Shown piece by piece: positions 1 through 64,000 of a stretch of 64,000 nucleotides of DNA. The position numbers were made by a program, and so were the translations under genes. Source of the DNA: Cutibacterium porci (lineage in GTDB: Bacteria > Actinomycetota > Actinomycetes > Propionibacteriales > Propionibacteriaceae); NCBI RefSeq assembly GCF_009696315.1, contig NZ_VUMG01000001.1:124001-188000 (forward strand). Reading direction: 5' to 3'. The first letter of the stretch is position 1. Each line of letters opens with the position of its first letter. The notes beneath the pieces are model-generated. The model was not told the DNA's origin. It worked only from the letters and a program-made list of their open reading frames with translations, and searched no databases.

Positions 1-117
1 GGATAACGCCACGAGAATATGCATCGACGCAGTGCCAGCACCACGACTTGGCAAGGGAACTTTCGACTTTGCCAAAATGACCCCGCAAACCACGGGATCT
101 AGCCATCACCGGAGGCG

Positions 118-1128
118 CTAGTGATCGGCCTTCTCGGATTCCTCGATGAGCGGCGGACAGACAAACTCGCCGGTGGCACGACCCTTCCGGTCCAGCATCC
201 AACCCATAGATTTGTGGCTGCGCATGTACACGATCGTCTCCGCAGGGGCTAGACCCGGAATCGCCTCAGCGATCGCCGATTCGATCGTGCCGATTCCGCT
301 GTGACGCTCCACCCGGAAGTTAACTCGCAGGTTGTTGCTACCCGTGATCCACATACAGGACCGCAGTGCCGACTGTTGACGCAGCAATTCCAACACCCGC
401 GTCTTATGGTTAAGGGGAATCGTCGCGGTCCAGGTGCACTCTTGACTCCACCCACCCAGCTCCGGGGCAACGTCACACCGCAACTGAATCTGCCGGTTGG
501 TCAGTAGTTTCTGCAGCCGGCGGTGCAGGGTGCTGGCAGGCACGTCTAGAGTACGGGCAAGCGAGGTGGCGCTAGTGCGCCCATCAATAGCTAGCAGGCG
601 AGCCAGCTCGCGGTCCAAGTCGTCGGGAGGCAGCATCCACAGTTCTCCCGGCCGGGGCCCTTTTGCAAGGCTTTTCTCCCTTTTACTCAGGACGCCGATG
701 CGCCAGGAATCCGAACCGATAACAACTGATGTCACCAAGGCGCTGCGCGAGCCATGGACGCCACGCAACCCTCCGATCCAGTCGATCACCATATCTGACA
801 GCGTGGGGAAATCCGGTGCAACGACGGTCAGAAGAAGGTCACGGTTCCCTGTTGTTTCATCAACACTGACGATCATGGGGTTTGCGCACAGGGCCTTGAT
901 GACCTGAGGAAGACTCTCGGTGTGACAGTCGACCTCGACGATCGCAGTCATCTGCTGATCGAGGTTCGGACAAGCCGTTATCCACGCGACTCCGTCATCA
1001 ACGAGACGCTGCCAACGGTGCGCGACGGTCGTCGGAGAGACGGCCAAAATCTTACCCACTTTAGCCCAGCTGGCACGTGGGTCGATTTGCAACACGTTGA
1101 CGAGTCGTCGGTCAAGCTCTTCGTACAT
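118..1128 (-). CDS. Lrp/AsnC-family regulator with two HTH-RAM units
   Basis: A 336-residue DNA-binding regulator. It carries two Lrp/AsnC units in tandem: a winged HTH at about residues 5-50 (DRRLVNVLQIDPRASW), a ligand-binding RAM domain at about 65-140, a second HTH at about 172-215 (LDRELARLLAIDGRTS) and a second RAM region at about 225-300. Ordinary Lrp proteins are half this length, so this is a tandem-fused form, a type known in actinobacteria. It is divergent from the ornithine-degradation operon across a 298-bp gap, so control of that operon by ornithine or a pathway amino acid is the natural inference. The ligand is not visible in the sequence. Confidence 0.9.
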   Translation of the reverse strand: MYEELDRRLVNVLQIDPRASWAKVGKILAVSPTTVAHRWQRLVDDGVAWITACPNLDQQMTAIVEVDCHTESLPQVIKALCANPMIVSVDETTGNRDLLLTVVAPDFPTLSDMVIDWIGGLRGVHGSRSALVTSVVIGSDSWRIGVLSKREKSLAKGPRPGELWMLPPDDLDRELARLLAIDGRTSATSLARTLDVPASTLHRRLQKLLTNRQIQLRCDVAPELGGWSQECTWTATIPLNHKTRVLELLRQQSALRSCMWITGSNNLRVNFRVERHSGIGTIESAIAEAIPGLAPAETIVYMRSHKSMGWMLDRKGRATGEFVCPPLIEESEKADH

Positions 1129-1426
1129 GTGGCTCCTTCGCCGACGCTGGGAAGATCACCAAAAGTGTCTCACTTCGGTTGGGAAAAACGTGCACCCACC
1201 CGGCCAATTGTGCGCACATCTGTCACATGGGCCGCTGCACAAACTCCCAGTGCCAGGGTAGGGGCCGAACGGATCAACGAAGAGCCGTCGACCTGCACAG
1301 CCGCAGGTCAGGGCAGGCCCCCTTCGGCTGCAGAGATGCCGCCAGCACAGCGCGTGTGACTGACAGTGACGCCACAAGGAAGCCGGCTCGCTTCAGCATC
1401 AGACATCGTCGTCAGGAGGAACCACA
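1129..1426. promoter_or_regulatory. Divergent promoter region with a 10-bp palindrome
   Basis: The gap between the Lrp-type regulator and ord must hold both promoters. A perfect 10-bp palindrome, TGTGCGCACA, lies at 1209-1218 and is a candidate operator for the regulator. A strong ribosome binding site, AGGAGG, at 1414-1419 precedes the ord ATG by 7 bases. No clear -35/-10 pair was found by eye and no open reading frame in the gap looks real. Confidence 0.45.
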
Positions 1427-2470
1427 ATGACCGCCACTACCCCCATCCGAGTCGTCCAGTGGGGCCTGGGAGCGATGGGCCAGGGCATGGCCAAACTCAT
1501 CGCGGCCAAGGACGGGCTTGACCTCGTCGGAGCCATTGACGTTAATCCAGCCCTTGATGGCAAGGATGTTGGCGAGGTTCTCGGCACCGATCCGCTGGGA
1601 GTCAGCGTCACCACCGACCCGGCGTCCATCCTCGATTCCAGCAAGGTCGATGTCGTCACCATCGCCACAACCTCGTGGGTGCGCGATCAGATCGCCGATC
1701 TACGCACCATCATCACCGCTGGCATCAATGTCGTAAGCATCGCCGAAGAGATGTCCTGTCCCGAGGCTCAAAACCCCGATCTAGCCAAGGAACTTGATGA
1801 CCTCGCCAAAAAGCACGGTGTTTCGGCCGTCGGCGTCGGCGTCAACCCCGGATTCGTACTTGACCACCTCGTCGTCGCCCTCTGCTCCGGAAACCAGGAA
1901 GTCACCCATATCGAGGCCCGCCGTGTCAACGACCTCGCCCCGTACGGCCAAACTGTCCTGCGAACTCAGGGAGTCGGTACCACGCCCGAGGAATTCAAGG
2001 CTGGAGTCGCGGACGGATCCATCGTTGGTCACGTCGGCTTCCCAGAGTCCATTCGGCTCATTAGCGACGCCCTAGGACTCGGGGTCGACTCGATTGAACA
2101 GCACATCGAACCCATCATCGCTAAGGTCGCCCGGCCCGCACGTGACCGCACCGTTGAGCCGGGACAGGTGGCCGGCTGCAACCACACCGCTGTCGGACGC
2201 CGTGGCGGCGATGAGGTCATCCGACTCATCCATCCGCAGCAGGTAGCCCCGGAAGCTGAAGGCCAGGAGACCGGCGACTTCATTACCATCACCGGTGTTC
2301 CTGACATCGCGATGTCGACAGGTCCAGAAATTGCTGGCGGCAAGGCCACCGCGGGAATATGCGTCAACACCATCCCGCGCATTCTCGCAGCCACCCCCGG
2401 CCTTAAGCGCATCATTGACCTGCCCTCGCCATGTGCCCTCATGGGGCCGTCGGCCTACGAGCGTCGCTGA
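1427..2470 (+). CDS. ord: 2,4-diaminopentanoate dehydrogenase
   Basis: A 347-residue NAD(P)-dependent enzyme that oxidatively deaminates (2R,4S)-2,4-diaminopentanoate to 2-amino-4-oxopentanoate in ornithine degradation. The N-terminus has a Rossmann nucleotide-binding motif (QWGLGAMGQGMAKLI), as in the dihydrodipicolinate reductase-like family to which Ord belongs. Start: ATG behind AGGAGG at 1414-1419. It is the first gene of the operon ord-ortA-ortB-oraS-oraE-reactivase-orr, whose later junctions mostly overlap by four bases. The full set of partners makes this assignment stronger than the sequence alone would. Confidence 0.92.
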   Translation: MTATTPIRVVQWGLGAMGQGMAKLIAAKDGLDLVGAIDVNPALDGKDVGEVLGTDPLGVSVTTDPASILDSSKVDVVTIATTSWVRDQIADLRTIITAGINVVSIAEEMSCPEAQNPDLAKELDDLAKKHGVSAVGVGVNPGFVLDHLVVALCSGNQEVTHIEARRVNDLAPYGQTVLRTQGVGTTPEEFKAGVADGSIVGHVGFPESIRLISDALGLGVDSIEQHIEPIIAKVARPARDRTVEPGQVAGCNHTAVGRRGGDEVIRLIHPQQVAPEAEGQETGDFITITGVPDIAMSTGPEIAGGKATAGICVNTIPRILAATPGLKRIIDLPSPCALMGPSAYERR

Positions 2471-2481
2471 GCGAGGTCACC

Positions 2482-2829
2482 ATGGCAGATATCCCGAACA
2501 ACGCCCCACTGGCAAGCGACCCCATTCCGAAGGGCACCTGGGTTGAGGTTCGCACCATCATCTTGCAGCCCTCAGAGCGTGCCGCTGCCGTACCGGCGGA
2601 CACCGCCGCCACACCTCTCGTGCAGTGGGTCAGCGGATTCCTCGACGACGAGGCGCACCTCGGCGACGAAGTCACCATCACCACAATTATCGGCCGCCAC
2701 CACACCGGCGTCCTCGACTGCGTCAATCCCAGCTACAGCCACAGTTTTGGCAACACCGTGCCCGAGTTGTTGACCATCGGCACCAGACACGAACCCATCA
2801 CGTCTTGCGGGCAGGAGGACCAGTCATGA
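2482..2829 (+). CDS. ortA: 2-amino-4-ketopentanoate thiolase, alpha subunit
   Basis: A 115-residue subunit of the thiolase that cleaves 2-amino-4-ketopentanoate with CoA to acetyl-CoA and D-alanine. The sequence shows the family pattern: KGTWVEVRTIILQPSERA near the start, then WVSGFL, GDEVTI and the C-terminal NPSYSHSFGNTVPELL. I place the start at the ATG at 2482 (MADIPNN), preceded by GAGG at 2473-2476. A longer in-frame version from 2431 would overlap ord and adds unconserved residues. The stop overlaps the ortB start (ATGA). Confidence 0.9.
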   Translation: MADIPNNAPLASDPIPKGTWVEVRTIILQPSERAAAVPADTAATPLVQWVSGFLDDEAHLGDEVTITTIIGRHHTGVLDCVNPSYSHSFGNTVPELLTIGTRHEPITSCGQEDQS

Positions 2830-4247
2830 GCAACTCATATGACGACGTTATGGCGCGCCGTAGCGACATCATGCGGCGTGCCCTTGCCCTTGACTACGAC
2901 AGTTTTCAGCGCAATGACCTGGTCTTCGACTATGACGCCTTGATGTCTTCTACCGGTTACGACCTGGACGACGTCGCGCGCATCCAAGCCGAGACCAAGG
3001 TTGGTCACACCCCGCTGTACGAGTTGCATCGCCTTACCGAAGCCGTCCGTCAGATCGCCGGCCCCGGAAAGGGAGCCCGCATTCTCCTTAAGGACGAGGC
3101 CGCTAATGCATCGGGCAGTTTTAAGGCCCGCCGAGCCTCCTTGAGTGCCCATGAAGCCCAGGTGAAGGGCTTCGCTGGCATGGTGACGGCAACCAGCGGT
3201 AACTATGGCGCTGCGGTTGCCTCTCAAGCCGCTCAGCGCGGGCTAGCCTGCATCGTCATTCAGGAAATATACGACTCCCACCACATTGGCCAGCCCGAGA
3301 TTGTCGAAAAATCCCGAGCGTGCGAAGCCTACGGCGCAGAAGTGATCAAACTGACCGTTGGGCCAGAGCTTTTCTACGTACTTCTGCGAACCCTGGAGGA
3401 CACCGGGTACTTCAACGCCAGCCTCTACACCCCCTACGGCATCGCCGGCATTGAGACCCTCGGTGCCGAAATCGGCCGTGAGGTGCAGCAACGCTACGGA
3501 CGCCAACCCGACGCCGTCGTCGTCACCCACGCTGGTGGCGGCAACATCACCGGAACCACGCGCGGCCTGCGCAAGGTCGGCTGCGACGAAACTCAGGTGA
3601 TCGCCGTATCGGTGGACCTCACTGGACTCCACATGGCGTCCGACCACGACTTCAATAACAAGTCATTTACGACCGGACACACTGGTTTTGGCGTTCCGTT
3701 CGCAACCTGGCCCGACCGCGTCGACGTCCCGCGCAATGCTGCCCGTCCGCTGCGGTACATGGATGGCTACCAGTTGGTGTCCCAAGGCGAAGTTTTCTAC
3801 ATGACCGAGTTGCTCACCAAGATCGAGGGGTTGGAGCGTGGACCGGCCGGCAACACCAGCCTGACGGCGGCAGTAGCCATGGCTCGTGAGATGGATCGCG
3901 ACCAAATCGTCGTCGTCCAAGAGACCGAATACACCGGCGCCGGAAAACACCATAACAGCCAGCTGTCTTTTGCGCGGTCACGCGGAATTGAGGTTCGACG
4001 CGGCGACCCCGCCGGCAACGTTCCGGGCAAGGCGATCGTCATTCCCGAACGCCTCGACCAGATCAGCGTCCATCCTCTCGATCTCGACAAGCTGCGCCAC
4101 AGCTATCTGCGTCACGCCAGTCAGATCGTGGCACCCGAGCGCTGGGGAGACGCTGAGCTGGACTTCCTAGCGGCTGAAACTAACACCACCGCTGACGACG
4201 TTCGCCAGATCGGCGTTGACCTGGCTACACACCCGAAAGGAGCATGA
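2826..4247 (+). CDS. ortB: 2-amino-4-ketopentanoate thiolase, beta (PLP) subunit
   Basis: A 473-residue fold-type II PLP enzyme, the catalytic partner of OrtA. Together they perform the thiolytic cleavage that yields acetyl-CoA and D-alanine. The PLP-binding lysine is in ANASGSFKARRA (about K100), followed by TSGNYGAAVA, which would hold the cofactor phosphate. The start at 2826 is translationally coupled to ortA by an ATGA overlap. An in-frame extension back to 2625 would run through ortA and is rejected. The last codons overlap oraS in the same way. Confidence 0.92.
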   Translation: MSNSYDDVMARRSDIMRRALALDYDSFQRNDLVFDYDALMSSTGYDLDDVARIQAETKVGHTPLYELHRLTEAVRQIAGPGKGARILLKDEAANASGSFKARRASLSAHEAQVKGFAGMVTATSGNYGAAVASQAAQRGLACIVIQEIYDSHHIGQPEIVEKSRACEAYGAEVIKLTVGPELFYVLLRTLEDTGYFNASLYTPYGIAGIETLGAEIGREVQQRYGRQPDAVVVTHAGGGNITGTTRGLRKVGCDETQVIAVSVDLTGLHMASDHDFNNKSFTTGHTGFGVPFATWPDRVDVPRNAARPLRYMDGYQLVSQGEVFYMTELLTKIEGLERGPAGNTSLTAAVAMAREMDRDQIVVVQETEYTGAGKHHNSQLSFARSRGIEVRRGDPAGNVPGKAIVIPERLDQISVHPLDLDKLRHSYLRHASQIVAPERWGDAELDFLAAETNTTADDVRQIGVDLATHPKGA

Positions 4248-4669
4248 TGTCCAACTCGGATCAGGAGCGCATCGAGCGTTATGAAGCTCTGCGCACCGAA
4301 CTCGCCGGTCTTGACGACGCCGCCCTCAAAGAGCGCTTTTGGCAACTGTGTGAACAGGTCATGACCCCAGTCGTTGACCTCGCCCGCACTCACACCACCC
4401 CGTCTATCGAGCGGTCCGTGCTCTTGCGCATGGGCATCGACTCGGTGACAACTCACGCCGTTGTTGAGAACGTCTTCGCCGCCGGCCTGGGAGGCAAGGG
4501 AGCTGGCCACGCCGTGTTGCGGCTATCTCGCCGTGACGGCATCAATCTACGGGACGCCGCCTCCCGCATCGCCGAGGACCCCAAGGCCCTCGACGGACTC
4601 TTCGATGGCAGTCCGCTGCCACCAGCGAAGACGCCGACTGCGGATTCCAAGGAAGGAGCCTCGGCATGA
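4244..4669 (+). CDS. oraS: D-ornithine 4,5-aminomutase, small subunit
   Basis: A 141-residue small subunit of the adenosylcobalamin- and PLP-dependent D-ornithine 4,5-aminomutase, which moves the terminal amino group of D-ornithine to give 2,4-diaminopentanoate. It is mostly helical, with the family region LRMGIDSVTTHAVVENVFAA and the glycine-rich GLGGKGAGHAVLRL. Two adjacent ATG codons (4244 and 4247) could start it; 4244 overlaps the ortB stop. Its end overlaps oraE by four bases, as expected for a two-subunit complex made together. Confidence 0.92.
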   Translation: MMSNSDQERIERYEALRTELAGLDDAALKERFWQLCEQVMTPVVDLARTHTTPSIERSVLLRMGIDSVTTHAVVENVFAAGLGGKGAGHAVLRLSRRDGINLRDAASRIAEDPKALDGLFDGSPLPPAKTPTADSKEGASA

Positions 4670-6969
4670 CCATCCAAGACCCGTGTCTGCACCACGCCCA
4701 TGCCCATGAGCAGGCAGACCCTACGACCGTGACGCCTCCGCAGAACGTCGAGCCCCGTCCCGAACCGGACTTGCCCGGCCCGAATACCAAGCTCGACGTC
4801 GAGAACATTCTCACCGACCTTGAGCACTATCACCCCCGTCGCAAGGGGTGGACGTGGCGCAACGTGCCCGAAGAGGGAGTCGACATGGGCGACTTCCACT
4901 ACCGGAATATGTCGACTCCGCTGAAACAGAGCGTGCCCCTGCCCGCCGCGGAATACTTCGAGAATATTGATCCCCAACCGGCACCCGTCGTCACCTCTGA
5001 GATCGCTTCCGGGCACTTCGAAGACGATCTTCGCCGCATGAGGATGGCCGCCTGGCATGGTGCTGATCACATCATGGTCATCCGCACCACCGGCCAAAGC
5101 CACATCGATGGACTGCTGGAGGGCACCCCGGAAGGCATCGGCGGTGTTCCGATTACCCGTAAGCAGCTGCGAGCAAGCCGCAAAGCCTGCGACCTTATCG
5201 AGGACGAGGTAGGACGCCCCATCAATTTCCACTCCTATGTGTCTGGAGTGGCCGGTCCCGAAGTGGCCGTCCTCTTCGCCGAGGAAGGAGTCAACGGCGC
5301 CCATCAGGATCCGCAGTACAACCTGCTGTACCGCAATATCAATGCTTATCGCAGCTATGTTGATGCCGGCGAGGCCAAGAAGGTCATGGCTGGAGCTCAG
5401 ATCTTCCAGATCGACGGTGCCCACAATGCCAATGCCACAGCCAGACATGGCTGGAAGGTCATGCCGGAGCTCATGGTCCAGCACGGCCTCAACTGTATGT
5501 TCTCGGTACTGGTAGGAATGCCGAAAGACCTCATCGGTTTGTCGACGGTCCCGCCCAGCGCACCCCCGGCACCGAAACTTTGGTACGACCTGCCGTACGC
5601 GGTGGCCTTGCGGGATTTGTTCAGCGAGTACAAGATGCGTGCGCAGCAAAATACCCGGTATATCGAGTCTGACCTTGCCGAGGCTATCCGCACCCACACC
5701 ATCGACACCCTCATCTCGATGCTGACGAGTGCGGACATTCAGTCGACAATCACCCCTGACGAAGGTCGCAACTTGCCCTGGCACCACAACTCGGTGCGCG
5801 GCATCCAGACGGTCAAGCAAACCTGGGCCGCCCTCGATGGCATCAAGGAAATGGTGACCATTAACCGCGAGGGGCCACTGGGAGATATGGCCCGCGACCT
5901 CAAGGAGAGGGCAATCGGGTTCCTTGCCGAAATGCTCCACGTTGGCGGCTATTTCGCCGCGGTTGAAGACGGGTTCTTTGTCGACTCGGCAGAATTCCCT
6001 GAACGCAACCACGACGGTATTGCCCGTGACGGCCAAGGCGGAATCGCCGAGGGAACCGTCGTCGAGCGCGACCCTGACTACCTCGCCCCAGTTTGCGACC
6101 ATTTTGGCAACAACAGCGTGCCTGAGGGCCTCGACAAGCCATGTGACCTCATCGACGGCTGCACTCTGTGCAAACCCGAGAAAATCGTCTACATCGACGA
6201 GCTCGACCCCAACGATTCGGCAGCCACTCGCTTGGCCCGCACCCGCCCATTCCGCGATGGCACGGCACTGCGGCCCGAGGCTGAGTGGGCTGGTGACGGC
6301 GTTGTCTTGGTGCAAATGAACATCCCCGCGTCCGAAGACATCGCCCGAGAGGCAGCCGTCGAGATGGCGCGCAAGATGGGCCTCACCGATCCTCAGGTGT
6401 GCAACCTGCAAGTGCTACACCCTGCTGAAGGGTGCTTCGTTGAGGTCAAGGGTCAGGTGACCCACGTCGACGTCGACCCGTCCACGCTGACGATCCCCGA
6501 AAAGATCGAGTTGCTTCCTCCCGATGAGCTGCGCCAGTACGTCACCGACCATGAAGTGTCGGTTGTTGCCGGCACTGTTGGCGAGGACGAACACAGCGTC
6601 GGCCTGCGCGAAATCCTCGACATCAAGCACGGCGGGATCGAGAAATATGGCGTCAAATACCGCTACCTCGGCACCTCCGTTCCGGTGGAGAAGATGGTCG
6701 ATGCAGCCATCGAAAGCGGCGCCGACGCCATCCTCATCTCGACCATTATCAGCCACAATGACATTCATCGCACGATGATGCGCAAACTCGCTGATCTTGC
6801 CACCGAGAAGGGGATACGCGACAAAATCGTCCTCATCGCCGGTGGTACCCAGGTGAGTCGGGAAATGGCCGCCGAGACCGGCCTTGACGCCACCTTCGGG
6901 CGTGGCACCAAAGGCATCGACGTCCTCGACGCCATCGTCCGCACCATGCAGGCCCGCGAGGAAGCCTGA
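4666..6969 (+). CDS. oraE: D-ornithine 4,5-aminomutase, large B12/PLP subunit
   Basis: A 767-residue catalytic subunit. Residues from about 90 to 540 match the radical TIM-barrel part. The C-terminal part (about 630-760) is a B12-binding Rossmann domain with the base-off motif DxHxxG at D641-E-H643-S-V-G646. K654 lies 11 residues after the cobalt-ligating histidine, the same spacing I recall for the PLP lysine and B12 histidine of the characterised clostridial enzyme. A conserved stretch, DAILISTIISHNDIH, follows. The ATGA overlap with oraS supports the start. This enzyme class is inactivated during turnover, which explains the reactivase gene next to it. Confidence 0.95.
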   Translation: MTIQDPCLHHAHAHEQADPTTVTPPQNVEPRPEPDLPGPNTKLDVENILTDLEHYHPRRKGWTWRNVPEEGVDMGDFHYRNMSTPLKQSVPLPAAEYFENIDPQPAPVVTSEIASGHFEDDLRRMRMAAWHGADHIMVIRTTGQSHIDGLLEGTPEGIGGVPITRKQLRASRKACDLIEDEVGRPINFHSYVSGVAGPEVAVLFAEEGVNGAHQDPQYNLLYRNINAYRSYVDAGEAKKVMAGAQIFQIDGAHNANATARHGWKVMPELMVQHGLNCMFSVLVGMPKDLIGLSTVPPSAPPAPKLWYDLPYAVALRDLFSEYKMRAQQNTRYIESDLAEAIRTHTIDTLISMLTSADIQSTITPDEGRNLPWHHNSVRGIQTVKQTWAALDGIKEMVTINREGPLGDMARDLKERAIGFLAEMLHVGGYFAAVEDGFFVDSAEFPERNHDGIARDGQGGIAEGTVVERDPDYLAPVCDHFGNNSVPEGLDKPCDLIDGCTLCKPEKIVYIDELDPNDSAATRLARTRPFRDGTALRPEAEWAGDGVVLVQMNIPASEDIAREAAVEMARKMGLTDPQVCNLQVLHPAEGCFVEVKGQVTHVDVDPSTLTIPEKIELLPPDELRQYVTDHEVSVVAGTVGEDEHSVGLREILDIKHGGIEKYGVKYRYLGTSVPVEKMVDAAIESGADAILISTIISHNDIHRTMMRKLADLATEKGIRDKIVLIAGGTQVSREMAAETGLDATFGRGTKGIDVLDAIVRTMQAREEA

Positions 6970-6971
6970 TC

Positions 6972-8402
6972 ATGTCCGTGCTCACGACTCTGGAAATCGG
7001 CTCCACCATAACCAAGGCCAACGCCTTCACGCTGGAGTCCGGACTGCTGCACCACATTGGACAGGGGTTCGCTCCCACCTCAGTGTCCGCCGGCGACGTA
7101 CGTATCGGTGCGGATGCCGCAATTGCCCAGATGCGTGAGCGCTGCGGCCTACCACTCGACGCCGGGGAGATCTTCGTGAACTCCTCGGCGGCCGGTGGGC
7201 TGCGCATGAGCGTCCATGGTCTCACTCGGTCTATGACAGCCAGGGCTGCCCGCGAGGCGGCCCTGGGTGCCGGAGCCATCGTCACTATGACGACCGTCGG
7301 GGCGATGGACGAGTTCGACTTAGAAGATCTTCAAGAAAACAACCCCAACATCATTTTGTTGGCCGGCGGAGTCGACGACGGGGAGAAACGCATCGTCGTC
7401 GAGAATGCCCGCATCATTGCGTCCGCCCAACTAGGGGTCCCGGTGATCTATGCCGGAAATGCCCGAGTGAGGCGGCGGATCCAGCACATTTTTGCCGACG
7501 CCGGGCAGCCGCTGGCATGTGTCGACAACGTCTTCCCCGACGTCGACGTACTGCGCGTCGAACCGGTGCGTGCCGTCATCCACGACGTTTTCAACAACCA
7601 CATCACGGCCGCCCCCGGTATGGCCGGGCTGGCAGAATTGACGAGCCACGAGATCCTTCCCACCCCAGGCGCGGTGCTTCGCGCCACCGAGCTTTTCGTT
7701 GATGCGGTCGGAGACGCTGTCGTCATCGACGTTGGTGGTGCCACGACCGACGTTCACAGCGTCACCGACGGGTCGCCGGAATGGACCGCCCGGGTCATCG
7801 ACCCCGAGCCTCGCACCAAAAGGACCGTAGAAGGGGACCTGGGAGTTTTCGTCAACGCCCGTCGAGTCGCCGCCATGACAGACGAAGGTGAAGACGAGGA
7901 ACGTCTGGAGTGGTTACGCGCCATACCCAGTGACGATCGTGAGGCCGAAGTAACACGGTGGCTCACGAAGGAGGCCGTCGACATTGGCGTGAGTCGCCAT
8001 GCCGGTACCGTGACAGAAATCTTCACTCCGACAGGAAAAACGCAGGTTGTTCGCGGCAAAGACCTCAGTGCAGTCCGCTGGGTGGTGGGAACCGGCGGTG
8101 CCTTGACCCGGGTGCCAGGCGGTGCGGATATTCTTCGTCGAATCTGCACCGGAGCTGGCGCTCAACTGCTACCGAGTCCCGAGGCCACCATCGTCATCGA
8201 CCGCGACTATCGGTTCTCCGCGCTCGGCACGGTCGCCCAGTCCTACCCCGATGAGGTCCGTCAAACCTTCGCCGCCTGGATTGAATCTCTCACCGGCTAC
8301 ACAAAACTACCCGGCGACGAAGGGGGAGACGTGAAAGATGACGCAACCCCACCTGGCCCGGCAAAAAACGACCCCACGCATGGGACGGAAGCCACATCAT
8401 GA
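6972..8402 (+). CDS. GlmL/MutL-like ATPase, likely aminomutase reactivator
   Basis: A 476-residue protein of the ASKHA ATPase fold, of the type annotated as glutamate mutase MutL/GlmL. Phosphate-binding segments are visible at the N-terminus (TLEIGSTITKANAF) and in the middle (DAVVIDVGGATTDVHSV). It begins two bases after the oraE stop and overlaps the racemase start. Family members occur beside B12-dependent mutases, and by context this one probably exchanges damaged cobalamin in OraSE. That function is inferred from position and fold, not proven. The C-terminal 30 residues are charged and look disordered. Confidence 0.85.
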   Translation: MSVLTTLEIGSTITKANAFTLESGLLHHIGQGFAPTSVSAGDVRIGADAAIAQMRERCGLPLDAGEIFVNSSAAGGLRMSVHGLTRSMTARAAREAALGAGAIVTMTTVGAMDEFDLEDLQENNPNIILLAGGVDDGEKRIVVENARIIASAQLGVPVIYAGNARVRRRIQHIFADAGQPLACVDNVFPDVDVLRVEPVRAVIHDVFNNHITAAPGMAGLAELTSHEILPTPGAVLRATELFVDAVGDAVVIDVGGATTDVHSVTDGSPEWTARVIDPEPRTKRTVEGDLGVFVNARRVAAMTDEGEDEERLEWLRAIPSDDREAEVTRWLTKEAVDIGVSRHAGTVTEIFTPTGKTQVVRGKDLSAVRWVVGTGGALTRVPGGADILRRICTGAGAQLLPSPEATIVIDRDYRFSALGTVAQSYPDEVRQTFAAWIESLTGYTKLPGDEGGDVKDDATPPGPAKNDPTHGTEATS

Positions 8403-9487
8403 GCGGCCCCACTCCGCGATTGGAGATTTTCGCCGACCGCATCCGCAACAACGCCCGGGCAATTGTCAATCAATGCGCCGAACACGGAGTTCAGGTGGCA
8501 GCTGTCACCAAGGTGCTGCATGCCCACCCGGTACTCCTTCGAGCTCTGGAGAGTACCGGCGTCACGATGCTCGCCGATTCTCGGCTCCAAAACCTGCGCC
8601 AGATCGCCGAATGTGGCACCTCGTTGCCAACAATGTTGCTGCGAGCGCCCGGACGTCACGACATTGACGACACTGTCCAGCTCGCCGACATTTCTCTCAA
8701 CTCTTCCCTCACAACGATGACCGCCTTGTCGGACGCCGCTGTCCGAGCCGGAACCCGTCACGGGGTAATCGTCATGGTCGATGTCGGAGACCTCCGTGAA
8801 GGGGTGTGGCCCGACCACCTCGTCGACGTCGTCGCCTCGGCGGCTACTCTGCCCGGCATCGACGTCAAGGGGGTCGGAACTAACCTCGCCTGCTATGGCG
8901 GAGTCCAACCAAGCGTTGAAAACATGACTCGTCTGGTCCAGCTTCGCGATATGGCACGCGCAGCGACCGGTCTCGAACTGAGTCTCATCTCAGGCGGGAA
9001 CTCGGCAAATCTTCCCCTCATGATGAGCGGCGCCATGCCGTCGGAGATCAACAACCTGCGCATTGGCGAGGCCATCATCTTGGGTCGCAATACTCTCGAT
9101 CGATCACCGTGGCCACAAACTCGCCAAGATACCGTCGAAGTTGTCGCAGAGATCATCGAACTCGAGCGCAAACCGTCGATTCCGCTAGGACGCACCGGCG
9201 AAGACGCGTTCGGCCAACATGTCACCTTCACTGATCGCGGGATTCGGCTACGTGCTATTTGTAATCTCGGCCGTCAGGACGTCAATGCGTCCGATCTGAC
9301 GCCCGTTGACCCCGGCCACATAGTGCTGGGGGCCAGTTCCGATCACCTCATCGTTGATGTGACCGACTCTGCCGAATCCGTCGAGATCGGCACCGAAGTG
9401 AGATTCCGGCCCACCTACGCCGGTTTACTCGCCACCGCCACCTCCTCTGCTGTGTGGAAGGCAGCGGCCACTCCCCATCGCCTGTGA
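8399..9487 (+). CDS. orr: Ornithine racemase (alanine-racemase fold)
   Basis: A 362-residue fold-type III PLP enzyme. The N-terminal barrel starts with PRLEIFADRIRNNARAIV and the PLP lysine is K38 in VAAVTKVLHAHP. It resembles the ornithine racemase branch rather than Alr: the lysine motif differs from the AVKANAYGHG of true alanine racemases, and the gene is the last member of the ornithine operon. Role: L-ornithine to D-ornithine, the substrate of OraSE. The overlap with the upstream ATPase gene (ATGA) fixes the start. Confidence 0.88.
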   Translation: MSGPTPRLEIFADRIRNNARAIVNQCAEHGVQVAAVTKVLHAHPVLLRALESTGVTMLADSRLQNLRQIAECGTSLPTMLLRAPGRHDIDDTVQLADISLNSSLTTMTALSDAAVRAGTRHGVIVMVDVGDLREGVWPDHLVDVVASAATLPGIDVKGVGTNLACYGGVQPSVENMTRLVQLRDMARAATGLELSLISGGNSANLPLMMSGAMPSEINNLRIGEAIILGRNTLDRSPWPQTRQDTVEVVAEIIELERKPSIPLGRTGEDAFGQHVTFTDRGIRLRAICNLGRQDVNASDLTPVDPGHIVLGASSDHLIVDVTDSAESVEIGTEVRFRPTYAGLLATATSSAVWKAAATPHRL

Positions 9488-9525
9488 GGCGACCGTCATC
9501 ACCTTCACCGAACAAAGGAGTTCCC

Positions 9526-10998
9526 GTGAGCGCACGAGAAACGCAACCTGTCGACGGACCGGGTCGCAGCGCCCTGTCCAGACCCGTGAAGAAACCTTCA
9601 ACTGCTGATCGGCAAGGTCCTGAGGAAGAGCGCGAGCTGCAGCGCGGGCTAACCAACCGTCACCTACAGCTCATTGCTTTGGGCGGTGCCATCGGCACCG
9701 GAATGTTCATGGGATCCAGCAGTACCATCCATCTTGCTGGCCCATCTAGTGCCCTCGTCTACGCTCTCATCGGGTTCTTTATGTACTTCATGATGCGGGC
9801 CCTTGGCGAGATGCTGCTCTCTAATCTCAACTACAAGTCTTTCCGGGACATTGCCGAGGATCTACTCGGGCCAGCCGGTGGTTTTATCGCGGGTTGGACG
9901 TATTGGTTCTCGTGGATTGTGGCCGCGATGGGTGATATGGCCGCTATTACTGCCTATTTCCAATATTGGTGGCCGAATGTCCCAAAGTGGCTACCCGCAA
10001 CCGCTCTAGCCGCAGTGCTACTCGCCCTCAATATCGTTGCCGTACAGTTCTTTGGTGAAGCTGAGTTCTGGTTTGCCCTCATCAAACTCATCGCAGTAGG
10101 TGCGCTGGTAATCGTCGCTATCGCGCTGTTGGCTAGCCACTTTGTCTCTCCTGACGGTGACCCCGCGACCATTGCCAACTTGTGGAACGATGGCGGGTTC
10201 TTCCCCAACGGCCTGATGGGCTTCCTCGGAGGCTTTCAGATCGCATTCTTTGCGTTCGTCGGTATCGAGCTCGTCGGTACTGCCGCCGCTGAAACAAAGG
10301 ATCCCTGCACCACTCTCCCGAAAGCCATCAATGCTATCCCGGTGCGGTTGGCTCTGTTCTACGTGCTAGCCCTCCTAGCCATCACCACCGTTATTCCGTG
10401 GCGCAAGGTTGTACCCGGGGTGAGCCCCTTCGTGTCGTTGTTTGGGCTAGCAGGCTTTGGTGCGGCCGCCAGCGTGATGAACTTCGTCCTGCTTACCGCC
10501 GCGGCATCCTCAGACAACTCTGGCCTCTATTCAACCTCACGAATGATGTACGGTCTCGCTCTTGACGGTCAGGCTCCCTCGCGCTTCCGAAAACTGTCAA
10601 GCAACAACGTGCCACGCAACGCACTTATCGCATCGTGCCTGCTGCTGCTAAGCGGCATCATCTTCCTCTACACCTCGGATTCGATTATGCAGGCCTTCGC
10701 CTTAGTGACGACGGTTGCCGCTCTGCTATTCCTCTTCACCTGGTCACTCATCGTCGTGTGCTATATCGTGTACCGCCACAAGCGTCCCCAGCTCCACGAA
10801 GAGTCCATCTACAAGATGCCTGGCGGTGTGCCGATGTGCTGGATCGTCCTGGCCTTCTTCGTCATCAGCTTGGTCATTCTTACCTTGGACCCGACTACTC
10901 GGATCGCCGTGTTCATCACCCCGATCTGGTTCGTGTTCATCGGATCGATGTACTTCGTGTACCGCCGCCGCAAGCAGCGAAGGGACACGTTAGGTTGA
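9526..10998 (+). CDS. CycA-like D-alanine/D-serine/glycine permease (first copy)
   Basis: A 490-residue APC-superfamily permease (amino acid transporter family) with about 12 membrane segments after a charged N-terminal tail of some 45 residues. The segment NRHLQLIALGGAIGTGMFMG, then MRALGEMLLSNLNYKSF and FAFVGIELVGTAAAETKDP, follow the E. coli CycA pattern closely. The start is GTG at 9526, preceded by AAAGGAG at 9514-9520; a longer in-frame version overlaps orr and is less likely. Substrate is inferred: D-alanine is the end product of the upstream pathway, but ornithine cannot be excluded. A terminator-like hairpin follows. Confidence 0.85.
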   Translation: MSARETQPVDGPGRSALSRPVKKPSTADRQGPEEERELQRGLTNRHLQLIALGGAIGTGMFMGSSSTIHLAGPSSALVYALIGFFMYFMMRALGEMLLSNLNYKSFRDIAEDLLGPAGGFIAGWTYWFSWIVAAMGDMAAITAYFQYWWPNVPKWLPATALAAVLLALNIVAVQFFGEAEFWFALIKLIAVGALVIVAIALLASHFVSPDGDPATIANLWNDGGFFPNGLMGFLGGFQIAFFAFVGIELVGTAAAETKDPCTTLPKAINAIPVRLALFYVLALLAITTVIPWRKVVPGVSPFVSLFGLAGFGAAASVMNFVLLTAAASSDNSGLYSTSRMMYGLALDGQAPSRFRKLSSNNVPRNALIASCLLLLSGIIFLYTSDSIMQAFALVTTVAALLFLFTWSLIVVCYIVYRHKRPQLHEESIYKMPGGVPMCWIVLAFFVISLVILTLDPTTRIAVFITPIWFVFIGSMYFVYRRRKQRRDTLG

Positions 10999-11009
10999 TT
11001 CTTGCCGAC

Positions 11010-11065
11010 GCCCCGGCTCTTACGGCACATCACGTGTTCGGTAGGCCGGGGCTCGGGATTTTTGT
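11010..11065 (+). terminator. Rho-independent terminator after first permease
   Basis: Inverted repeat GCCCCGGC (11010-11017) and GCCGGGGC (11045-11052) with a 27-base loop, followed within a few bases by a run of five T at 11059-11063. It would end the ord-to-permease transcript. The long loop makes this a moderate rather than strong call. Confidence 0.6.
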
Positions 11066-11325
11066 AACGCGAGGTGACGCGGCGATGCGACGCGATGCGC
11101 TGGATCGGCGTTACCTCGCACCCCCGATATCGAGTGCAACAACCGTGAAACCTCGCTAATCTGTTCAGCCAAACCCTTCTTTGATTGTCACCACTGTGAT
11201 TTAGCCATTCATGATCCTCACCGTATTCTTCCCGGCGGCGTTACACTGCAATCAAATCACGGTGGTTTGAATCACCCCCATGATGAATACCTCGTCTTGG
11301 AAATCGTTTTACAGAGGCAACTAAT
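11066..11325 (+). promoter_or_regulatory. Promoter region with paired inverted operator-like sites
   Basis: This gap lies upstream of the second permease. ACCACTGTGATT at 11190-11201 recurs in opposite orientation as AATCACGGTGGT at 11255-11266 (11 of 12 bases match the reverse complement). The second copy sits in a wider 19-bp imperfect dyad, TCAAATCACGGTGGTTTGA, at 11252-11270. This looks like a two-site regulator target that could allow looping. No convincing -35/-10 pair was assigned, and no gene is seen here. Confidence 0.45.
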
Positions 11326-12837
11326 ATGAATGGTTTTAACAACATTCCAGACGGGAGGGGGCACCCACACGCACCAACACCAGCTTTCCACGACGACATC
11401 ACCGCATACGCGGTTGAATCGCAACCACACCATCCAGCCAAGGCTCATCTACACCGCAACCTGAGCAACCGTCACATCCAGCTCATCGCCATCGGTGGAG
11501 CTATCGGAACCGGCCTGTTTCTGGGCTCTGGCAAGGCTATCCGCGCCGCCGGTCCGAGCATTGTCGTGTCCTACCTCATCATCGGTACCATGCTCTACTT
11601 CGTCGTCAGGGCCATGGGCGAACTGCTGATGTACAACCTTGACTACAAGAGCTTTCAGGACTTCGCAGCTGATCTGATAGGCCCCTGGGCCGGATTCTTC
11701 CTGGGGTGGACTTACTGGCTTTGTTGGATCGTCACCGGCATGGCTGAAATCATTGGAATCACGACATACTGGGATTTCTGGGTCAAGAATAAAGGTCTTG
11801 CAACTTTCCTCGCAGCTGCCACACTATTGCTACTTCTCTGTTTGAATCTACTCACTGTAAGAATGTTCGGAGAGCTAGAATTCTGGTTCGCATTTATTAA
11901 AATCATCGCGATTATTTCCCTTATCCTCCTCGCCCTCGTACTAGCGGTCATGAAATTCCACTCGCCGACTGGAGGCGCGGCATCCATCTCCAACCTATGG
12001 AATCGTGGCGGCTTCATGCCGAACGGCTGGAGTGGATTCTTCGCTGGTTTCCAGATGGCAGCCTTCGCGTTCGTCGGAATTGAACTCATCGGGACCACCG
12101 CCGCCGAGACACAAGATCCCGAGAAGACCCTCCCCAAGGCCATCAGCGCTGTTCCTGCCCGAATCCTCATCTTTTACATCGGCGCCCTGCTCGCAATTAT
12201 GACCGTCGTTCCCTGGAACGAGGTGCGAGCAGATTCTTCACCGTTCGTTCAAGTTCTCGGCATCGTTGGATTCGCTGGTGCGGCCAGCGTGATGAATTTT
12301 GTCGTCCTGACATCGGCAGCTTCGTCGTCTAACTCTGGGATCTACTCCATCTCAAGAATGCTTTTCGGACTTGCCCACAAGCGCATGGCACCGCAGCTGT
12401 TCGGCCGACTCAGCGCCCACGGTGTCCCTCGTTGCGGCCTCGTCGTCACTGTCCTGGTCTTAAGCACGGCGCTGCCCCTAGCCGCATCGGCGTCGTTTGT
12501 TGAGGCATTCACTCTCGTCACGACGATTTCATCAGTACTGTTCATCTTCGTTTGGAGCATGATCGTCATTAGCTACATGAAGTACCGCAAGGTCGCGCCC
12601 TCAGCCCACGCCGCATCGAAATACCCCATGCCTGGCGGCCGCGGGATGTGCTGGGCTGTACTGGCTTTCTTCGCGCTCGTCCTCGTGCTGCTGGCGCAGG
12701 AAGCCGACACTGCGCGAGCCCTGAGCCTCACACCTATCTGGTTTGCCATCCTCGGAATTGGTTGGTTTTTCGACCGGCGCCACGCCATCTGCGACGACGT
12801 TGGTACCGACGACGCCCATTCGAAGGGAGATAGTTAG
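11326..12837 (+). CDS. cycA: CycA-like D-alanine/D-serine/glycine permease (second copy)
   Basis: A 503-residue APC-family permease with about 12 membrane segments. Much of the sequence follows E. coli CycA: NRHIQLIAIGGAIGTGLFLG, GPWAGFFLGWTYWLCW and FGELEFWFAFIKIIAIISL, then FAFVGIELIGTTAAETQDPE. It is closer to CycA than the copy at 9526, and the two are paralogues. It has its own upstream region with operator-like repeats and is followed by an alanine racemase gene, fitting D-alanine uptake or release. The start is the ATG at 11326, with a weak AGAGG upstream. Confidence 0.87.
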   Translation: MNGFNNIPDGRGHPHAPTPAFHDDITAYAVESQPHHPAKAHLHRNLSNRHIQLIAIGGAIGTGLFLGSGKAIRAAGPSIVVSYLIIGTMLYFVVRAMGELLMYNLDYKSFQDFAADLIGPWAGFFLGWTYWLCWIVTGMAEIIGITTYWDFWVKNKGLATFLAAATLLLLLCLNLLTVRMFGELEFWFAFIKIIAIISLILLALVLAVMKFHSPTGGAASISNLWNRGGFMPNGWSGFFAGFQMAAFAFVGIELIGTTAAETQDPEKTLPKAISAVPARILIFYIGALLAIMTVVPWNEVRADSSPFVQVLGIVGFAGAASVMNFVVLTSAASSSNSGIYSISRMLFGLAHKRMAPQLFGRLSAHGVPRCGLVVTVLVLSTALPLAASASFVEAFTLVTTISSVLFIFVWSMIVISYMKYRKVAPSAHAASKYPMPGGRGMCWAVLAFFALVLVLLAQEADTARALSLTPIWFAILGIGWFFDRRHAICDDVGTDDAHSKGDS

Positions 12838-13051
12838 ATGACAATAATCGTCAGGTGTTACGACAATGCCACCGCCGCATCTGCTACACCTTCACACCGT
12901 CCTGTCTTCGATCCGTCTCCTACCGCCAGCCTTCCCCGTGACCAGGCCATGGTGAATCCCACCGCCCCCAAATCAGCCCGAACATGCTCTCCTGGCCACG
13001 GGCCGACCAGATTCATTGCCCATTTCTGACAGCTCAAAGGAGTTATGACAC

Positions 13052-14179
13052 ATGCCACGTTGTCCATCGCCTTCACACGCCACTATTGATCTGTCTGCCA
13101 TCGCCATGAACCTCACCGAGGTGAGAAAGCATGCCGGTGATCGAAAGGTCCTCTTTGCCGTTAAAGCCAACGCCTATGGCCATGGAGCAGTCGAGGTCTC
13201 GCGCTACGTCGAAAAACACGGGTACGCCGACTGGCTCGCTGTCGCCACGGTCGCCGAGGGACAGGAGTTGATCGAAGCCGGTATCACCCTGCCTATCCTC
13301 AAGCTCTCCCCCGCTGATCCGTGGGATATGGATGCTGCAATCACGTCTGGGATGCGTCTCACCGTGCTGGATTTCGACACTGTGGACGCGGTAAACCGAG
13401 CCTCTACGCGACTAGGAATCACGACCAAGGTACACATCGCCGTCGACAGCGGCATGGGACGTATCGGTCTGCCTCCAAATCGCCTCGCTGAAGTCACGGT
13501 TGCCGCTGATCGCGCTGACGGAATCGAGGTCGAAGGTGTCTTCACTCACCTACCCATCAGTGACGTCCCCGAGGGAGAAGAATTCACCCGAAACGAGATC
13601 GACACCTTCATGAATGCTGTCTCGCAGGTGGAAGCCGACCGTGGACCGTTCCCCCTTGTCCACTTGGCGAATTCTGGCGCTATCCTCGGGCACGATCTAG
13701 GCAAAACCTCCATGGTGCGTGCCGGCATCGTTGGATACGGATACGACCCAGACCCCCACGCCGACCGCGCCGACCTTCGCCCTGCCCTGTCGTGGATCAG
13801 TCACGTCACGTTCGTCAAAACTATCGGTTCCGGGGATACCGTCGGCTATGGCAGGACGTGGACGGCCAGCGAAACGACAAAAATCGCCACTGTCCCCGTC
13901 GGTTATGCCGACGGATTGTCCCGAGGCCTGTCAAATAAGGGGCACGTCCTCGTCGGAGGATCGGTTCGTCCCATTGTCGGTCGGATCTGCATGGACCAAT
14001 TCATGATCGACCTTGGCCCTGACTCGAGCGTCACGGTAGGAGATGAAGTGGTGCTCATTGGGGCCCAGGGCGATGAAGTTCTCACCGCTGATGACATGGC
14101 CGAGCTCCTTGGGACCATCAGTTACGAGATTACCTGCGCCATCTCCAAACGTGTGGATCGGCGCTGGGTCGGGCAATAG
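13052..14179 (+). CDS. alr: Alanine racemase
   Basis: A 375-residue fold-type III PLP enzyme interconverting L- and D-alanine. The PLP lysine is K38 in LFAVKANAYGHGAVEVSRY, the classical Alr signature. The C-terminal half has VPVGYADGLSRG, which carries the catalytic tyrosine region, and GRICMDQFMID. Length is normal for the family. Start: ATG at 13052 with AAAGGAG at 13036-13042; the out-of-frame ATG at 13045 is too close to that site. It could supply D-alanine for peptidoglycan or recover L-alanine from the D-alanine made by OrtAB. Both roles are possible. Confidence 0.93.
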   Translation: MPRCPSPSHATIDLSAIAMNLTEVRKHAGDRKVLFAVKANAYGHGAVEVSRYVEKHGYADWLAVATVAEGQELIEAGITLPILKLSPADPWDMDAAITSGMRLTVLDFDTVDAVNRASTRLGITTKVHIAVDSGMGRIGLPPNRLAEVTVAADRADGIEVEGVFTHLPISDVPEGEEFTRNEIDTFMNAVSQVEADRGPFPLVHLANSGAILGHDLGKTSMVRAGIVGYGYDPDPHADRADLRPALSWISHVTFVKTIGSGDTVGYGRTWTASETTKIATVPVGYADGLSRGLSNKGHVLVGGSVRPIVGRICMDQFMIDLGPDSSVTVGDEVVLIGAQGDEVLTADDMAELLGTISYEITCAISKRVDRRWVGQ

Positions 14180-14379
14180 TGAGCGCTGCCCAATGTGCGG
14201 CGGCTCTCCCGTTAGCCAACTACGCACCGTCTCCTACATCGTGATGCCACAACCCCCGATTTGGTTGAGGTCTGGGCATTCGAGAGCCTGGACCGCGTTC
14301 GGGTCGGGAATAATTGTGTACCGGTGTCACTACTCTCCCCGACCGCACAGCAAACGGATGGAGGGCAGTACTGTTTTTC

Positions 14380-15804
14380 TCAGGCGAAGTGGTAATGCTT
14401 CACAACCTTGTCAACGCATTCGCGGGCAGTCTCTACATCGGGCATCTCACAAAAGACCCGCAGGAGAGGTTCCGTGCCGGAAAACCGGACAATGATCCAC
14501 CCACCGTTAGCGAAATAGACCTTCACCCCGTCCATGTCACTGATGTGGTCGACCTCTAAGCCAAAATCGGGCAGGTCCTTGTCCTGGTAGATGCGCTTCT
14601 TGAGGGATTCCTTGTCCTCAGGGGCGAAGGAGAAGTCATCTTCTACCATCTCTAGCCGACCGTAACGTTCCTCGATGTCAGCGTAGATCTGCGAAAGCTT
14701 CTTGCCCCGCTTAGCGATCATTTCTACCAGCAGAGTGCCAGCATAGATACCATCCTTACCGGCAATATGCCCTTTGACTGTCAAACCCCCGGACGACTCA
14801 CCGCCGATGACGGCATCGGTCTCGGCCATCTTGGACGACACCCACTTGAATCCGACCGGCACCTCGTAACAAACCTGCCCGTGAGCTTCAGCGACACGGT
14901 CAAGGAGGTGGGTGGTTGCGAGGTTGCGCACGCACGGCCCTTGCCAACCCTTGTCCTCCAGGAGGTAGGTGTACAGCAAAACGAGGATCTGGTTGGGATG
15001 TAAGAAATGCCCTTGATCATCGATAATGCCAAGGCGATCTGCGTCACCATCGGTTGCGATGCCAATATCGGCCCCACGCTCAACGACTTCCTGAGTCAGG
15101 GCTTGAAGAGTGCGCGAGTTCGGGGACGGGAGACGTCCACCAAAGAGAGTGTCACGACGCTCGTGAATGGTATCGACGTCACAGCGAGCCGTCATAAGGA
15201 TGGTCTGAAGGCAGGTACGCGAAACGCCAAACATGGGGTCAAGGACAACTTTGAGGTGAGCATGGCGGATGGCCTCTAGATCGACGTGATCAAGAATCGC
15301 ATCGATGTACCAGTTCATCGACGTCTGCACCTCAATAATGCCGTCGCGAAGAGCATCAGTGCGGTTAATGCGCCGGATGCCCCCTGAACTGATGGAATTG
15401 GCACGGCGTTGGATCGGTTCGGTGATCTCGACCTTGGCGTCACGGCCACCTTCCGTAAACACTTTGAGGCCGTTGTAGACGGCAGGGTTGTGGGAGGCTG
15501 TGACTGCCATTCCGTAGGCGCAGTCGAGCTCCCGAACGGTCCACATGATCATCGGAGTCGGGGCGGGCCGGTCAATGATTCGTACCAGGATGCCGTTACC
15601 GGCGATTACTTCCGCAGCCCACCAAGCGAATTCTGGAGAGAGAAAACGCTGATCGTATCCAATAACGACAGGGCGATGGTGCTGATTTTCGTCACGTATG
15701 CGGTCAGCAAGCGCCTGGGCGACCCGCTCAACATTGAATCGAGTAAATGTGTCCGCGATGATGGCTCGCCAGCCGCCGGTACCAAATTCAATCTCGTCCG
15801 CCAT
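14380..15804 (-). CDS. Phosphohexomutase (phosphoglucomutase/phosphomannomutase family)
   Basis: A 474-residue alpha-D-phosphohexomutase that moves phosphate between C6 and C1 of a hexose phosphate. The start FGTGGWRAII is the first sugar-phosphate loop, the catalytic phosphoserine is in GMAVTASHNPAVYNG, and the metal-binding loop is GIATDGDADRLGI. The C-terminal phosphate-binding loop is VRFSGTEPLLRV. It lies convergent to alr and downstream of a sugar kinase and a nucleotidyltransferase on the same strand, suggesting a shared sugar-nucleotide or sugar-salvage role. The substrate is not evident. Confidence 0.9.
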   Translation of the reverse strand: MADEIEFGTGGWRAIIADTFTRFNVERVAQALADRIRDENQHHRPVVIGYDQRFLSPEFAWWAAEVIAGNGILVRIIDRPAPTPMIMWTVRELDCAYGMAVTASHNPAVYNGLKVFTEGGRDAKVEITEPIQRRANSISSGGIRRINRTDALRDGIIEVQTSMNWYIDAILDHVDLEAIRHAHLKVVLDPMFGVSRTCLQTILMTARCDVDTIHERRDTLFGGRLPSPNSRTLQALTQEVVERGADIGIATDGDADRLGIIDDQGHFLHPNQILVLLYTYLLEDKGWQGPCVRNLATTHLLDRVAEAHGQVCYEVPVGFKWVSSKMAETDAVIGGESSGGLTVKGHIAGKDGIYAGTLLVEMIAKRGKKLSQIYADIEERYGRLEMVEDDFSFAPEDKESLKKRIYQDKDLPDFGLEVDHISDMDGVKVYFANGGWIIVRFSGTEPLLRVFCEMPDVETARECVDKVVKHYHFA

Positions 15805-15919
15805 GGCTCACAGATTAGGTCGAAAAGTCCCCACTCGTTGGCGAATCCGCACGCCACACCACCTGTGCTCATTGCTACTGCGCGATAGTAGGAGCGCAGT
15901 GAGCGCACCACCGACAGCG

Positions 15920-17110
15920 TCAGTCCAACCGCCGAGCCGACGGCCCCGGCCGTGTGACCACGGTGGTGGCTTGTGCAGCTTCTTCTGGGTAATCGTCACG
16001 GTACTTCCGAAGCCACGCGTTGGCGAATTCCGGAGCCTCGGAGGTAGGGACGAGAGCCCACACCGAGCCACCGAATCCCGCCCCAAATGAAGTAGCTCCG
16101 ACAGCTCCAAGCTCTCGAGCGATACGCGCAAGCGCCGATGTCTGTGGCACTTGATTGCCAAGGAGGGTTTCGGCCGCACGCTGCGACTCATCAACAATCC
16201 GCCCGAATTCGTCGAGATCACCGCACGCAAGTGCCTCAGACGCATCCGGAACGATGGTTTCAGACTCGGTAAGGAAGTGATCGAGGCGCCGAATTAGATC
16301 CTCGCGACCACTCACCACCTCACGCAGCTTCACAGCATCGGGATCAACAGCCAAAGCATCGCCGAGAACAGCATCCTGGCGACCTGTGGCCGAATTCCAC
16401 CGCTTGATAATCTCGCGAGTCGCCAGCGATGCCGCGTTGTAGAGATCACGGGCAGCTCCGGTCTTCTCGGCCGCCACTCCAGAAACGATGACGACAAGGG
16501 ACATGTCGGCTGGGAATGGGACCCGGCGTTGCAACCGAATCGGGCAAAAACGAAATTGACCGAGTTGCCCGTCCTCACTGCACACCATCGCCGTGTGGTC
16601 CTCTGAACCGCCAAAAGTACCCACGCCTGCGGCACCTGCAAGGTTCTTGAAGGTCATGCCGTTCTCGTGACATGCCAGGTACCCGGCAAGGTCAACATCG
16701 TCAGTGATGTTGTCCTGCCACGTGGGGGTATCAGGAAGCCCATTGAAATCAGCCAAACCCAATACGATCGCGCTGACGAGCGCCGAGGAGGAGCTCATTC
16801 CACTGGCAAGCGGGAGATTAGAGGTTAACCGAACTCTCGCCGGAGCCAGGTCTCCAAAATTTGCCGTCAGGCGATCGATAACGGCTTGCGCGTACCGACC
16901 CCAGTGCCCAGTCGGCAATTTTGGATCACGACCCGCGATAAGAAGCAGCTCACCGGGAGCGGCATCCGTCGATACCGTTACCCCGCTATCGGCCGATTCG
17001 ACCGAAACTGTCACTCCACGATCCACAGCGGCCACCAACGTAGACCCGCCTGCATAGTCAGTGTGCTTGCCAAGGACTTCGATACGTCCAGGAACGAACC
17101 ACCGGATCAC
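15920..17110 (-). CDS. GHMP-family sugar kinase, galactokinase-like
   Basis: A 396-residue GHMP kinase. The N-terminal galactokinase signature is present in altered form as PGRIEVLGKHTDYAGGSTL. The ATP-binding glycine-serine loop is LPLASGMSSSSALVSAIVLG (residues about 105-125), and the C-terminal motif is GATSFGAGFGGSVWALV. It should phosphorylate a sugar at C1. Because the signature deviates (GRIEVLGKH instead of GRVNLIGEH), galactose is not certain. The gene overlaps the upstream nucleotidyltransferase by four bases, so kinase and nucleotidyltransferase probably act in sequence. Confidence 0.82.
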   Translation of the reverse strand: MIRWFVPGRIEVLGKHTDYAGGSTLVAAVDRGVTVSVESADSGVTVSTDAAPGELLLIAGRDPKLPTGHWGRYAQAVIDRLTANFGDLAPARVRLTSNLPLASGMSSSSALVSAIVLGLADFNGLPDTPTWQDNITDDVDLAGYLACHENGMTFKNLAGAAGVGTFGGSEDHTAMVCSEDGQLGQFRFCPIRLQRRVPFPADMSLVVIVSGVAAEKTGAARDLYNAASLATREIIKRWNSATGRQDAVLGDALAVDPDAVKLREVVSGREDLIRRLDHFLTESETIVPDASEALACGDLDEFGRIVDESQRAAETLLGNQVPQTSALARIARELGAVGATSFGAGFGGSVWALVPTSEAPEFANAWLRKYRDDYPEEAAQATTVVTRPGPSARRLD

Positions 17111-17943
17111 AGTGTCACCTCACGATGACTAAGGGCATCCACCACAGACGCAATGTCACCGCGATTCGACATGTCAAGAACTCCCGACTCGACCGGGACG
17201 ACATCAAAACGCTCGCCGTGCTCCACCATCCAGCGCACTGCATCGACAATCTCGTACTCACCGCGCTCTGACTTCTCGATCGAGTGGCACGCCTCGAAGA
17301 TCTTTGGAGTGAGCAGGAAACAGTTCATAGACACCAGTGCGGTCTCGCCAGCAGCATCAACGACGCACGGGTCCGGCTTCTCGATGATGTCCGTGAGCTG
17401 ACCAGAATCGTCAGAGTCCAGTAGGGCGAAGGCGCGAACGCGCTCTGGATCAATGTTCGATTTCGCGATCATGGCGCGTTTTGTGAAACCTAGGGTCCCG
17501 GAAGCGGGAACCTCACGAAGTCTGGCGACCGCATCCTCTGGGTAATAATTGTCAGAATTTACAACCAGTACTCGGTCGCTTCCCGCGAAATCCTCTGCAA
17601 CTGCAACAGCATCCGCAGTGCCCAGAGGATGCTCCTGGATCGCATACACGATCGACACCCGCGATTTTTCGCACGAATCGTAATAGTCCCGAATCACAGT
17701 GTGCTCAGGGCCGATTACCAGACAAAAATCGTCAAAGCCGGCGTCGGCTAGCGCCGAGATGACGTAATCGAGAAACGGACGGCCGTCAAGACTGATCATG
17801 GCTTTCATGCCAGCTGCTGCAGCAGCAGCCTGGTCTGCCGTAAGAGAGACTCCCTCGGCAGATTTGCGCATCCGCGTTCCCAGACCACGCGCCATGATGA
17901 CGACCTTGTGAGGAGCCTGTTGTGCCACGGGGTTGTGTGTCAT
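17107..17943 (-). CDS. Sugar-1-phosphate nucleotidyltransferase
   Basis: A 278-residue GT-A-fold nucleotidyltransferase. It has the N-terminal NTP-binding loop in variant form (VVIMARGLGTRMRK; usual AAGLGTR), a lysine-containing MKAMISLDGRPFLDYVI and the metal-binding LVVNSDNYYP. It would convert a sugar 1-phosphate to an NDP-sugar. It is the first gene of a minus-strand set with the galactokinase-like enzyme (4-base overlap) and the phosphohexomutase. Which nucleotide and sugar are used cannot be read from the sequence. Confidence 0.82.
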   Translation of the reverse strand: MTHNPVAQQAPHKVVIMARGLGTRMRKSAEGVSLTADQAAAAAAGMKAMISLDGRPFLDYVISALADAGFDDFCLVIGPEHTVIRDYYDSCEKSRVSIVYAIQEHPLGTADAVAVAEDFAGSDRVLVVNSDNYYPEDAVARLREVPASGTLGFTKRAMIAKSNIDPERVRAFALLDSDDSGQLTDIIEKPDPCVVDAAGETALVSMNCFLLTPKIFEACHSIEKSERGEYEIVDAVRWMVEHGERFDVVPVESGVLDMSNRGDIASVVDALSHREVTL

Positions 17944-18067
17944 GTGGGCAATCCTATGAATCAGTTCACGTCCGCATGTAGGTAGGGCAGCATCCGGTCA
18001 CTTAGGGTGATCCTTTCCATTTTTGTCCGTTGACCGGGACGAGACATCAATCACGTATCCTGACGGC

Positions 18068-18868
18068 ATGGCCACCGGTAGTAAGGGCACCTCAGGCAAG
18101 AAATCGCCAACCGGCACATACGCCTCTGCGATCATCTTCTTCCTCATCCTCATCTTTGTTACGCGAGCCAGGTCTTTCGGCGCAGTTCTTACCTTGGTAC
18201 TGATCCCGATGATCGTCATGTGGGTCATTCAAGGGCGGAAGACCAAGCACATCGAGAACGACAGGCGTCGCGAGCCCACCTCAGGTGAGGACAGCTCGGC
18301 GATTCCAAGCCCGGATCCCATGGGGACAAAGAAGGTTGTAAGGCGCGGACTCCGATCATCTGTCAACGAACCAGCTGAGCTTTCTGACTCGCCAGATAAA
18401 AGCGTATTCGATGGCTCCTTTGCCGCTTTGACCGGTGCATTGCCCGGCAGCGTTAATAAGCCGAATACCGGCATTGAATCAGCACATCACCAGCAACATC
18501 ATTCCATCCCGGCCCCGGAGTACGCGCCGCATTTGTCCCCTCAGCCCCCGGATTCCGTAGGCCTCGATGGTTCATCGGGCATCACCGCGACCAATACCGA
18601 GCCGCTCATCAAGCCTGTCATCCACGGTGCAGCTTTCACACCACAGGCTGAAACTGAGCAATCCCCAATCCTCGCTTCTGCTGTCACTGAAGAAACCACA
18701 TCAACCCATCCCCCGGCAGAAATCGCCGGCTCCGGTCGACTCGCCAGCACCCAAAACGGATCCGCGGCCATTTCCATGACTCGTGAATCAGCCACGGCGA
18801 GCCTCCATAAGATTCTCGAAAGCGGTGGCTCGTGCCTGTCTACATCTTCCCTCTTTACGCAACCGTGA
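18068..18868 (+). CDS. Hypothetical membrane-anchored protein with disordered tail
   Basis: A 266-residue protein of unknown function. The first 65 residues hold two closely spaced hydrophobic segments (YASAIIFFLILIFVTRA and VLTLVLIPMIVMWVIQ). The remaining 200 residues are rich in Ser, Thr, Pro, Glu and His and look disordered, probably a long soluble tail. I choose the ATG at 18068 because TATCCT at 18056-18061 lies six bases before it, which fits a leaderless actinobacterial transcript. A TTG at 18023 would add 15 residues. No family is recognised. Confidence 0.65.
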   Translation: MATGSKGTSGKKSPTGTYASAIIFFLILIFVTRARSFGAVLTLVLIPMIVMWVIQGRKTKHIENDRRREPTSGEDSSAIPSPDPMGTKKVVRRGLRSSVNEPAELSDSPDKSVFDGSFAALTGALPGSVNKPNTGIESAHHQQHHSIPAPEYAPHLSPQPPDSVGLDGSSGITATNTEPLIKPVIHGAAFTPQAETEQSPILASAVTEETTSTHPPAEIAGSGRLASTQNGSAAISMTRESATASLHKILESGGSCLSTSSLFTQP

Positions 18869-19089
18869 TTGGACTCGTGTGACGGCGAGCAGGGGCTCGT
18901 TCAGAAGCCCGTCACGACAAGCTGCTAATGACGTCTGGCCGCCTCAGGATCGGACACGGTCGTGCCTGTTTCCCCGCTATACCGACGTTTTTCGCAACCA
19001 TGCGAGCGCAAGCTCAAGCACATGAGAACGGGCTTCAACGCGGGAGTACGCACACAGGAGGTACGCACCAGCTACACCACCGACACGCA

Positions 19090-19971
19090 TCACACCGTCG
19101 CAGCCACTCCTTTGTGCCGACTCCAGAGTGCTGATCTGACAGTATCGAGGACCAACTCCGGGTTATCACGAATCATATTTGGAGTGATCCGAATGACACG
19201 AAATCCAGCTCCCACCATAAGAGCATGGCGCCTAGCCGTCGCCTCGTAATCTGCCGCTCCGCCGTGGAAAGCATAGCTATCAACCTCAACGACGGCATTC
19301 TCCTTCTTAAACCAGAGGTCCGGGACGACGGCGTCTCCGCCAATCCACAGCCTCTCGTTTGCTTTCCACCCGCTGATGCGATGACGGCGGAACAAAGCAT
19401 GTATTTCTCGCTCAGCAACAGACCAAGGGCGGTCTAGTAATTGCCGCAATACCCGTCTGACAACGCTATGTGGGGCCTTCCTCGCCACCCTACGGCGAAC
19501 CTCGCGGAGCTCGTCGGAAGTCACGTAACCTTCCCGAAGGCATTGCGTAGCGGCTTCCCAATCTCCACGCAGCGCCAGCCAAAAGCACGTATAGGCGCGG
19601 GTGGTACGTACGCCATAGCGATCCTCGACGACGGGTTCACTCGCGGCGCGATGAAATCTGAGCCATCGTCGACGCGAACGCCAGGGCATCGAGTGTGGGA
19701 CAATGACGTCGATCTCGGTGATTTTAAGGTCCCTCATCCCGGCAAGGTATAACGCAGCTCTGCCAGTAAAAACCGCAGTCGGGCGCCACAATTTGACTGC
19801 GCGTATCCACGCCTCTGGATGTCTGGCAGCCGCCGTCGACATGACGATTCTGGGCAGCGGTCTAATGACATGACCTTCCCGTGCCGCACGCCGCGCCTGC
19901 CGAGCTACTCGCCCCACTGAACTAATCTTGGCCACACCACCGTTGGCCTCCAGAATGTCAACTAACTCCAT
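19090..19971 (-). CDS. DUF559/AbiEi-like protein with nuclease fold
   Basis: A 293-residue protein with a helix-turn-helix-like N-terminus (residues 1-40, reminiscent of AbiEi-type antitoxin domains) and a C-terminal DUF559/Vsr-like endonuclease fold. In the C-terminal part, VVPDLWFKKENAVVEVDSYAFHG carries the D...E-x-D pattern of such nucleases. Such stand-alone proteins are common in actinobacteria and their role is unknown; they are not usually part of a working toxin pair. No toxin gene adjoins it. The two DnaA-box-like sites lie just upstream of its start. Confidence 0.7.
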   Translation of the reverse strand: MELVDILEANGGVAKISSVGRVARQARRAAREGHVIRPLPRIVMSTAAARHPEAWIRAVKLWRPTAVFTGRAALYLAGMRDLKITEIDVIVPHSMPWRSRRRWLRFHRAASEPVVEDRYGVRTTRAYTCFWLALRGDWEAATQCLREGYVTSDELREVRRRVARKAPHSVVRRVLRQLLDRPWSVAEREIHALFRRHRISGWKANERLWIGGDAVVPDLWFKKENAVVEVDSYAFHGGAADYEATARRHALMVGAGFRVIRITPNMIRDNPELVLDTVRSALWSRHKGVAATV

Positions 19972-20021
19972 ACCTTCAGTTGTCGTTTCGATCAGGGTTT
20001 CTTGTCACTGGATTCAATATC

Positions 20022-20060
20022 TGTGGACAACGACCCTAAAAGCCGCCAGAGTTATCCACA
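20022..20060. promoter_or_regulatory. Pair of inverted DnaA-box-like sequences
   Basis: TGTGGACAA at 20022-20030 (reverse complement TTGTCCACA) and TTATCCACA at 20052-20060 match the DnaA-box consensus TTWTNCACA and face each other 21 bases apart. They lie between the DUF559-type gene and fumC. With no dnaA or dnaN nearby this is not the replication origin. The sites could be DnaA-responsive promoter elements or titration sites. Confidence 0.5.
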
Positions 20061-20227
20061 GAAACGACTTATCTTGGCGCTGGCCTTATCTGGGGAGCAC
20101 AAGGTTCAGGCGCAGCGAGCTGGTCCCTCACCGCAACGTCTCTCTGTTGGCGTGTCTTCACTCCCCGTGACTAAAAATCCCTCCACCCCGCCACCTCGGT
20201 CTGTGCCGTGCAAAGTAGGCTTACAAC

Positions 20228-21634
20228 ATGGCAGAGATGCGCATTGAAAAAGACAGCATGGGCGAGGTCGAAGTACCCGCCGAGCATTACTGGGGAGCCC
20301 AGACGCAGCGTTCCCTCCACAACTTCGAGATCGGCCGTGACACCTTCGTGTGGGGCCGCGACATGATCCGTGCTCTCGGTACTCTCAAGAAGTCCGCAGC
20401 ACTGGCTAACAAGGAACTGGGGGAGCTGCCGGGCGACGTGGCCGACCTCATCGTTCAGGCCGCTGATGAGGTTATCGCCGGAAAGCTTGACGACGAGTTC
20501 CCGCTGGTGGTTTTCCAGACCGGATCAGGCACTCAGTCCAACATGAACACCAACGAAGTCATAAGCAACCGCGCGATTGAACTGGCCGGCGGCGAGCGCG
20601 GCTCGAAGAATCCCGTTCACCCTAATGACCACGTTAACCGAGGACAATCCTCTAACGACACCTTCCCGACGGCCATGCACATCGCCGTCGTGTGCGCTCT
20701 CAATGAGCGTCTGTACCCCGCCGTCCAGCAGCTTCGCGACACCCTCGACGAGAAGGCCAAGAAGTACGACGATGTTGTGATGGTTGGCCGTACCCATCTG
20801 CAGGACGCCACACCGATCCGCCTCGGCCAGGTCATTAGTGGTTGGGTCGCCCAGATCGACTTCGCCCTTGACGGCATCCGCTACGCTGATTCCCGTGCCC
20901 GCGAGTTGGCCATCGGCGGCACCGCCGTCGGGACCGGTCTCAACGCCCACCCCGATTTCGGCCCGACCGTCGCCAAGCACGCAACAGAAGAGACTGGCAT
21001 CGAATTCAAGCAGGCCGACAACCTGTTCGCCGCATTGAGCGCCCACGACGCCTTGGTGCAGGTTTCAGGGTCGCTGCGTGTTCTAGCCGACGCTCTCATG
21101 AAGATCGCTAATGACGTCCGCTGGTATGCCTCTGGGCCCCGCAACGGTATTGGCGAACTCCTCATCCCCGAGAACGAGCCCGGTTCTTCAATCATGCCCG
21201 GCAAAGTCAATCCGACCCAGTGTGAAGCGATGGCAATGGTAGCCACCCGCGTATTCGGCAATGATGCGACGGTTGGTTTCGCCGGTTCCCAGGGCAACTT
21301 CCAGCTCAATGTGTTCAAGCCGGTCATGGCTCACGCCTGCCTGGAATCGATCCGCCTCATCGCCGATTCGTGCATCAGCTTCGATAAGCACTGCGCCTAC
21401 GGCATCGAGCCGAATCCGGCCAAGATCAAGGAAAACCTTGACAAGAACCTCATGCAGGTCACGGCCCTCAACCGTCACATCGGTTACGACCTAGCTTCGA
21501 AGATTGCCAAAAATGCTCACCACAAAGGCATCAGCCTCCGTGAGTCTGCTCTCACGGTTGGTGGCATGAGCGAAGAGGACTTCGACAAGTGGGTCGTCCC
21601 CGCCGATATGACCCACCCCAGCGCCGCTGAATGA
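20228..21634 (+). CDS. fumC: Class II fumarate hydratase
   Basis: A 468-residue iron-independent fumarase that interconverts fumarate and malate in the TCA cycle and, in propionibacteria, in the Wood-Werkman route to propionate. Diagnostic features are the start [13 protein letters not shown], the substrate-binding [13 protein letters not shown], the region [14 protein letters not shown], and the superfamily signature [13 protein letters not shown] with its catalytic loop. Length is standard. The gene is monocistronic, with a strong terminator directly after it. Confidence 0.97.
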
Positions 21635-21652
21635 TTTTCCCGCCACGGCGAC

Positions 21653-21698
21653 ACGTCGGGCCTGTCACTGCAGTAACAGTGGCAGGCCCGACGTTTTT
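21653..21698 (+). terminator. Rho-independent terminator of fumC
   Basis: A long near-perfect hairpin: the left arm ACGTCGGGCCTGTCACTG begins at 21653, the right arm is CAGTGGCAGGCCCGACGT with one bulge, and TTTTT follows. This is the clearest intrinsic terminator in the window. It also faces the minus-strand ABC operon that ends at 21832. Confidence 0.9.
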
Positions 21699-21831
21699 GT
21701 AATCGACGCGTGGGGCGAGGGAATAGCGAGAAACTGGCAATCCCGAAGGCGTCAGTATTCCGCGTTGAGGCGAACCGAAACCTCCCCCGATAAGACAGCC
21801 GAACGACTGCGTGTGCCCGGCGTGTGGTGCA

Positions 21832-22743
21832 TCACCCCTTGACAGCCCCGGCAGCAAGCCCGGACTGCCAGTAACGCTGAAGGACGAGGAACAAAATCAC
21901 CAGCGGAATGACTCCAATGACGGAAGCGAGCATCACGGCGCCCTTGTCTGGGGCGAAATACGCCATCATGCCGTATAGGCCCTGGGTGACTGGCTGCAGG
22001 TTTTCGTTGGTAATCATCATTAACGGCAGCAGGAAGTTGTTCCACGTCGCGACGAATATGAACAAAAAGATCGTCACCATAGCTGGCGCCAACAGACGCA
22101 GCACCATCGTAGAGAAGATCCGGAATTCACCCGCCCCGTCAATCCGGGCAGCTTCGAGGAGCTCCGTCGGCACCGACGACTCGGCGTAGACAGTGCCGAG
22201 GAATACCCCGAATGGGCTAACCATCGACGGAATGATCATGGCCCACACAGTATTGACCAGGTGCATCTTAATGAACAGCAGGTACAACGGAACGGTAAGT
22301 AGTGCTACCGGCATGAGCAGACCAGTCATGACGACGACCAGCAGGACTCGGCGCCCCGGAAAGTGGAATCTAGCTATTGCATACCCACAGGCGACAGAAA
22401 TAAGCGTGCCAACAACACCTGACACTGTTGAGTACACCAACGAGTTGAGCACCCACCGTGGAAACATGCCTTTGGTCCAGGCCATGAGGGAATGGAAATT
22501 GGCACCCCAGTTGAACTCGCCGAAGGCGAACCCGGAAGTGTTCACCAAATCGGTGTTGTTCTTGGTAGACGCGATGACTAGCCAGACGATGGGCAGCAAA
22601 AAATAGCACGCCACAAAAGCCAGGATCACCAATGTGATTGTCCGGGCTGTCCTAGAGGGAGCAATCGATCGAGGAGGAAGCCCAACCAGTGAAGGGCGGT
22701 ACCGGATGCCATCCTTGGTGACGGCGGTTTTATCATGTGCCAT
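21832..22743 (-). CDS. Carbohydrate ABC transporter permease (MalG-type)
   Basis: A 303-residue inner-membrane permease with about six membrane segments. It carries the EAA loop that contacts the ATPase in ELLEAARIDGAGEFRIFSTMVLRLLAP. I choose the ATG at 22743 (MAHDKTAV) because AAAGGCGG, inside the end of the upstream permease gene, lies just before it; an in-frame ATG 24 bases further upstream lacks this. It is the last gene of the operon of solute-binding protein and two permeases. No ATPase gene is linked, so a shared ATPase elsewhere is expected. The sugar is unknown. Confidence 0.88.
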   Translation of the reverse strand: MAHDKTAVTKDGIRYRPSLVGLPPRSIAPSRTARTITLVILAFVACYFLLPIVWLVIASTKNNTDLVNTSGFAFGEFNWGANFHSLMAWTKGMFPRWVLNSLVYSTVSGVVGTLISVACGYAIARFHFPGRRVLLVVVMTGLLMPVALLTVPLYLLFIKMHLVNTVWAMIIPSMVSPFGVFLGTVYAESSVPTELLEAARIDGAGEFRIFSTMVLRLLAPAMVTIFLFIFVATWNNFLLPLMMITNENLQPVTQGLYGMMAYFAPDKGAVMLASVIGVIPLVILFLVLQRYWQSGLAAGAVKG

Positions 22744-22744
22744 G

Positions 22745-23650
22745 TCAGTCCGCCTTTCGTTGGACAAGGGCGTAGATTATTGCGAGCACTCCAGCCACCA
22801 ACGCCATCATGATGGACACCGCCGACGCTGGGCCGGCACCACTAGGGCTGATATTTCCGTTCATGGTGTTATACGCCATCATCATCGGCGTGTAATCGCG
22901 CGGCATCCACGTCACAACAGTCGCTAGAACCGTCGGCTCATTGAACAGCTGCACAGTACCGATAATGGATAGCAAGACCGCCAACATGGCCGCACTTCTA
23001 ACCAGAGGGATTTTAATTTTCGTCATGATCTTCCAGCCAGACGCACCATCGATACGTGCCGCCTCGTAAAGGTCTGATGGAATCGCCTGTAGGGCGGCCA
23101 GGAAGATCAACATGTTGTAACCAGTAAAGGTCCACGTAGTCATATTGGCCATTGAGGCGAGGATGACGTGGGAACTCAACAGGTTGAAGCTTAGATGCCC
23201 CGCGAAAGGGGATATTTCTGGAACATAGAGGTAGGTCCACATGATCGCTGCTACCAACCCTGGAATCGCGTAGGGCAAAAAGTATGAGAGACGCCAGAAT
23301 CCGGGATGACGTACCAAGTACGAGTCGATGACCAATGCGAGAAATAGCGCCGCAAGGATCATGATCGGAATTTGAAAGACACCAAACAGCATCACGCGAC
23401 CGATACCGTGCCAGAAAGCTGGATTCGTACATACGTCCTGGAAATTTTCCAAGCCGACGAATTTTTCTACCGTCCGGCCTCCACCGAAGAGGCCTCCACC
23501 CTCGGCAACCTGCTTGTGAAAGCTAGCCCGGACGCTCTCGATAATGGGAGCAACAAATACGATGATGAAGACAATGGTGAATGGCAATGCGAATAACCAG
23601 CCAGTTAGCGCCTCGTGTCTGGTCTTGCGACTAGCTGTAGATGAGGACAT
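22745..23650 (-). CDS. Carbohydrate ABC transporter permease (MalF-type)
   Basis: A 301-residue membrane permease with about six segments and the EAA loop DLYEAARIDGASGWKIMTKIKIPL. Start at 23650 (MSSSTASRK), preceded by AGGAGA. A longer in-frame start at 23737 would add 29 residues with no membrane or conserved character. It pairs with the MalG-type permease immediately downstream and with the binding protein upstream, from which it is separated by a 223-base gap containing a terminator-like hairpin. Confidence 0.88.
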   Translation of the reverse strand: MSSSTASRKTRHEALTGWLFALPFTIVFIIVFVAPIIESVRASFHKQVAEGGGLFGGGRTVEKFVGLENFQDVCTNPAFWHGIGRVMLFGVFQIPIMILAALFLALVIDSYLVRHPGFWRLSYFLPYAIPGLVAAIMWTYLYVPEISPFAGHLSFNLLSSHVILASMANMTTWTFTGYNMLIFLAALQAIPSDLYEAARIDGASGWKIMTKIKIPLVRSAAMLAVLLSIIGTVQLFNEPTVLATVVTWMPRDYTPMMMAYNTMNGNISPSGAGPASAVSIMMALVAGVLAIIYALVQRKAD

Positions 23651-23802
23651 CGCGTCTCCTGTGAAGAATATGCAATGGCGCAGATCGCCCCGCGCCGTTC
23701 GGCGACCACGCTGATCGCCGCGAACTGCGTCGATCACAGATCAAAACTGCCGGTTAGGGCGTAGGCAAGGCCCTCCCAAGCCATAGGACGCCCCGTACCG
23801 GT

Positions 23803-23850
23803 AAAAATGGTGGGCCCGGAGAGCGCAGATTGCTCCGCCCAATCCGGGCC
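23803..23850 (-). terminator. Hairpin between binding-protein and permease genes
   Basis: Read on the minus strand, GGCCCGGA (23850-23843) pairs with TCCGGGCC (23820-23813), followed by CACC and a run of five T. It lies inside the transporter operon directly after the binding-protein gene. In such operons this commonly gives more binding protein than permease, by partial termination or protection of the upstream mRNA. Confidence 0.65.
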
Positions 23851-23873
23851 TCGGTTCCCAATCCCGTCAGCGC

Positions 23874-25208
23874 TCACTCATCAACGGGAAGTCCAGCATC
23901 CTTAAGGGCCTGAACAGAGGTGTCCTGCGCGGTTTGCAAAATGTCGGCGACCTTAGCCTTACCCGAAGCGGCATCGGCAGCTTTCTCATTCATCTTCGTG
24001 CCTACCACGGCGAATCCGGGGATGTACCCAAACTGAGGGGTAAGCCTCTCGTTAGCTTTGGCAAGTTCCGCCATGACGTCCTGACCGCCAAACTGCTTCT
24101 TCATTTTCTCAGGGGTAGTTACCTGGCCCTTAGCTGCGGGGACCAGACCCTGAGTGGCGAGGTCGTTGACCTGAGTGTTGAACCAGTCATTAAACTGCAT
24201 CGCCTGTACCGGGTACTTGCAGTCCTTGACAACAGCGACACCGGAACCGCCGTCAGGGCCAGTTACGTCCGATCCGCCGAATGATGGCAGCTGAGCGACG
24301 CGCCACTGACCGTTGTAGCTGGTTTTGTCGAGCGCATCCAGCATGAAGCCGGTCTCCCAGGCAGCGGCGACGTTGCCGATAAGTTTCCCGCTGACGAGGG
24401 CCTTCGTGTAGGCATCGCTCCACCGGGCGTCAGTAATAGCGGTTTTGTCGTCGAGAGCTTTCTGCCAAAAGTCGGCGACAACCTTGCTCTTGTCGCCAGT
24501 GGTATCAACCTTCCACTTGTCGCCTTCGGCGGAGTACCAGACAGCGCCTGCTGCAGCAGCCTGAGCGGACAGCCAACTCTGGACTTCATCGGGCTCAAAG
24601 CCGAGGATGTATTTGCCCTTGGCGGTGGCCTTCTTGGCGGAGGCAAGCAGCTCGTCAGAGGTCTTCGGAACCTCAATGCCAAGTTTCTTGAACTCAGTCT
24701 CGTTGTAGACGTACACAAGCGGGCCCGTGTCTTGGGGCAAACCAACGACCTTGCCGCCGACAGACATCTGGCCATAGGCGCCAGAGAAATGGTCCTTATA
24801 CTTCTCAGACTCGGTAGTGACGTCCTGCACCAGACCCTTGACATACATGTCTGGGACCTCAGCGTATCCCGCCTGGACTAGGCACGGAGCGGTACCGGCC
24901 TTGACGTCAGCCTCGAGCTTAGGCATGAGCTCATTGGCCTTACCAGAAAACTTCGTGGTCTCAACCTTGATGTCAGGATGCTCCGAGTTCCACTTCTTGA
25001 CGATGTCGGCAACCTTTGTCATGCCCTCACCGTCGGGCAGGCGGTGCATGTATTTGATGGTGACCGGGCCGGAAGCTGCCGCGGACTGTGACGCAGCTTC
25101 GCTTGGCGATCCCGATCCCTCTGACGAACTGCCACAGGCACCGAGAACGAGCGTTCCAGCGACGATCGCAGCCACAGAGGCCATCCGACAAGTACGGCGT
25201 GTGATCAT
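23874..25208 (-). CDS. Sugar-binding lipoprotein of ABC importer
   Basis: A 444-residue extracellular solute-binding lipoprotein (family 1, maltose-binding type). After a basic start and hydrophobic stretch it has the lipobox LVLGAC, so the mature protein would begin at that cysteine, followed by a Ser/Gly/Glu linker. I choose the ATG at 25208 (MITRRTCRM), preceded on the minus strand by AGGAAGAGG; a start at 25301 would place 31 odd residues before the signal peptide. A divergent LacI-type regulator and an operator palindrome lie upstream, so induction by the transported sugar is likely. Confidence 0.9.
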   Translation of the reverse strand: MITRRTCRMASVAAIVAGTLVLGACGSSSEGSGSPSEAASQSAAASGPVTIKYMHRLPDGEGMTKVADIVKKWNSEHPDIKVETTKFSGKANELMPKLEADVKAGTAPCLVQAGYAEVPDMYVKGLVQDVTTESEKYKDHFSGAYGQMSVGGKVVGLPQDTGPLVYVYNETEFKKLGIEVPKTSDELLASAKKATAKGKYILGFEPDEVQSWLSAQAAAAGAVWYSAEGDKWKVDTTGDKSKVVADFWQKALDDKTAITDARWSDAYTKALVSGKLIGNVAAAWETGFMLDALDKTSYNGQWRVAQLPSFGGSDVTGPDGGSGVAVVKDCKYPVQAMQFNDWFNTQVNDLATQGLVPAAKGQVTTPEKMKKQFGGQDVMAELAKANERLTPQFGYIPGFAVVGTKMNEKAADAASGKAKVADILQTAQDTSVQALKDAGLPVDE

Positions 25209-25308
25209 GTCAACCCTCTTCCTTGAGTGTCGGGACGCGGAGAGCCCGCATCCTCGGGATGTTGACCGGCGTGTGCTGGAGACCGTCTGGGAGTCCGACA
25301 CAACGTCG

Positions 25309-25322
25309 TGTACACGTGTACA
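25309..25322. promoter_or_regulatory. Perfect 14-bp LacI-type operator
   Basis: TGTACACGTGTACA is a perfect dyad around a central CG, the form expected for LacI-family regulators. It lies between the divergent regulator gene (start 25410) and the binding-protein gene (start 25208), about 87 and 101 bases from the two starts. The regulator encoded next to it is the obvious candidate ligand. Confidence 0.75.
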
Positions 25323-25409
25323 TTACGACATGTCGCCCCGCTTCGACAAGTGGGGGCCCACAAATCGGAGCGTCGCCGATGACGACCCGGAGACAGAGGA
25401 GGATTACCG

Positions 25410-26417
25410 ATGAGCGAGGGCACGAGTCGGCCCACGATGCATGACGTGGCTCGGGTAGCCGGCGTTTCCCACGCCACGGTGTCACGGGTGCTCAACGGCC
25501 ACACCAATGTGGCCCCAGCAACCGCACGGGCCGTTGCCGACGCGATCGTCACCACCGGTTACGTGCCAAATCGAGCAGCACGGTCGCTGCGAGTGCAATC
25601 GACTGACACCGTGGTGCTGGTGGCGCGAGAAAACGTCAACGTCTTCTACACCGAGCCGACACTCTCTCCAATGGCGTCCGGAGCGAACCTGCGACTGTCC
25701 GAGCACGGCTACCAGATGCTCCTTGCCCTCGTCGATTCTCCCCGCTCGGCAGAACGTGTCGGGTCATTAATTGCCGGTGGGTCCTTCGACGCGGCGATTT
25801 TGGTCGCGATGACCAACGAAGACCCGCTGGTCGCCCGTCTCATGACGACAAATATCCCGCTCGTCACGGCTTCCACCCCTTTCCCTGGGTCAGACATCCC
25901 CTCAGCGGACACTGACAATGTCGGGGGTGCCCGAGCCATCACCGAACGGCTCGTGGCCACCGGACGGTCGAAATTGGTCGCCATCGGCGGGCCAGCGTGG
26001 GCACCAGTCACCCCAATGCGTCTCGAGGGATTCCACCAAGGTGCGAAAAATGCCGCCATCGGGCACACCGCGGTCGACGGGTGGACGATGGCTGCCGGAC
26101 AGCGGGCAATGTCCGAGCTTCTCGAACGTCACCCAGACCTCGACGGAGTTGTCGCCGCGTCTGATCTCCTCGCCACCGGTGCGATGCGGGTCCTCAACGA
26201 AGCTGGCCGACGAACACCCCAGGACGTTGGGGTTGTCGGTTTTGATGACGCCCCTGTCGCGGCCCTCAACGATCCTCCGCTGTCGACGGTACGAAGCGAC
26301 GCCAGGGCAACCGGAATCGCCCTGGCAGACATGGTCGTCGCGCAGATTCGCGGTCAGGAACTGCCCCAGCGTCACGTCGTCATACCGAACGACGTGGTCT
26401 GGCGGGAGTCCGCCTGA
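25410..26417 (+). CDS. LacI-family transcriptional regulator
   Basis: A 335-residue regulator. The N-terminal LacI helix-turn-helix is clear (MHDVARVAGVSHATVSRVLN, then the hinge region TGYVPNRAARSLRVQ). The periplasmic-binding-like sugar sensor occupies residues 65-335, with the late motif GVVGFDDAPVAALNDPPLSTV. It is divergent from the sugar importer and most likely represses it through the palindrome at 25309-25322 until the sugar is present. It ends one base before the convergent neighbour. Confidence 0.93.
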   Translation: MSEGTSRPTMHDVARVAGVSHATVSRVLNGHTNVAPATARAVADAIVTTGYVPNRAARSLRVQSTDTVVLVARENVNVFYTEPTLSPMASGANLRLSEHGYQMLLALVDSPRSAERVGSLIAGGSFDAAILVAMTNEDPLVARLMTTNIPLVTASTPFPGSDIPSADTDNVGGARAITERLVATGRSKLVAIGGPAWAPVTPMRLEGFHQGAKNAAIGHTAVDGWTMAAGQRAMSELLERHPDLDGVVAASDLLATGAMRVLNEAGRRTPQDVGVVGFDDAPVAALNDPPLSTVRSDARATGIALADMVVAQIRGQELPQRHVVIPNDVVWRESA

Positions 26418-26418
26418 A

Positions 26419-27111
26419 TTACACCGCCGACGGACGATTCAAGTCGGTGTAGTTCACTGCCTTGGCGTCAAGTAGTTCGACGAAAGCGTCAAACCCATTG
26501 GTCTCCAGCCACTGACGCTCAGCCTCGGTGATCGGAACTCCCAGCAGCCAATGCACCTTGAGGTCGCCGATTTCCACCCGGTCGAGCTGGGGTGCGGTAA
26601 ATGGATGGCACCACATGAGGTGCGGGGTGGTGGAATTCGGCGCGTACATCGACACGACGTCACCGAAGACGATTCCCGGGGCCATCGGCCAGTGGTCACG
26701 CAGCACCGCGAAGGCGCACGATCCCAGCACCTTGCCCATGACGTCGGATCCGGGAGCGCCCACCGCCATGAGCTCGGCGCGAATGTCACTGCTGGTGCCG
26801 TCAACAAGGGCGATGGCGTTCGGCTCCACGTGCAGGCTCACCGTCGACCAGGTTGACCATCCCGGCGCGGGAGCGTCCGCAAAGGACAACACGTCGATGC
26901 GAACCTCCTCAGCGGCATCCACCATGCCGTCAGCGCGAGGGGTTCCACCAACTGCCTCGACCACGGCCTGAGCAACCTGGGGGCCAGTCGAAGGCATCTG
27001 CGTCGGTGCGGCCAGATGCTCGGGCAGGTCTTGTGAGTTCACCGCTTGTTCTGCCGCCGGCTGGCCACCGCCAGGAAGGCGCGCTGCGGGGGAGACGTTG
27101 TCGTCACTCAT
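26419..27111 (-). CDS. Suppressor-of-fused-domain protein
   Basis: A 230-residue cytoplasmic protein. The first 60 residues are low-complexity and probably disordered. Residues from about 65 to 225 resemble the bacterial suppressor-of-fused (SUFU-like) domain, with WSTVSLHVEP near the front, IRAELMAVG in the middle and VHWLLGVPITEAERQWL at the end. In bacteria this domain is found in small proteins of unknown function, often linked to immunity or toxin loci. No toxin is seen here, and the gene sits convergent to the LacI gene. The family call is by eye. Confidence 0.6.
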   Translation of the reverse strand: MSDDNVSPAARLPGGGQPAAEQAVNSQDLPEHLAAPTQMPSTGPQVAQAVVEAVGGTPRADGMVDAAEEVRIDVLSFADAPAPGWSTWSTVSLHVEPNAIALVDGTSSDIRAELMAVGAPGSDVMGKVLGSCAFAVLRDHWPMAPGIVFGDVVSMYAPNSTTPHLMWCHPFTAPQLDRVEIGDLKVHWLLGVPITEAERQWLETNGFDAFVELLDAKAVNYTDLNRPSAV

Positions 27112-27236
27112 GCCTCGATCCTGTCACGTTGATGGCTCGGGCGTGTCCGGGGTGGGGTTTTTCTTGCCCGAGATGGAAAGGTGGAAGTGTTGCCACGACC
27201 ACCTCAGTCGCCTGACCCCAACCGCGAAGGGAGACC

Positions 27237-28094
27237 ATGCCTCCGCTGAAATCCGACGTGTGGACATGGGACACGCTGATCCACATCCTCATCATCATCG
27301 CCCTTGCCATCGTTGCCCGTTGGCTGCTTCGCAAGGGCGTCGACTGGACGATTCGCCTCATGGTGTCGCGATCGGAAAAGCGCGACGCCACGATGCCCGG
27401 ACGCACCCGTCGCATTCTCGCCGAGGCGACCGGCGCAAGCATCGACAGACAAAATCAGCGCACCACGACGGTTGGCGGACTGCTCTCGAATGTCGGTGTG
27501 GCGGTCATCATCGTCGTCGCCTTGCTGTCGGGATTCAGCACCATCGGCATCAAGATCACCCCCATCCTCACCTCTGCCGGAATCGTCGGCGTGGCGCTGG
27601 CTTTCGGCGCTCAGACCCTCGTCAAGGACATCCTGGCGGGACTTTTCATCATCTTTGAGGACCAGTACGGTGTCGGCGACGCGGTGAAGATCAACGAGGT
27701 TGAAGGCTTGGTCGAGGACGTCGGTTTGCGCGTCACCCGCATCCGGGACTGGAACGGCGCAGCCTGGTACCTGCGCAATGGCGAGATCACGAAGGTCGGC
27801 AATGTGACGCAGGGATGGACGACCTCGTACACCGACATCAAGGTGCACGCCTTGGAGGACCCGAATCAGGTCATCCGCGTCATCAGGAAGGTCCTCGACG
27901 ATCTCGAAGTCGAATTCGAGTCCGTTTTGCTCGACAAGCCCCTCGTCCTCGGGGTCGGCGACATCACTGGTGACACCATGACCTTCCAGGTGATGACGAA
28001 GTGCATCGCCAACCAGCACCACAGCGTCCTGCGTGCCCTGCGCCGCGAGTGCAAGGACGCCTTTGATGCTGCCAGAATTCGCGGTGCCTTCTGA
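27237..28094 (+). CDS. Small-conductance mechanosensitive channel (MscS family)
   Basis: A 285-residue MscS-type channel that releases solutes on hypo-osmotic shock. It has three membrane segments: residues about 11-31, 75-102, and the pore helix with the family pattern GIVGVALAFGAQTLVKDILA. The beta domain (FEDQYGVGDAVKINEVEG) follows, then a mixed C-terminal domain. The start is an ATG preceded by GGGAG. It marks the left boundary of the biosynthetic cluster. Confidence 0.92.
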   Translation: MPPLKSDVWTWDTLIHILIIIALAIVARWLLRKGVDWTIRLMVSRSEKRDATMPGRTRRILAEATGASIDRQNQRTTTVGGLLSNVGVAVIIVVALLSGFSTIGIKITPILTSAGIVGVALAFGAQTLVKDILAGLFIIFEDQYGVGDAVKINEVEGLVEDVGLRVTRIRDWNGAAWYLRNGEITKVGNVTQGWTTSYTDIKVHALEDPNQVIRVIRKVLDDLEVEFESVLLDKPLVLGVGDITGDTMTFQVMTKCIANQHHSVLRALRRECKDAFDAARIRGAF

Positions 28095-28100
28095 TCGGGG

Positions 28101-28127
28101 ATGCTGACTGCCGTGACGGTTCAGCAT
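28101..28127 (+). terminator. Hairpin after mscS, left edge of cluster
   Basis: ATGCTGA (28101-28107) pairs with TCAGCAT (28121-28127), with an inner CCG/CGG pair in the loop. There is no T run, so it is a weak intrinsic terminator candidate. It lies seven bases after the mscS stop and before the cluster's first operator-like palindrome. Confidence 0.4.
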
Positions 28128-28186
28128 GACTCCTGTCACATGATTCCTAGGAGTTCATCAGTCGAATAACCTTCACCCGTAATGAG

Positions 28187-28206
28187 TGTCCAGAAATATC
28201 TGGACA
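28187..28206. promoter_or_regulatory. 20-bp palindrome upstream of the biosynthetic cluster
   Basis: TGTCCAGA and TCTGGACA form perfect 8-bp arms around the centre AATA. The element lies about 65 bases before the probable start of the first cluster gene. It is the best operator candidate for the cluster; the response regulator at the cluster's far end is a plausible but untested binder. Confidence 0.5.
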
Positions 28207-28272
28207 TGGCTTTCCGGGACGTTTGATGATCATTCCGTGCTAATTCCACAACGCGCGGAGAGGTCGTCAGAG

Positions 28273-28908
28273 GTGAGGATCGAAAACATTCCCACACGGC
28301 TGCTCGTGTGGCACGAACAGACCGATCCGCACAAGCTCCTACACATCAGGAACGCCGTCGAGGACGACGCACCGCTGCCCCCCATCGAGGCCATGGCCAT
28401 CGGCCACAGGTTCCTCGTCCTCGACGGCGCCCATCGCGCACAGGCTCATCATGAGAGCCACCTGCCCCACATCCGCGCGCGTCTGCACACCTTGCCGTTG
28501 ACGGCGGAGGTCCCCGGGTGGAGTCACGCGATCCCACTTGACGCTGCGATCAGGCTGGCTCGACTCGCACTGCCCGCCGGCAACCGCGGCCAGGCAGACA
28601 TCGTCATCAATGGAGTGCGCCGTCACCTCGGCACCACCTCGCGACGACTGCGGGACCAGTACCTCTTTAGTCACAAGATCGCCCGCATCGCCTATGCCCA
28701 TGGCATCACGCCTCTCGAGCCGGACAGCTGCGTCGAGCACGCCCACGACTCGATCGTCATGACGTGGCAACCCCCGAATCTGGGCGATTTATGGGCCATG
28801 GCCAACGACATGGGACCGCTGCCGGCAACCGTCACCCGGTTCGCTCCCCTCCTGGCCCATGGCTCCGTCAACACATCGACGATGACACCCGTCATCCCCG
28901 CGGCGTGA
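28273..28908 (+). CDS. ParB/Srx-fold protein, likely SbnI-like free serine kinase
   Basis: About 211 residues from a GTG at 28273 with GGAGAGG nine bases upstream; an in-frame GTG at 28186 would extend it by 29 residues into the palindrome. The N-terminal half has the ParB-superfamily pattern ending in RFLVLDGAHRAQAHH (DGAHR at about residues 51-55). SbnI of staphyloferrin B and archaeal SerK, which make O-phospho-L-serine, are ParB-superfamily proteins with this kind of DGxHR motif. As SbnA- and SbnB-like genes follow in the same cluster, the likely role is to supply O-phosphoserine. A DNA-binding or nuclease role cannot be excluded from sequence. Confidence 0.65.
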   Translation: MRIENIPTRLLVWHEQTDPHKLLHIRNAVEDDAPLPPIEAMAIGHRFLVLDGAHRAQAHHESHLPHIRARLHTLPLTAEVPGWSHAIPLDAAIRLARLALPAGNRGQADIVINGVRRHLGTTSRRLRDQYLFSHKIARIAYAHGITPLEPDSCVEHAHDSIVMTWQPPNLGDLWAMANDMGPLPATVTRFAPLLAHGSVNTSTMTPVIPAA

Positions 28909-29006
28909 CGCCGCACCCCAGTTCTGCCCCAAAGCTGGATTCAGACTCATCACCGCAGCAACACTCGTGACGGACGAGAAATTCAGCGATTCCCCCAGGA
29001 GAAATC

Positions 29007-29906
29007 ATGGTCACCAGTACAAGTCCTCTCACTGTGACAAATGTGTCGAAATCATTTAAGGGTTCCGCCGGTGAAACCATCCACGCTGTGCAGGATATTT
29101 CCTTCACCATTGGTCGTGGCGAGGTCGTTGCCTTTCTCGGACCGAACGGCGCCGGAAAGTCGACCACCATCGACATGGCCCTCGGACTGACCCGCCCCGA
29201 CAGCGGCCGGATCCAGGTCTTCGGCACCGATCCGCTCAAGGCCGCCCGCTCCGGGCGCTGCACCGCCATGACCCAGACCGGCGGTCTTCTCCCTGACATG
29301 ACGATCCGTCAGACGATGGAAATCATCTCGTCCCTGTACCGCGGCTCCGACATGAACACCTGCATGGAACGAGCGAGGCTCACCCACTTGGCCAACCGTC
29401 AAGTGTCCAAGTGCTCCGGCGGTGAACGTCAGCGCCTGCGTTTCGCCCTGGCGCTGCTGCCCGACCCCGACTTCCTCATCCTCGACGAGCCCACCGCGGG
29501 CATGGACGTCGAGGCTCGCCGGGACTTCTGGGACGAGATCCACGAGGACACCCGCCGCGGCCGCACCATCCTCTTCGCCACCCACTACCTCGGTGAGGTC
29601 GACGAATTCGCCGACCGGGTCATCCTCATCAAGGAGGGCCGAATCATCGCCGACGACACCTCCGACGCCATCCGCACCCTCTCTGGCGGCTGCACCGTCA
29701 CGGCGACCATCCCGAACTTCTCCCTCACCCAGCTCGACCTGCCCGGCACCCAGCTCATCAAGCAAGACGGCAGCCGAATCAACCTGCATCATCCCGACTC
29801 CGACGCCCTGGCCTCGAAGGTCATGCAGCTCGGAGGAACTGACCTGCGCGTCGTCCCTCGAAGCCTCGACGACGCTTTCCTCGCCCTCACCTCCAAGGAG
29901 TCCTGA
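29007..29906 (+). CDS. ABC transporter ATPase
   Basis: A 299-residue ABC ATPase of the DrrA/drug-export type. Walker A is GPNGAGKST (residues 45-53), the signature is SGGERQRLRFA, Walker B is PDFLILDEPTAGMD, and the switch histidine is in ATHYLGE. The extra C-terminal 70 residues are typical of export ATPases. Start ATG is preceded by CAGGAG. The permease gene begins one base after the stop. It probably exports or gives self-resistance to the cluster product. Confidence 0.92.
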   Translation: MVTSTSPLTVTNVSKSFKGSAGETIHAVQDISFTIGRGEVVAFLGPNGAGKSTTIDMALGLTRPDSGRIQVFGTDPLKAARSGRCTAMTQTGGLLPDMTIRQTMEIISSLYRGSDMNTCMERARLTHLANRQVSKCSGGERQRLRFALALLPDPDFLILDEPTAGMDVEARRDFWDEIHEDTRRGRTILFATHYLGEVDEFADRVILIKEGRIIADDTSDAIRTLSGGCTVTATIPNFSLTQLDLPGTQLIKQDGSRINLHHPDSDALASKVMQLGGTDLRVVPRSLDDAFLALTSKES

Positions 29907-29907
29907 C

Positions 29908-30705
29908 ATGACCGCTGCACAGACCATCGCGCCAGCTATCGCTCGCCGTCCCCGTCGTCAGTCCTCGATCTCCCTCAAGTACCTCTGGTGCGAACTGCGC
30001 CGCCCATTTCGCCGCTCGACGCTGATCTTCAACCTCGCGCTGCCCGTCGTGCTCTATCTCGCGCTTTTTCGCACCAACCATTCCGCCAATCTGCCGGGAG
30101 GCAACTTCGCGATGTGGATGATGATCGGCATCGCCGTCTATGGTGCGGCAACCTCCGCCACCAGCTACGCGGCGTCGATTTCTGTCGACGAGGCCAACGG
30201 CTGGACCCGCACCATCCGCCTCACCCCGTTGTCGTCGGTGGGTTATGTGCTCATCAAGGTGCTGTGCGCCATGGTGATGGCTCTGGCCCCCACCCTGCTC
30301 ATCGGCATCCTCGGCATGCTGACCGGAGCCCACGGCACCCTGCGTGCCTGGGTCGTCGGACTGACGGCTGCCTGGCTCAGCTCGGCAATTTTCTCCGCCT
30401 TCGGACTGGCGATCGGCCTGTCCCTGCGCCCCGACGTCGTCATGCACATCCCCGGCCTGGTCATCACCGGACTCGCGTTCCTCGGCAACGTCTTCATCCC
30501 CCTCTCCGGGACGATGCTCACCATCGGCCGCTGGAGCCCCGCCTACGGCATCACCGCTCTGGCCCGCTACCCGCTGACCAACGGCATGGACATCGGCGGT
30601 GGCCACGACTCCCTGTCCGCAGCCATCATCGGCACCCTGTGCTGGTTCGCAGGGTTCGTCTTCTGGGCGTCGCGCCGGTTCGGCAAGAGCACCGGTCGTC
30701 AGTGA
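29908..30705 (+). CDS. ABC-2 type transporter permease
   Basis: A 265-residue membrane protein with about six hydrophobic segments and the ABC-2 layout: a cytoplasmic N-terminus of about 30 residues, a first segment (LIFNLALPVVLYLALF), a central TIRLTPLSSVGYVLIKVL region and the late motif SPAYGITALARYPLTNG. It is the membrane partner of the ATPase just upstream. Start ATG at 29908, with AAGGAG eight bases upstream inside the ATPase gene. Longer in-frame versions run antisense-like through the ATPase gene and are not real. Confidence 0.9.
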   Translation: MTAAQTIAPAIARRPRRQSSISLKYLWCELRRPFRRSTLIFNLALPVVLYLALFRTNHSANLPGGNFAMWMMIGIAVYGAATSATSYAASISVDEANGWTRTIRLTPLSSVGYVLIKVLCAMVMALAPTLLIGILGMLTGAHGTLRAWVVGLTAAWLSSAIFSAFGLAIGLSLRPDVVMHIPGLVITGLAFLGNVFIPLSGTMLTIGRWSPAYGITALARYPLTNGMDIGGGHDSLSAAIIGTLCWFAGFVFWASRRFGKSTGRQ

Positions 30706-30733
30706 CATTTCGACCTGCGAAAGGAACAATGCG

Positions 30734-31663
30734 ATGAACCGCATCGCCGTCGTCGCTGCCGGACAAGGCGCGCAGAAACCTCGCATGCTCACCGGGTGGC
30801 TCAAGCTTCCGGGTGTCCGAGAAGCCGTCACCTCCTGGTCGGAACAGGCAGACGTCGATCTCATCGAACTCGGCACCAAGGCCGACGCCGACACGTTGGC
30901 GGCTACCGAGAACGCGCAGCCGATCCTGGTGTGCCTCGGTGTCCTCATCTCGGACATGCTGGCCGACAAGGACCTCGTGCTCGCGGGTCATTCCGTCGGC
31001 GAATTGACGGCAGCCTGTCTCGCGGGCGTCGTCGATCCGGGAACGGCGGTGACCCTCGCCCGTCGACGTGGACTTGCGATGGCGCGAGCATGCGCTGCCG
31101 AACCCACGACCATGGCTGCCGTCATCGGCGGTAATCCGGACGACGTGGTCTCGCGCCTGACAGACCTCGGTCTCAGCGCCGCCAACATCAATGGTGCCGG
31201 GCAGATCGTCGCTGCCGGACCGGTCGACGCCGTCGCCAAGCTCGTCGCAGAACCACCCGCCGGGACTGCTGTGAAGCAACTGCATGTCGCCGGGGCCTTC
31301 CACACCGCGTACATGGAACCTGCCCAGGAAGCATTCGCCCAGGCCGCTCATGAGATCACCTTCTCGGACCCGAAGTACCCGATCATCTCGAATCTCGACG
31401 GTCAGGAGGTGCGCTCGGGTGACGAGCTGCGCGATCGACTCATCGCCCAGGTAACAGCTCCCGTCCGATGGGATCTGTGCCTCAAGCAGCTGGCGGCACG
31501 ACAGCCTGACCTTGCGATCTCAGCACCGCCGGGAAAGGTCCAGGCCTCCCTGCTCTCGCGTCAGATCCCTAGCCTTCGGACCCTCTGCGTCACCACGCCT
31601 CGTGACGCCACCCAGGCAGCTGCACAGCTCGAAGAACTCTCCCCGGTTCTACAGGAGGCGTGA
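30734..31663 (+). CDS. FabD-like malonyl-CoA:ACP acyltransferase
   Basis: A 309-residue acyltransferase that would load malonyl (or a starter acyl) units onto the cluster's carrier proteins. It has the oxyanion motif GQGAQ (residues 10-14), the nucleophile serine S87 in GHSVGE and the catalytic histidine in VAGAFHTAYM, in order and spacing normal for FabD. Start ATG at 30734 with AAGGAA just upstream. The stop overlaps the start of the AMP-ligase gene. Having its own copy suggests the cluster does not depend on primary FabD. Confidence 0.9.
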   Translation: MNRIAVVAAGQGAQKPRMLTGWLKLPGVREAVTSWSEQADVDLIELGTKADADTLAATENAQPILVCLGVLISDMLADKDLVLAGHSVGELTAACLAGVVDPGTAVTLARRRGLAMARACAAEPTTMAAVIGGNPDDVVSRLTDLGLSAANINGAGQIVAAGPVDAVAKLVAEPPAGTAVKQLHVAGAFHTAYMEPAQEAFAQAAHEITFSDPKYPIISNLDGQEVRSGDELRDRLIAQVTAPVRWDLCLKQLAARQPDLAISAPPGKVQASLLSRQIPSLRTLCVTTPRDATQAAAQLEELSPVLQEA

Positions 31664-33126
31664 TGCTCATCCCGGAATACTTCCTCGAAACTTGCTCCCG
31701 ACGCCCCGAGCATCCTGCGATCATCGACCGCGACGAGGTCGTGACGTGGTCCAGCCTCGCAGTCCGCATCGAGGCGGTCCGGCGCTGGTTGCGCGATAAC
31801 GGGGTGCGACGCCACGACCGGGTCGTCCTTCAGGCCCCCACCAACGTGACCACCGTCTGCCTGGTGTGGGCGTGTCTGCTCGATGGACTCACCGTCGTCC
31901 CGGTCCACCAGGACCTCACTCCGACCCAGGTGCAGCATGTAATCGACGACTGCGACCCCGCATTGGTCTGCGCAAGCACAGACCTCGTCGAAGCAGTCAC
32001 CGTCCCCAACGGGCACGCCGTTACTCCCCCGACGGGGTTAGTCCACGCCGACCTCGATCCTTGTCCTTCCCGAGCTGACGCCGACGATCTGGCACTCCTC
32101 ATCTACACGTCGGGCACCACGGGAGCTCCCAAGGGAATCAGGTGTCCCCACCGGCAGGTGGCCACCGCAGCACGAACCGTCCACGACTGCTTGGGGTACC
32201 GGGAGGACGACGTCATTCTCTGCCGCCTTCCGTTGTCCTTCGACTACGGGCTCTACCAGGTCCTCATGTCAGCCATCCGCGGTGGGACCGTCGTCCTCCA
32301 CGGTGGTGGGCCTCGCGACCGCAATCTCGTGCGTGACATCGCTTGTCACGGCGTCACCGTGGTCCCGGTCGTACCGTCGATGGCAGCGATGCTGCTCACC
32401 CTGCAGCGCCGCGATCGGTTGGAGACAACGATCCGGCTGTTCACCAACACCGGAGCTCGCTTGTCCCCCGAGGTCGCCGATCAGCTTCTCGCCGCTTTCC
32501 CCGGATCCCAGTACGCCTCGATGTACGGCATGACCGAGTGCAAGCGCATCTCGATCCTTCCGGTCGACGAGTACAAAGACCATCCGGACAGCGTCGGCAG
32601 AGCCCTACCCGGTACGCGAGTACAGATCGTCAATGACTGTGGTGTCGCGCTCCCGGCCGGCGAACACGGGGAGATCACGGTGTCCGGCCAGACAGTGATG
32701 GACGGTTATTGGAACGTCCCTAACACCTCTACCGGCCGATTCCGGCCTACTCCCGATGGACTCACCCTCTTCACCGGAGACCGAGGGTGGATGGATCCGG
32801 ACGGGCGCATCCACCTCTTGGGACGTGACGACGACATCGTCAAGCACCACGGCGTGAGGATCTGCCTGCAGGAGATCGAGGTGGCGGCCGAGGCCATCCC
32901 GGGTGTCGACGCGGTCATCGCCCTCAAGCCCGACTCTGACTCTGCGCCACTCGAGGTCGCCTACTGCGGGACTGCCAGCCCAGAGTTCCTCGCACAGCAA
33001 TTCGACCTCGTCCTCGACCGCGCTCGACGACCCCAACTCATCCACCTGCTACCTCAGATCCCCCTGACCCGCAACGGAAAACCAGATCGAGCAGCTGCCG
33101 CCGCGGCCGTCCACGCACGGTCGTGA
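31663..33126 (+). CDS. AMP-dependent acyl/aminoacyl ligase (ANL superfamily)
   Basis: A 487-residue adenylate-forming enzyme. Core motifs are all present: LLIYTSGTTGAPKGI (ATP loop), SMYGMTECKRI, TGDRGWMDPDGRIHLLGRDDD (about residues 367-387, hinge) and the C-terminal catalytic lysine in LTRNGKPDR. It probably activates a carboxylic or amino acid and loads it on the small carrier protein encoded next. The substrate is unknown; diaminopropionate or a derived acid is one possibility given the neighbours. The start at 31663 follows AGGAGG and overlaps the fabD-like stop. Confidence 0.88.
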   Translation: MLIPEYFLETCSRRPEHPAIIDRDEVVTWSSLAVRIEAVRRWLRDNGVRRHDRVVLQAPTNVTTVCLVWACLLDGLTVVPVHQDLTPTQVQHVIDDCDPALVCASTDLVEAVTVPNGHAVTPPTGLVHADLDPCPSRADADDLALLIYTSGTTGAPKGIRCPHRQVATAARTVHDCLGYREDDVILCRLPLSFDYGLYQVLMSAIRGGTVVLHGGGPRDRNLVRDIACHGVTVVPVVPSMAAMLLTLQRRDRLETTIRLFTNTGARLSPEVADQLLAAFPGSQYASMYGMTECKRISILPVDEYKDHPDSVGRALPGTRVQIVNDCGVALPAGEHGEITVSGQTVMDGYWNVPNTSTGRFRPTPDGLTLFTGDRGWMDPDGRIHLLGRDDDIVKHHGVRICLQEIEVAAEAIPGVDAVIALKPDSDSAPLEVAYCGTASPEFLAQQFDLVLDRARRPQLIHLLPQIPLTRNGKPDRAAAAAAVHARS

Positions 33127-33197
33127 CGTGCGGTTCCTCGTCCCACAGATGCTCCACCCGGCAGACGCCCCGCCTCACAGATGGAAGGAAACCTCTC

Positions 33198-33431
33198 ATG
33201 ACCCAGGCCGAGTTCAACCAGTTCATCGAAACCACCTGCTCAGCGACGATTCTTGACGCCGATCGCCCCTTCGTCGATCAAGGCATCGACTCGCTCGGAA
33301 TGCTCACCCTCATGGTGGCCGTCGAGGACCAGCTCGGGATTGAGCTCGACCCCGAAGCCCTCGCCGACGGCCGCGGCTCGACCCCGTCCGGCCTGCTTTC
33401 CCTCATCGAACAGTCGAAGGCGACGGTGTGA
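33198..33431 (+). CDS. Acyl carrier protein 1
   Basis: A 77-residue carrier protein. The phosphopantetheine attachment serine is S32 in DQGIDSLGMLTLM, with the usual acidic helix II after it. Start ATG at 33198 with AAGGAAA upstream; a longer in-frame reading from 33123 overlaps the ligase gene. It sits directly behind the AMP ligase, so it most likely carries the starter unit, while the second carrier protein serves elongation. This division is inferred from gene order. Confidence 0.88.
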   Translation: MTQAEFNQFIETTCSATILDADRPFVDQGIDSLGMLTLMVAVEDQLGIELDPEALADGRGSTPSGLLSLIEQSKATV

Positions 33432-33435
33432 CGAC

Positions 33436-34620
33436 ATGACGACCACCACACGTCGCCGCGTGGAGATGCCTCAGTTGTTTGATCGGATCCCCGGAACCAT
33501 CTCCCTGTCCGGTGGCTTGCCTGATCTGACGGTTCTCCCCGCAGCCAAGATCGCCGAATTGACCTCGCGAATGCTACGGCTGGGGTCGCGCACCCTGCTT
33601 CAGTACTCCACCCCGACCGTCTCGTCCTCCCTGATCCCGGCCATCCTCGACCTCGCAGCACGGACCGGTATGACTCCCGATCCGGACCATCTCGTGCCGA
33701 CCGCCGGATCGCAACTGGGCATGATGATGGTCGCCAACATTCTCGACGGCGACGCAATTGTCTGCGACAGCCCCACCTATCCCGGAGCTCTGGCGGCCTG
33801 GGCGTCTGCCGATATGGACCTCATCGGTGTTGCCGGCGACGAGGAAGGACTCAACCCCGACGCCCTGGCCCATACCATCTCCGACCTGCGCGGCAGAGGT
33901 CGTCGTGTCGCGGCCGTGTACACCACCCCCACCTTCCAGAACCCCACTGGTTCGGTGCAGTCCGAGGCTCGTCGCGCCGACATCCTCGAGATCTGCGCCA
34001 GGAACGATCTGCTCGTCATCGAGGACGACCCCTACGGGATGCTCTCCTTCGAGGGTCGTACCTGGCCAGCACTGAAATCTATGGATCCCGACCGGGTCAT
34101 CTACCTGGGCACCTTCTCCAAGGTGTTCGCACCGGGAGTGCGATGCGGATGGATCGATCCCCCGGCAGACCTTGTTGACGATCTTCGCGCCATGTGCGAG
34201 GTCATGACCCTCTCCCCGTCCGCCCTCAACCAGGCCATCATCGGCGAGTACCACCGCCGCCATGGATGGGACGACCTGCTGGAGGCATATCGAGCCTCCT
34301 ACCGAGACCGGGCCCAGGCGCTCAGTCATGCCCTCGAGTCCGAACTGACCCAATCCGGACAGCCGACCACGTGGACGTGGCGGACACCCCAGGGCGGCTT
34401 CTACTTGTGGCTGGAGAACGTCTCCGGTGTCAGCGGAGCTGACGTCGCTCGTCGTGCCGCAGCGAATGGAGTGCGAGTGGTACCCGGCCTCCACTTCGAC
34501 CCCGCGGGGCTCGACTCGCCGTCGATGCGGGTGTCCTTCAGCTACCCGCGCCCGACCGAGTTGACCGAAGGAGCACGACGACTCGCCGCCGCCCTCGTGG
34601 AGACAGGAGTATCAGCATGA
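33436..34620 (+). CDS. PLP-dependent aminotransferase (class I/II)
   Basis: A 394-residue fold-type I aminotransferase of the 2-aminoadipate/LysN-like group (MocR-type catalytic domain without the HTH). Visible features are TAGSQLGMMMVANIL, the region VYTTPTFQNPTGS, the aspartate in IEDDPYGML and the PLP lysine in LGTFSKVFAPGVRCGW. It follows ACP1 by four bases and overlaps the LanB-like gene. It might add or remove an amino group on a starter or on a pathway keto acid; the substrate is unknown. The longer frame upstream overlaps ACP1 and is spurious. Confidence 0.88.
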   Translation: MTTTTRRRVEMPQLFDRIPGTISLSGGLPDLTVLPAAKIAELTSRMLRLGSRTLLQYSTPTVSSSLIPAILDLAARTGMTPDPDHLVPTAGSQLGMMMVANILDGDAIVCDSPTYPGALAAWASADMDLIGVAGDEEGLNPDALAHTISDLRGRGRRVAAVYTTPTFQNPTGSVQSEARRADILEICARNDLLVIEDDPYGMLSFEGRTWPALKSMDPDRVIYLGTFSKVFAPGVRCGWIDPPADLVDDLRAMCEVMTLSPSALNQAIIGEYHRRHGWDDLLEAYRASYRDRAQALSHALESELTQSGQPTTWTWRTPQGGFYLWLENVSGVSGADVARRAAANGVRVVPGLHFDPAGLDSPSMRVSFSYPRPTELTEGARRLAAALVETGVSA

Positions 34621-36929
34621 CCCTCCTGGCAGAAACGACCAAACCCGACGCCCTTCAGCAGACCTTCCCGTGGGGACGCCATGGTCGCCGCGTCTTCGGA
34701 CGAGCACTCCTGCGCAGCGCCGGTTTCCCCGCCGAGGGACTGTCCCTCTTGGAGTCAGATCACGTCCTCGACCTTCTTGACTCATACCTGGCCGGAGACA
34801 TCCCGAAGGCAGAGTTTGAGCAGCAGTACACCGACCATGAGGTGTCGATCACGAACGCCCTCATCTCGCTGCTGCACAACAACGAGGCGCTGTCCACCGC
34901 CATTGCGTGGCAGAACCCCGGAGCATGGCAGACCTTCGGATCCCTCGCCTCGACAGGGAAAACGAACTCGTCACTTCGCCGGAAGGTACGCCTGATCGGT
35001 CTGTACTGGCAGCGGTACTGCTCGAAGGCCGAAACCATCGGGTATTTCGGACCGTCGGACTGGGTGGACGTCAACACCGACGGACCGGCCCTGGAATTCA
35101 CTGCCTCGGATCACCTGGTGGCCCGTTCCCATGTCGCAATGGAGGCCTGGGCTGCCATCGCGATCGGGACGACCTTGGCTGAACGGCCCGAGCTGAAGTG
35201 GTGGATGCCACCGATCCTCTCCCCCGCCGTTGACCTCGATATGGAGACCAGGACGGTGACCGCAGTCGGGCGACAGCCCCGCCGGGTCACCGAAGACGAG
35301 GCAAGGGTTCTCTTCCTCGCCGACGGCACCCGTGCGGCAGCCCAGATCGCCGAGCAGCTCGACATGGCTCCTGAGCATCTGCGCAAGATTCTCACCACCC
35401 ACGAGCGTCGCCACACCGTCATCTGGAACGCCAACATCCCAGTCTCGGTACGTGCCTGGGACATCCTGCACCAGCGTGTGGATCGCATCGGGGATCCTTC
35501 GCTGCGCGATGGGGCGAAGACCGAATTGTCACGATTCGACGAGCTCATGGACGTCATCCGACACGCTCCTGACGCGCGCTCCCTGACCGAGGCGTCCGTT
35601 GCGCTGTCCGAACACTTCGAGACCTTCACGGGCGCATCCTCCGAGCGCCGAGCCGGCCAGGCCTACGCCGCACGCAGTCTGTGTTACCTCGATTGCACAC
35701 GTGCCGGGACGACGACGATCGGGACCGCACTGCTGGAGTCCCTCGACGCCCCCCTCGGCCTCGTGCTGCAGTCAGCCGACTGGTTCGCCGACACCTTGGC
35801 CCAGGAGTACTCCGAGGCGATCACCGAGATCGCGACGCGCAAACAACAGGCCTCCCGCCATCGGCTGTCGATGGCAGACGTGTGGGCATCGACGATGTCG
35901 CTGTTCTGGGGCAACTCCCCCGATCCCCTTGACCGTGCGGTGTCGGAGTTGTCGAGTCGTTGGAACACGATCCTCGAGGGACTTGAACCAGTCGATGGTC
36001 GCATCGACACCACCTCTGCTGCTCTCGCCGCCAAGGTGGACGAGCTGTTCCCGGTGCGCACGCCGATCCCGGAGCTGTCCGTGCACAGCCCGGACCTCCA
36101 AATCATCACCTCCGACGTCGATGAAATCGCAGCCGGGAACGTCACGGCCGTCATGGGCGAGCTGCATGCCTGTCTGAGCAGCCTCGACATGCCGTTCCTT
36201 GACTGGACACTGCCCAGCGGCACCGTCCGGGACCGCATCAACACCGCTGTCAACCTGGAACGATTGGTCCCGCTGTTCCCCGAGACGTGGAGACGAAACA
36301 CCGGTCGGATGGTTCCCGCGACTGTTGGAGTCGGTGATCGTGCCATCGGCTTCACCCGGACCGCTGATCAGGACCGCGCCAACACGTGGTCGATGTCGGC
36401 ACTTCTGTTCGAACAGACCGACGACGGTCTTATGGTGCGTGACCCCTCCGGCAAGCTCTGGACCATTGCACAAGCGTGGAGCGTCCCCATCTCGATGGTT
36501 GCAGCAGACGCCTTCAAGATCGGACTGCCCGGCTCTGACGCTCCCCGGCTCACCATTGACAACCTCGTGGTGTTCCGCCGTACCTGGCGCTTCCCCACCG
36601 AGACGCTCGACGTCCTGCACGGATCATGCGCCCAGCGACACGCTCTGCTGCGTCGGTGGCAGCGGGACAACCATCTCCCGAACCACCTGTTCGTCAAGTT
36701 CGCCTCGGAGCCCAAACCGATCTATTTCTCCTTCGAATCCCCCGTCATGTCAACGATCTTCACACGGTCGTTGCAGCGCGACCTCAAAGAGAATCCTGGC
36801 GGCACGGTGACGATGTCCGAGGTCCTCCCGGAACCGACATCCTCCTGGCTCCACGACACGCATGGACATCACTACGTCCACGAATTCCGTCTTCAGCTGA
36901 CGAAGGATCGACATGACGACAACTGTTGA
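34617..36929 (+). CDS. LanB-like (lantibiotic dehydratase N-domain) protein, no elimination domain
   Basis: A 770-residue protein resembling the glutamylation domain of class I lantibiotic dehydratases. Family-like stretches are LIGLYWQRYCSKAETIGYFG near residue 125-145 and, late in the protein, LPNHLFVKFASEPKPIYFSF, matching the LanB pattern around FVK...KP.Y.DF. There is no C-terminal elimination domain and none encoded separately, as in the peptide aminoacyl-tRNA ligases (PEARLs). It may therefore join an amino acid from aminoacyl-tRNA to a peptide or small molecule rather than dehydrate. Start overlaps the aminotransferase stop, and the end overlaps the SbnA-like gene by 17 bases. Confidence 0.78.
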   Translation: MTLLAETTKPDALQQTFPWGRHGRRVFGRALLRSAGFPAEGLSLLESDHVLDLLDSYLAGDIPKAEFEQQYTDHEVSITNALISLLHNNEALSTAIAWQNPGAWQTFGSLASTGKTNSSLRRKVRLIGLYWQRYCSKAETIGYFGPSDWVDVNTDGPALEFTASDHLVARSHVAMEAWAAIAIGTTLAERPELKWWMPPILSPAVDLDMETRTVTAVGRQPRRVTEDEARVLFLADGTRAAAQIAEQLDMAPEHLRKILTTHERRHTVIWNANIPVSVRAWDILHQRVDRIGDPSLRDGAKTELSRFDELMDVIRHAPDARSLTEASVALSEHFETFTGASSERRAGQAYAARSLCYLDCTRAGTTTIGTALLESLDAPLGLVLQSADWFADTLAQEYSEAITEIATRKQQASRHRLSMADVWASTMSLFWGNSPDPLDRAVSELSSRWNTILEGLEPVDGRIDTTSAALAAKVDELFPVRTPIPELSVHSPDLQIITSDVDEIAAGNVTAVMGELHACLSSLDMPFLDWTLPSGTVRDRINTAVNLERLVPLFPETWRRNTGRMVPATVGVGDRAIGFTRTADQDRANTWSMSALLFEQTDDGLMVRDPSGKLWTIAQAWSVPISMVAADAFKIGLPGSDAPRLTIDNLVVFRRTWRFPTETLDVLHGSCAQRHALLRRWQRDNHLPNHLFVKFASEPKPIYFSFESPVMSTIFTRSLQRDLKENPGGTVTMSEVLPEPTSSWLHDTHGHHYVHEFRLQLTKDRHDDNC

Positions 36930-37977
36930 AACGCATTCTGCCCCACTACCCAAGGCAGTGATGTCGGTCTCCAACCTCATCGGCCACACTCCCCTCATCC
37001 GTATGGACCGTTTCTTCGGGAATGTGCCCTTCGAGGTCTACGGGAAGCTCGAGAAGATGAATCCCGGGGGCAGCATCAAGGACCGGGCCGCACGGTCCAT
37101 ACTCCAAAACGCCATTCGACGCGGCGAGGTCATTCCCGGACGTACCACCGTCATTGAATCAAGTTCGGGAAATCTCGGAATCGCCATGGCGATGCTGTGC
37201 CAGGAATTCGGGGTCGACTTCATCTGCGTCACCGATGCCAAGGCGACGCCGACGAATATCCGGCTGATCGAGGCCTTCGGTGCGACCTTGGACATCATCA
37301 CCGTGCCCGACCCAAGAACTGGTGAATTCCTCCCCATGCGACTCAAACGGGTCAAAGAGCTGCTGGACTCGGTCCCTGATTCGTGGTGGTCGAATCAATA
37401 TGGCAACCCGGACAATCCTGCCGCCCACGAGCAGACCGTCAGGGAGATCCTCGAGGACATTCCCCACGTCGACGTCCTGGTGTGCGCGACTGGCTCCTGT
37501 GGAACCCTTCGTGGCTGCCACGAGGCGTTGAGATCGATGTCACCCCACACCCGCCTCATCGCCGTCGACGCCCAGGGCAGCGCCATCTTCGACGAAGCGG
37601 GCACCCCGCATCCCCGATACGTCCCGGGTCACGGTGCCTCGGTCCGCCCACCCCTGTGGAGGGCTGGACTGGCTGATCAGCTCGTCCTGGTCTCCGACGC
37701 GGACTGCGTCATGGGATGCCGCGAAGCCCTCCGAACGGAATCCCTCCTGCTGGGCGGGTCATCGGGAGCGATCCTGACGGCCATCCACCGGGCGGCACCC
37801 ACCATTCCTACCGGTTCGACGGTCGTCGCAATTCTGCCCGACGGAGGCGAGCGCTATCTCGACACAATCTACGACCAGTCCTGGGTCACGTCCCATGTCC
37901 CCAACCCGTTGACTCCCGCCGAGTGGAGGTCAGCCGAACCCGACCACATGTATTACCTGAACAGGAATCCGTCATGA
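36913..37977 (+). CDS. sbnA: SbnA-like N-(2-amino-2-carboxyethyl)-L-glutamate synthase
   Basis: A 354-residue fold-type II PLP enzyme of the cysteine synthase group. The PLP lysine is K56 in PGGSIKDRAA, with the phosphate loop ESSSGNLGIAMA. Details match SbnA rather than CysK (ATGSCGTLRGCHE, GGSSGAILTA). SbnA condenses O-phospho-L-serine with L-glutamate to make ACEGA, the precursor of L-2,3-diaminopropionate. The SbnB-like gene overlaps it by four bases and the SbnI-like gene starts the cluster, giving a full route. The start at 36913 overlaps the LanB-like gene. Confidence 0.9.
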   Translation: MTTTVETHSAPLPKAVMSVSNLIGHTPLIRMDRFFGNVPFEVYGKLEKMNPGGSIKDRAARSILQNAIRRGEVIPGRTTVIESSSGNLGIAMAMLCQEFGVDFICVTDAKATPTNIRLIEAFGATLDIITVPDPRTGEFLPMRLKRVKELLDSVPDSWWSNQYGNPDNPAAHEQTVREILEDIPHVDVLVCATGSCGTLRGCHEALRSMSPHTRLIAVDAQGSAIFDEAGTPHPRYVPGHGASVRPPLWRAGLADQLVLVSDADCVMGCREALRTESLLLGGSSGAILTAIHRAAPTIPTGSTVVAILPDGGERYLDTIYDQSWVTSHVPNPLTPAEWRSAEPDHMYYLNRNPS

Positions 37978-38996
37978 AACTCTTCGACCGAGACGCCGTC
38001 GAGAAGGCCCTTGCCGACCGCCACGAAGAGGTGCTCAACGCCGTCCAGAGTGCCTACATGCTCCATTCGAGCGACGAGACCTCCCTGCCCTTCTCGACCT
38101 TCCTTCGCCCCAAGGGCCATCCGGATGACCGCATCATCGGCCTTCCCGCCCACGTCGGCGGCGAGTTCCGGCTCGCCGGAATCAAGTGGATCTCGTCGTT
38201 CCCGGGGAACCTCAACCTCGGGATGCAGCGCGCATCGTCGGTACTCATCCTCAACAGCCTCGAGACCGGCTATCCGACAGCTCTACTGGAATCCAGCCGC
38301 ATCTCTGCCACCCGAACGGCGGCATCAGCGGCCCTGGCCAGCGCCACCCTCCACGGCACCAGCGACCGGGTCGACACGATCGGGGTCATCGGGTGCGGCA
38401 CGATCAACATTGCGACGATCGACTACCTGTTCCACGTGCATCCTCAGATCACCACGGTTATCGCCGTCGACGTCCAGGCTGAACGTGCTCAGAACTTCGC
38501 GCGCATCGTCAAGAAGTCCCATCCCTCGACGAACATTCACGTCGCCACGGACCTCGACGCGGTGCTGCGAGAGGCTGACACCGTTGCGATTGCTACCACC
38601 GACTCCAGCCACTGGCTCACTCTGCCGCCGTGGGAGAAGTCTGGTCACCAGGTCGTCCTGCACACCTCCCTGCGAGATCTGTCGGTGGCCTCGCTCCTGG
38701 CCGCGACGAATGTCGTGGACGATCCGGACCATGTCTGCCGCGAGGCGACCACGCCGGATCTCGCCGCCCAGCAGACCGGCAATCGCGACTTCATCGCGGC
38801 GCGAATCGGCGATCTACTCCTGGGCACACCGCTGGAGACCAGCCCCAACTCCCGCATCATCTTCTCCCCATTCGGTCTCGGAATCCTCGACCTCGCAGTC
38901 GCGTCAGTCGTCATGTCCTCTTCGTCGGAAGCCGTCGAGATTGATGGATTCGATCCCGGAACGCACGCAACGAGCACGATCGAGGTGAACAGATGA
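37974..38996 (+). CDS. sbnB: SbnB-like N-(2-amino-2-carboxyethyl)-L-glutamate dehydrogenase
   Basis: A 340-residue NAD-dependent enzyme of the ornithine cyclodeaminase/mu-crystallin family. It has [20 protein letters not shown] in the substrate region and the Rossmann motif [17 protein letters not shown]. SbnB oxidatively splits ACEGA to L-2,3-diaminopropionate and 2-oxoglutarate. Plain ornithine cyclodeaminase is an alternative by family, but adjacency to SbnA makes SbnB the better call. Start ATG at 37974 overlaps sbnA; a longer frame from 37716 is a reading through sbnA. Confidence 0.9.
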
Positions 38997-39781
38997 CCAC
39001 GTCACTGACCAACGAGAATCCGCATGCCCTCCACGACGTCTTTCCCCCGGACTCCGTCGCCCTGGTGACTGGTGCCTCACGCGGCATCGGCGCGGCATGT
39101 GCCCTCGCTCTGGCGGCGGCCGGATGCCACCTGGCCATCACCTATCGCAGGAAGGAGGAGGAAGCTGCCCGAATCGCAGAACAGATCGAGCAGATGGGTC
39201 GCCAGTGCCTCACTTTTCGCCTGGACGTCACCGACGAGAGCCAGGTGACCGACATCTTCCGAAAAACCCGCCAGCACTACGGACGACTCGACGCGGCCGT
39301 GCTGAACTCCGGGATCACCGACGACGGCCACCTGGCCACCATGAGTCGGACCAAGTGGAGCTCAGTCATCGACACCAACCTGACCGGAACCTTCCTGTGC
39401 GCCCGAGAGGCAACCAAGGCCATGTACTCAACCGGAGGATCCATCACCATGGTGGCCTCCACGAGCGGGGTGGCCGGCCGGCCCGGTCAGGCGAACTATG
39501 CCGCAAGCAAGGGCGGAATCATCGCGATGGTCAAGACCCTCGCAGCGGAGGTCGCGGCCAAGAACGTCCGCGTCAATGCAGTGGCTCCCGGATTCATCCA
39601 GACCGACATGGTCGCGGCGGTGCCGAAGGCCGCGATGGCCCAAGCACTCACACATATTCCCATGGGTCGGCTTGGCCAGGTTCACGAGGTGGCATCAGCC
39701 GTCACGTTCTTGGCGTCCCCGCTGGCCTCTTACATCACTGGGAAAACCCTCACCATCGACGGCGGAATGGTCAACGGCTGA
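38993..39781 (+). CDS. FabG-like 3-oxoacyl-ACP ketoreductase
   Basis: A 262-residue short-chain dehydrogenase. The NADPH motif TGASRGIG is at about residues 26-33, and the catalytic Tyr169 and Lys173 are in NYAASKGG, with serine in the preceding VASTSGVAG. The C-terminus [17 protein letters not shown] is typical of FabG. It would reduce the 3-ketoacyl chain on the cluster's carrier protein. The first 18 residues extend beyond usual FabG. It overlaps sbnB by four bases. Confidence 0.92.
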
Positions 39782-39798
39782 CGTCGATACCACGATTC

Positions 39799-39863
39799 CC
39801 AACAACATTCTCCAACACCTTTCCCCAACAACTTTGGCCAACATCTTTTCCCAACGAATTTCT
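39799..39863 (+). repeat. Five 13-bp tandem repeats in the leader of ACP2
   Basis: Five consecutive imperfect 13-base units, each beginning CCAAC, e.g. CCAACAACATTCT, CCAACACCTTTCC and CCAACAACTTTGG. They fill the only sizeable non-coding gap in the middle of the cluster, between the ketoreductase and ACP2. GAAAGG follows as the ribosome binding site. The repeats contain almost no G, so the RNA would be unstructured; this may boost ACP2 translation. Copy number could vary between strains. Confidence 0.85.
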
Positions 39864-39876
39864 GAAAGGACAAACC

Positions 39877-40173
39877 ATGACTGAGATCGCCAACAACATC
39901 AACGCCATCCGTGCCCGTGCCGAAGAGCGTGCGGAGAAGACCTGGCATCTGAAGGAGGAGATCATCTCGAAGCTCGGCCTGGAGACCAAGCCCGAGTACG
40001 TCTCCGACAACCAGCCGCTCTTCGGTCGCGGACTCGAGATGGATTCCCTCGACACCCTCGAGGTCGTCGTCACTGTGAACAACGAGTTCGGAGTCTCGGT
40101 GAACGACGACGACACCAAGGCTTTCGGGTCCATCAATGCCATGGTCGACTTCATCGAGGAGAATCAGAAGTGA
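39877..40173 (+). CDS. Acyl carrier protein 2
   Basis: A 98-residue carrier protein with the phosphopantetheine serine S57 in GLEMDSLDTLEVV. The N-terminal 25 residues are an extra charged helix not found in standard ACPs. Start ATG at 39877 behind AAAGG; a longer frame would read through the tandem repeats and is not credible. It is followed by the dehydratase gene with overlap, so it is probably the carrier used in chain extension. Confidence 0.9.
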   Translation: MTEIANNINAIRARAEERAEKTWHLKEEIISKLGLETKPEYVSDNQPLFGRGLEMDSLDTLEVVVTVNNEFGVSVNDDDTKAFGSINAMVDFIEENQK

Positions 40174-40676
40174 GTGCCCTCACCGTCGCCTCAGCAACGC
40201 TCACGAGCGAGAAGAGGAAATTCTCCTACGACAGTGACGCCATCAAGAGGATGCTCCCGCATCGCTGGCCGATGCTCATGATCGACCGGGCCTATGACGT
40301 CGTTCCCGGAAAGTCTGGCAAGGGCATCAAGTCCGTCAGTGTCAACGAACCCTTCTTCGCCGGTCACTACCCCGACCACTCCATCATGCCGGGCGTCATG
40401 ATCGTCGAGTCCATGGCGCAGCTAGTGGCGGTCATCTACGTCGCCGAGGCCATCGAGAACAACCCTGACATGTCGTCACAGGACGCTCGCTCCCACGTCG
40501 GCTATCTCGGGGCAATCCGTCAGATGAAGTTCCGACGCCTTGTGGTACCCGGGGATCAGCTCACTCTCCAAGCCCAGCTCGGCGAGAAGTTGGGGTCCCT
40601 GCGCGAGGTCTATGTCAAGGCACTCAACGGTCGCGACATCGTCGCCCAGGGGGAGCTCATCGTCACCGAGCGGTGA
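40170..40676 (+). CDS. FabZ-like 3-hydroxyacyl-ACP dehydratase
   Basis: A 168-residue hotdog-fold dehydratase. It contains LPHRWPMLMIDRAYDV, the catalytic His66 in FFAGHYPDHSIMPG and Glu80 in VMIVESMAQLVAV, the standard FabZ pair. It would remove water from the 3-hydroxyacyl chain to leave a trans double bond. Start is GTG overlapping the ACP2 stop. No enoyl reductase gene accompanies it, so double bonds may be retained. Confidence 0.92.
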   Translation: MSALTVASATLTSEKRKFSYDSDAIKRMLPHRWPMLMIDRAYDVVPGKSGKGIKSVSVNEPFFAGHYPDHSIMPGVMIVESMAQLVAVIYVAEAIENNPDMSSQDARSHVGYLGAIRQMKFRRLVVPGDQLTLQAQLGEKLGSLREVYVKALNGRDIVAQGELIVTER

Positions 40677-40706
40677 ATCCCCACCCACTCATCAGAAGGA
40701 CATCCC

Positions 40707-42749
40707 ATGATCGTTCGCCATTACGAACCAGGCGACGCAGCAGCGATCGTACAGCTCTACAACACCCATTCGGACGCTCCGAATCCCGTTGACGGAGGTA
40801 TCACCACCGAACAATTCCAACAAGAAATCGATGAGCGCGGATCGATGACCTTCCTTGTCGCCGAGGAAGACGGAGCCATCGTGGGGACATTCGGGGCATT
40901 TCGCACCAACGGTCGTCACACCATGGCTGAGGACGAAGTGTTCGCCGACATGTTCTACGTCGCCCCCTCCCATCGCATGTCGACGGTGTCGGGCCAACTC
41001 ATCGCTGAGGTCATCAGTGAATGCCTGGCCCAAGGCACCGATGTCATCCGTCTCACCGTCAACCCGACGAATACACCGGCCCTCAAAACGTACCGCAAGG
41101 TCGGCTGCGCCTGTCTGGGAGCGACCGACGCATGCGAGGACGGAAACATCGAGCTCCACAACTTCATGCCCATGATCATCAGGGCATGTATCAGGAAACT
41201 CGACCCTGAGACACTGCGCACTTTGGGGGAGATGACCTCGTTTGGATGTCTCACCGAGGGGCGCCCGCTCGACCTGTCCCACGACGTCACCGTCGTCAAC
41301 GGCAGGAAGCTGATCTCTCAAGCCATCGAGATCGGTCACACCCGAATCGAGGCTGTGGTCGACACCACCTCCCATACCGTCGTGGAGGCGACCCTGAGCA
41401 ACCCGGCATGGCCTCAACCGAAACGGATCATCGAGTCCTCACCCGCCCCCGATGAGCCCGGCACTCCTTCTCCTGACTCCGTCCGGCTACTGCACGACGT
41501 TCTCGAGGTCGCCTTTCATTCGGGTGTCATCGAGATCAGCACCGCAAACCACTGGGGACCGGTCCTCGCCATGTCGTGGCCGTCTCCGAGCGCCCATCGT
41601 GCTCACGGTTGGCGACAAGGCCCCGCGACCTCCTACCGGAGCGAGATCCATGACAACCGTCTGGTTGTCCGCGACGACCAGGGCGTCACGTGCACCACCA
41701 CCATCACCGATGGCAGGGTCACGATCCGCATGGACGGCACCCCGGGGACACAACTGCGGACGTACCAATGGTGCAATCTGCGCCAGGCTTATCTGACAGC
41801 CGACACCACCCCGGGCAGCTTCGAGCTAGCGTCCAGCGGCCTCGGCGTCGCCCTGCGCGACGCATCGCAAATCCCCACGGCGGGTGTTCCGGTCAACGCG
41901 AACTCGCCCATCACCTGGTCGCAGGGCAACATCTCAGTGAAGCTCGATCCCTGCGGGCGCACCACTCTGATTCACTCGACCCTCGTCGACCGACGAATCG
42001 TCCTGGACGAAACGGGGACCGCGTGCCTCACGATGATCATTCGATCGGCACCTGGACCAGCCGAAGATGTCACCACCGATCTCCCGCCCCACCTCGCAGA
42101 CACCGACAAGGTCGTCCTCAAGCCGGCCGCAGGAGGAATGACTACCTGGCGCGTTGGAACCACCAAGGTCCTCAAATCGCCATGGCCTCACGTCCGGTCT
42201 CTGGGATCGAACCCGCACTGGCGGGCCGGCCTGTGGGTCAGCCAGGAACCTGACCGTCACAATCGACGCCACGGAATGGGGTGGGGATCTGACGGACGCG
42301 AGTGGTCGCTGGCGGACGACACCATGACCAGCACTGACGGCGTCCTCTCCTGGTCACTCAGCGGAGCGGCCGACACCGGTTGGACGATCGACGTCACCAC
42401 CTCGGACATGCATGGGGAAACGGTCGTCTGGCTGACTCCCAACTGTGCCACCGATGAATGCATTCGCACGTCCGACCACGGTGTCACAACCCGTCTGGCG
42501 ACCGCGACATCGTGGCAACGCTGGACCACCCGTTGCGCCATCCCACTCAGCCAAGGCGGATGGCTCCTCATCGAACCCGACCACGACCTGACCGACTCTC
42601 CCGAGATCCTCCTTCGATCCATCCGAGGACAACTGCTCGTCGGCTGCGTCGCCCGAGCACGATCTGGATCCGCCACGTGGCGTTTCGCCATCACCTCACA
42701 ACTGCCCACCCACAACCCACGAAGCAACGACTACACCTGCGTCGCATAA
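40707..42749 (+). CDS. GNAT acyltransferase with large C-terminal extension
   Basis: A 680-residue protein. Residues 1-150 form a GNAT N-acyltransferase domain (FLVAEEDGAIVGTFGAF, then ADMFYVAPSHRMSTVSGQLI and LTVNPTNTPALKTYRKVGC). The remaining 530 residues look beta-rich and match no family I recognise. In goadvionin biosynthesis a GNAT enzyme (GdvG) joins the polyketide acyl chain to the lanthipeptide N-terminus, so this is the best candidate for the lipid-peptide joining step. That role is inference from context. Start ATG behind AGAAGGA. Confidence 0.75.
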   Translation: MIVRHYEPGDAAAIVQLYNTHSDAPNPVDGGITTEQFQQEIDERGSMTFLVAEEDGAIVGTFGAFRTNGRHTMAEDEVFADMFYVAPSHRMSTVSGQLIAEVISECLAQGTDVIRLTVNPTNTPALKTYRKVGCACLGATDACEDGNIELHNFMPMIIRACIRKLDPETLRTLGEMTSFGCLTEGRPLDLSHDVTVVNGRKLISQAIEIGHTRIEAVVDTTSHTVVEATLSNPAWPQPKRIIESSPAPDEPGTPSPDSVRLLHDVLEVAFHSGVIEISTANHWGPVLAMSWPSPSAHRAHGWRQGPATSYRSEIHDNRLVVRDDQGVTCTTTITDGRVTIRMDGTPGTQLRTYQWCNLRQAYLTADTTPGSFELASSGLGVALRDASQIPTAGVPVNANSPITWSQGNISVKLDPCGRTTLIHSTLVDRRIVLDETGTACLTMIIRSAPGPAEDVTTDLPPHLADTDKVVLKPAAGGMTTWRVGTTKVLKSPWPHVRSLGSNPHWRAGLWVSQEPDRHNRRHGMGWGSDGREWSLADDTMTSTDGVLSWSLSGAADTGWTIDVTTSDMHGETVVWLTPNCATDECIRTSDHGVTTRLATATSWQRWTTRCAIPLSQGGWLLIEPDHDLTDSPEILLRSIRGQLLVGCVARARSGSATWRFAITSQLPTHNPRSNDYTCVA

Positions 42750-42775
42750 CACACCCCAAGAAATGGAGAACCACC

Positions 42776-43780
42776 ATGACCACCATCACCCAGTACCAGG
42801 CCCTCCGTACCACCGTCGGCTTTCACATCCCCTCCGCACCTCTGGTCCGAATCACCGGTGAGGACCGACTCGAGTTCCTTGACTCGTTCCTCTCCCGTTC
42901 CTGCGACTTCGTCGATCCCGACACCACCCGCGAGTGCCTCGCCCTCACTGAGGACGGCCTGCCACTGACGATCTTCCTCCACATCGAGCGCGAGGAGGAA
43001 TCGTGGCTGCTGCCTCGCACCGACATCGACAACGAGGCCCTCACTTCCTACTTCGACGGTCTCGACACCGATGGCGACGTATCCGTGGAGATCGCCCCGC
43101 AGGGATGGGGAGCTGCTGCCGTTGAGGGGCCGCTTTCCTGGCAGATCGCCGAGCAGCTGCTCGACTTCGACGTGGCCGGTCTGGTCCTCCACGCCGTGGC
43201 CGACGTCGTCATTCCTGGCGCACCCGAAGGCTCCGAGGCATGGCTGGCTCGCGTCGGAACCACCGGCGAGTACGGGTACCTGCTGGTCTCGAACTCCCCG
43301 GACATCGCTCGTACCACCCTCCTCGGTCGAGCTGAGGAGATCGGGGGCCAGGCCGTGGATGCGGACGCTCTGGCCCGAGTCCAGGCTGAGGCCGGCATGC
43401 CCTACTACGCAATGGGGGTGCACCACCTTGACGTCGCCGAGGCCGACTTGGCATGGCTCGTCGACTGGCAGCGAATCGGGGAGTTCCACGGTTCAGACAA
43501 CCTCACCGTTCCCGTCCGCAACCAGCGCCGTCTCACCGCCGTGGCCGTGCCTGCGGGACATCGTCCCGCTGTGGGCGAGACAATCACTGCCGGGGGTGAA
43601 AGCGTCGGTGTCGTGGTCTACGTCGCCCCGTCCACGAACCCCGACGAGGAGCTGCTCTTCGCCTTGGTGGACGCCCCCTTCTGGGCTTCGACGATTCCGC
43701 TGACCGTCGGCGATCAGGATGGTGTCACGGTCACCCTCCCGCGTGTCGTCGCCGCTTCCAGCCTCAACAAGCTGGGGTGA
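42776..43780 (+). CDS. GcvT/YgfZ-like folate-binding protein
   Basis: A 334-residue protein of the aminomethyltransferase (GcvT) fold. The start has VGFHIPSAPLVRITGEDRL, like the folate-binding domain, with the family-like GTTGEYGYLLVSNS in the middle and a C-terminal barrel-type domain (VPAGHRPAVGETITAGGESV). The other glycine-cleavage genes are absent, so it is not acting in that complex. It could use a folate one-carbon unit in tailoring, or act as a YgfZ-like repair factor. Start ATG at 42776 behind AATGGAG; the longer frame overlaps the GNAT gene. Confidence 0.72.
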   Translation: MTTITQYQALRTTVGFHIPSAPLVRITGEDRLEFLDSFLSRSCDFVDPDTTRECLALTEDGLPLTIFLHIEREEESWLLPRTDIDNEALTSYFDGLDTDGDVSVEIAPQGWGAAAVEGPLSWQIAEQLLDFDVAGLVLHAVADVVIPGAPEGSEAWLARVGTTGEYGYLLVSNSPDIARTTLLGRAEEIGGQAVDADALARVQAEAGMPYYAMGVHHLDVAEADLAWLVDWQRIGEFHGSDNLTVPVRNQRRLTAVAVPAGHRPAVGETITAGGESVGVVVYVAPSTNPDEELLFALVDAPFWASTIPLTVGDQDGVTVTLPRVVAASSLNKLG

Positions 43781-43785
43781 CGACG

Positions 43786-46131
43786 ATGACAATCACCCTT
43801 GAAAAAGGCACTGTGGCCACTCCCGCCGAGTCGACCAGCAGCATCGTGGTGACCGGCGTGGGCATGGTCACCGCCCAGGGGCTCCGCACCGACGAGTGCT
43901 GGTCGAGTCTGCTCAACGGCGATTGCGGAATCACCATGAACATCACCTTCGATGATTCCGGCACGACAATTCCATGCGCCGGTGTCGCCCCCGTACCGGA
44001 CTGTGACTCGATCGATCGTTGCTATCTTCTCGGTTCCCGTGCCATGCGCGAGGCCCTCGAAATGAGCGGCGTCGACCTCGACTCGGTGGACAGGGACCGC
44101 GTGGGTCTGGTCGTGGGATCGAGCCTCGGCGCCATGCCCACCCTTGAGGCGACCCATCGTCGGGCGATCGAGTCCGACATCCTGGCCGCCGGGGCCGCTG
44201 CAAGCTCGCAGCTGCACTGCGTCGCCGATCAACTGGCCACCGAATTCGACCTGCGTGGGCCCCGCATCGTCACATCAAATGCCTGTGCAGCAGGTGCGGT
44301 GGCAATCGGCTACGCCGCGGAACTGTTGTGGTCCGACGACGTCGATCTGGTGGTCTGTGGCGGTGTCGATCCGCTGGCCCAGATCTCCGCGAACGGGTTC
44401 ACCTGTCTGGGAGCCCTCGACGAGCAACCATGCAGCCCGATGGCAGGTTCATCCGGCCTGACCCTCGGTGAAGGTGCCGGATTCATGGTGCTCGAGAAGG
44501 CCGACGTGGCCGCTGCGAGGGAGCAGGAGGTGATGGCCCAAATCGCGGGTTACGGGACGAGCTGTGACGGCTACCACCAGACTGCCCCTGATCCCGGTGG
44601 CAAGGGCGCCTACAACTCGATGGATGCTGCCCTGCGATCGGCTCAACTCAAGCCGGGCGACGTCAGCTACGTCAACCTGCACGGCACCGGGACCCCGACC
44701 AACGACGCCGTCGAGCCGAAAGCCATCAGGTCGCTGTTCAAGAACATTGACCTGCCGCCGGTCAGCTCCGTCAAGGGTGCGATCGGGCACACTCTGGGCG
44801 CCGCAGGGGCCATCGAGGCAGTCTGCTCGATCAAGGCCGTTCACGACGGGGTGCTCCCTCCCACCATCAACAACCGCGACCAGGCATCACGAACCGGTCT
44901 CGACATCGTCGCGAAGCATGCTCGCCCCGCGAATCCTGAAGCCGTCATCTCGAACTCCTTCGCGTTCGGTGGCAACAATGCGTCGATCGTGATCACCAAG
45001 CCCGGCAGGAACAGCGTCCATGTAGAACCAGTCCCGGTTCGTGAGGTGGGGATCTCCGGTATCGCCGCCCTGGCGGGCGCCGCCGGCAACTCGGAGGAAC
45101 TCTTGTCGGCCTTGGCAACCGGCTCGCCGGTCTGGCGGACCAATGAGAAGTCGTGGGAGGGCGAGGACCTCCAGAGCGGCAAGGTCGACGTCGAGGCCCT
45201 GTCTCGCGGACTCAACCCGTCCAAGGTCCGACGCATGGACCCCCTGGGAATCATCTCCTGCGCGACGGTGAACGATCTCCATGACAGTTACGGCAAGTTG
45301 AGCCGGAAGGAGTCCGAGGGAACCGGGATCATCTTCGCCACCGGTTACGGTCCCGTGACGGCGGTCACTCAGTTCAACGACGGGATCATTCGTCAGGGGC
45401 CCGATGGTGCCAACGCCTTGCTGTTCCCGAACACCGTGGTCAACGCAGCCGCCGGCCATCTGGCGATGTTGAACCGGTACCGCGGTTACACCGCCACCCT
45501 GGCCTGCGGAGGCACCAGCTCGATCATGGCGCTGCAGCTCGCTGCACGAGTCATTGGGCGCGGAGCTGCCGATCGGATCATGGTTGTCGTCGCCGACGAG
45601 TTCCCCAGCATCGCCGTCCAGACCGTCACGAAACTCCCTGGTTACCGTCACCGGGTGGACGGCCCTGGCGCTGTGCTGTCGGAAGGAGCCGTGTGCGTCC
45701 TCGTCGAAGCGGTCGACACTGCGGAAGCACGCGGTGCCTCCGCCATCGCGACCCTGCGAGGATTCGGTGCCCGTGGTGAATCCGTGGGGATCGGCCGCTC
45801 CGCCCCTGATGGCCGGGCATGGGCCAAGGCCATGACCGCTGCGCTGGACCAGGCTCATCTTGACTCATCGAAGGCCGCGACTGTCGTTTCGGCGGCCGGC
45901 GGACACCGTCGCGTCGACCGAGCCGAGCGTGCCGCCAGGCAGTTGGCCGGACTCTCCTCGACGCCGACGATCTACCCCAAGTCCGTCGTCGGAGAGACCT
46001 TCGGTTCGGCTGCCGGAATTGGACTGTTCGCGGCACTGCGTGGATCCTCGCCGGCTCCCGGCGACGTCATTGTCGTCAATGCCTTCTCCCACGGAGGCGG
46101 CTACGCATCCATGGTGGTGCAGGCGCGATGA
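43786..46131 (+). CDS. Fused ketosynthase-chain length factor (KS-CLF)
   Basis: A 781-residue condensing enzyme made of two thiolase-fold units. The first (about 1-405) is an active KS: nucleophile C167 in TSNACAAGAVAIG, His299 in LHGTGTPTND and His335 in KGAIGHTLGAAG. The second (about 420-781) keeps a cysteine (ATLACGGTSS) but has GGHRRVDRAE and VVGETFGSAAG where the two histidines should be, so it is a CLF. In known type II systems KS and CLF are separate proteins. It would elongate the acyl chain and set its length. A GTG nine bases upstream is an alternative start; GGGGTG precedes the ATG chosen. Confidence 0.9.
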   Translation: MTITLEKGTVATPAESTSSIVVTGVGMVTAQGLRTDECWSSLLNGDCGITMNITFDDSGTTIPCAGVAPVPDCDSIDRCYLLGSRAMREALEMSGVDLDSVDRDRVGLVVGSSLGAMPTLEATHRRAIESDILAAGAAASSQLHCVADQLATEFDLRGPRIVTSNACAAGAVAIGYAAELLWSDDVDLVVCGGVDPLAQISANGFTCLGALDEQPCSPMAGSSGLTLGEGAGFMVLEKADVAAAREQEVMAQIAGYGTSCDGYHQTAPDPGGKGAYNSMDAALRSAQLKPGDVSYVNLHGTGTPTNDAVEPKAIRSLFKNIDLPPVSSVKGAIGHTLGAAGAIEAVCSIKAVHDGVLPPTINNRDQASRTGLDIVAKHARPANPEAVISNSFAFGGNNASIVITKPGRNSVHVEPVPVREVGISGIAALAGAAGNSEELLSALATGSPVWRTNEKSWEGEDLQSGKVDVEALSRGLNPSKVRRMDPLGIISCATVNDLHDSYGKLSRKESEGTGIIFATGYGPVTAVTQFNDGIIRQGPDGANALLFPNTVVNAAAGHLAMLNRYRGYTATLACGGTSSIMALQLAARVIGRGAADRIMVVVADEFPSIAVQTVTKLPGYRHRVDGPGAVLSEGAVCVLVEAVDTAEARGASAIATLRGFGARGESVGIGRSAPDGRAWAKAMTAALDQAHLDSSKAATVVSAAGGHRRVDRAERAARQLAGLSSTPTIYPKSVVGETFGSAAGIGLFAALRGSSPAPGDVIVVNAFSHGGGYASMVVQAR

Positions 46132-46799
46132 CCGCACTCGCGAATCCGTGCCGCTCGTCAGTGGAGGTGGGGACGGTTGACGTTCCGGACGCCGATTCCA
46201 TCGAATGCGTCCTCACCCACCACTGTCACACGCCTCGTGATCGTGGCGGGCACCCCACCTCCGTGTCGGGACGCTATCTCCTGCAACAGGCAGCGGAGCT
46301 TCTGCACGGCACGCAGATCGGGGAGCGCCCGATGACCGACTCGTCACGACGCTGGTACTGGCCTGGGACCCCCTGGCACGGTTCGGTGTCTCACATTCCC
46401 GGATGGAGCCTGTCCGGTCTGATCACCGACGGGCACATCGGCGTCGACGTCCAGGACGCCCGGGAGCGACCCGGCGCACTCGACTTCATCGCTGACCTGG
46501 TCAGGCTGCCGCGGCGGGCGTCCATTCTCGAGTTCGCCGAGTGCGAGGCACTCGTAAAGGCATCCCGTCTGACCAAGGAGACCTTCGGTCACGTGAGGCT
46601 GCCACAGTGGCGACCCGGATGGCGTCACGTCGTCGACGAGTTCTGGGTCTGGAGCACTGAAGTCACAGGCGTCGGCGCGGTGGCCGTCACCTCCGACCGG
46701 CCCCGAAAGATCCGATGGTGGCGCTGCTACGCCGAAACGCATGGCCAGCTCAGCGCACCGGAACCCCTCAATGGCTTCAACACTGGAGACATCTCATGA
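46128..46799 (+). CDS. 4'-phosphopantetheinyl transferase
   Basis: A 223-residue Sfp-type enzyme that would activate ACP1 and ACP2 by adding the phosphopantetheine arm. It has HGSVSHIPGW, the metal-binding GVDVQDARER (D107) and a variant of the (W/F)xxKE(A/S)xxK motif, FAECEALVKA, in which the first lysine is replaced. The fit is moderate but the order and spacing are right. It overlaps both neighbours by four bases. Confidence 0.75.
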   Translation: MTALANPCRSSVEVGTVDVPDADSIECVLTHHCHTPRDRGGHPTSVSGRYLLQQAAELLHGTQIGERPMTDSSRRWYWPGTPWHGSVSHIPGWSLSGLITDGHIGVDVQDARERPGALDFIADLVRLPRRASILEFAECEALVKASRLTKETFGHVRLPQWRPGWRHVVDEFWVWSTEVTGVGAVAVTSDRPRKIRWWRCYAETHGQLSAPEPLNGFNTGDIS

Positions 46800-47926
46800 C
46801 CTGTTACTCAAGGCGGATCTCGGGAATCGAACGAGGCTACCTCCACATTGCCACCCGAGGACCCCACCCCACCATCCACACCGTCATCGATTTCGACGGA
46901 ACCGTCCCCGCCGAGACCTGGCATCACGCGTCTGGGGTCGCTACCGCTGCCAACCCGGGGATGGCGGTCGTCAGGAGATCACGACGCTGGGCCCACAATT
47001 CACACCCGTGCCCGGTCGTGTTCCACGAATGGGTCGACGATCCCAACGACGTCAAGGAATTCCACGACGACATCAACCTGGTCACGGGTCCTGTGACAAC
47101 GGTGCACGTCTTCCAGGACGAGGACCGCACCAGAGTCGTCCTGGCGGCCAGCCACGCTGTGACGGACGGTCGAGGGATGGAGCGTTTCCTCGTCGACCTG
47201 TTGGCAGCCGTGGACGGTCGTGAACCGGTCGGCAGCCCGGACGTCGAGACCGATGTCGAAGCGGCACGGTCCCTCGGTGCCAGTTCAAGACCCCAACCCA
47301 ATGTGACCCGCCGGGATCCGGTTCGCTCCCCGTTGGGGGGAAAGGACAACCACCGGCACTGGACATCCCGAGCCTGGCCTTCGGCGCCCGGTGCGATGAG
47401 CGCCCGGATCGGCGCGGCGGTGGCCCGAATGATCGATCACCCGGTGATGGTCATCATCCCCGTCGACCTGCGGAGACATCTGCCGCACCTGAGGTCAACG
47501 GCGAACCTGAGTGCGCAGCTGCCATTGACGATCCAGCCCGGTCAGCCGTGGAAGAGCATCCACGGTCACCTCTTGATGGCTCTGGCACGCAAGCACGACC
47601 TCGCCATGATCAGCGAGGACTTCCGCCAGAACAACCCGTTCACGACCACCTTGGTCGGGAGCCAGACCGACGGACTCGACGGGAATTTCCCGTGCGCGGC
47701 CATCATCTCCGACCACGGAAAGCTCGACATCTCCAGGTTCCGGACGTCCACCCTGACACCCGTGGCCATGCACAGCCTTCCGATGCTCGTTCCCTACTCG
47801 GGCATGTTCATCAGCAGCTCCACGGTAAACGACGCCACAACCGTCACCATCGCCCACCGTCTCGACGACGACCCCCAGATCATCGACACCTTCTTCGACC
47901 TCATCAACGACCAGATGGCGGACTGA
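46796..47926 (+). CDS. Condensation-domain-like acyltransferase
   Basis: A 376-residue stand-alone protein of the NRPS condensation/PapA acyltransferase superfamily, with the catalytic motif HxxxDG as HAVTDG at residues 120-125 and a late DLRRHLPHLRSTANLSAQLP region. There is no adenylation module in the cluster apart from the AMP ligase. It could transfer the acyl chain from a carrier protein to an amine or hydroxyl, for example diaminopropionate. It competes with the GNAT protein as the joining enzyme. ATG at 46796 overlaps the transferase stop. Confidence 0.78.
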   Translation: MTCYSRRISGIERGYLHIATRGPHPTIHTVIDFDGTVPAETWHHASGVATAANPGMAVVRRSRRWAHNSHPCPVVFHEWVDDPNDVKEFHDDINLVTGPVTTVHVFQDEDRTRVVLAASHAVTDGRGMERFLVDLLAAVDGREPVGSPDVETDVEAARSLGASSRPQPNVTRRDPVRSPLGGKDNHRHWTSRAWPSAPGAMSARIGAAVARMIDHPVMVIIPVDLRRHLPHLRSTANLSAQLPLTIQPGQPWKSIHGHLLMALARKHDLAMISEDFRQNNPFTTTLVGSQTDGLDGNFPCAAIISDHGKLDISRFRTSTLTPVAMHSLPMLVPYSGMFISSSTVNDATTVTIAHRLDDDPQIIDTFFDLINDQMAD

Positions 47927-47960
47927 CGCCTCCACGACCCACTCCCCAGGAGATCAACCC

Positions 47961-49403
47961 ATGACCACCCAAGACGTCCTGGCTCCCACATCCATCACCA
48001 CTCATCCACCCACAGCTAAGTCCGATGCACCGCCGCGCAACACCGTGAGCTCGATGGTGGTCGCAATGATCGCCACCCTCATGGTCATGCTCGACACGAC
48101 GGTCGTCAACGTCTCACTCCACGCAACCACAGCCCGATTCGGAAGCATGAGCAATGTGCAGTGGGTTCTCACGAGCTACCTGCTGGCCTTGTGCGCCACC
48201 ATGACGGCATCTGCCTGGATCATCGATCGCATTGGCCCGCGACGCACCTTCATCACCTCGATGACCGCGTTCCTCATCGGATCCGTGATGTGTGCACTCA
48301 GCCCGTCAGTGTGGACACTGGTGACGGCGCGGGCTATCTCGGGAGCGGCTGCCGGAATCATCATCCCGACATCCTCCGTTCTGCTCATTCGTGGGGTGCC
48401 ACGCGAGAGCCTCGGAAAGGTCCAGTCACTCAACGGCAGCGTCCAGCTCATCGCTCCACTCATCGGACCAACTGTCGGCGGCCTCCTCGTCGACCGATGC
48501 GGTGGCTGGCCCGCGATCTACTGGGCGAACGTACCGATTGCTGCTGTTCTCCTCGTCGTAGCCCTACGCATTGATCCGGATGAGGCCCACATCGGACACC
48601 GCAAGCTCGACGTCCTCGGCCTGTTGTCGGGAAGCGCTGCCATCGTCCTGACAGTGTTGGGGGTCTCGCGCATGGGAACCACGTCGCGCAACATGACCGC
48701 CTTCACGACCATCGCCCTGCTGGCCATCGTCTCCTGGGCGATCTTCCTCCTCCACATCCGCCGTGCCACTGAACCACTGCTTGACGTCTCGCTGTACCGA
48801 AATCCGGTGTATTCATGGTCGAGTTTCAACGTTGCGGTTCTGGGATTCGGTCTCTACGCGCCCATGGTCGTCATGCCTCTGTATCTGGAGGCGACGCGTC
48901 ACCTCGACACCGTTCGAACCGGTCTCGTCATGTCAGTGTCAGGCATCGGCGTCATTGTCGCCGGCGTTCTGTGCACCACGCTCATGAAGAAGATCGGCGG
49001 GGGATTCACCATGGCCCTCGGCATCACTCTCAGTCTCGTGGCAACCCTGCCTCTGGTGTGGCTGACTGGCACCACCTCCTACCTGCTGTTGGCGGGATGC
49101 CTGGCAGTGCGAGGGGCTGGAATCAGCCTGACGATCGTTCCGGCTATGACGAGGGCATTCGAGTCAATATCCCGGACTGCCATGGCCGATGCCTCCGCAC
49201 AGTTGAACCTTCTCCAACGGATTGGTGGCACCATCGCCACCGCGGTAATCATCGCCGTCATTCATCACCAGGCAATGCTGGTGCGTGGTCTCAGTCCCGC
49301 GGTGTTCTCTTATGCGAACATCTGGATCCTCGGCGCCACGTCCGTGACGTTGATCCCCGCGTTCGCCCTGGCCCGTGCGGAACGCAGGTGCTCTGAGCTG
49401 TGA
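47961..49403 (+). CDS. MFS exporter, DHA2 (14-segment) family
   Basis: A 480-residue major facilitator drug/proton antiporter of the EmrB/QacA type. The first segment carries MVMLDTTVVNVSLHA, the motif typical of DHA2, and motif A-like IDRIGPRRTFI follows after segment 2. About 14 hydrophobic segments fit the length. Start ATG behind AGGAGA. It probably exports the cluster product, together with or in place of the ABC exporter. Confidence 0.92.
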   Translation: MTTQDVLAPTSITTHPPTAKSDAPPRNTVSSMVVAMIATLMVMLDTTVVNVSLHATTARFGSMSNVQWVLTSYLLALCATMTASAWIIDRIGPRRTFITSMTAFLIGSVMCALSPSVWTLVTARAISGAAAGIIIPTSSVLLIRGVPRESLGKVQSLNGSVQLIAPLIGPTVGGLLVDRCGGWPAIYWANVPIAAVLLVVALRIDPDEAHIGHRKLDVLGLLSGSAAIVLTVLGVSRMGTTSRNMTAFTTIALLAIVSWAIFLLHIRRATEPLLDVSLYRNPVYSWSSFNVAVLGFGLYAPMVVMPLYLEATRHLDTVRTGLVMSVSGIGVIVAGVLCTTLMKKIGGGFTMALGITLSLVATLPLVWLTGTTSYLLLAGCLAVRGAGISLTIVPAMTRAFESISRTAMADASAQLNLLQRIGGTIATAVIIAVIHHQAMLVRGLSPAVFSYANIWILGATSVTLIPAFALARAERRCSEL

Positions 49404-49486
49404 TGTGAACTGTTTCGACTTCTGCGGTACCCCGTATGCTCTATCCGGCGCTGACTGAAGCGTCCGAGCACTCGAAGAGGCCTGCC

Positions 49487-51934
49487 ATGAAGTCCCACAT
49501 CCCGTTCACCTTGGCCAGTCCGACATGGTACGACGTCCCTTGGGCACCGCATTCCCCCTGCCTCACCGGAGACATCTCGGTGATGCCGGCAGACGCGCCC
49601 GGGTGGACGTCGACCGTTGACGGACCGTGGCAGATCCACCTCCCACCCCAGCCACCAGGAATGACGTACGGGTGGAAGGTCCATGTAGCAGCCACCCCGC
49701 AGGATCTGGAATCCGTTGGCTCCATCGTGGCGCGATGGTGCGTCCACAAGGACACTGCCTTCAAGGTCCTACGCACACGGCGGCTGGTCCATGCCAGCCA
49801 GCTCAAGTACGCAGATCGGGTCCAAAGTGGCAAGGTGTGCACCTGCTATCCCGCCCCGGAGCTCCTCGAGGAGTTCTGCGTCGGCCTGGCCGACCTTCTT
49901 CGTGACGTCGACTCGCCATCCATTCACGGGGAGTTGCGAGTCGGCTCCTCTCCGGTGTGGTTGCGTCACGGCAGCTTCCAGGAAGCATGGGCGCTCTCAC
50001 CGACGGGTGCACCCACCCCGGTCCTGCCGGGCACGACAATTCCCGATCGCAGGGGAACAACGAATGATCGAGCTCACGACACACCGTGGATCCAACAGCT
50101 TCGCAGGACCAACCCGACCAGCACGGTTCTTCCCATCCATGACGTCACACTCCTCCACCGTTCAAATGCAGGAGGGGTGTATCGGGCGCTGTGGCAGGAC
50201 GACCGTCCTGTCGTAATCAAGGAGGCCCGACACCTCTGCGGGTTAGACGCCGACGGCATCGACGCACCAGCCCGGCTACGTCACGAATTCCAGGTGTTGC
50301 AACGTCTTGCCCCACACCGCGTCGCCCCGCAGCCCATCGATCTTTTGGAAACACCGGAGGGTACCTTCCTCGTGATGGGGTTCCTCGAGGGCATGACCCT
50401 CTACCAGGAAATGGCTCGCTTCCACCCTCTTTCGGGACACGGTTCCAGCCGAATGTCGCATGCCGAGTTCTCCCGTTGGCGTCAAGACACAATGGAAAGT
50501 CTCAAAGATCTGATCCAGATTCTGTCTGAATGTGGAATTGTTCACGGAGACCTTCATCCAGCGAACTTGATCCACGTCGGAAATGATCTCTTCGCAACTG
50601 ACTTCGAGTCCTCGTCCATTGATGGGGTGAGTGTCTCGACCGGATTGACCGCACTCCCCTTCAGATCCGACAAGGATGCCTGCGATCTGGAGGCCGTCGC
50701 ACACATTCACGCCCTCCTGCTGGACCCGACGTCAGGTCCTGTGCTCACCCGACGCCCAGAACTTCGATCCTTCGTCACCCGCGCGGCCCTTGAGGACATC
50801 ACGATGACCGCTCCTCCGGCTCCCGACATGATGCCGCATCTCGAACACCTGTGCACCGAACTGGCCGACGGGATCCGAGCCTCGGCCACACCGTCGAGAA
50901 CGGATCGCCTCTTCCCCTCCGACCCATACCTGTTCCAGCATCCAGGAGCTGAGCTCGGTCTCATGCACGGGGCTGCAGGAGTACTGGCTGCCTTGTCGGC
51001 CACGGGTCATGAAATCGACCCGGATCATGTCTCCTGGCTCACCAATCGCCTGTCGTCACAGCCAATCCTCCTGCCTGGACTGGCCGACGGGGTCGAGGGC
51101 ATCGCGCTGGGGCTGTCCATGTGCGGCGAAGGGGACCTTTCCGCGCAACTCCTTGACCGTACCGGCGTCCTTGATTCCTCATCGCAGACACCGATCGACC
51201 CCTCGCTGGGAACTGGTCTGGCGGGCCGGGCTGCTGCCCTCCAGACGTTGTCGCGACGACTCTCGTCGGATCGCCTCGCCCAAGCTGCATCGACACTTTG
51301 GGAAAGACTTGCCACCGTGATTCGCGACGCCGACGGGCCCTTGCCGAACGGCCTGTTCACCGGATGGGAAGGCGTGGGTCTGGCCGTGCTGTCTTCGCCG
51401 CTGCCCGATCGCCACCACCTCGCGAATATTGCACTGGAGTTGGCGCTGTCCACGACCGTCACGATCGACGGTGCACTCATCTCCGAAGCTGGAGGCGTTC
51501 AGTGGCCGTATCTTGGCCAAGGACCAATCGCATGCGGACCCCTGGCAGAGGCACTCGGAGACGCGGGCACCGTTGCTTCCGTGGCCCGGACCTGTCGTTC
51601 TCCGTTGACCGAGTCGTCCGGGCTCCTCCTGGGACGTTCAGGACTACTCGTCGTGCTTCGCCAACTCATCGGCGACGACAACGCCGCTGTGCAGCGCCAC
51701 ATGATGCGCCTTGCGTGGTCGATCACAGGCGACGGCACCACCAGCCACATGTTGGGACTCCACGGCTTGCGTTTTTCCTCCGACGTCGCGACGGGGTCTG
51801 CCGGTGCCCTGCTTACTCTCAGCGACCACCCATGGAAGAACATCGCGAAAATTCTCGGAATTCTTGGTGACAGGTGTCATGAGGACTTGATGACGATCGG
51901 ATCTGTTGCAACCCCATGGGCTCCGGAAGACTAA
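49487..51934 (+). CDS. Class III lanthipeptide synthetase (LanKC)
   Basis: About 815 residues in the three-domain LanKC order. The N-terminal lyase region has HASQLKYADRVQSGKVCTCY, akin to the SGKF-x-YP stretch of LanKC/RamC proteins. The kinase domain (about 220-440) has the ATP lysine in VVIKEARHL, the catalytic loop HGDLHPANL and DFE in place of DFG. The C-terminal cyclase-like domain (from about 480) lacks the Cys-His-Cys zinc ligands, which separates class III from class IV. It would phosphorylate, eliminate and cyclise the Ser and Cys residues of the peptide encoded 63 bases downstream. I choose the ATG at 49487 with AAGAGG upstream over the ATG at 49436. Confidence 0.9.
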   Translation: MKSHIPFTLASPTWYDVPWAPHSPCLTGDISVMPADAPGWTSTVDGPWQIHLPPQPPGMTYGWKVHVAATPQDLESVGSIVARWCVHKDTAFKVLRTRRLVHASQLKYADRVQSGKVCTCYPAPELLEEFCVGLADLLRDVDSPSIHGELRVGSSPVWLRHGSFQEAWALSPTGAPTPVLPGTTIPDRRGTTNDRAHDTPWIQQLRRTNPTSTVLPIHDVTLLHRSNAGGVYRALWQDDRPVVIKEARHLCGLDADGIDAPARLRHEFQVLQRLAPHRVAPQPIDLLETPEGTFLVMGFLEGMTLYQEMARFHPLSGHGSSRMSHAEFSRWRQDTMESLKDLIQILSECGIVHGDLHPANLIHVGNDLFATDFESSSIDGVSVSTGLTALPFRSDKDACDLEAVAHIHALLLDPTSGPVLTRRPELRSFVTRAALEDITMTAPPAPDMMPHLEHLCTELADGIRASATPSRTDRLFPSDPYLFQHPGAELGLMHGAAGVLAALSATGHEIDPDHVSWLTNRLSSQPILLPGLADGVEGIALGLSMCGEGDLSAQLLDRTGVLDSSSQTPIDPSLGTGLAGRAAALQTLSRRLSSDRLAQAASTLWERLATVIRDADGPLPNGLFTGWEGVGLAVLSSPLPDRHHLANIALELALSTTVTIDGALISEAGGVQWPYLGQGPIACGPLAEALGDAGTVASVARTCRSPLTESSGLLLGRSGLLVVLRQLIGDDNAAVQRHMMRLAWSITGDGTTSHMLGLHGLRFSSDVATGSAGALLTLSDHPWKNIAKILGILGDRCHEDLMTIGSVATPWAPED

Positions 51935-51997
51935 GAGACGTCCACAGAAAAGACATCCCTGATGGATGCCATCGACAATGCGACGCAAGGAGTTTTC

Positions 51998-52102
51998 GTG
52001 TCGATTGAAAGCATGCAATCCTTGGAAATGGATGACGTTTCCTCGTCCGATCTGGCCGGCTTCCCGTGCTCTGTCCTGTCCATCGGTGCTTGGTGCACGT
52101 GA
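51998..52102 (+). CDS. Lanthipeptide precursor peptide, class III, short core
   Basis: A 34-codon gene starting with GTG, with AAGGAG five bases before the start. The first half, SIESMQSLEMDD, matches the class III leader motif (ILELQxLE type) needed for LanKC binding; DVSSSDLAG follows. The end is FPCSVLSIGAWCT, containing Ser25-x2-Ser28-x4-Cys33, a labionin pattern. The predicted core is only about 10 residues, as in lipolanthines, whose N-terminus is acylated. It lies between LanKC and the sensor kinase in a different frame from the kinase. An ATG at 51962 would extend the leader by 12 residues but has no ribosome binding site. Confidence 0.88.
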   Translation: MSIESMQSLEMDDVSSSDLAGFPCSVLSIGAWCT

Positions 52103-52160
52103 TTTAACATTCCCTGATCCGTATCTGGCGATCCGGGAACCTACCTACTACGCTGTCCCC

Positions 52161-53351
52161 GTGTCACGGACGCGATCCCTCTTCAACGGCTCCGGACGTC
52201 TGCTCATCGGCTCCGGAGTCATTGTCTTTCTCCTCCTCGCCGTGGTGGTGTTGACCATGGTCACCCCGAAGAGTCCGGACTTTTCGGTGTTCGACCGCGT
52301 ACTCGGTATCGCAGCAGGGGTTGTCCAAGCAGTTGGGTTCATGTGGGTTCAGGCCAGGGTGGTCCGCCATGGTGGCCAGGCGCACAGCGCGCGGTTGGCC
52401 TTGGGCACCGGTGGATACTGCTTCGGTTGGGGGATCGTCGTCCTCGGTGTCATCAGTCTATGGTTTATGCACTCATGGGCACTGTTCGGCACCTCGATCA
52501 CTCTTGCCCTACTACTTGTTCCCGGCGGATGGGGCCAAGTGGCTACACTCGTGGTTCTCCTCCTCGGACTCGCGGACATGTTCCTGGTCCATCCATCCGC
52601 CACTTCAATTGCTTTGCTTCTGCTCATCACCATCGCGGTGACGATCAACCTGTACGCCCTCACCCGACTCGCCAGCACCCTCATCGAGGTTCGTTCCTCC
52701 CAGGAGGAAATCGCCCGCCTCCGCATCGACGCCGAACGTCACCGCATCTCCCGTGACCTTCACGACATCATCGGCCGAACCCTCGTCGCAACATCCATGC
52801 GCCAGCAGGCCGCCCTCCACCTCGTCGACCGCGACCCCGTACGCGCCAAGGAACAGCTCAACGCCGCACACGACGCCATCACGGACGGGCAGAAACAGCT
52901 GCGCTCCATCATCCAGGCGGAGATGAACACCAGCCTTCCCGACGAGATCACCGACGCCCGGTCCCTCTGTGATCGTCTGCGCATCCGGTTCGATCTGACC
53001 GACGAGGGGCACCCACCCGAGCCATTCGACTCCGCCGCAGCCCAGGTGCTGCGGGAGGCCATCACCAATATGCTCAAACACAGCACAGCAAACGCCTGCC
53101 AGGTGACGATCACGCCGACCGACATGAGCATCACGAACAATGGTTGTTCCGCACTACGGTCATCCGACGGTGGCCATGGCACCGGCATCGCCCATCTTCG
53201 CTCCCAGATTGAAGATCTGGGAGGATCCCTTGTGGCATCCCACCCATCGCGAAGTACATTTCAGCTCAGGTGCACCTTTCCTGCCCCACAATCGTCGAAT
53301 ATCCGACCCTCGAACCTCCAATCCTCGAATATCGCCACTGTGACAGGGTGA
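52161..53351 (+). CDS. Sensor histidine kinase (NarL-partner type)
   Basis: A 396-residue kinase with five hydrophobic segments in the first 170 residues and almost no external loop, so it may sense a membrane-associated signal. The HisKA_3 phosphoacceptor is His201 in RISRDLHDIIGRTL, and the ATPase domain has LREAITNMLKHS and GHGTGIAHLRSQIEDLGG. I choose GTG at 52161: TACGCT at 52149-52154 lies six bases before it, fitting a leaderless transcript, and a longer frame from 51966 would overlap the precursor gene and encode a non-kinase-like start. The C-terminus ends in a repeated SN(I/L)xx tail. Confidence 0.87.
   Translation: MSRTRSLFNGSGRLLIGSGVIVFLLLAVVVLTMVTPKSPDFSVFDRVLGIAAGVVQAVGFMWVQARVVRHGGQAHSARLALGTGGYCFGWGIVVLGVISLWFMHSWALFGTSITLALLLVPGGWGQVATLVVLLLGLADMFLVHPSATSIALLLLITIAVTINLYALTRLASTLIEVRSSQEEIARLRIDAERHRISRDLHDIIGRTLVATSMRQQAALHLVDRDPVRAKEQLNAAHDAITDGQKQLRSIIQAEMNTSLPDEITDARSLCDRLRIRFDLTDEGHPPEPFDSAAAQVLREAITNMLKHSTANACQVTITPTDMSITNNGCSALRSSDGGHGTGIAHLRSQIEDLGGSLVASHPSRSTFQLRCTFPAPQSSNIRPSNLQSSNIATVTG
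53295..53339 (+). repeat. Three 15-bp tandem repeats at the kinase 3' end
   Basis: Three 15-base units begin TCGAAT, TCGAAC and TCGAAT at 53295, 53310 and 53325 and encode the five-residue repeat SN(I/L)xx at the end of the histidine kinase. The array stops 18 bases before the response-regulator start. It is in frame, so a change in copy number would lengthen or shorten the tail without a frameshift. Confidence 0.75.
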
Positions 53352-53356
53352 AGCCA

Positions 53357-53965
53357 ATGACCACACGAATTCTCATAGCCGAGGACATCGAACTGGTGGC
53401 AGAGGCCTTCCAGGCGCTGCTGTCGATCGAGCCTGAGTTCGAAGTCGTCGGACGGGTCAGCCGTGGCGACGAACTCGTGACCTGCGCGACCCGTCTCATG
53501 CCCGATCTCATCCTCGCCGACATCGACATGCCGGGGGCCACCGGCATTGAGGCGACGAAGACGTTGCGCAGCATGGGGTACAAGGGCCACATCATCCTGC
53601 TGACGGCCTTGCCCGGGAGCGGCCACCTGCACGCCGCCCTGGCGGCCGGGGCTGACGGTTATCTCCTCAAGGCAATGACCGGGGCATCCCTCATGAACGC
53701 GATACGAGCGGTCCAGAACGGCCATACCGCCATCGACCCCGACATCGCCGCCACGGCGATGCGGAAGGGACCGTCACCCCTCACCCAGCGCGAGACCGAG
53801 ATCCTCAAGATGGTCGCCGCCGGCTTCTCAACAGCACAGATCGCCGACCAGATGTACCTCAGCAAGGGAACCGTCCGGAACTACCTGTCGATGGTGATGT
53901 CGAAGCTCGAAGTCGACTCCCGCACCGCGGCGGTGACCAAGGCGCAGCACGAAGGGTGGCTCTGA
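53357..53965 (+). CDS. Response regulator (NarL/LuxR family)
   Basis: A 202-residue two-component regulator. The receiver domain has the phosphoacceptor Asp55 in LILADIDMPGATG, threonine in ILLTALPG and Lys105 in GYLLKAMTG. The LuxR-type helix-turn-helix occupies residues about 144-190 (LTQRETEILKMVAAGFSTAQ). The start at 53357 follows the kinase stop by five bases. It most likely regulates the biosynthetic cluster, of which it is the last gene; the palindrome at 28187 is a candidate target. Confidence 0.93.
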   Translation: MTTRILIAEDIELVAEAFQALLSIEPEFEVVGRVSRGDELVTCATRLMPDLILADIDMPGATGIEATKTLRSMGYKGHIILLTALPGSGHLHAALAAGADGYLLKAMTGASLMNAIRAVQNGHTAIDPDIAATAMRKGPSPLTQRETEILKMVAAGFSTAQIADQMYLSKGTVRNYLSMVMSKLEVDSRTAAVTKAQHEGWL

Positions 53966-54001
53966 TCGTTTCTCACACCTGAACCCTCGGCGACGAGCAG
54001 G

Positions 54002-55147
54002 TCAGCGTCCGAACTCCTCCCGGACCGCCTGTTCCACCGCCTGACTGAGCAGGGCCCCTGCCCGAGACATCGAAACCTCTGGATCCGGCTCGACGTCGGC
54101 CAGGCTGATGATTCGCTGGAAGGCGCGACGTTTTTCGTCGGGGAGGTCGCACCTTCCGCACACCGCCCACACCGGGACGCCGGCGTCCAGAGCAATCTTG
54201 CGGATGGTGTCGGGGAGCTTGCCGAGCAGGGTCTGCTCGTCGAGTCTGCCCTCCCCGGTGATGACCAACCCGGCCGCATTGATACGCGACACCGCCTTCG
54301 CCCATCCGAGCACGGCAGCTGCTCCCGGTCGGTACTTGGCTCCCAGACAGCGAAGTGCCCAACCAACTCCACCGGCGGCACCCGATCCTGGGTCGTCGCG
54401 GTACGCGCTACCGATAGCCGGCTCCATCAGGTCGGCGAGCCGAGTCAGACCAGCCTCAGCGACCGCAACGCCCTCGTGGTCCAAGCCCTTCTGAGGGCCG
54501 AACACGGCGGCCGCACCTTGTGGCCCAAGCAATGGCGAAGTGACGTCGCAAGCAACTGTCAGCTTGGCGCCCGACAATTTCCGATTGAGGCCGGACAGGT
54601 CGAGGCGCGAGAGTTCCGTCAACCCTGCTGCTCCGGGAGAAATCGGCGAGAGATTTTTGTCGAGTAGGCGCACACCGAGGGCTTCCAGCATTCCCGCGCC
54701 GCCATCAGTCGACGCCGACCCGCCAACCCCGACCGTGATGTCGGTTGCTCCTTTACGCAAAGCAGCTGCGATGACCTCGCCAAGGCCGCGACTAGATGCG
54801 ACCAAGCCGCGTCGCGAGTTCGGCGGCCCGGATACCCGATCCGCTCGTTCTAGGCCACAACACGTCGCCATTTCAATGACGGCATGGTTGTCTCGCATTG
54901 CGTAATCGACGTCTGCGAGATCTCCTGTGGCACCGTGACACTTGACAGTGACAGCATGAAAACCGGCGGCTAGAACCGCCTCGACGGTCCCCTCGCCACC
55001 ATCAGCAACCGGGACCGTGATGACCTCACGATGCGGATCAGCCGCCAAATATCCCCGCTCAACCGCTCGGCAGGCTTTTCCCGAGCCCAATGAGCCCTTA
55101 AATGAGTCAACTGCTACGACCACCGGTGCATTCGGATCAGGACGCAT
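54002..55147 (-). CDS. Glycerate kinase
   Basis: A 381-residue glycerate kinase (GarK/GlxK family) that phosphorylates D-glycerate, usually giving 2-phosphoglycerate in this family. The front has VVVAVDSFKGSLGSGKA and VPVADGGEGT; the middle has ITVGVGGSASTDGGAGM, and late TGEGRLDEQTLLGK. Length is standard. I take the ATG at 55147 (MRPDPNAP); an ATG at 55186 would add 13 residues, and neither has a clear ribosome binding site. It is convergent with the response regulator and marks the right boundary of the cluster. Confidence 0.92.
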   Translation of the reverse strand: MRPDPNAPVVVAVDSFKGSLGSGKACRAVERGYLAADPHREVITVPVADGGEGTVEAVLAAGFHAVTVKCHGATGDLADVDYAMRDNHAVIEMATCCGLERADRVSGPPNSRRGLVASSRGLGEVIAAALRKGATDITVGVGGSASTDGGAGMLEALGVRLLDKNLSPISPGAAGLTELSRLDLSGLNRKLSGAKLTVACDVTSPLLGPQGAAAVFGPQKGLDHEGVAVAEAGLTRLADLMEPAIGSAYRDDPGSGAAGGVGWALRCLGAKYRPGAAAVLGWAKAVSRINAAGLVITGEGRLDEQTLLGKLPDTIRKIALDAGVPVWAVCGRCDLPDEKRRAFQRIISLADVEPDPEVSMSRAGALLSQAVEQAVREEFGR

Positions 55148-55300
55148 GCTCTCAGCATGGCACGCCAGCATGTCATGGTCCGCCACCGGCTCCTCCGCTG
55201 ACTAGAGACACTTCTCCCCTGCCAAGCCCGATGCCATCACTTCCCCGCCCCGACACGCACGATGTCGGTACTTTTCGCCACAACCCGTACACTCGGGGTC

Positions 55301-55516
55301 ATGGTGAATCGCGCCTACCTGTCCTTGAGTGTTCTTGCCCTCGTGTTGTGGGTGGCCGCGTACCGTCATCTACCCGGCTGGGCAGCTGGGATAACACTGG
55401 CGGGCATCGTGCTGTTCTCATTGTTCTGCGAGTGGTCACGTGTGCGCACTCTGGCGCGCATTGGCAAGTCTCGCAGAACCGATGCCCGGAGCTCACGCGG
55501 TCGAAAACTGTCCTAA
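55301..55516 (+). CDS. Small membrane protein, two hydrophobic segments
   Basis: A 71-residue protein of unknown function with two membrane-spanning segments (AYLSLSVLALVLWVAAY and AAGITLAGIVLFSLFCEW) and a basic, probably cytoplasmic tail. TACACT at 55288-55293 lies seven bases before the ATG, which suggests a leaderless transcript and favours this start over the in-frame ATG at 55262. It is divergent from the glycerate kinase and upstream of the tRNA nucleotidyltransferase. Confidence 0.6.
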   Translation: MVNRAYLSLSVLALVLWVAAYRHLPGWAAGITLAGIVLFSLFCEWSRVRTLARIGKSRRTDARSSRGRKLS

Positions 55517-55599
55517 TCAGGATTCTGCGATCTTCAGGCTTACCTGGTTCCCACCGCGCACCAACCCCGACACAAACGTCGCGTAGGCTATTTGCCGCC

Positions 55600-57120
55600 A
55601 TGCCTGAGAAAAACGTCACCAGCACTACTACGCTGCCCACCGCCCTGCGCCCCAGCCCCGATGAATCTGGGATGACCGTGCCGCAATTACTCGAACACCG
55701 CATAGATGCGCTGTTCGAACACATCCCGTTGGTAGCCGAACTGGGCGAGGCCTTCGCACGGGCTGGTCACGACCTGTATCTCGTTGGCGGCTCGGTTCGC
55801 GACGCCCTCATGGGCCACTTGGGCCACGATCTCGACTTCACGACAGACGCCCGCCCCAATGACACTGAAGCGATCTTGCGGAAACGCACCCATGCGACGT
55901 GGGACATTGGCCGAGCCTTCGGAACGATCGGAGCTCAAGTCGACGATTGGGTGGTCGAGGTCACAACTTATCGAGCCGACGCTTACCATCCGGACTCGCG
56001 CAAGCCCGAGATCGTCTACGGCAACACGCTGGAAGATGATCTCATTCGTCGTGACTTCACTGTCAATGCGATGGCCCTTCACGCCGCCACCCGAACCTTC
56101 TCAGATCCTTACGCAGGCCTAGCTGACATCGTGGCGGGAGTACTGCGCACGCCTTTCCCTCCTCAGCGATCTTTCAGCGACGATCCACTGCGGATGATGC
56201 GAGCGGCACGCTTCACCTCTCAACTGGGCTTCACCGTTACTGACGACGTCCGTGACGCCATGACCGACATGGCGGCTCGTATCGAGATCATCTCAGCTGA
56301 GCGCGTCCGCGATGAAATCTCGAAGACCCTCCTCACCGACCATCCGAGACAGGGGCTAGATCTCCTCGTGACTACGGGAATCGCCGATTATGTGTTGCCC
56401 GAGCTCCCGGCGCTGCGCCTCGAACGCGACGAGCACCACCGTCACAAGGACGTCTATGAACACTCCTTGACAGTGCTGGATCAGTCAATCGACCTTGAGA
56501 AGCGTCGCGGCCATGACCCGGACCTTACGGGTCGTTTGGCAGCCCTGCTTCACGACATCGGCAAGCCCTCAACGCGCAGGTTCGAGCCGGGCGGCAAGGT
56601 GAGCTTCCATCATCATGACGTCGTCGGAGCGAAAATGGCGCGCAAGAGACTTAAAGCGCTCTCCTACCCCGGCCAAGTCGTCAAGGATGTCTCCAAGCTC
56701 GTCGAATTGCACTTGCGCTTCCATGGCTACGGCGACCAGGGGTGGACTGACTCGGCAGTTCGTCGTTATGTCCGCGACGCCGGCGACCAGCTGGAGCGCC
56801 TCCACATCCTCACCCGATCTGACTGCACAACCCGCAATCGTCGCAAAGCTGAGCGGCTGGAATTCGCCTACGACGATCTGGAGGCCCGTATCGCCGATCT
56901 GACTGCCAAGGAAGAGCTCGCTGCTATCCGACCCGACCTTGACGGTCAGCAAATCATGGCGACGTTGGGTATCGGACCGGGACCAGAGGTTGGTAAGGCG
57001 TACAAGTTCCTGCTCAACCTTCGATTGGATGAAGGGCCGCGCACGCCCGAGGAAGCTAAGAGCGCGCTCCTATCCTGGTGGGCCAAGCAGGGGCACGAAG
57101 CTACTGATGGTCACAGCTAA
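55600..57120 (+). CDS. CCA tRNA nucleotidyltransferase
   Basis: A 506-residue class II nucleotidyltransferase that adds or repairs the 3'-CCA end of tRNAs (PcnA/Cca family). The catalytic head has LVGGSVRDALMGHLGHDLDFTT, with the metal-binding DxD in HDLDFT. RRDFTVNAMA and the arginine-rich nucleotide pocket follow, then an HD domain (HDIGKPSTRR, about residue 315). This is the standard actinobacterial form with a C-terminal HD domain. Start ATG at 55600 (MPEKNVTS); the frame continues upstream but without conservation. Confidence 0.93.
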   Translation: MPEKNVTSTTTLPTALRPSPDESGMTVPQLLEHRIDALFEHIPLVAELGEAFARAGHDLYLVGGSVRDALMGHLGHDLDFTTDARPNDTEAILRKRTHATWDIGRAFGTIGAQVDDWVVEVTTYRADAYHPDSRKPEIVYGNTLEDDLIRRDFTVNAMALHAATRTFSDPYAGLADIVAGVLRTPFPPQRSFSDDPLRMMRAARFTSQLGFTVTDDVRDAMTDMAARIEIISAERVRDEISKTLLTDHPRQGLDLLVTTGIADYVLPELPALRLERDEHHRHKDVYEHSLTVLDQSIDLEKRRGHDPDLTGRLAALLHDIGKPSTRRFEPGGKVSFHHHDVVGAKMARKRLKALSYPGQVVKDVSKLVELHLRFHGYGDQGWTDSAVRRYVRDAGDQLERLHILTRSDCTTRNRRKAERLEFAYDDLEARIADLTAKEELAAIRPDLDGQQIMATLGIGPGPEVGKAYKFLLNLRLDEGPRTPEEAKSALLSWWAKQGHEATDGHS

Positions 57121-57139
57121 ACGACGTCAGCCAACTACC

Positions 57140-59275
57140 ATGGCACACGTGCCTTCTCCTTCCCGCCTTCGCCCTGCCGTCTGGCTGCTGGGCTTATTGA
57201 TGGTCCTGGCGACTGTCCTGGCGGAATCATCCCCTGCTCAGGCGCGCACCACCTCCGAACTCCTCAAAGTGACGATTACCTCTGTCACGCCACCAACCGG
57301 TGATCCCAAAACTCCCATCACGATCCGGGGAACTGTCACGAACACGTCCTCGGTATCTATGACGTGGGTGCAAGCGTCGTTTTGGCGATCCCAAGATGAG
57401 ATCAATGACACCCGGGACCTCTCTGACCTCTTAGCGGCGCCGACAACCGTGCCGGTAGGGATGCGTTGGTACAAGGAACCGAAAGAGGCGTCGATTTCTA
57501 ACATCACAGATCCGGAGGCCAATCAGACTTTCAAGCCGGGAGATACCGGGTCGTTCACCGTCACTGGTACGCCAGCTCAAATGGGTATGACGTCGCCAAA
57601 TGCCGTCTATGCGGTGGGGGTGCATGTACAGGCGACACCGGGGAACCAGGCGCGGCGTACCGTCGGGCGGGCACGGGTGCTCACAGTCCTCTCGGATACC
57701 CATACCAGCGCGAATCTCACCCCCGTCATCGTGCTGTCCGCTCCGCCATCGAGGCGTATTGACGGCTCTTTCACCGACGAGTCTCTTTCCGACGACATCG
57801 TAGAGCGGTTGATACCCCTCGCCGAGGCGGCACATACCCGAGATGCCACCGTGCTCGTCGATCCGAGTCTGATTGATGACGCACGTGCCATGGCGGCGGG
57901 GTATGTGGTAGGTGGCAAGGATTCTCACACTGTCACCGGGACTGGCCAGGAGCGAGCCAAGGAATGGCTTAGCCTCGTCGAACCTCTCCTATCGTCTGGT
58001 CGGGCGTACCGCCTGCCCTACGGGAATGCTGATGTGGTCGGGATAGTCCGGCAGGGGCGCTCCGGTCTTTTAACGTCCGTCAAACATGCTGTCGACCCTT
58101 CCAACCCTGCGGCACATTTACCCTTGGCGATCATCGATCCCGCCGCCGAACTCGATGATCCGTCCTTCAAAACCTTGGCGAAAGAGCTCTCCCCCTCCAT
58201 CGTGCTGACGTGCGCGGCGGCGACTCCTAATGGGGTGCGCGAGGAGTCTGGGGTCAAGATCATTGGGCTGACCGACATGGTTCGCACCGGCGGCCATCCC
58301 CAGTCGAGCAGCGATTCTCAGCGGCGCGGAATTCTGCTATCCCAGGCCCTCCTCATGACTCGTGACTCAATCCCCGCTGTCACCCTCGTGACGACGATGG
58401 ACGACATCCAGGCAACTGCCCCCGTCGGCTGGCTCCACCTACGGAATCTGTCGACAATTCTGTCTGGGGCGAAACCGGGTCTGCATTTGTCGGAAAGCCG
58501 CGGCGGAAATACGGTCCTCAAGAATTCGTGGTGGCAAGTCCAGCACGATGTGGGCGTCGATGCCGACGGCTGGTCAGATTTAGTTGGGGCCTCGCCAGAG
58601 ATGGCATCTTTAACCTCGGCGAAATTTGTCAGCCGGGCGCTGTCGTCGTCACTCAAGGACCGGGAAGCGTGGGCTGCCGACGTTATGCGTCCCGCGACGC
58701 AAGTTATTGCCGGTAACGGTCTGGTCTTGCACTCGGCTTCTCAGTTCGTCATGTCGTCGTCGCGTAACGACTTCCCGCTCACAGTCACGAATTCATTAGC
58801 GCAGCCGGTTCGGGTCAAGGTCGTAGTCACGTCCGAAAACCCGCAGCGCATCGACATTCCGGACACCCAAGTTGTGGTGATACAGCCCAAGGAGACGCAA
58901 ACCATCAGGTTCGCTCCGAAAGCGAGTTCAAACGGCGTCGTTGAGATGCAGGCTCACTTGTCGACTCCGTCGGGACGGCTTCTGGGTTCGCAGACGCGGT
59001 TCGTCGTTAAAGCTACCCAGATGGATGACGTCGGATGGATCATCATCGTCGTATCGGCGTTAGTACTCGTCATCGCGACCGTTTTGAGGATCCGTCAGGT
59101 GGCCGCGAGCTCCGGGCCTGATGCCGACGCCCCAGATGCCCAGGCGCCCGCAACGAAGGTCGATGACATTTCTGCCGACTCACCGGTCTCCACCGCACAA
59201 CAGGGCCACAACACAGCCGCGCGCGACGATTCTGCACCGGGATCCCCTGCCGACACCGACGACCCCACCGTGTGA
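57140..59275 (+). CDS. Secreted membrane-anchored DUF6049-like protein
   Basis: About 711 residues. There is a clear N-terminal signal sequence (LRPAVWLLGLLMVLATVLA, cleavage likely after SSPAQA) and a C-terminal membrane segment (VGWIIIVVSALVLVIATVL) followed by an acidic tail, so most of the protein is outside the cell. Early and late parts look like immunoglobulin-type beta domains. It matches the DUF6049 family, which in actinobacteria sits between the CCA-adding enzyme and murJ and is thought to work in the envelope. Two ATG codons (57107 and 57140) are possible. Confidence 0.75.
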   Translation: MAHVPSPSRLRPAVWLLGLLMVLATVLAESSPAQARTTSELLKVTITSVTPPTGDPKTPITIRGTVTNTSSVSMTWVQASFWRSQDEINDTRDLSDLLAAPTTVPVGMRWYKEPKEASISNITDPEANQTFKPGDTGSFTVTGTPAQMGMTSPNAVYAVGVHVQATPGNQARRTVGRARVLTVLSDTHTSANLTPVIVLSAPPSRRIDGSFTDESLSDDIVERLIPLAEAAHTRDATVLVDPSLIDDARAMAAGYVVGGKDSHTVTGTGQERAKEWLSLVEPLLSSGRAYRLPYGNADVVGIVRQGRSGLLTSVKHAVDPSNPAAHLPLAIIDPAAELDDPSFKTLAKELSPSIVLTCAAATPNGVREESGVKIIGLTDMVRTGGHPQSSSDSQRRGILLSQALLMTRDSIPAVTLVTTMDDIQATAPVGWLHLRNLSTILSGAKPGLHLSESRGGNTVLKNSWWQVQHDVGVDADGWSDLVGASPEMASLTSAKFVSRALSSSLKDREAWAADVMRPATQVIAGNGLVLHSASQFVMSSSRNDFPLTVTNSLAQPVRVKVVVTSENPQRIDIPDTQVVVIQPKETQTIRFAPKASSNGVVEMQAHLSTPSGRLLGSQTRFVVKATQMDDVGWIIIVVSALVLVIATVLRIRQVAASSGPDADAPDAQAPATKVDDISADSPVSTAQQGHNTAARDDSAPGSPADTDDPTV

Positions 59276-59277
59276 CA

Positions 59278-59297
59278 ATCCCCGGAGTTCCGGGGAT
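59278..59297. promoter_or_regulatory. Perfect 9-bp inverted repeat between two envelope genes
   Basis: ATCCCCGGA and TCCGGGGAT flank a two-base centre (GT). The repeat starts three bases after the DUF6049-like stop and ends 46 bases before the pseudokinase start. Without a T run it is more likely an operator or mRNA hairpin than an intrinsic terminator. Confidence 0.5.
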
Positions 59298-59343
59298 GGA
59301 TCGGTATCGTTGACGATGCACGTTTGGATCGCAGGAGGTGGCA

Positions 59344-61143
59344 GTGTCAATCGACGACCCCGGCGACCGCTACCGCGATCCGGATGGCCTGAGCTCCTTT
59401 GAGGCCGACGATCTCCCTGATCTCTCTGCGGGGTCGTTCCTTGGCGGGCGTTACCGCCTCGACCAAGAGCTTTCGCACCCGGAATCGTCATTGATGTGGC
59501 GGGCCTTCGACACTAAGCTCCACCGCCCAGTGCTTATCCACGCTTTGGCCCCACATGGTCGTCGTACCCCTGCTGTCCTTGATGCTGCTCGGCGCGCTGC
59601 CGTTGCAACTGATTCACGCTTCTTGCGGGTCCTTGACGCCGTTGTTGCCGGACCGGGAGAACCTGCCTCGTGGATCGTCAGCGAGTACGCGCGAGGGAAG
59701 TCAGTCGAGGAGCTGCTAGAAACCGGGCCGCTATCGGCATTAGAAGCGGCTTGGATCGCCCATGAGATTGCTGATGCGATGGCCCCGTTGCATGCCCAGG
59801 GGGTCTTCCATGAGCGGATCAGCCCTGGCACCGTGTTGGTCACCTCAACCGGAAACCTCAAAATCAGTGGTCTCCTTATTGAGGCTGCACTGCATCCACG
59901 ACCGGGCGACACTTCACGTCCCTGGCCTGACCGCGAGGCCGCTGATGTGACAGATATTGGCCGCGTCCTCTACGCCTGCCTGGTATCTCGATGGCCCAAC
60001 GGGCAAGGGCACCGCCCTTCCGTAGAACGAGCAACGACTATGTCGTGGGGCCTGCCACCAGCGCCAACGGATGCTCATGGCTGGCTCACTCCTCGCGAGG
60101 TGCGCGCCGGGGTCTCTCCCGCCCTCGACATCCTCTGCGACCAGATCCTTGCCCAGGTTCCTCGCTATAACGAGGTGCCGTTGCGCACCGCTAACGAAAT
60201 CGCGCAATCGCTGGGACGGACCCTAGGATCTGCCGACGCCGCCGCCGATTTGGAGCGCCGCATCCGTTTCCCTGTGGGCCCGGCGTCTCGGCTAGGAGAC
60301 GAGCCATGGCACTCAGACGAGCCCTCAGAGCCAATGGCACCCCAGGATGCTGATCAGCCTGAGCGTGCTGAGGAGTACGGCCCTGACGAGGAAGGTTACT
60401 GGTCTCCGGAGGCTGCTGCCGGCGAGTGGGGCCGCCTCCCAGGGCCAGTGCCGTGGTCGAGCAATAACGACCCTGACACCACCCAGCTGACCCCCGACAA
60501 TTGGTCAGAAGACGACAACGAGCGAGAGCTCGCAAAGGCCCGCCCCCACAATCGGCGCTGGCCTCCGTTCCTCATGGCTGCCGTAGCTGTCGTCATGGTT
60601 GTGTGCCTCATCGCGGTTGGGGTGCGTCATTCCGACAGCGGGGCCTCGCGGGGAGCCAGCCAACCAACAGCTGTCAGGGTCGCGCATGTTCAGGAATTCG
60701 ATCCTGTCGAGGACGGCGGCGACGCTAAGGAGAACGACGAGCAGGTGAAGCTCGCTACCGACGGGGATCCTTCGACGGCTTGGCACACCGTCGTCTACCG
60801 AAACTCGGCGAAACTCGGGAACCTCAAACCCGGCGTCGGGCTCGTCGTCGATTTGGGTCAGGTAACAGAGATCACCTCGGTGAAGGTGCTATTGGTAGGT
60901 TCTGGCACGACTGTTTCGCTATGGAAACCCACCCATGACATTTCCTCGGGTGAGCCACCAATGACGACGATTAAGGACTGGACGCGCATTGCCGAAGAGT
61001 CGGGAGCCGGGACCACAGCGACATTGAAACCTTCGACGAGGGTTGAGACGAGACACCTGCTGGTGTACCTGACCGAACTTCCCCCGAAGTCGGCTGCCCG
61101 GTACCAGGGCGGGATCGCCGATATTGCCGTTACCGGCTCTTAA
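59344..61143 (+). CDS. Membrane pseudokinase with extracellular discoidin-like domain
   Basis: About 599 residues. The N-terminal kinase-like domain (about 30-285) has lost key residues: HER appears where HRD is expected (GVFHERISPGTVLVT) and KISG replaces DFG, so it is probably inactive. An acidic linker, one membrane segment (PFLMAAVAVVMVVCLIAVGV, about 415-435) and a C-terminal beta domain like F5/8 type C follow. This layout equals the C-terminal part of mycobacterial MviN/MurJ, which binds FhaA. A stand-alone form is common elsewhere in actinobacteria beside murJ. Start GTG at 59344 behind AGGAGG. Confidence 0.75.
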   Translation: MSIDDPGDRYRDPDGLSSFEADDLPDLSAGSFLGGRYRLDQELSHPESSLMWRAFDTKLHRPVLIHALAPHGRRTPAVLDAARRAAVATDSRFLRVLDAVVAGPGEPASWIVSEYARGKSVEELLETGPLSALEAAWIAHEIADAMAPLHAQGVFHERISPGTVLVTSTGNLKISGLLIEAALHPRPGDTSRPWPDREAADVTDIGRVLYACLVSRWPNGQGHRPSVERATTMSWGLPPAPTDAHGWLTPREVRAGVSPALDILCDQILAQVPRYNEVPLRTANEIAQSLGRTLGSADAAADLERRIRFPVGPASRLGDEPWHSDEPSEPMAPQDADQPERAEEYGPDEEGYWSPEAAAGEWGRLPGPVPWSSNNDPDTTQLTPDNWSEDDNERELAKARPHNRRWPPFLMAAVAVVMVVCLIAVGVRHSDSGASRGASQPTAVRVAHVQEFDPVEDGGDAKENDEQVKLATDGDPSTAWHTVVYRNSAKLGNLKPGVGLVVDLGQVTEITSVKVLLVGSGTTVSLWKPTHDISSGEPPMTTIKDWTRIAEESGAGTTATLKPSTRVETRHLLVYLTELPPKSAARYQGGIADIAVTGS

Positions 61144-61488
61144 TGGCCACCAAGGAAATACTCACAGCTGGCGTGGTGGGCAAGGCCGCGTGCAAAAACT
61201 CCCGACTCGCGGCCACATCCGGCCCTGGAGTTCCTGCCCCCGACCCGAGCTGACATTTTTCGTCACGAATGACCGCACATCTGAGGCATGACCACCGACT
61301 AACGCAACGGGGCCGTAACGCGGTACGCGTGCAACCGGGCGTAACCAGGTAGCGATGCCCAGGGCCGCGGAGCAATACGAGATAGGGCAATACGAGATGA
61401 GGCCACACGAGACACTGAACGCAGTGGTGCCCCGCGCACACCAGCGCGGGGCACCACCTGTCAACGGTCCATCAGGATCGGCGCAGGA
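61144..61488. other. Intergenic region with direct repeats and a long hairpin
   Basis: This 345-base gap separates convergent genes. It holds GCAATACGAGAT twice with a 15-base period (61372-61383 and 61387-61398). It also holds a 14-bp perfect hairpin, GTGGTGCCCCGCGC at 61424-61437 pairing with 61444-61457 across a six-base loop. The hairpin lies 31 bases after the glpK stop and probably ends the glpFK mRNA, although no T run follows on the minus strand. No gene is supported here. Confidence 0.6.
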
Positions 61489-63012
61489 TCACTCCTTAAC
61501 GTCGTCGTCCACCCAGTCGAATGTCTTGGTGACGGCCTTCTTCCAGTTGCGGAACAGACGCTCACGCTCACCATCGTCCATCTTGGGCTCCCAGCGCTTG
61601 TCCTCGGCCCAGTTGTCGGTGACGTCCTTCTCGCCCTCCCAGAAGCCGACAGCAATGCCAGCGGCGTAGGCGGCACCCAGAGCGGTGGTCTCGGCGACCA
61701 CCGGGCGAACCACCGGCACGTTGACCTGGTCGGCCTGGAACTGCATGAGGGTCTCGTTAGCGGTCATGCCACCGTCGACGCGTAGCTCCGTGAGCGGCAC
61801 GCCAGAGTCAGCGTTCATAGCCTCAAGAACCTCACGGGTCTGGAAGGCTGTCGACTCGAGCACTGCGCGGGCAATGTGGCCACGGTTGACGTAGCGGGTC
61901 AGGCCCACGAGAGCGCCACGGGCGTCAGGACGCCAGTACGGTGCGAACAGGCCGGAGAAGGCCGGCACGAAGTAGGCGCCACCATTGTCCTCGACGGTGT
62001 TGGCGAGAGCCTCGATCTCCGGGGCGGTCTCGAACATCTTGAGGTTGTCGCGCAGCCACTGGACCAACGATCCGGCGACGGCGATCGAGCCCTCCAGAGC
62101 GTAAACAGTGGGCTGGTCACCGATCTTGTAGCAGACGGTGGTCAGCAGACCGTTCTCGGAGAAGATAGCCTCCTCACCGGTGTTCATGAGCATGAAGCAG
62201 CCGGTGCCATAGGTGTTCTTCGCCATGCCCTTCTGGAAACAAGCCTGGCCGAAGGTGGCGGCTTGCTGGTCGCCGAGGATGCCCGAGATCGGGGTGTCGA
62301 TCAGCAGGCCATTCTTGCGACCGTAGCCGTAAATCTCAGAGGAGGACTTGATCTCGGGAAGCATGGACTTCGGGATTCCCATGACCTCGCACATCGAGTC
62401 ATCCCACTGCAGCTTGCGAACGTCCATGAGCATGGTACGGGAAGCGTTGGTCGGATCGGTGACATGTATGCCACCGTCAGTCCCGCCGGTCAGGTTCCAT
62501 AGCACCCAGGTGTCCATGTTGCCGAAGAGCAGATCGCCTGCCTCGGCCTTCTCGCGAGCACCCTCGACGTTGTCGAGAATCCACTTGACCTTCGGGCCGG
62601 AGAAGTAGGTCGACAGGCCGAGACCGCAGATGTCCTTGTAGCGGTCGGGCCCCTCGTCGCCGGCCAGCTCGTTACAGATCTTCTGGGTACGGGTGTCCTG
62701 CCACACGATGGCGTTGTACACCGGCTCACCGGTGTTCTTGTCCCACACCACTGCGGTTTCACGCTGGTTGGTAATACCAACGGCAGCAAGCTGGTGGCGG
62801 TTGATGTTGGCCTTGGTCAAGGCGAGTCCGACGACGTCGCGAACAGCCTCCCAGATCTCGATCGGGTCGTGCTCAACCCATCCGGCGCGCGGGAAGATCT
62901 GCTCGAACTCCTGTTGGCCAACGGCCACAATCTGGCCAGAATGATTGAAGATGATGGCACGGGCTGAGGTGGTGCCCTCGTCAATGGCGAGTACAAACTT
63001 CTCGTCGCTCAT
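61489..63012 (-). CDS. glpK: Glycerol kinase
   Basis: A 507-residue FGGY kinase that makes glycerol 3-phosphate from glycerol and ATP. The start [20 protein letters not shown] is the phosphate-binding loop; [20 protein letters not shown] and the C-terminal signature region [20 protein letters not shown] are typical of GlpK. Start at 63012 with AAAGG upstream; a longer frame to 63069 overlaps the intergenic spacer. It follows glpF with an 84-base gap, so the two form an operon for glycerol uptake and trapping. Confidence 0.97.
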
Positions 63013-63096
63013 GTTTGTTGCCTTTCTTGTCTGCATTGACGTGTATGAAAGATTACGACGACTGCGCAATCAGCATGTCCTGCGAGATGCCCACAC

Positions 63097-63849
63097 TCAC
63101 CAGAAAATGATGTAGGTGAGGGCAGCCAGGACAGCACCGATCAGCGGGCCAACGACCGGGACCCAGGCGTAGCCCCAATCGCTGCCACCCTTGCCCTTGA
63201 TGGGCAGAACGGCGTGGGCAATACGGGGAGCGAGGTCACGGGCCGGGTTGATGGCGTATCCGGTGGGGCCACCGAGGGAGGCGCCGATGGAAACGATGAG
63301 CAGGGCAACGGCCAGCGGGCCGATCGTCACACCCTGAGTGAAGCCGGAGATGATGACCCACAGCACGAGGACCCAGGTGCCGATGACCTCAGTCAGGCAG
63401 TTCCAGAAGCCGTTGCGGATCTCAGGGCCAGTGGCAAAGGTGCCGAGCTTGAGGGCGGGGTCGCAGTCTTCGTCATAGTGCTGCTTGTAGGCCAGCCAGC
63501 AGAGGACAGCACCGACGAAAGCACCGGCGAACTGAGCAAGGATGTAGATGGTGATGTTGCCAGCCGTCGCCGGGATGCCAGGGGCCAGATCCTTGCCAGC
63601 GATGGCCAGACCGACGGTCACGGCCGGGTTCAGGTGTCCACCGGTCTTGTAGGCCGCGTAGACACCGAACATCACGCCGAAGCCCCATCCCCAGTTGATC
63701 TGGAGGGAACCGGGGGCGTTGCCGTGGCCCTTGCTCTTGGGAAGGAGGTTGTTGGCGACGACGCCACAACCCAGGAGAATGAGGATCAAGGTGCCCAAGA
63801 ACTCCGACCCGAAGATCGTTGCGGCGGGCACCGCAGTTTCGAGAAGCAT
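63097..63849 (-). CDS. glpF: Glycerol facilitator (aquaglyceroporin)
   Basis: A 250-residue MIP-family channel with six membrane segments and the two half-helix motifs GGHLNPAVTVG and YAINPARDLAPR. The aspartate after the second NPAR motif is typical of glycerol-conducting members. It admits glycerol for GlpK. The ATG is preceded by AGGAG. A perfect dyad lies 18-36 bases upstream, a good position for a repressor. Confidence 0.95.
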   Translation of the reverse strand: MLLETAVPAATIFGSEFLGTLILILLGCGVVANNLLPKSKGHGNAPGSLQINWGWGFGVMFGVYAAYKTGGHLNPAVTVGLAIAGKDLAPGIPATAGNITIYILAQFAGAFVGAVLCWLAYKQHYDEDCDPALKLGTFATGPEIRNGFWNCLTEVIGTWVLVLWVIISGFTQGVTIGPLAVALLIVSIGASLGGPTGYAINPARDLAPRIAHAVLPIKGKGGSDWGYAWVPVVGPLIGAVLAALTYIIFW

Positions 63850-63866
63850 GAGGACTCCTTCGTCGT

Positions 63867-63901
63867 GGTGTCATCCATTGACACCGGTTTACTCGCCGGT
63901 G
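63867..63901. promoter_or_regulatory. Operator-like dyads upstream of glpF
   Basis: GGTGTCATCCATTGACACC at 63867-63885 is a dyad with perfect 7-bp arms and a 5-base centre. A second inverted repeat, CACCGG (63882-63887) with CCGGTG (63896-63901), overlaps its end. Both lie just upstream of the glpF ribosome binding site on the minus strand. They may form a repressor site for the glycerol operon; no regulator gene is in the window. Confidence 0.6.
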
Positions 63902-64000
63902 GCGGTCGATCCCGTAGGATTTAGGGAACGGGGACCGTCGTCCCGCCCTTGTGGGGGTTGGACGTGGCTCAGTCAAACATCAACGGCCCCACAGAATCGC

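Follow-up and report, generated by a model that had tools for sequence, protein, structure and literature searches.

Does the lanthipeptide encoded at this locus of Cutibacterium porci end up in one molecule with the acyl chain that the neighbouring genes would assemble, or do the two serve different ends? The locus was studied within a window of 64,000 nucleotides, the whole stretch analysed (Table 1). A sequence-only reading had described about 22 genes on one strand, many of them overlapping; strand and overlaps are as described, and the count is 23 (28186–53965). Its two exporters (MFS and ABC), its LanKC with a precursor peptide and its fused ketosynthase/chain-length factor (KS-CLF) were all recognised, the last as two ketoacyl-synthase regions in one protein. 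The type II acyl line is likewise present, yet it is not "full" as claimed, because none of the genes here was recognised as encoding an enoyl reductase. Among the proposed Sbn-like genes, SbnA and SbnB passed the NCBIfam equivalog cut-offs (394.8 bits against 349.95 and 347.3 against 326.9, respectively), whereas the likeness to SbnI is weak; no siderophore synthetase was recognised in the block. As a whole, the 26-kilobase cluster looks like a conserved assembly line joined by a separable lanthipeptide cassette.

Table 1. Features of the C. porci locus, with positions in the window and the supporting matches.
Feature	Position	Strand	Evidence
Whole block, 25.9 kb	28097..53999		between mechanosensitive-channel gene and glycerate kinase gene (flank genes by Pfam)
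SbnI-like (ParB/Srx-type, possible O-phosphoserine supply)	28186..28908	+	no Pfam match; weak PDB matches to SbnI 5ujd/6nr6, E 0.012
ABC transporter ATPase	29007..29906	+	PF00005 E 3.1e-30
ABC transporter permease	29881..30705	+	ABC2_membrane_4 below its cut-off; true start a few codons further in
Malonyl-ACP transacylase, FabD-like	30734..31663	+	PF00698 E 9.9e-20; fabD E 7e-51, below cut-off
AMP-forming ligase / stand-alone adenylation enzyme	31660..33126	+	PF00501 E 8e-77
Acyl carrier protein 1	33198..33431	+	PP-binding
PLP aminotransferase, class I/II	33430..34620	+	PF00155 E 3e-25
LanB-like protein, read as PEARL-type aminoacyl-tRNA amide ligase	34617..36929	+	PF04738 only
SbnA, 2,3-diaminopropionate synthesis	36913..37977	+	TIGR03945 above cut-off
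SbnB, 2,3-diaminopropionate synthesis	37974..38996	+	TIGR03944 above cut-off
Beta-ketoacyl-ACP reductase, FabG-like	38993..39781	+	TIGR01830 E 4e-83, below cut-off
Acyl carrier protein 2	39877..40173	+	PP-binding
Dehydratase, FabA/FabZ-like	40170..40676	+	PF07977 E 7e-23
GNAT domain fused to long domain of unknown fold	40707..42749	+	Pfam GNAT
GcvT-like protein	42776..43780	+	PF01571 E 1.4e-15; B. subtilis GcvT 1yx2 E 1.3e-10
Fused ketosynthase / chain-length factor	43777..46131	+	two ketoacyl-synthase regions
Probable phosphopantetheinyl transferase	46128..46799	+	no Pfam or NCBIfam match
Condensation-like acyltransferase, SHAVTDGxG motif	46796..47926	+	profile matches CmnI E 5e-4
MFS exporter, DHA2 type	47961..49403	+	TIGR00711 above cut-off
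LanKC, class III lanthipeptide synthetase (separable cassette)	49436..51934	+	NF038151 441.6 bits, below cut-off 575
LanA precursor, 34 aa, core SVLSIGAWCT	51998..52102	+	GTG start; AAGGAG six bases upstream
Histidine kinase, HisKA_3, hydrophobic N-terminal half (proposed receptor)	52161..53351	+	PF07730 E 5e-14
NarL-type response regulator	53357..53965	+	NarL model E 1e-35, below cut-off

The enzymes of the assembly line agree with a reducing type II polyketide synthase. Alignment of six KS-CLF proteins demonstrated that Cys170, His302 and His338 of the KS half are invariant, and that the CLF half, when the two halves are compared by eye, keeps the facing cysteine in three of the six and has glutamate in place of the second histidine in all; this Cys-His-His ketosynthase and degenerate chain-length factor are accompanied by an acyl carrier protein (ACP), a ketoreductase and a dehydratase. 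Type II polyene lines, such as those for ishigamide and aryl polyenes, use a KS, CLF, ACP, ketoreductase and dehydratase. The C. porci set is the same, but here KS and CLF form one chain, and genes for diaminopropionate (Dap), a PEARL and a GcvT-like protein are added. The L-Dap branch is shared with the sbn genes of staphyloferrin B, of which it is a part; here it adjoins a polyketide-PEARL line. The gene directly downstream of the KS-CLF presumably encodes a phosphopantetheinyl transferase, as judged from a motif read by eye. The condensation-like protein also matches domains of the tyrocidine and bacitracin synthetases in profile searches (E 0.009–0.025); its motif is of the H-x3-DG type in all seven aligned proteins, without the additional Glu and His of the ureido-forming motif EHHxxHDG. 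Of 394 genomes searched in the class, two, its own included, have a full-length match to the GNAT fusion, which was seen at full length only in this cluster family. Furthermore, the SbnI-like protein is 31% identical to a protein beside the Flexivirga cluster that has a ParB_N match below the cut-off.

The core, made up of the type II line with its KS-CLF, the PEARL, SbnA/SbnB, the GNAT fusion and the GcvT-like and condensation-like proteins, is common to 15 clusters with the 3' side read, from 15 genomes of at least three orders. The same gene order is found in C. porci, [Pseudopropionibacterium] massiliense, Propionibacterium acidifaciens, Flexivirga meconopsidis, four Rhodococcus and seven genomes of one large-genome genus, except that SbnA/SbnB has moved in two of the clusters. 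LanKC adjoins six of the 15 cores and is missing from the other nine, as checked genome-wide in massiliense, Flexivirga and G691 and at the cluster in the rest; its state requires at least three changes on a 14-taxon tree. Homologues of LanKC, kinase and regulator appear together, in 6/6 LanKC-bearing against 0/9 LanKC-less clusters, although the LanKC-bearing lineages here comprise only three independent ones. In the six, the kinase homologues are 34–41% identical and the regulator is 58–63% identical over the part read, while no response regulator above 33% was found in the nine. No other gene of the C. porci cluster is confined to LanKC-bearing relatives. P. acidifaciens deviates in its precursor spacing, lacks the MFS gene and has a KS-CLF that reads in two frames. 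We conclude that the product of the core most likely does not need the lanthipeptide.

This distribution bears on the proposal of the sequence-only reading that the cluster is lipolanthine-like. In a cluster of that kind, the GNAT fusion or the condensation-like enzyme would attach the acyl chain N-terminally to the modified LanA core, and Dap and the PEARL would serve for further tailoring. LanKC starts only 32 bp after the MFS gene, so that LanKC, LanA, the acyl line and the GNAT gene probably share one operon, which also fits a joint product; GNATs are described as lipidating microvionin-type peptides in the available text of PMC13060382. Lipolanthines (microvionin, nocavionin, goadvionin, nocaviogua) likewise combine a class III synthetase with a short precursor, and their acyl assembly is linked to the peptide, according to the available text of PMC10435860. 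According to the same text, however, avionin formation involves a Cys decarboxylase and a C-terminal Cys, and nocaviogua ends in a decarboxylated Avi residue. The C. porci precursor ends in AWCT, with Thr after Cys, so the cysteine is not C-terminal, and there is no LanD: the genome's single PF02441 match, a 414-aa frame, lies on another contig (C12) and resembles CoaBC in length. Moreover, the acyl line, the GNAT fusion and the condensation-like enzyme are kept in the nine clusters without LanKC, so these genes are not dedicated to the peptide, and the LanB-like protein is PEARL-like. An acylated lanthipeptide is consequently improbable.

The LanB-like protein does carry a Lant_dehydr_N domain, but the protein itself resembles a PEARL. 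PF04738 was found in all ten proteins scanned and PF14028 in none; a genome-wide profile search for PF14028 gave no match, but control genomes were also without one, so its silence carries no weight. Tyr130/Arg133, Asp493, Glu515 and Glu756-x-Arg758 occur in 14/14 aligned rows, and Arg33 in 13, with a gap in one. These supply the PEARL pattern of an ATP-site Glu-x-Arg near the C-terminus, an N-terminal Arg and a tRNA-helix Tyr-x2-Arg, where equivalence to BhaB residues rests on spacing and motif rather than on an alignment to BhaB; the BhaB helix residues Arg197 and Gln201 have no conserved counterpart in the alignment. By these features the protein groups with PEARL-like ligases and can be assigned with high confidence, from sequence, as a PEARL-type aminoacyl-tRNA amide ligase. 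A class I LanB dehydratase was considered and rejected, the protein having no elimination domain PF14028 and no LanC partner (at E 0.001, PF05147 matched nothing genome-wide; LanKC itself scored 22.1 bits against a cut-off of 23.2).

Known PEARLs modify the C-termini of ribosomal carrier peptides (available text of PMC12945691 and PMC11962472), which would suit an enzyme that extends the C-terminus of LanA by an amino acid, so that core and cassette would meet chemically in LanKC-bearing strains. It is very improbable that they do: the PEARL gene is present in all nine LanKC-less clusters, and the substrate of SnaE, in the part of the account available, is nonribosomal. SnaE belongs to the sna cluster for threopeptin of Stackebrandtia nassauensis, where a "lantibiotic dehydratase" likewise forms an amide bond in an NRPS/PKS setting, alongside carrier-protein chemistry. 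That cluster differs in its modular NRPS and PKS and in a ureido-forming C domain with EHHxxHDG instead of SHAVTDGxG, and the genes listed for it include neither L-Dap genes nor a type II KS-CLF nor LanKC, all of which C. porci has (available text of PMC11212132). The combination of a class III lanthipeptide with L-Dap synthesis, a KS-CLF fusion and a LanB-like protein had been taken to be undescribed, and no description of such a hybrid cluster was found in the part of the matching literature covered.

What, then, does the cassette do? The LanA core has labionin-type spacing (S-x2-S-x4-C-x), as in the 34-aa precursors of four Rhodococcus clusters; no exporter or peptidase for the lanthipeptide was identified. 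Two Rhodococcus clusters share a mean DNA identity of 96% over 140 windows, and only four consecutive windows fall below 70% (L033, 19244–19836), running from the LanA core into the sensor part of the kinase. The leader is 96% and the kinase domain 95% identical, against 40% for the core and 58% for the sensor; the ring residues Ser25, Ser28 and Cys33 are kept, and six of the seven other core residues differ. No such drop is seen in a more distant Rhodococcus whose core is of the same type (sensor 84%, kinase 85%). In agr and comQXPA a variable signal core and receptor membrane part stand beside a conserved leader and kinase domain. The Rhodococcus pair has the same pattern of joint divergence and appears to have exchanged signal and receptor together, in one event in one genus; in this case a class III lanthipeptide would be the signal, acting on a polyketide-PEARL operon. 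The lanthipeptide is, on this co-variation, likely the ligand of the kinase. Before the comparison of Rhodococcus cores and sensors, our estimate for this had lain slightly short of even.

Alternatively, a class III lanthipeptide acting as antibiotic or surfactant, with its own two-component regulator, and an independent polyketide-PEARL pathway may merely be neighbours, the kinase sensing something else. Core and cassette separate cleanly, and class III loci can have a regulator of their own: in ordinary ones such as ram/amf, too, a response regulator adjoins LanKC, with LanKC and a short LanA lying near the NarL-type regulator RamR. Unlike ram/amf, the present cassette includes a histidine kinase and is tied to a polyketide core. 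The joint exchange of LanA core and sensor, with leader, kinase domain and response regulator staying alike, makes two independent products unlikely, as does another regulator gene in six of the nine cassette-less clusters: a SARP-type gene beyond the MFS gene in five and an orphan kinase beyond SbnB in one. Neither was found in the other three (G1146, G1163, G1063), and two SARP-bearing clusters also hold a distant kinase/regulator pair.

The site itself is variable among relatives. In seven sister species the cluster is absent or reduced to fragments; the right flank was matched in 7/8 sister genomes, with the left flank 47–731 bp away in all seven. The alignable left flank stops at about 28096, and the right flank starts at about 54000 in most. 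Two sister species keep fragments of the cluster ends, which indicates that the cluster was lost there.

The sequence itself establishes which genes are present, the PEARL-type residues, the L-Dap pair, the conserved core, the co-presence of the cassette genes and the co-variation of LanA core and sensor; the order of steps, the product structure and the signalling role given below are inferred. The AMP ligase and ACP1 would prime a starter; the malonyl transferase, ACP2, KS-CLF, FabG-like reductase and FabZ-like dehydratase would build the chain, which should be unsaturated since there is no enoyl reductase. SbnA/SbnB would supply L-Dap, acyl chain and amine would be joined by either the condensation-like enzyme or the GNAT fusion, and the PEARL would attach one amino acid from aminoacyl-tRNA to a free carboxylate; the ABC and/or MFS transporter would export the product. 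The core probably makes a small fatty-chain amino-acid compound. LanKC would convert LanA into a short labionin-type peptide. The neighbouring kinase would perceive this peptide through its membrane part, and the regulator paired with that kinase would turn the operon on. Signalling, one of the options first named for the cluster's product, is now preferred as the role of the peptide. We hold it reasonably probable that the core makes a polyketide-diaminopropionate-amino acid product and that the lanthipeptide is the pheromone of its operon. Somewhat better than even is the fuller proposal that this labionin-type class III peptide is a dedicated pheromone with pherotypes arising by joint exchange of LanA core and sensor, that SARP or other regulators take the place of the LanKC-LanA-kinase-regulator cassette from one actinobacterial lineage to another, and that the core product represents a new compound family uniting an acyl chain bound to a carrier, L-Dap and a residue derived from aminoacyl-tRNA.

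An iterative type II line whose KS and CLF are fused, a supply of L-Dap and an aminoacyl-tRNA ligase come together in this family, and its product could not be guessed from any one known pathway. Genome mining would be misled twice in this one cluster, by the label "lanthipeptide" and by the label "lantibiotic dehydratase". Natural test pairs are available in Rhodococcus clusters that are nearly identical but differ in core and sensor, and in clusters that have or lack the cassette. The findings suggest that a class III lanthipeptide could be a pathway-specific pheromone with pherotypes.

The block holds 23 genes, all on one strand (see the table for coordinates). As judged from Pfam and NCBIfam, these encode a two-part ABC exporter, a FabD-like malonyl transferase, an AMP-binding ligase, a pair of carrier proteins, a PLP aminotransferase, a Lant_dehydr_N (LanB-like) protein, SbnA, SbnB, a FabG-like reductase, a FabA/FabZ-like dehydratase, a GcvT-like protein, a GNAT domain joined to a domain of unknown type, a fused KS-CLF, an MFS exporter, LanKC, a histidine kinase of the HisKA_3 type and a NarL-type regulator. 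The gene list of the sequence-only reading held for LanKC, SbnA/SbnB and the LanB-like protein; the likeness of one gene to SbnI was weak and no enoyl reductase was recognised within the block. One protein without any family match is presumably PPTase-like, judging from its motif. The condensation-like protein also matched no family; its profile matched CmnI (E 5e-4) and, less strongly, domains of tyrocidine synthetase, and a ureido-forming condensation enzyme was ruled out by the motif.

PF04738 was found in all ten LanB-like proteins scanned and PF14028 in none of them, and the only solved relatives found by profile were TbtB and GodF. In a 14-row alignment, residues Tyr130, Arg133, Asp493, Glu515 and Glu756-x-Arg758 are invariant and Arg33 is present in 13 rows, with a gap in the remaining one; Tyr130 and Arg133 align with TbtB. 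Judged by spacing and motif, the conserved residues would fit the positions described for BhaB and TglB in PMC11962472; two BhaB helix residues described there have no conserved counterpart in the 14 rows. A role as dehydratase was ruled out by the absence of PF14028, the residues typical of PEARL-type aminoacyl-tRNA amide ligases and the NRPS/PKS neighbours. According to PMC11212132, the PEARL-like SnaE belongs to an NRPS/PKS cluster and attaches threonine to a substrate of nonribosomal origin. In 13 of the 16 plasmid records that matched the LanB-like protein, the match spans at least 80% of its length; among three neighbourhoods, NRPS-type genes adjoin in two, and carrier-protein and AMP-binding genes lie farther off in one. 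On the Streptomyces sp. CL7 plasmid (locus L038), two PEARL-like genes bracket a mini-operon for an adenylation enzyme, a PLP enzyme and an ACP, with a LanM gene nearby, likely another nonribosomal PEARL pathway.

The LanB-like marker occurs in five of 197 genomes of the family, C. porci included. Only the window, [Pseudopropionibacterium] massiliense and Propionibacterium acidifaciens have it at full length, and the two last-named possess the cluster; in the genus Rhodococcus it is full length in four of 37 genomes. An alignment scan with the GcvT-like protein gave seven loci from 39 matching stretches: massiliense, acidifaciens, Flexivirga meconopsidis and four Rhodococcus. When 394 genomes of the class, that of C. 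porci included, were searched with the GNAT fusion, one full-length match, G691, was added. In the genus to which G691 belongs (392 genomes), the GcvT-like profile found ten matches at E 1e-30, G691 included; six of the nine new ones carry the complete run of 18 genes, ABC through MFS. The 3' side was read in a set of 15 clusters (window, massiliense, acidifaciens, Flexivirga, four Rhodococcus, G691, G953, G883, G1124, G1146, G1163 and G1063), leaving out G856 as well as G945 and G1110, both interrupted by contig ends; for two of the Rhodococcus clusters the reading extended to the 5' end. The named hosts of the core belong to Propionibacteriales, Micrococcales and Mycobacteriales. No match was obtained in a plasmid search with the GNAT fusion or in a first scan of genome contigs with the LanB-like protein.

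The core varies in its details: SbnA/SbnB are relocated in the massiliense and Flexivirga clusters, the ABC pair was not seen in the latter, and the acidifaciens cluster is without the MFS gene. Its KS-CLF lies in two frames, with the break at about residue 245-251 in the numbering of the window protein; this and the missing MFS gene reflect either decay or sequencing error. The divergent cluster of G856 (loci L105/L106; GcvT-like protein 40%, KS-CLF 47%) retains SbnA/SbnB, the GNAT fusion and the acyl line, and neither a PEARL nor an MFS homologue was found there; it is possibly a shortened or ancestral pathway.

The cassette at the 3' end (LANTHIPEPTIDE) is separable from this core. LanKC accompanies six of the 15 clusters (window, acidifaciens, four Rhodococcus) and was not found around the other nine within the stretches read. 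For three of these nine the check was genome-wide: the cassette LanKC profile, to which two of its own members score 1312 and 1369 bits, detected other LanKC genes at 243 bits in massiliense and 246 bits in G691 and nothing above 35 bits in Flexivirga. With the window LanKC as single query, massiliense gave 87 and acidifaciens 447 bits. In the same six clusters, LanKC is followed by homologues of the response regulator (58-63%, part read) and of the kinase (34-41%); in the nine without LanKC the top regulator match is 33%, in two clusters and on the opposite strand. In five of the nine (Flexivirga, G691, G883, G953, G1124) a SARP-type regulator is encoded past the MFS gene, massiliense has an orphan kinase, and at three no regulator was recognised.

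A tree built from seven core proteins and rooted with G856 calls for at least three changes in the presence of LanKC, and the independent LanKC-bearing lineages number three. The window and massiliense group at 100% support and acidifaciens joins them at 100%, with one inner node at 47%; a smaller unrooted tree gave the same two groupings and a different order of Flexivirga, Rhodococcus and G691. Since no window gene other than the cassette is restricted to LanKC-bearing clusters, no dedicated peptide-acyl ligation step is visible. Several further LanKC-like genes occur in massiliense, and two of these lie 60-80 kb away from the polyketide cluster. Near three LanKC-less clusters, short peptide frames with Sec-like signals and ribosome-binding sites were seen, two of them ending in a Cys-containing tail. 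These were set aside in view of the control rate of 0.09 per kb (50 frames in 553,989 bp, a total that takes in the sites themselves) and of five other LanKC-less clusters without any; G1063 had one unconvincing frame.

Coordinates of the features in the window and at the loci compared
Feature	Locus	Position
SUFU-domain protein	window	26419-27111 (-)
Mechanosensitive-channel gene, left neighbour of block	window	end 28094
Block	window	28186-53965
Part matching the L074/L075 fragments	window	29043-30615
LanA start codon (GTG)	window	51998
Part matching the L074/L075 fragments	window	53367-53912
Glycerate kinase gene, right neighbour of block	window	54002
Cluster-end fragments	L074 (G083)	768-1498
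Cluster-end fragments	L075 (G035)	1020-1498
KS-CLF in two frames, acidifaciens	L008	7517-9812 (-)
PEARL-like mini-operon, Streptomyces sp. CL7 plasmid	L038	14962-22562
Divergent LanA core to kinase sensor	L033	19244-19836
Further LanKC-like genes, massiliense	G070:C1	near 3116000, 3136000, 757000, 2680000
Sec-signal-like frame	L007	15471-15632
Sec-signal-like frame	L032	20286-20456 (-)
Sec-signal-like frame	L067	about 9474-9647 (-)

The window precursor, preceded by AAGGAG, has 34 residues and ends in CSVLSIGAWCT. The four Rhodococcus precursors are likewise of 34 residues and share its Ser-x2-Ser-x4-Cys-x spacing, which is that of labionin; the candidate in P. acidifaciens has 31 residues and a different spacing. 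The C-terminus of nocaviogua is a decarboxylated Avi residue (PMC10435860), whereas in the window precursor the cysteine is followed by threonine. LanD is required for AviCys formation (PMC10373908), and the single PF02441 protein found in the genome is a 414-aa frame on a different contig. The lipolanthine-like product proposed by the sequence-only reading was therefore abandoned: LanD is missing, the cysteine is not terminal, and the core occurs without LanKC in nine of the 15 clusters.

What the peptide may do is suggested by Rhodococcus. Three loci share a single LanA core type, SGVSVNGWC or SAVSVNGWC followed by one more residue; in R. ruber IEGM 1391 (L034) the leader is nearly the same and the core is SSYSTMGICP. 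Between L033, a Rhodococcus locus, and L034, identity is 96% in the leader (residues 1-24) and 40% in the core (residues 25-34); the ring residues Ser25, Ser28 and Cys33 are retained and six of the seven other core residues are changed. The first 186 columns of the kinase are 58% identical and the remainder 95%. At the DNA level, identity averages 96.0% over 140 windows of 150 columns, with five below 85%: one (82%) lies inside LanKC, and the other four are consecutive, at 44-68%, beginning at the LanA core and stopping in the sensor part. In the control pair L033/L036, of the same core type, identity is 81.8% overall, 84% in the sensor and 85% in the kinase. In the pherotypes of agr and comQXPA, ligand and receptor are swapped jointly while leader, kinase domain and regulator stay unchanged, and the exchange in Rhodococcus, one event seen, matches this pattern. 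Because of it, the lanthipeptide may now be regarded with fair confidence as the ligand of the cassette kinase, a proposal earlier given slightly less than even chances, and the alternatives of two products and of a lipolanthine became less probable.

The right flank of the block was found in eight of nine genomes of the genus, C. porci included; the ninth, G104, gave no match and has no bearing on the site. At the seven sister loci between 47 and 731 bp separate the flanks, and in two of them cluster-end fragments sit between: ABC ATPase, ABC permease (69% over 84 aa, E 2e-33) and regulator pieces at L074, and ABC ATPase (E 1.5e-9) and regulator pieces at L075. L076 showed a single 30-bp match, and none of 140 shuffled sequences (20 per locus) scored below E 0.002. 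Since end fragments remain at sister sites, the cluster is older in the genus and was later deleted at these sites; the fragments are deletion scars, placing it in an ancestor shared by at least some of the genus. As they derive from the ABC and regulator ends, the gene order of the deleted copies was probably the same. A recent mobile island was dropped for the same fragments, recent acquisition not being shown; the search for mobile-element ends at the block gave only an 11-bp repeat located inside two genes, and the 64-kb window has no tRNA. Just left of the block, a SUFU-domain gene adjoins genes for a LacI regulator and a solute-binding protein.

No description of this cluster was found among the literature matches listed, most subscription papers lying outside that scope, which agrees with the earlier claim that the gene combination is undescribed. 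On class III lanthipeptide signalling, the best 15 of 1,831 and the best 15 of 338 literature matches included nothing relevant. The components are known, and their combination appears new, as do a fused KS-CLF together with PEARL and L-2,3-diaminopropionate (L-Dap) and a class III lanthipeptide showing pherotype-like variation. For the product, step order and signalling we infer the following. The AMP ligase and ACP1 would prime a chain, extended from malonyl-ACP2 by KS-CLF and converted by reductase and dehydratase to an unsaturated one; L-Dap from SbnA/SbnB would be joined through an amide bond by the condensation-like or GNAT enzyme, the PEARL would attach a residue at a carboxylate, and export would proceed via ABC/MFS. 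The lanthipeptide made by LanKC would be sensed by the cassette kinase, and the regulator would drive the operon.
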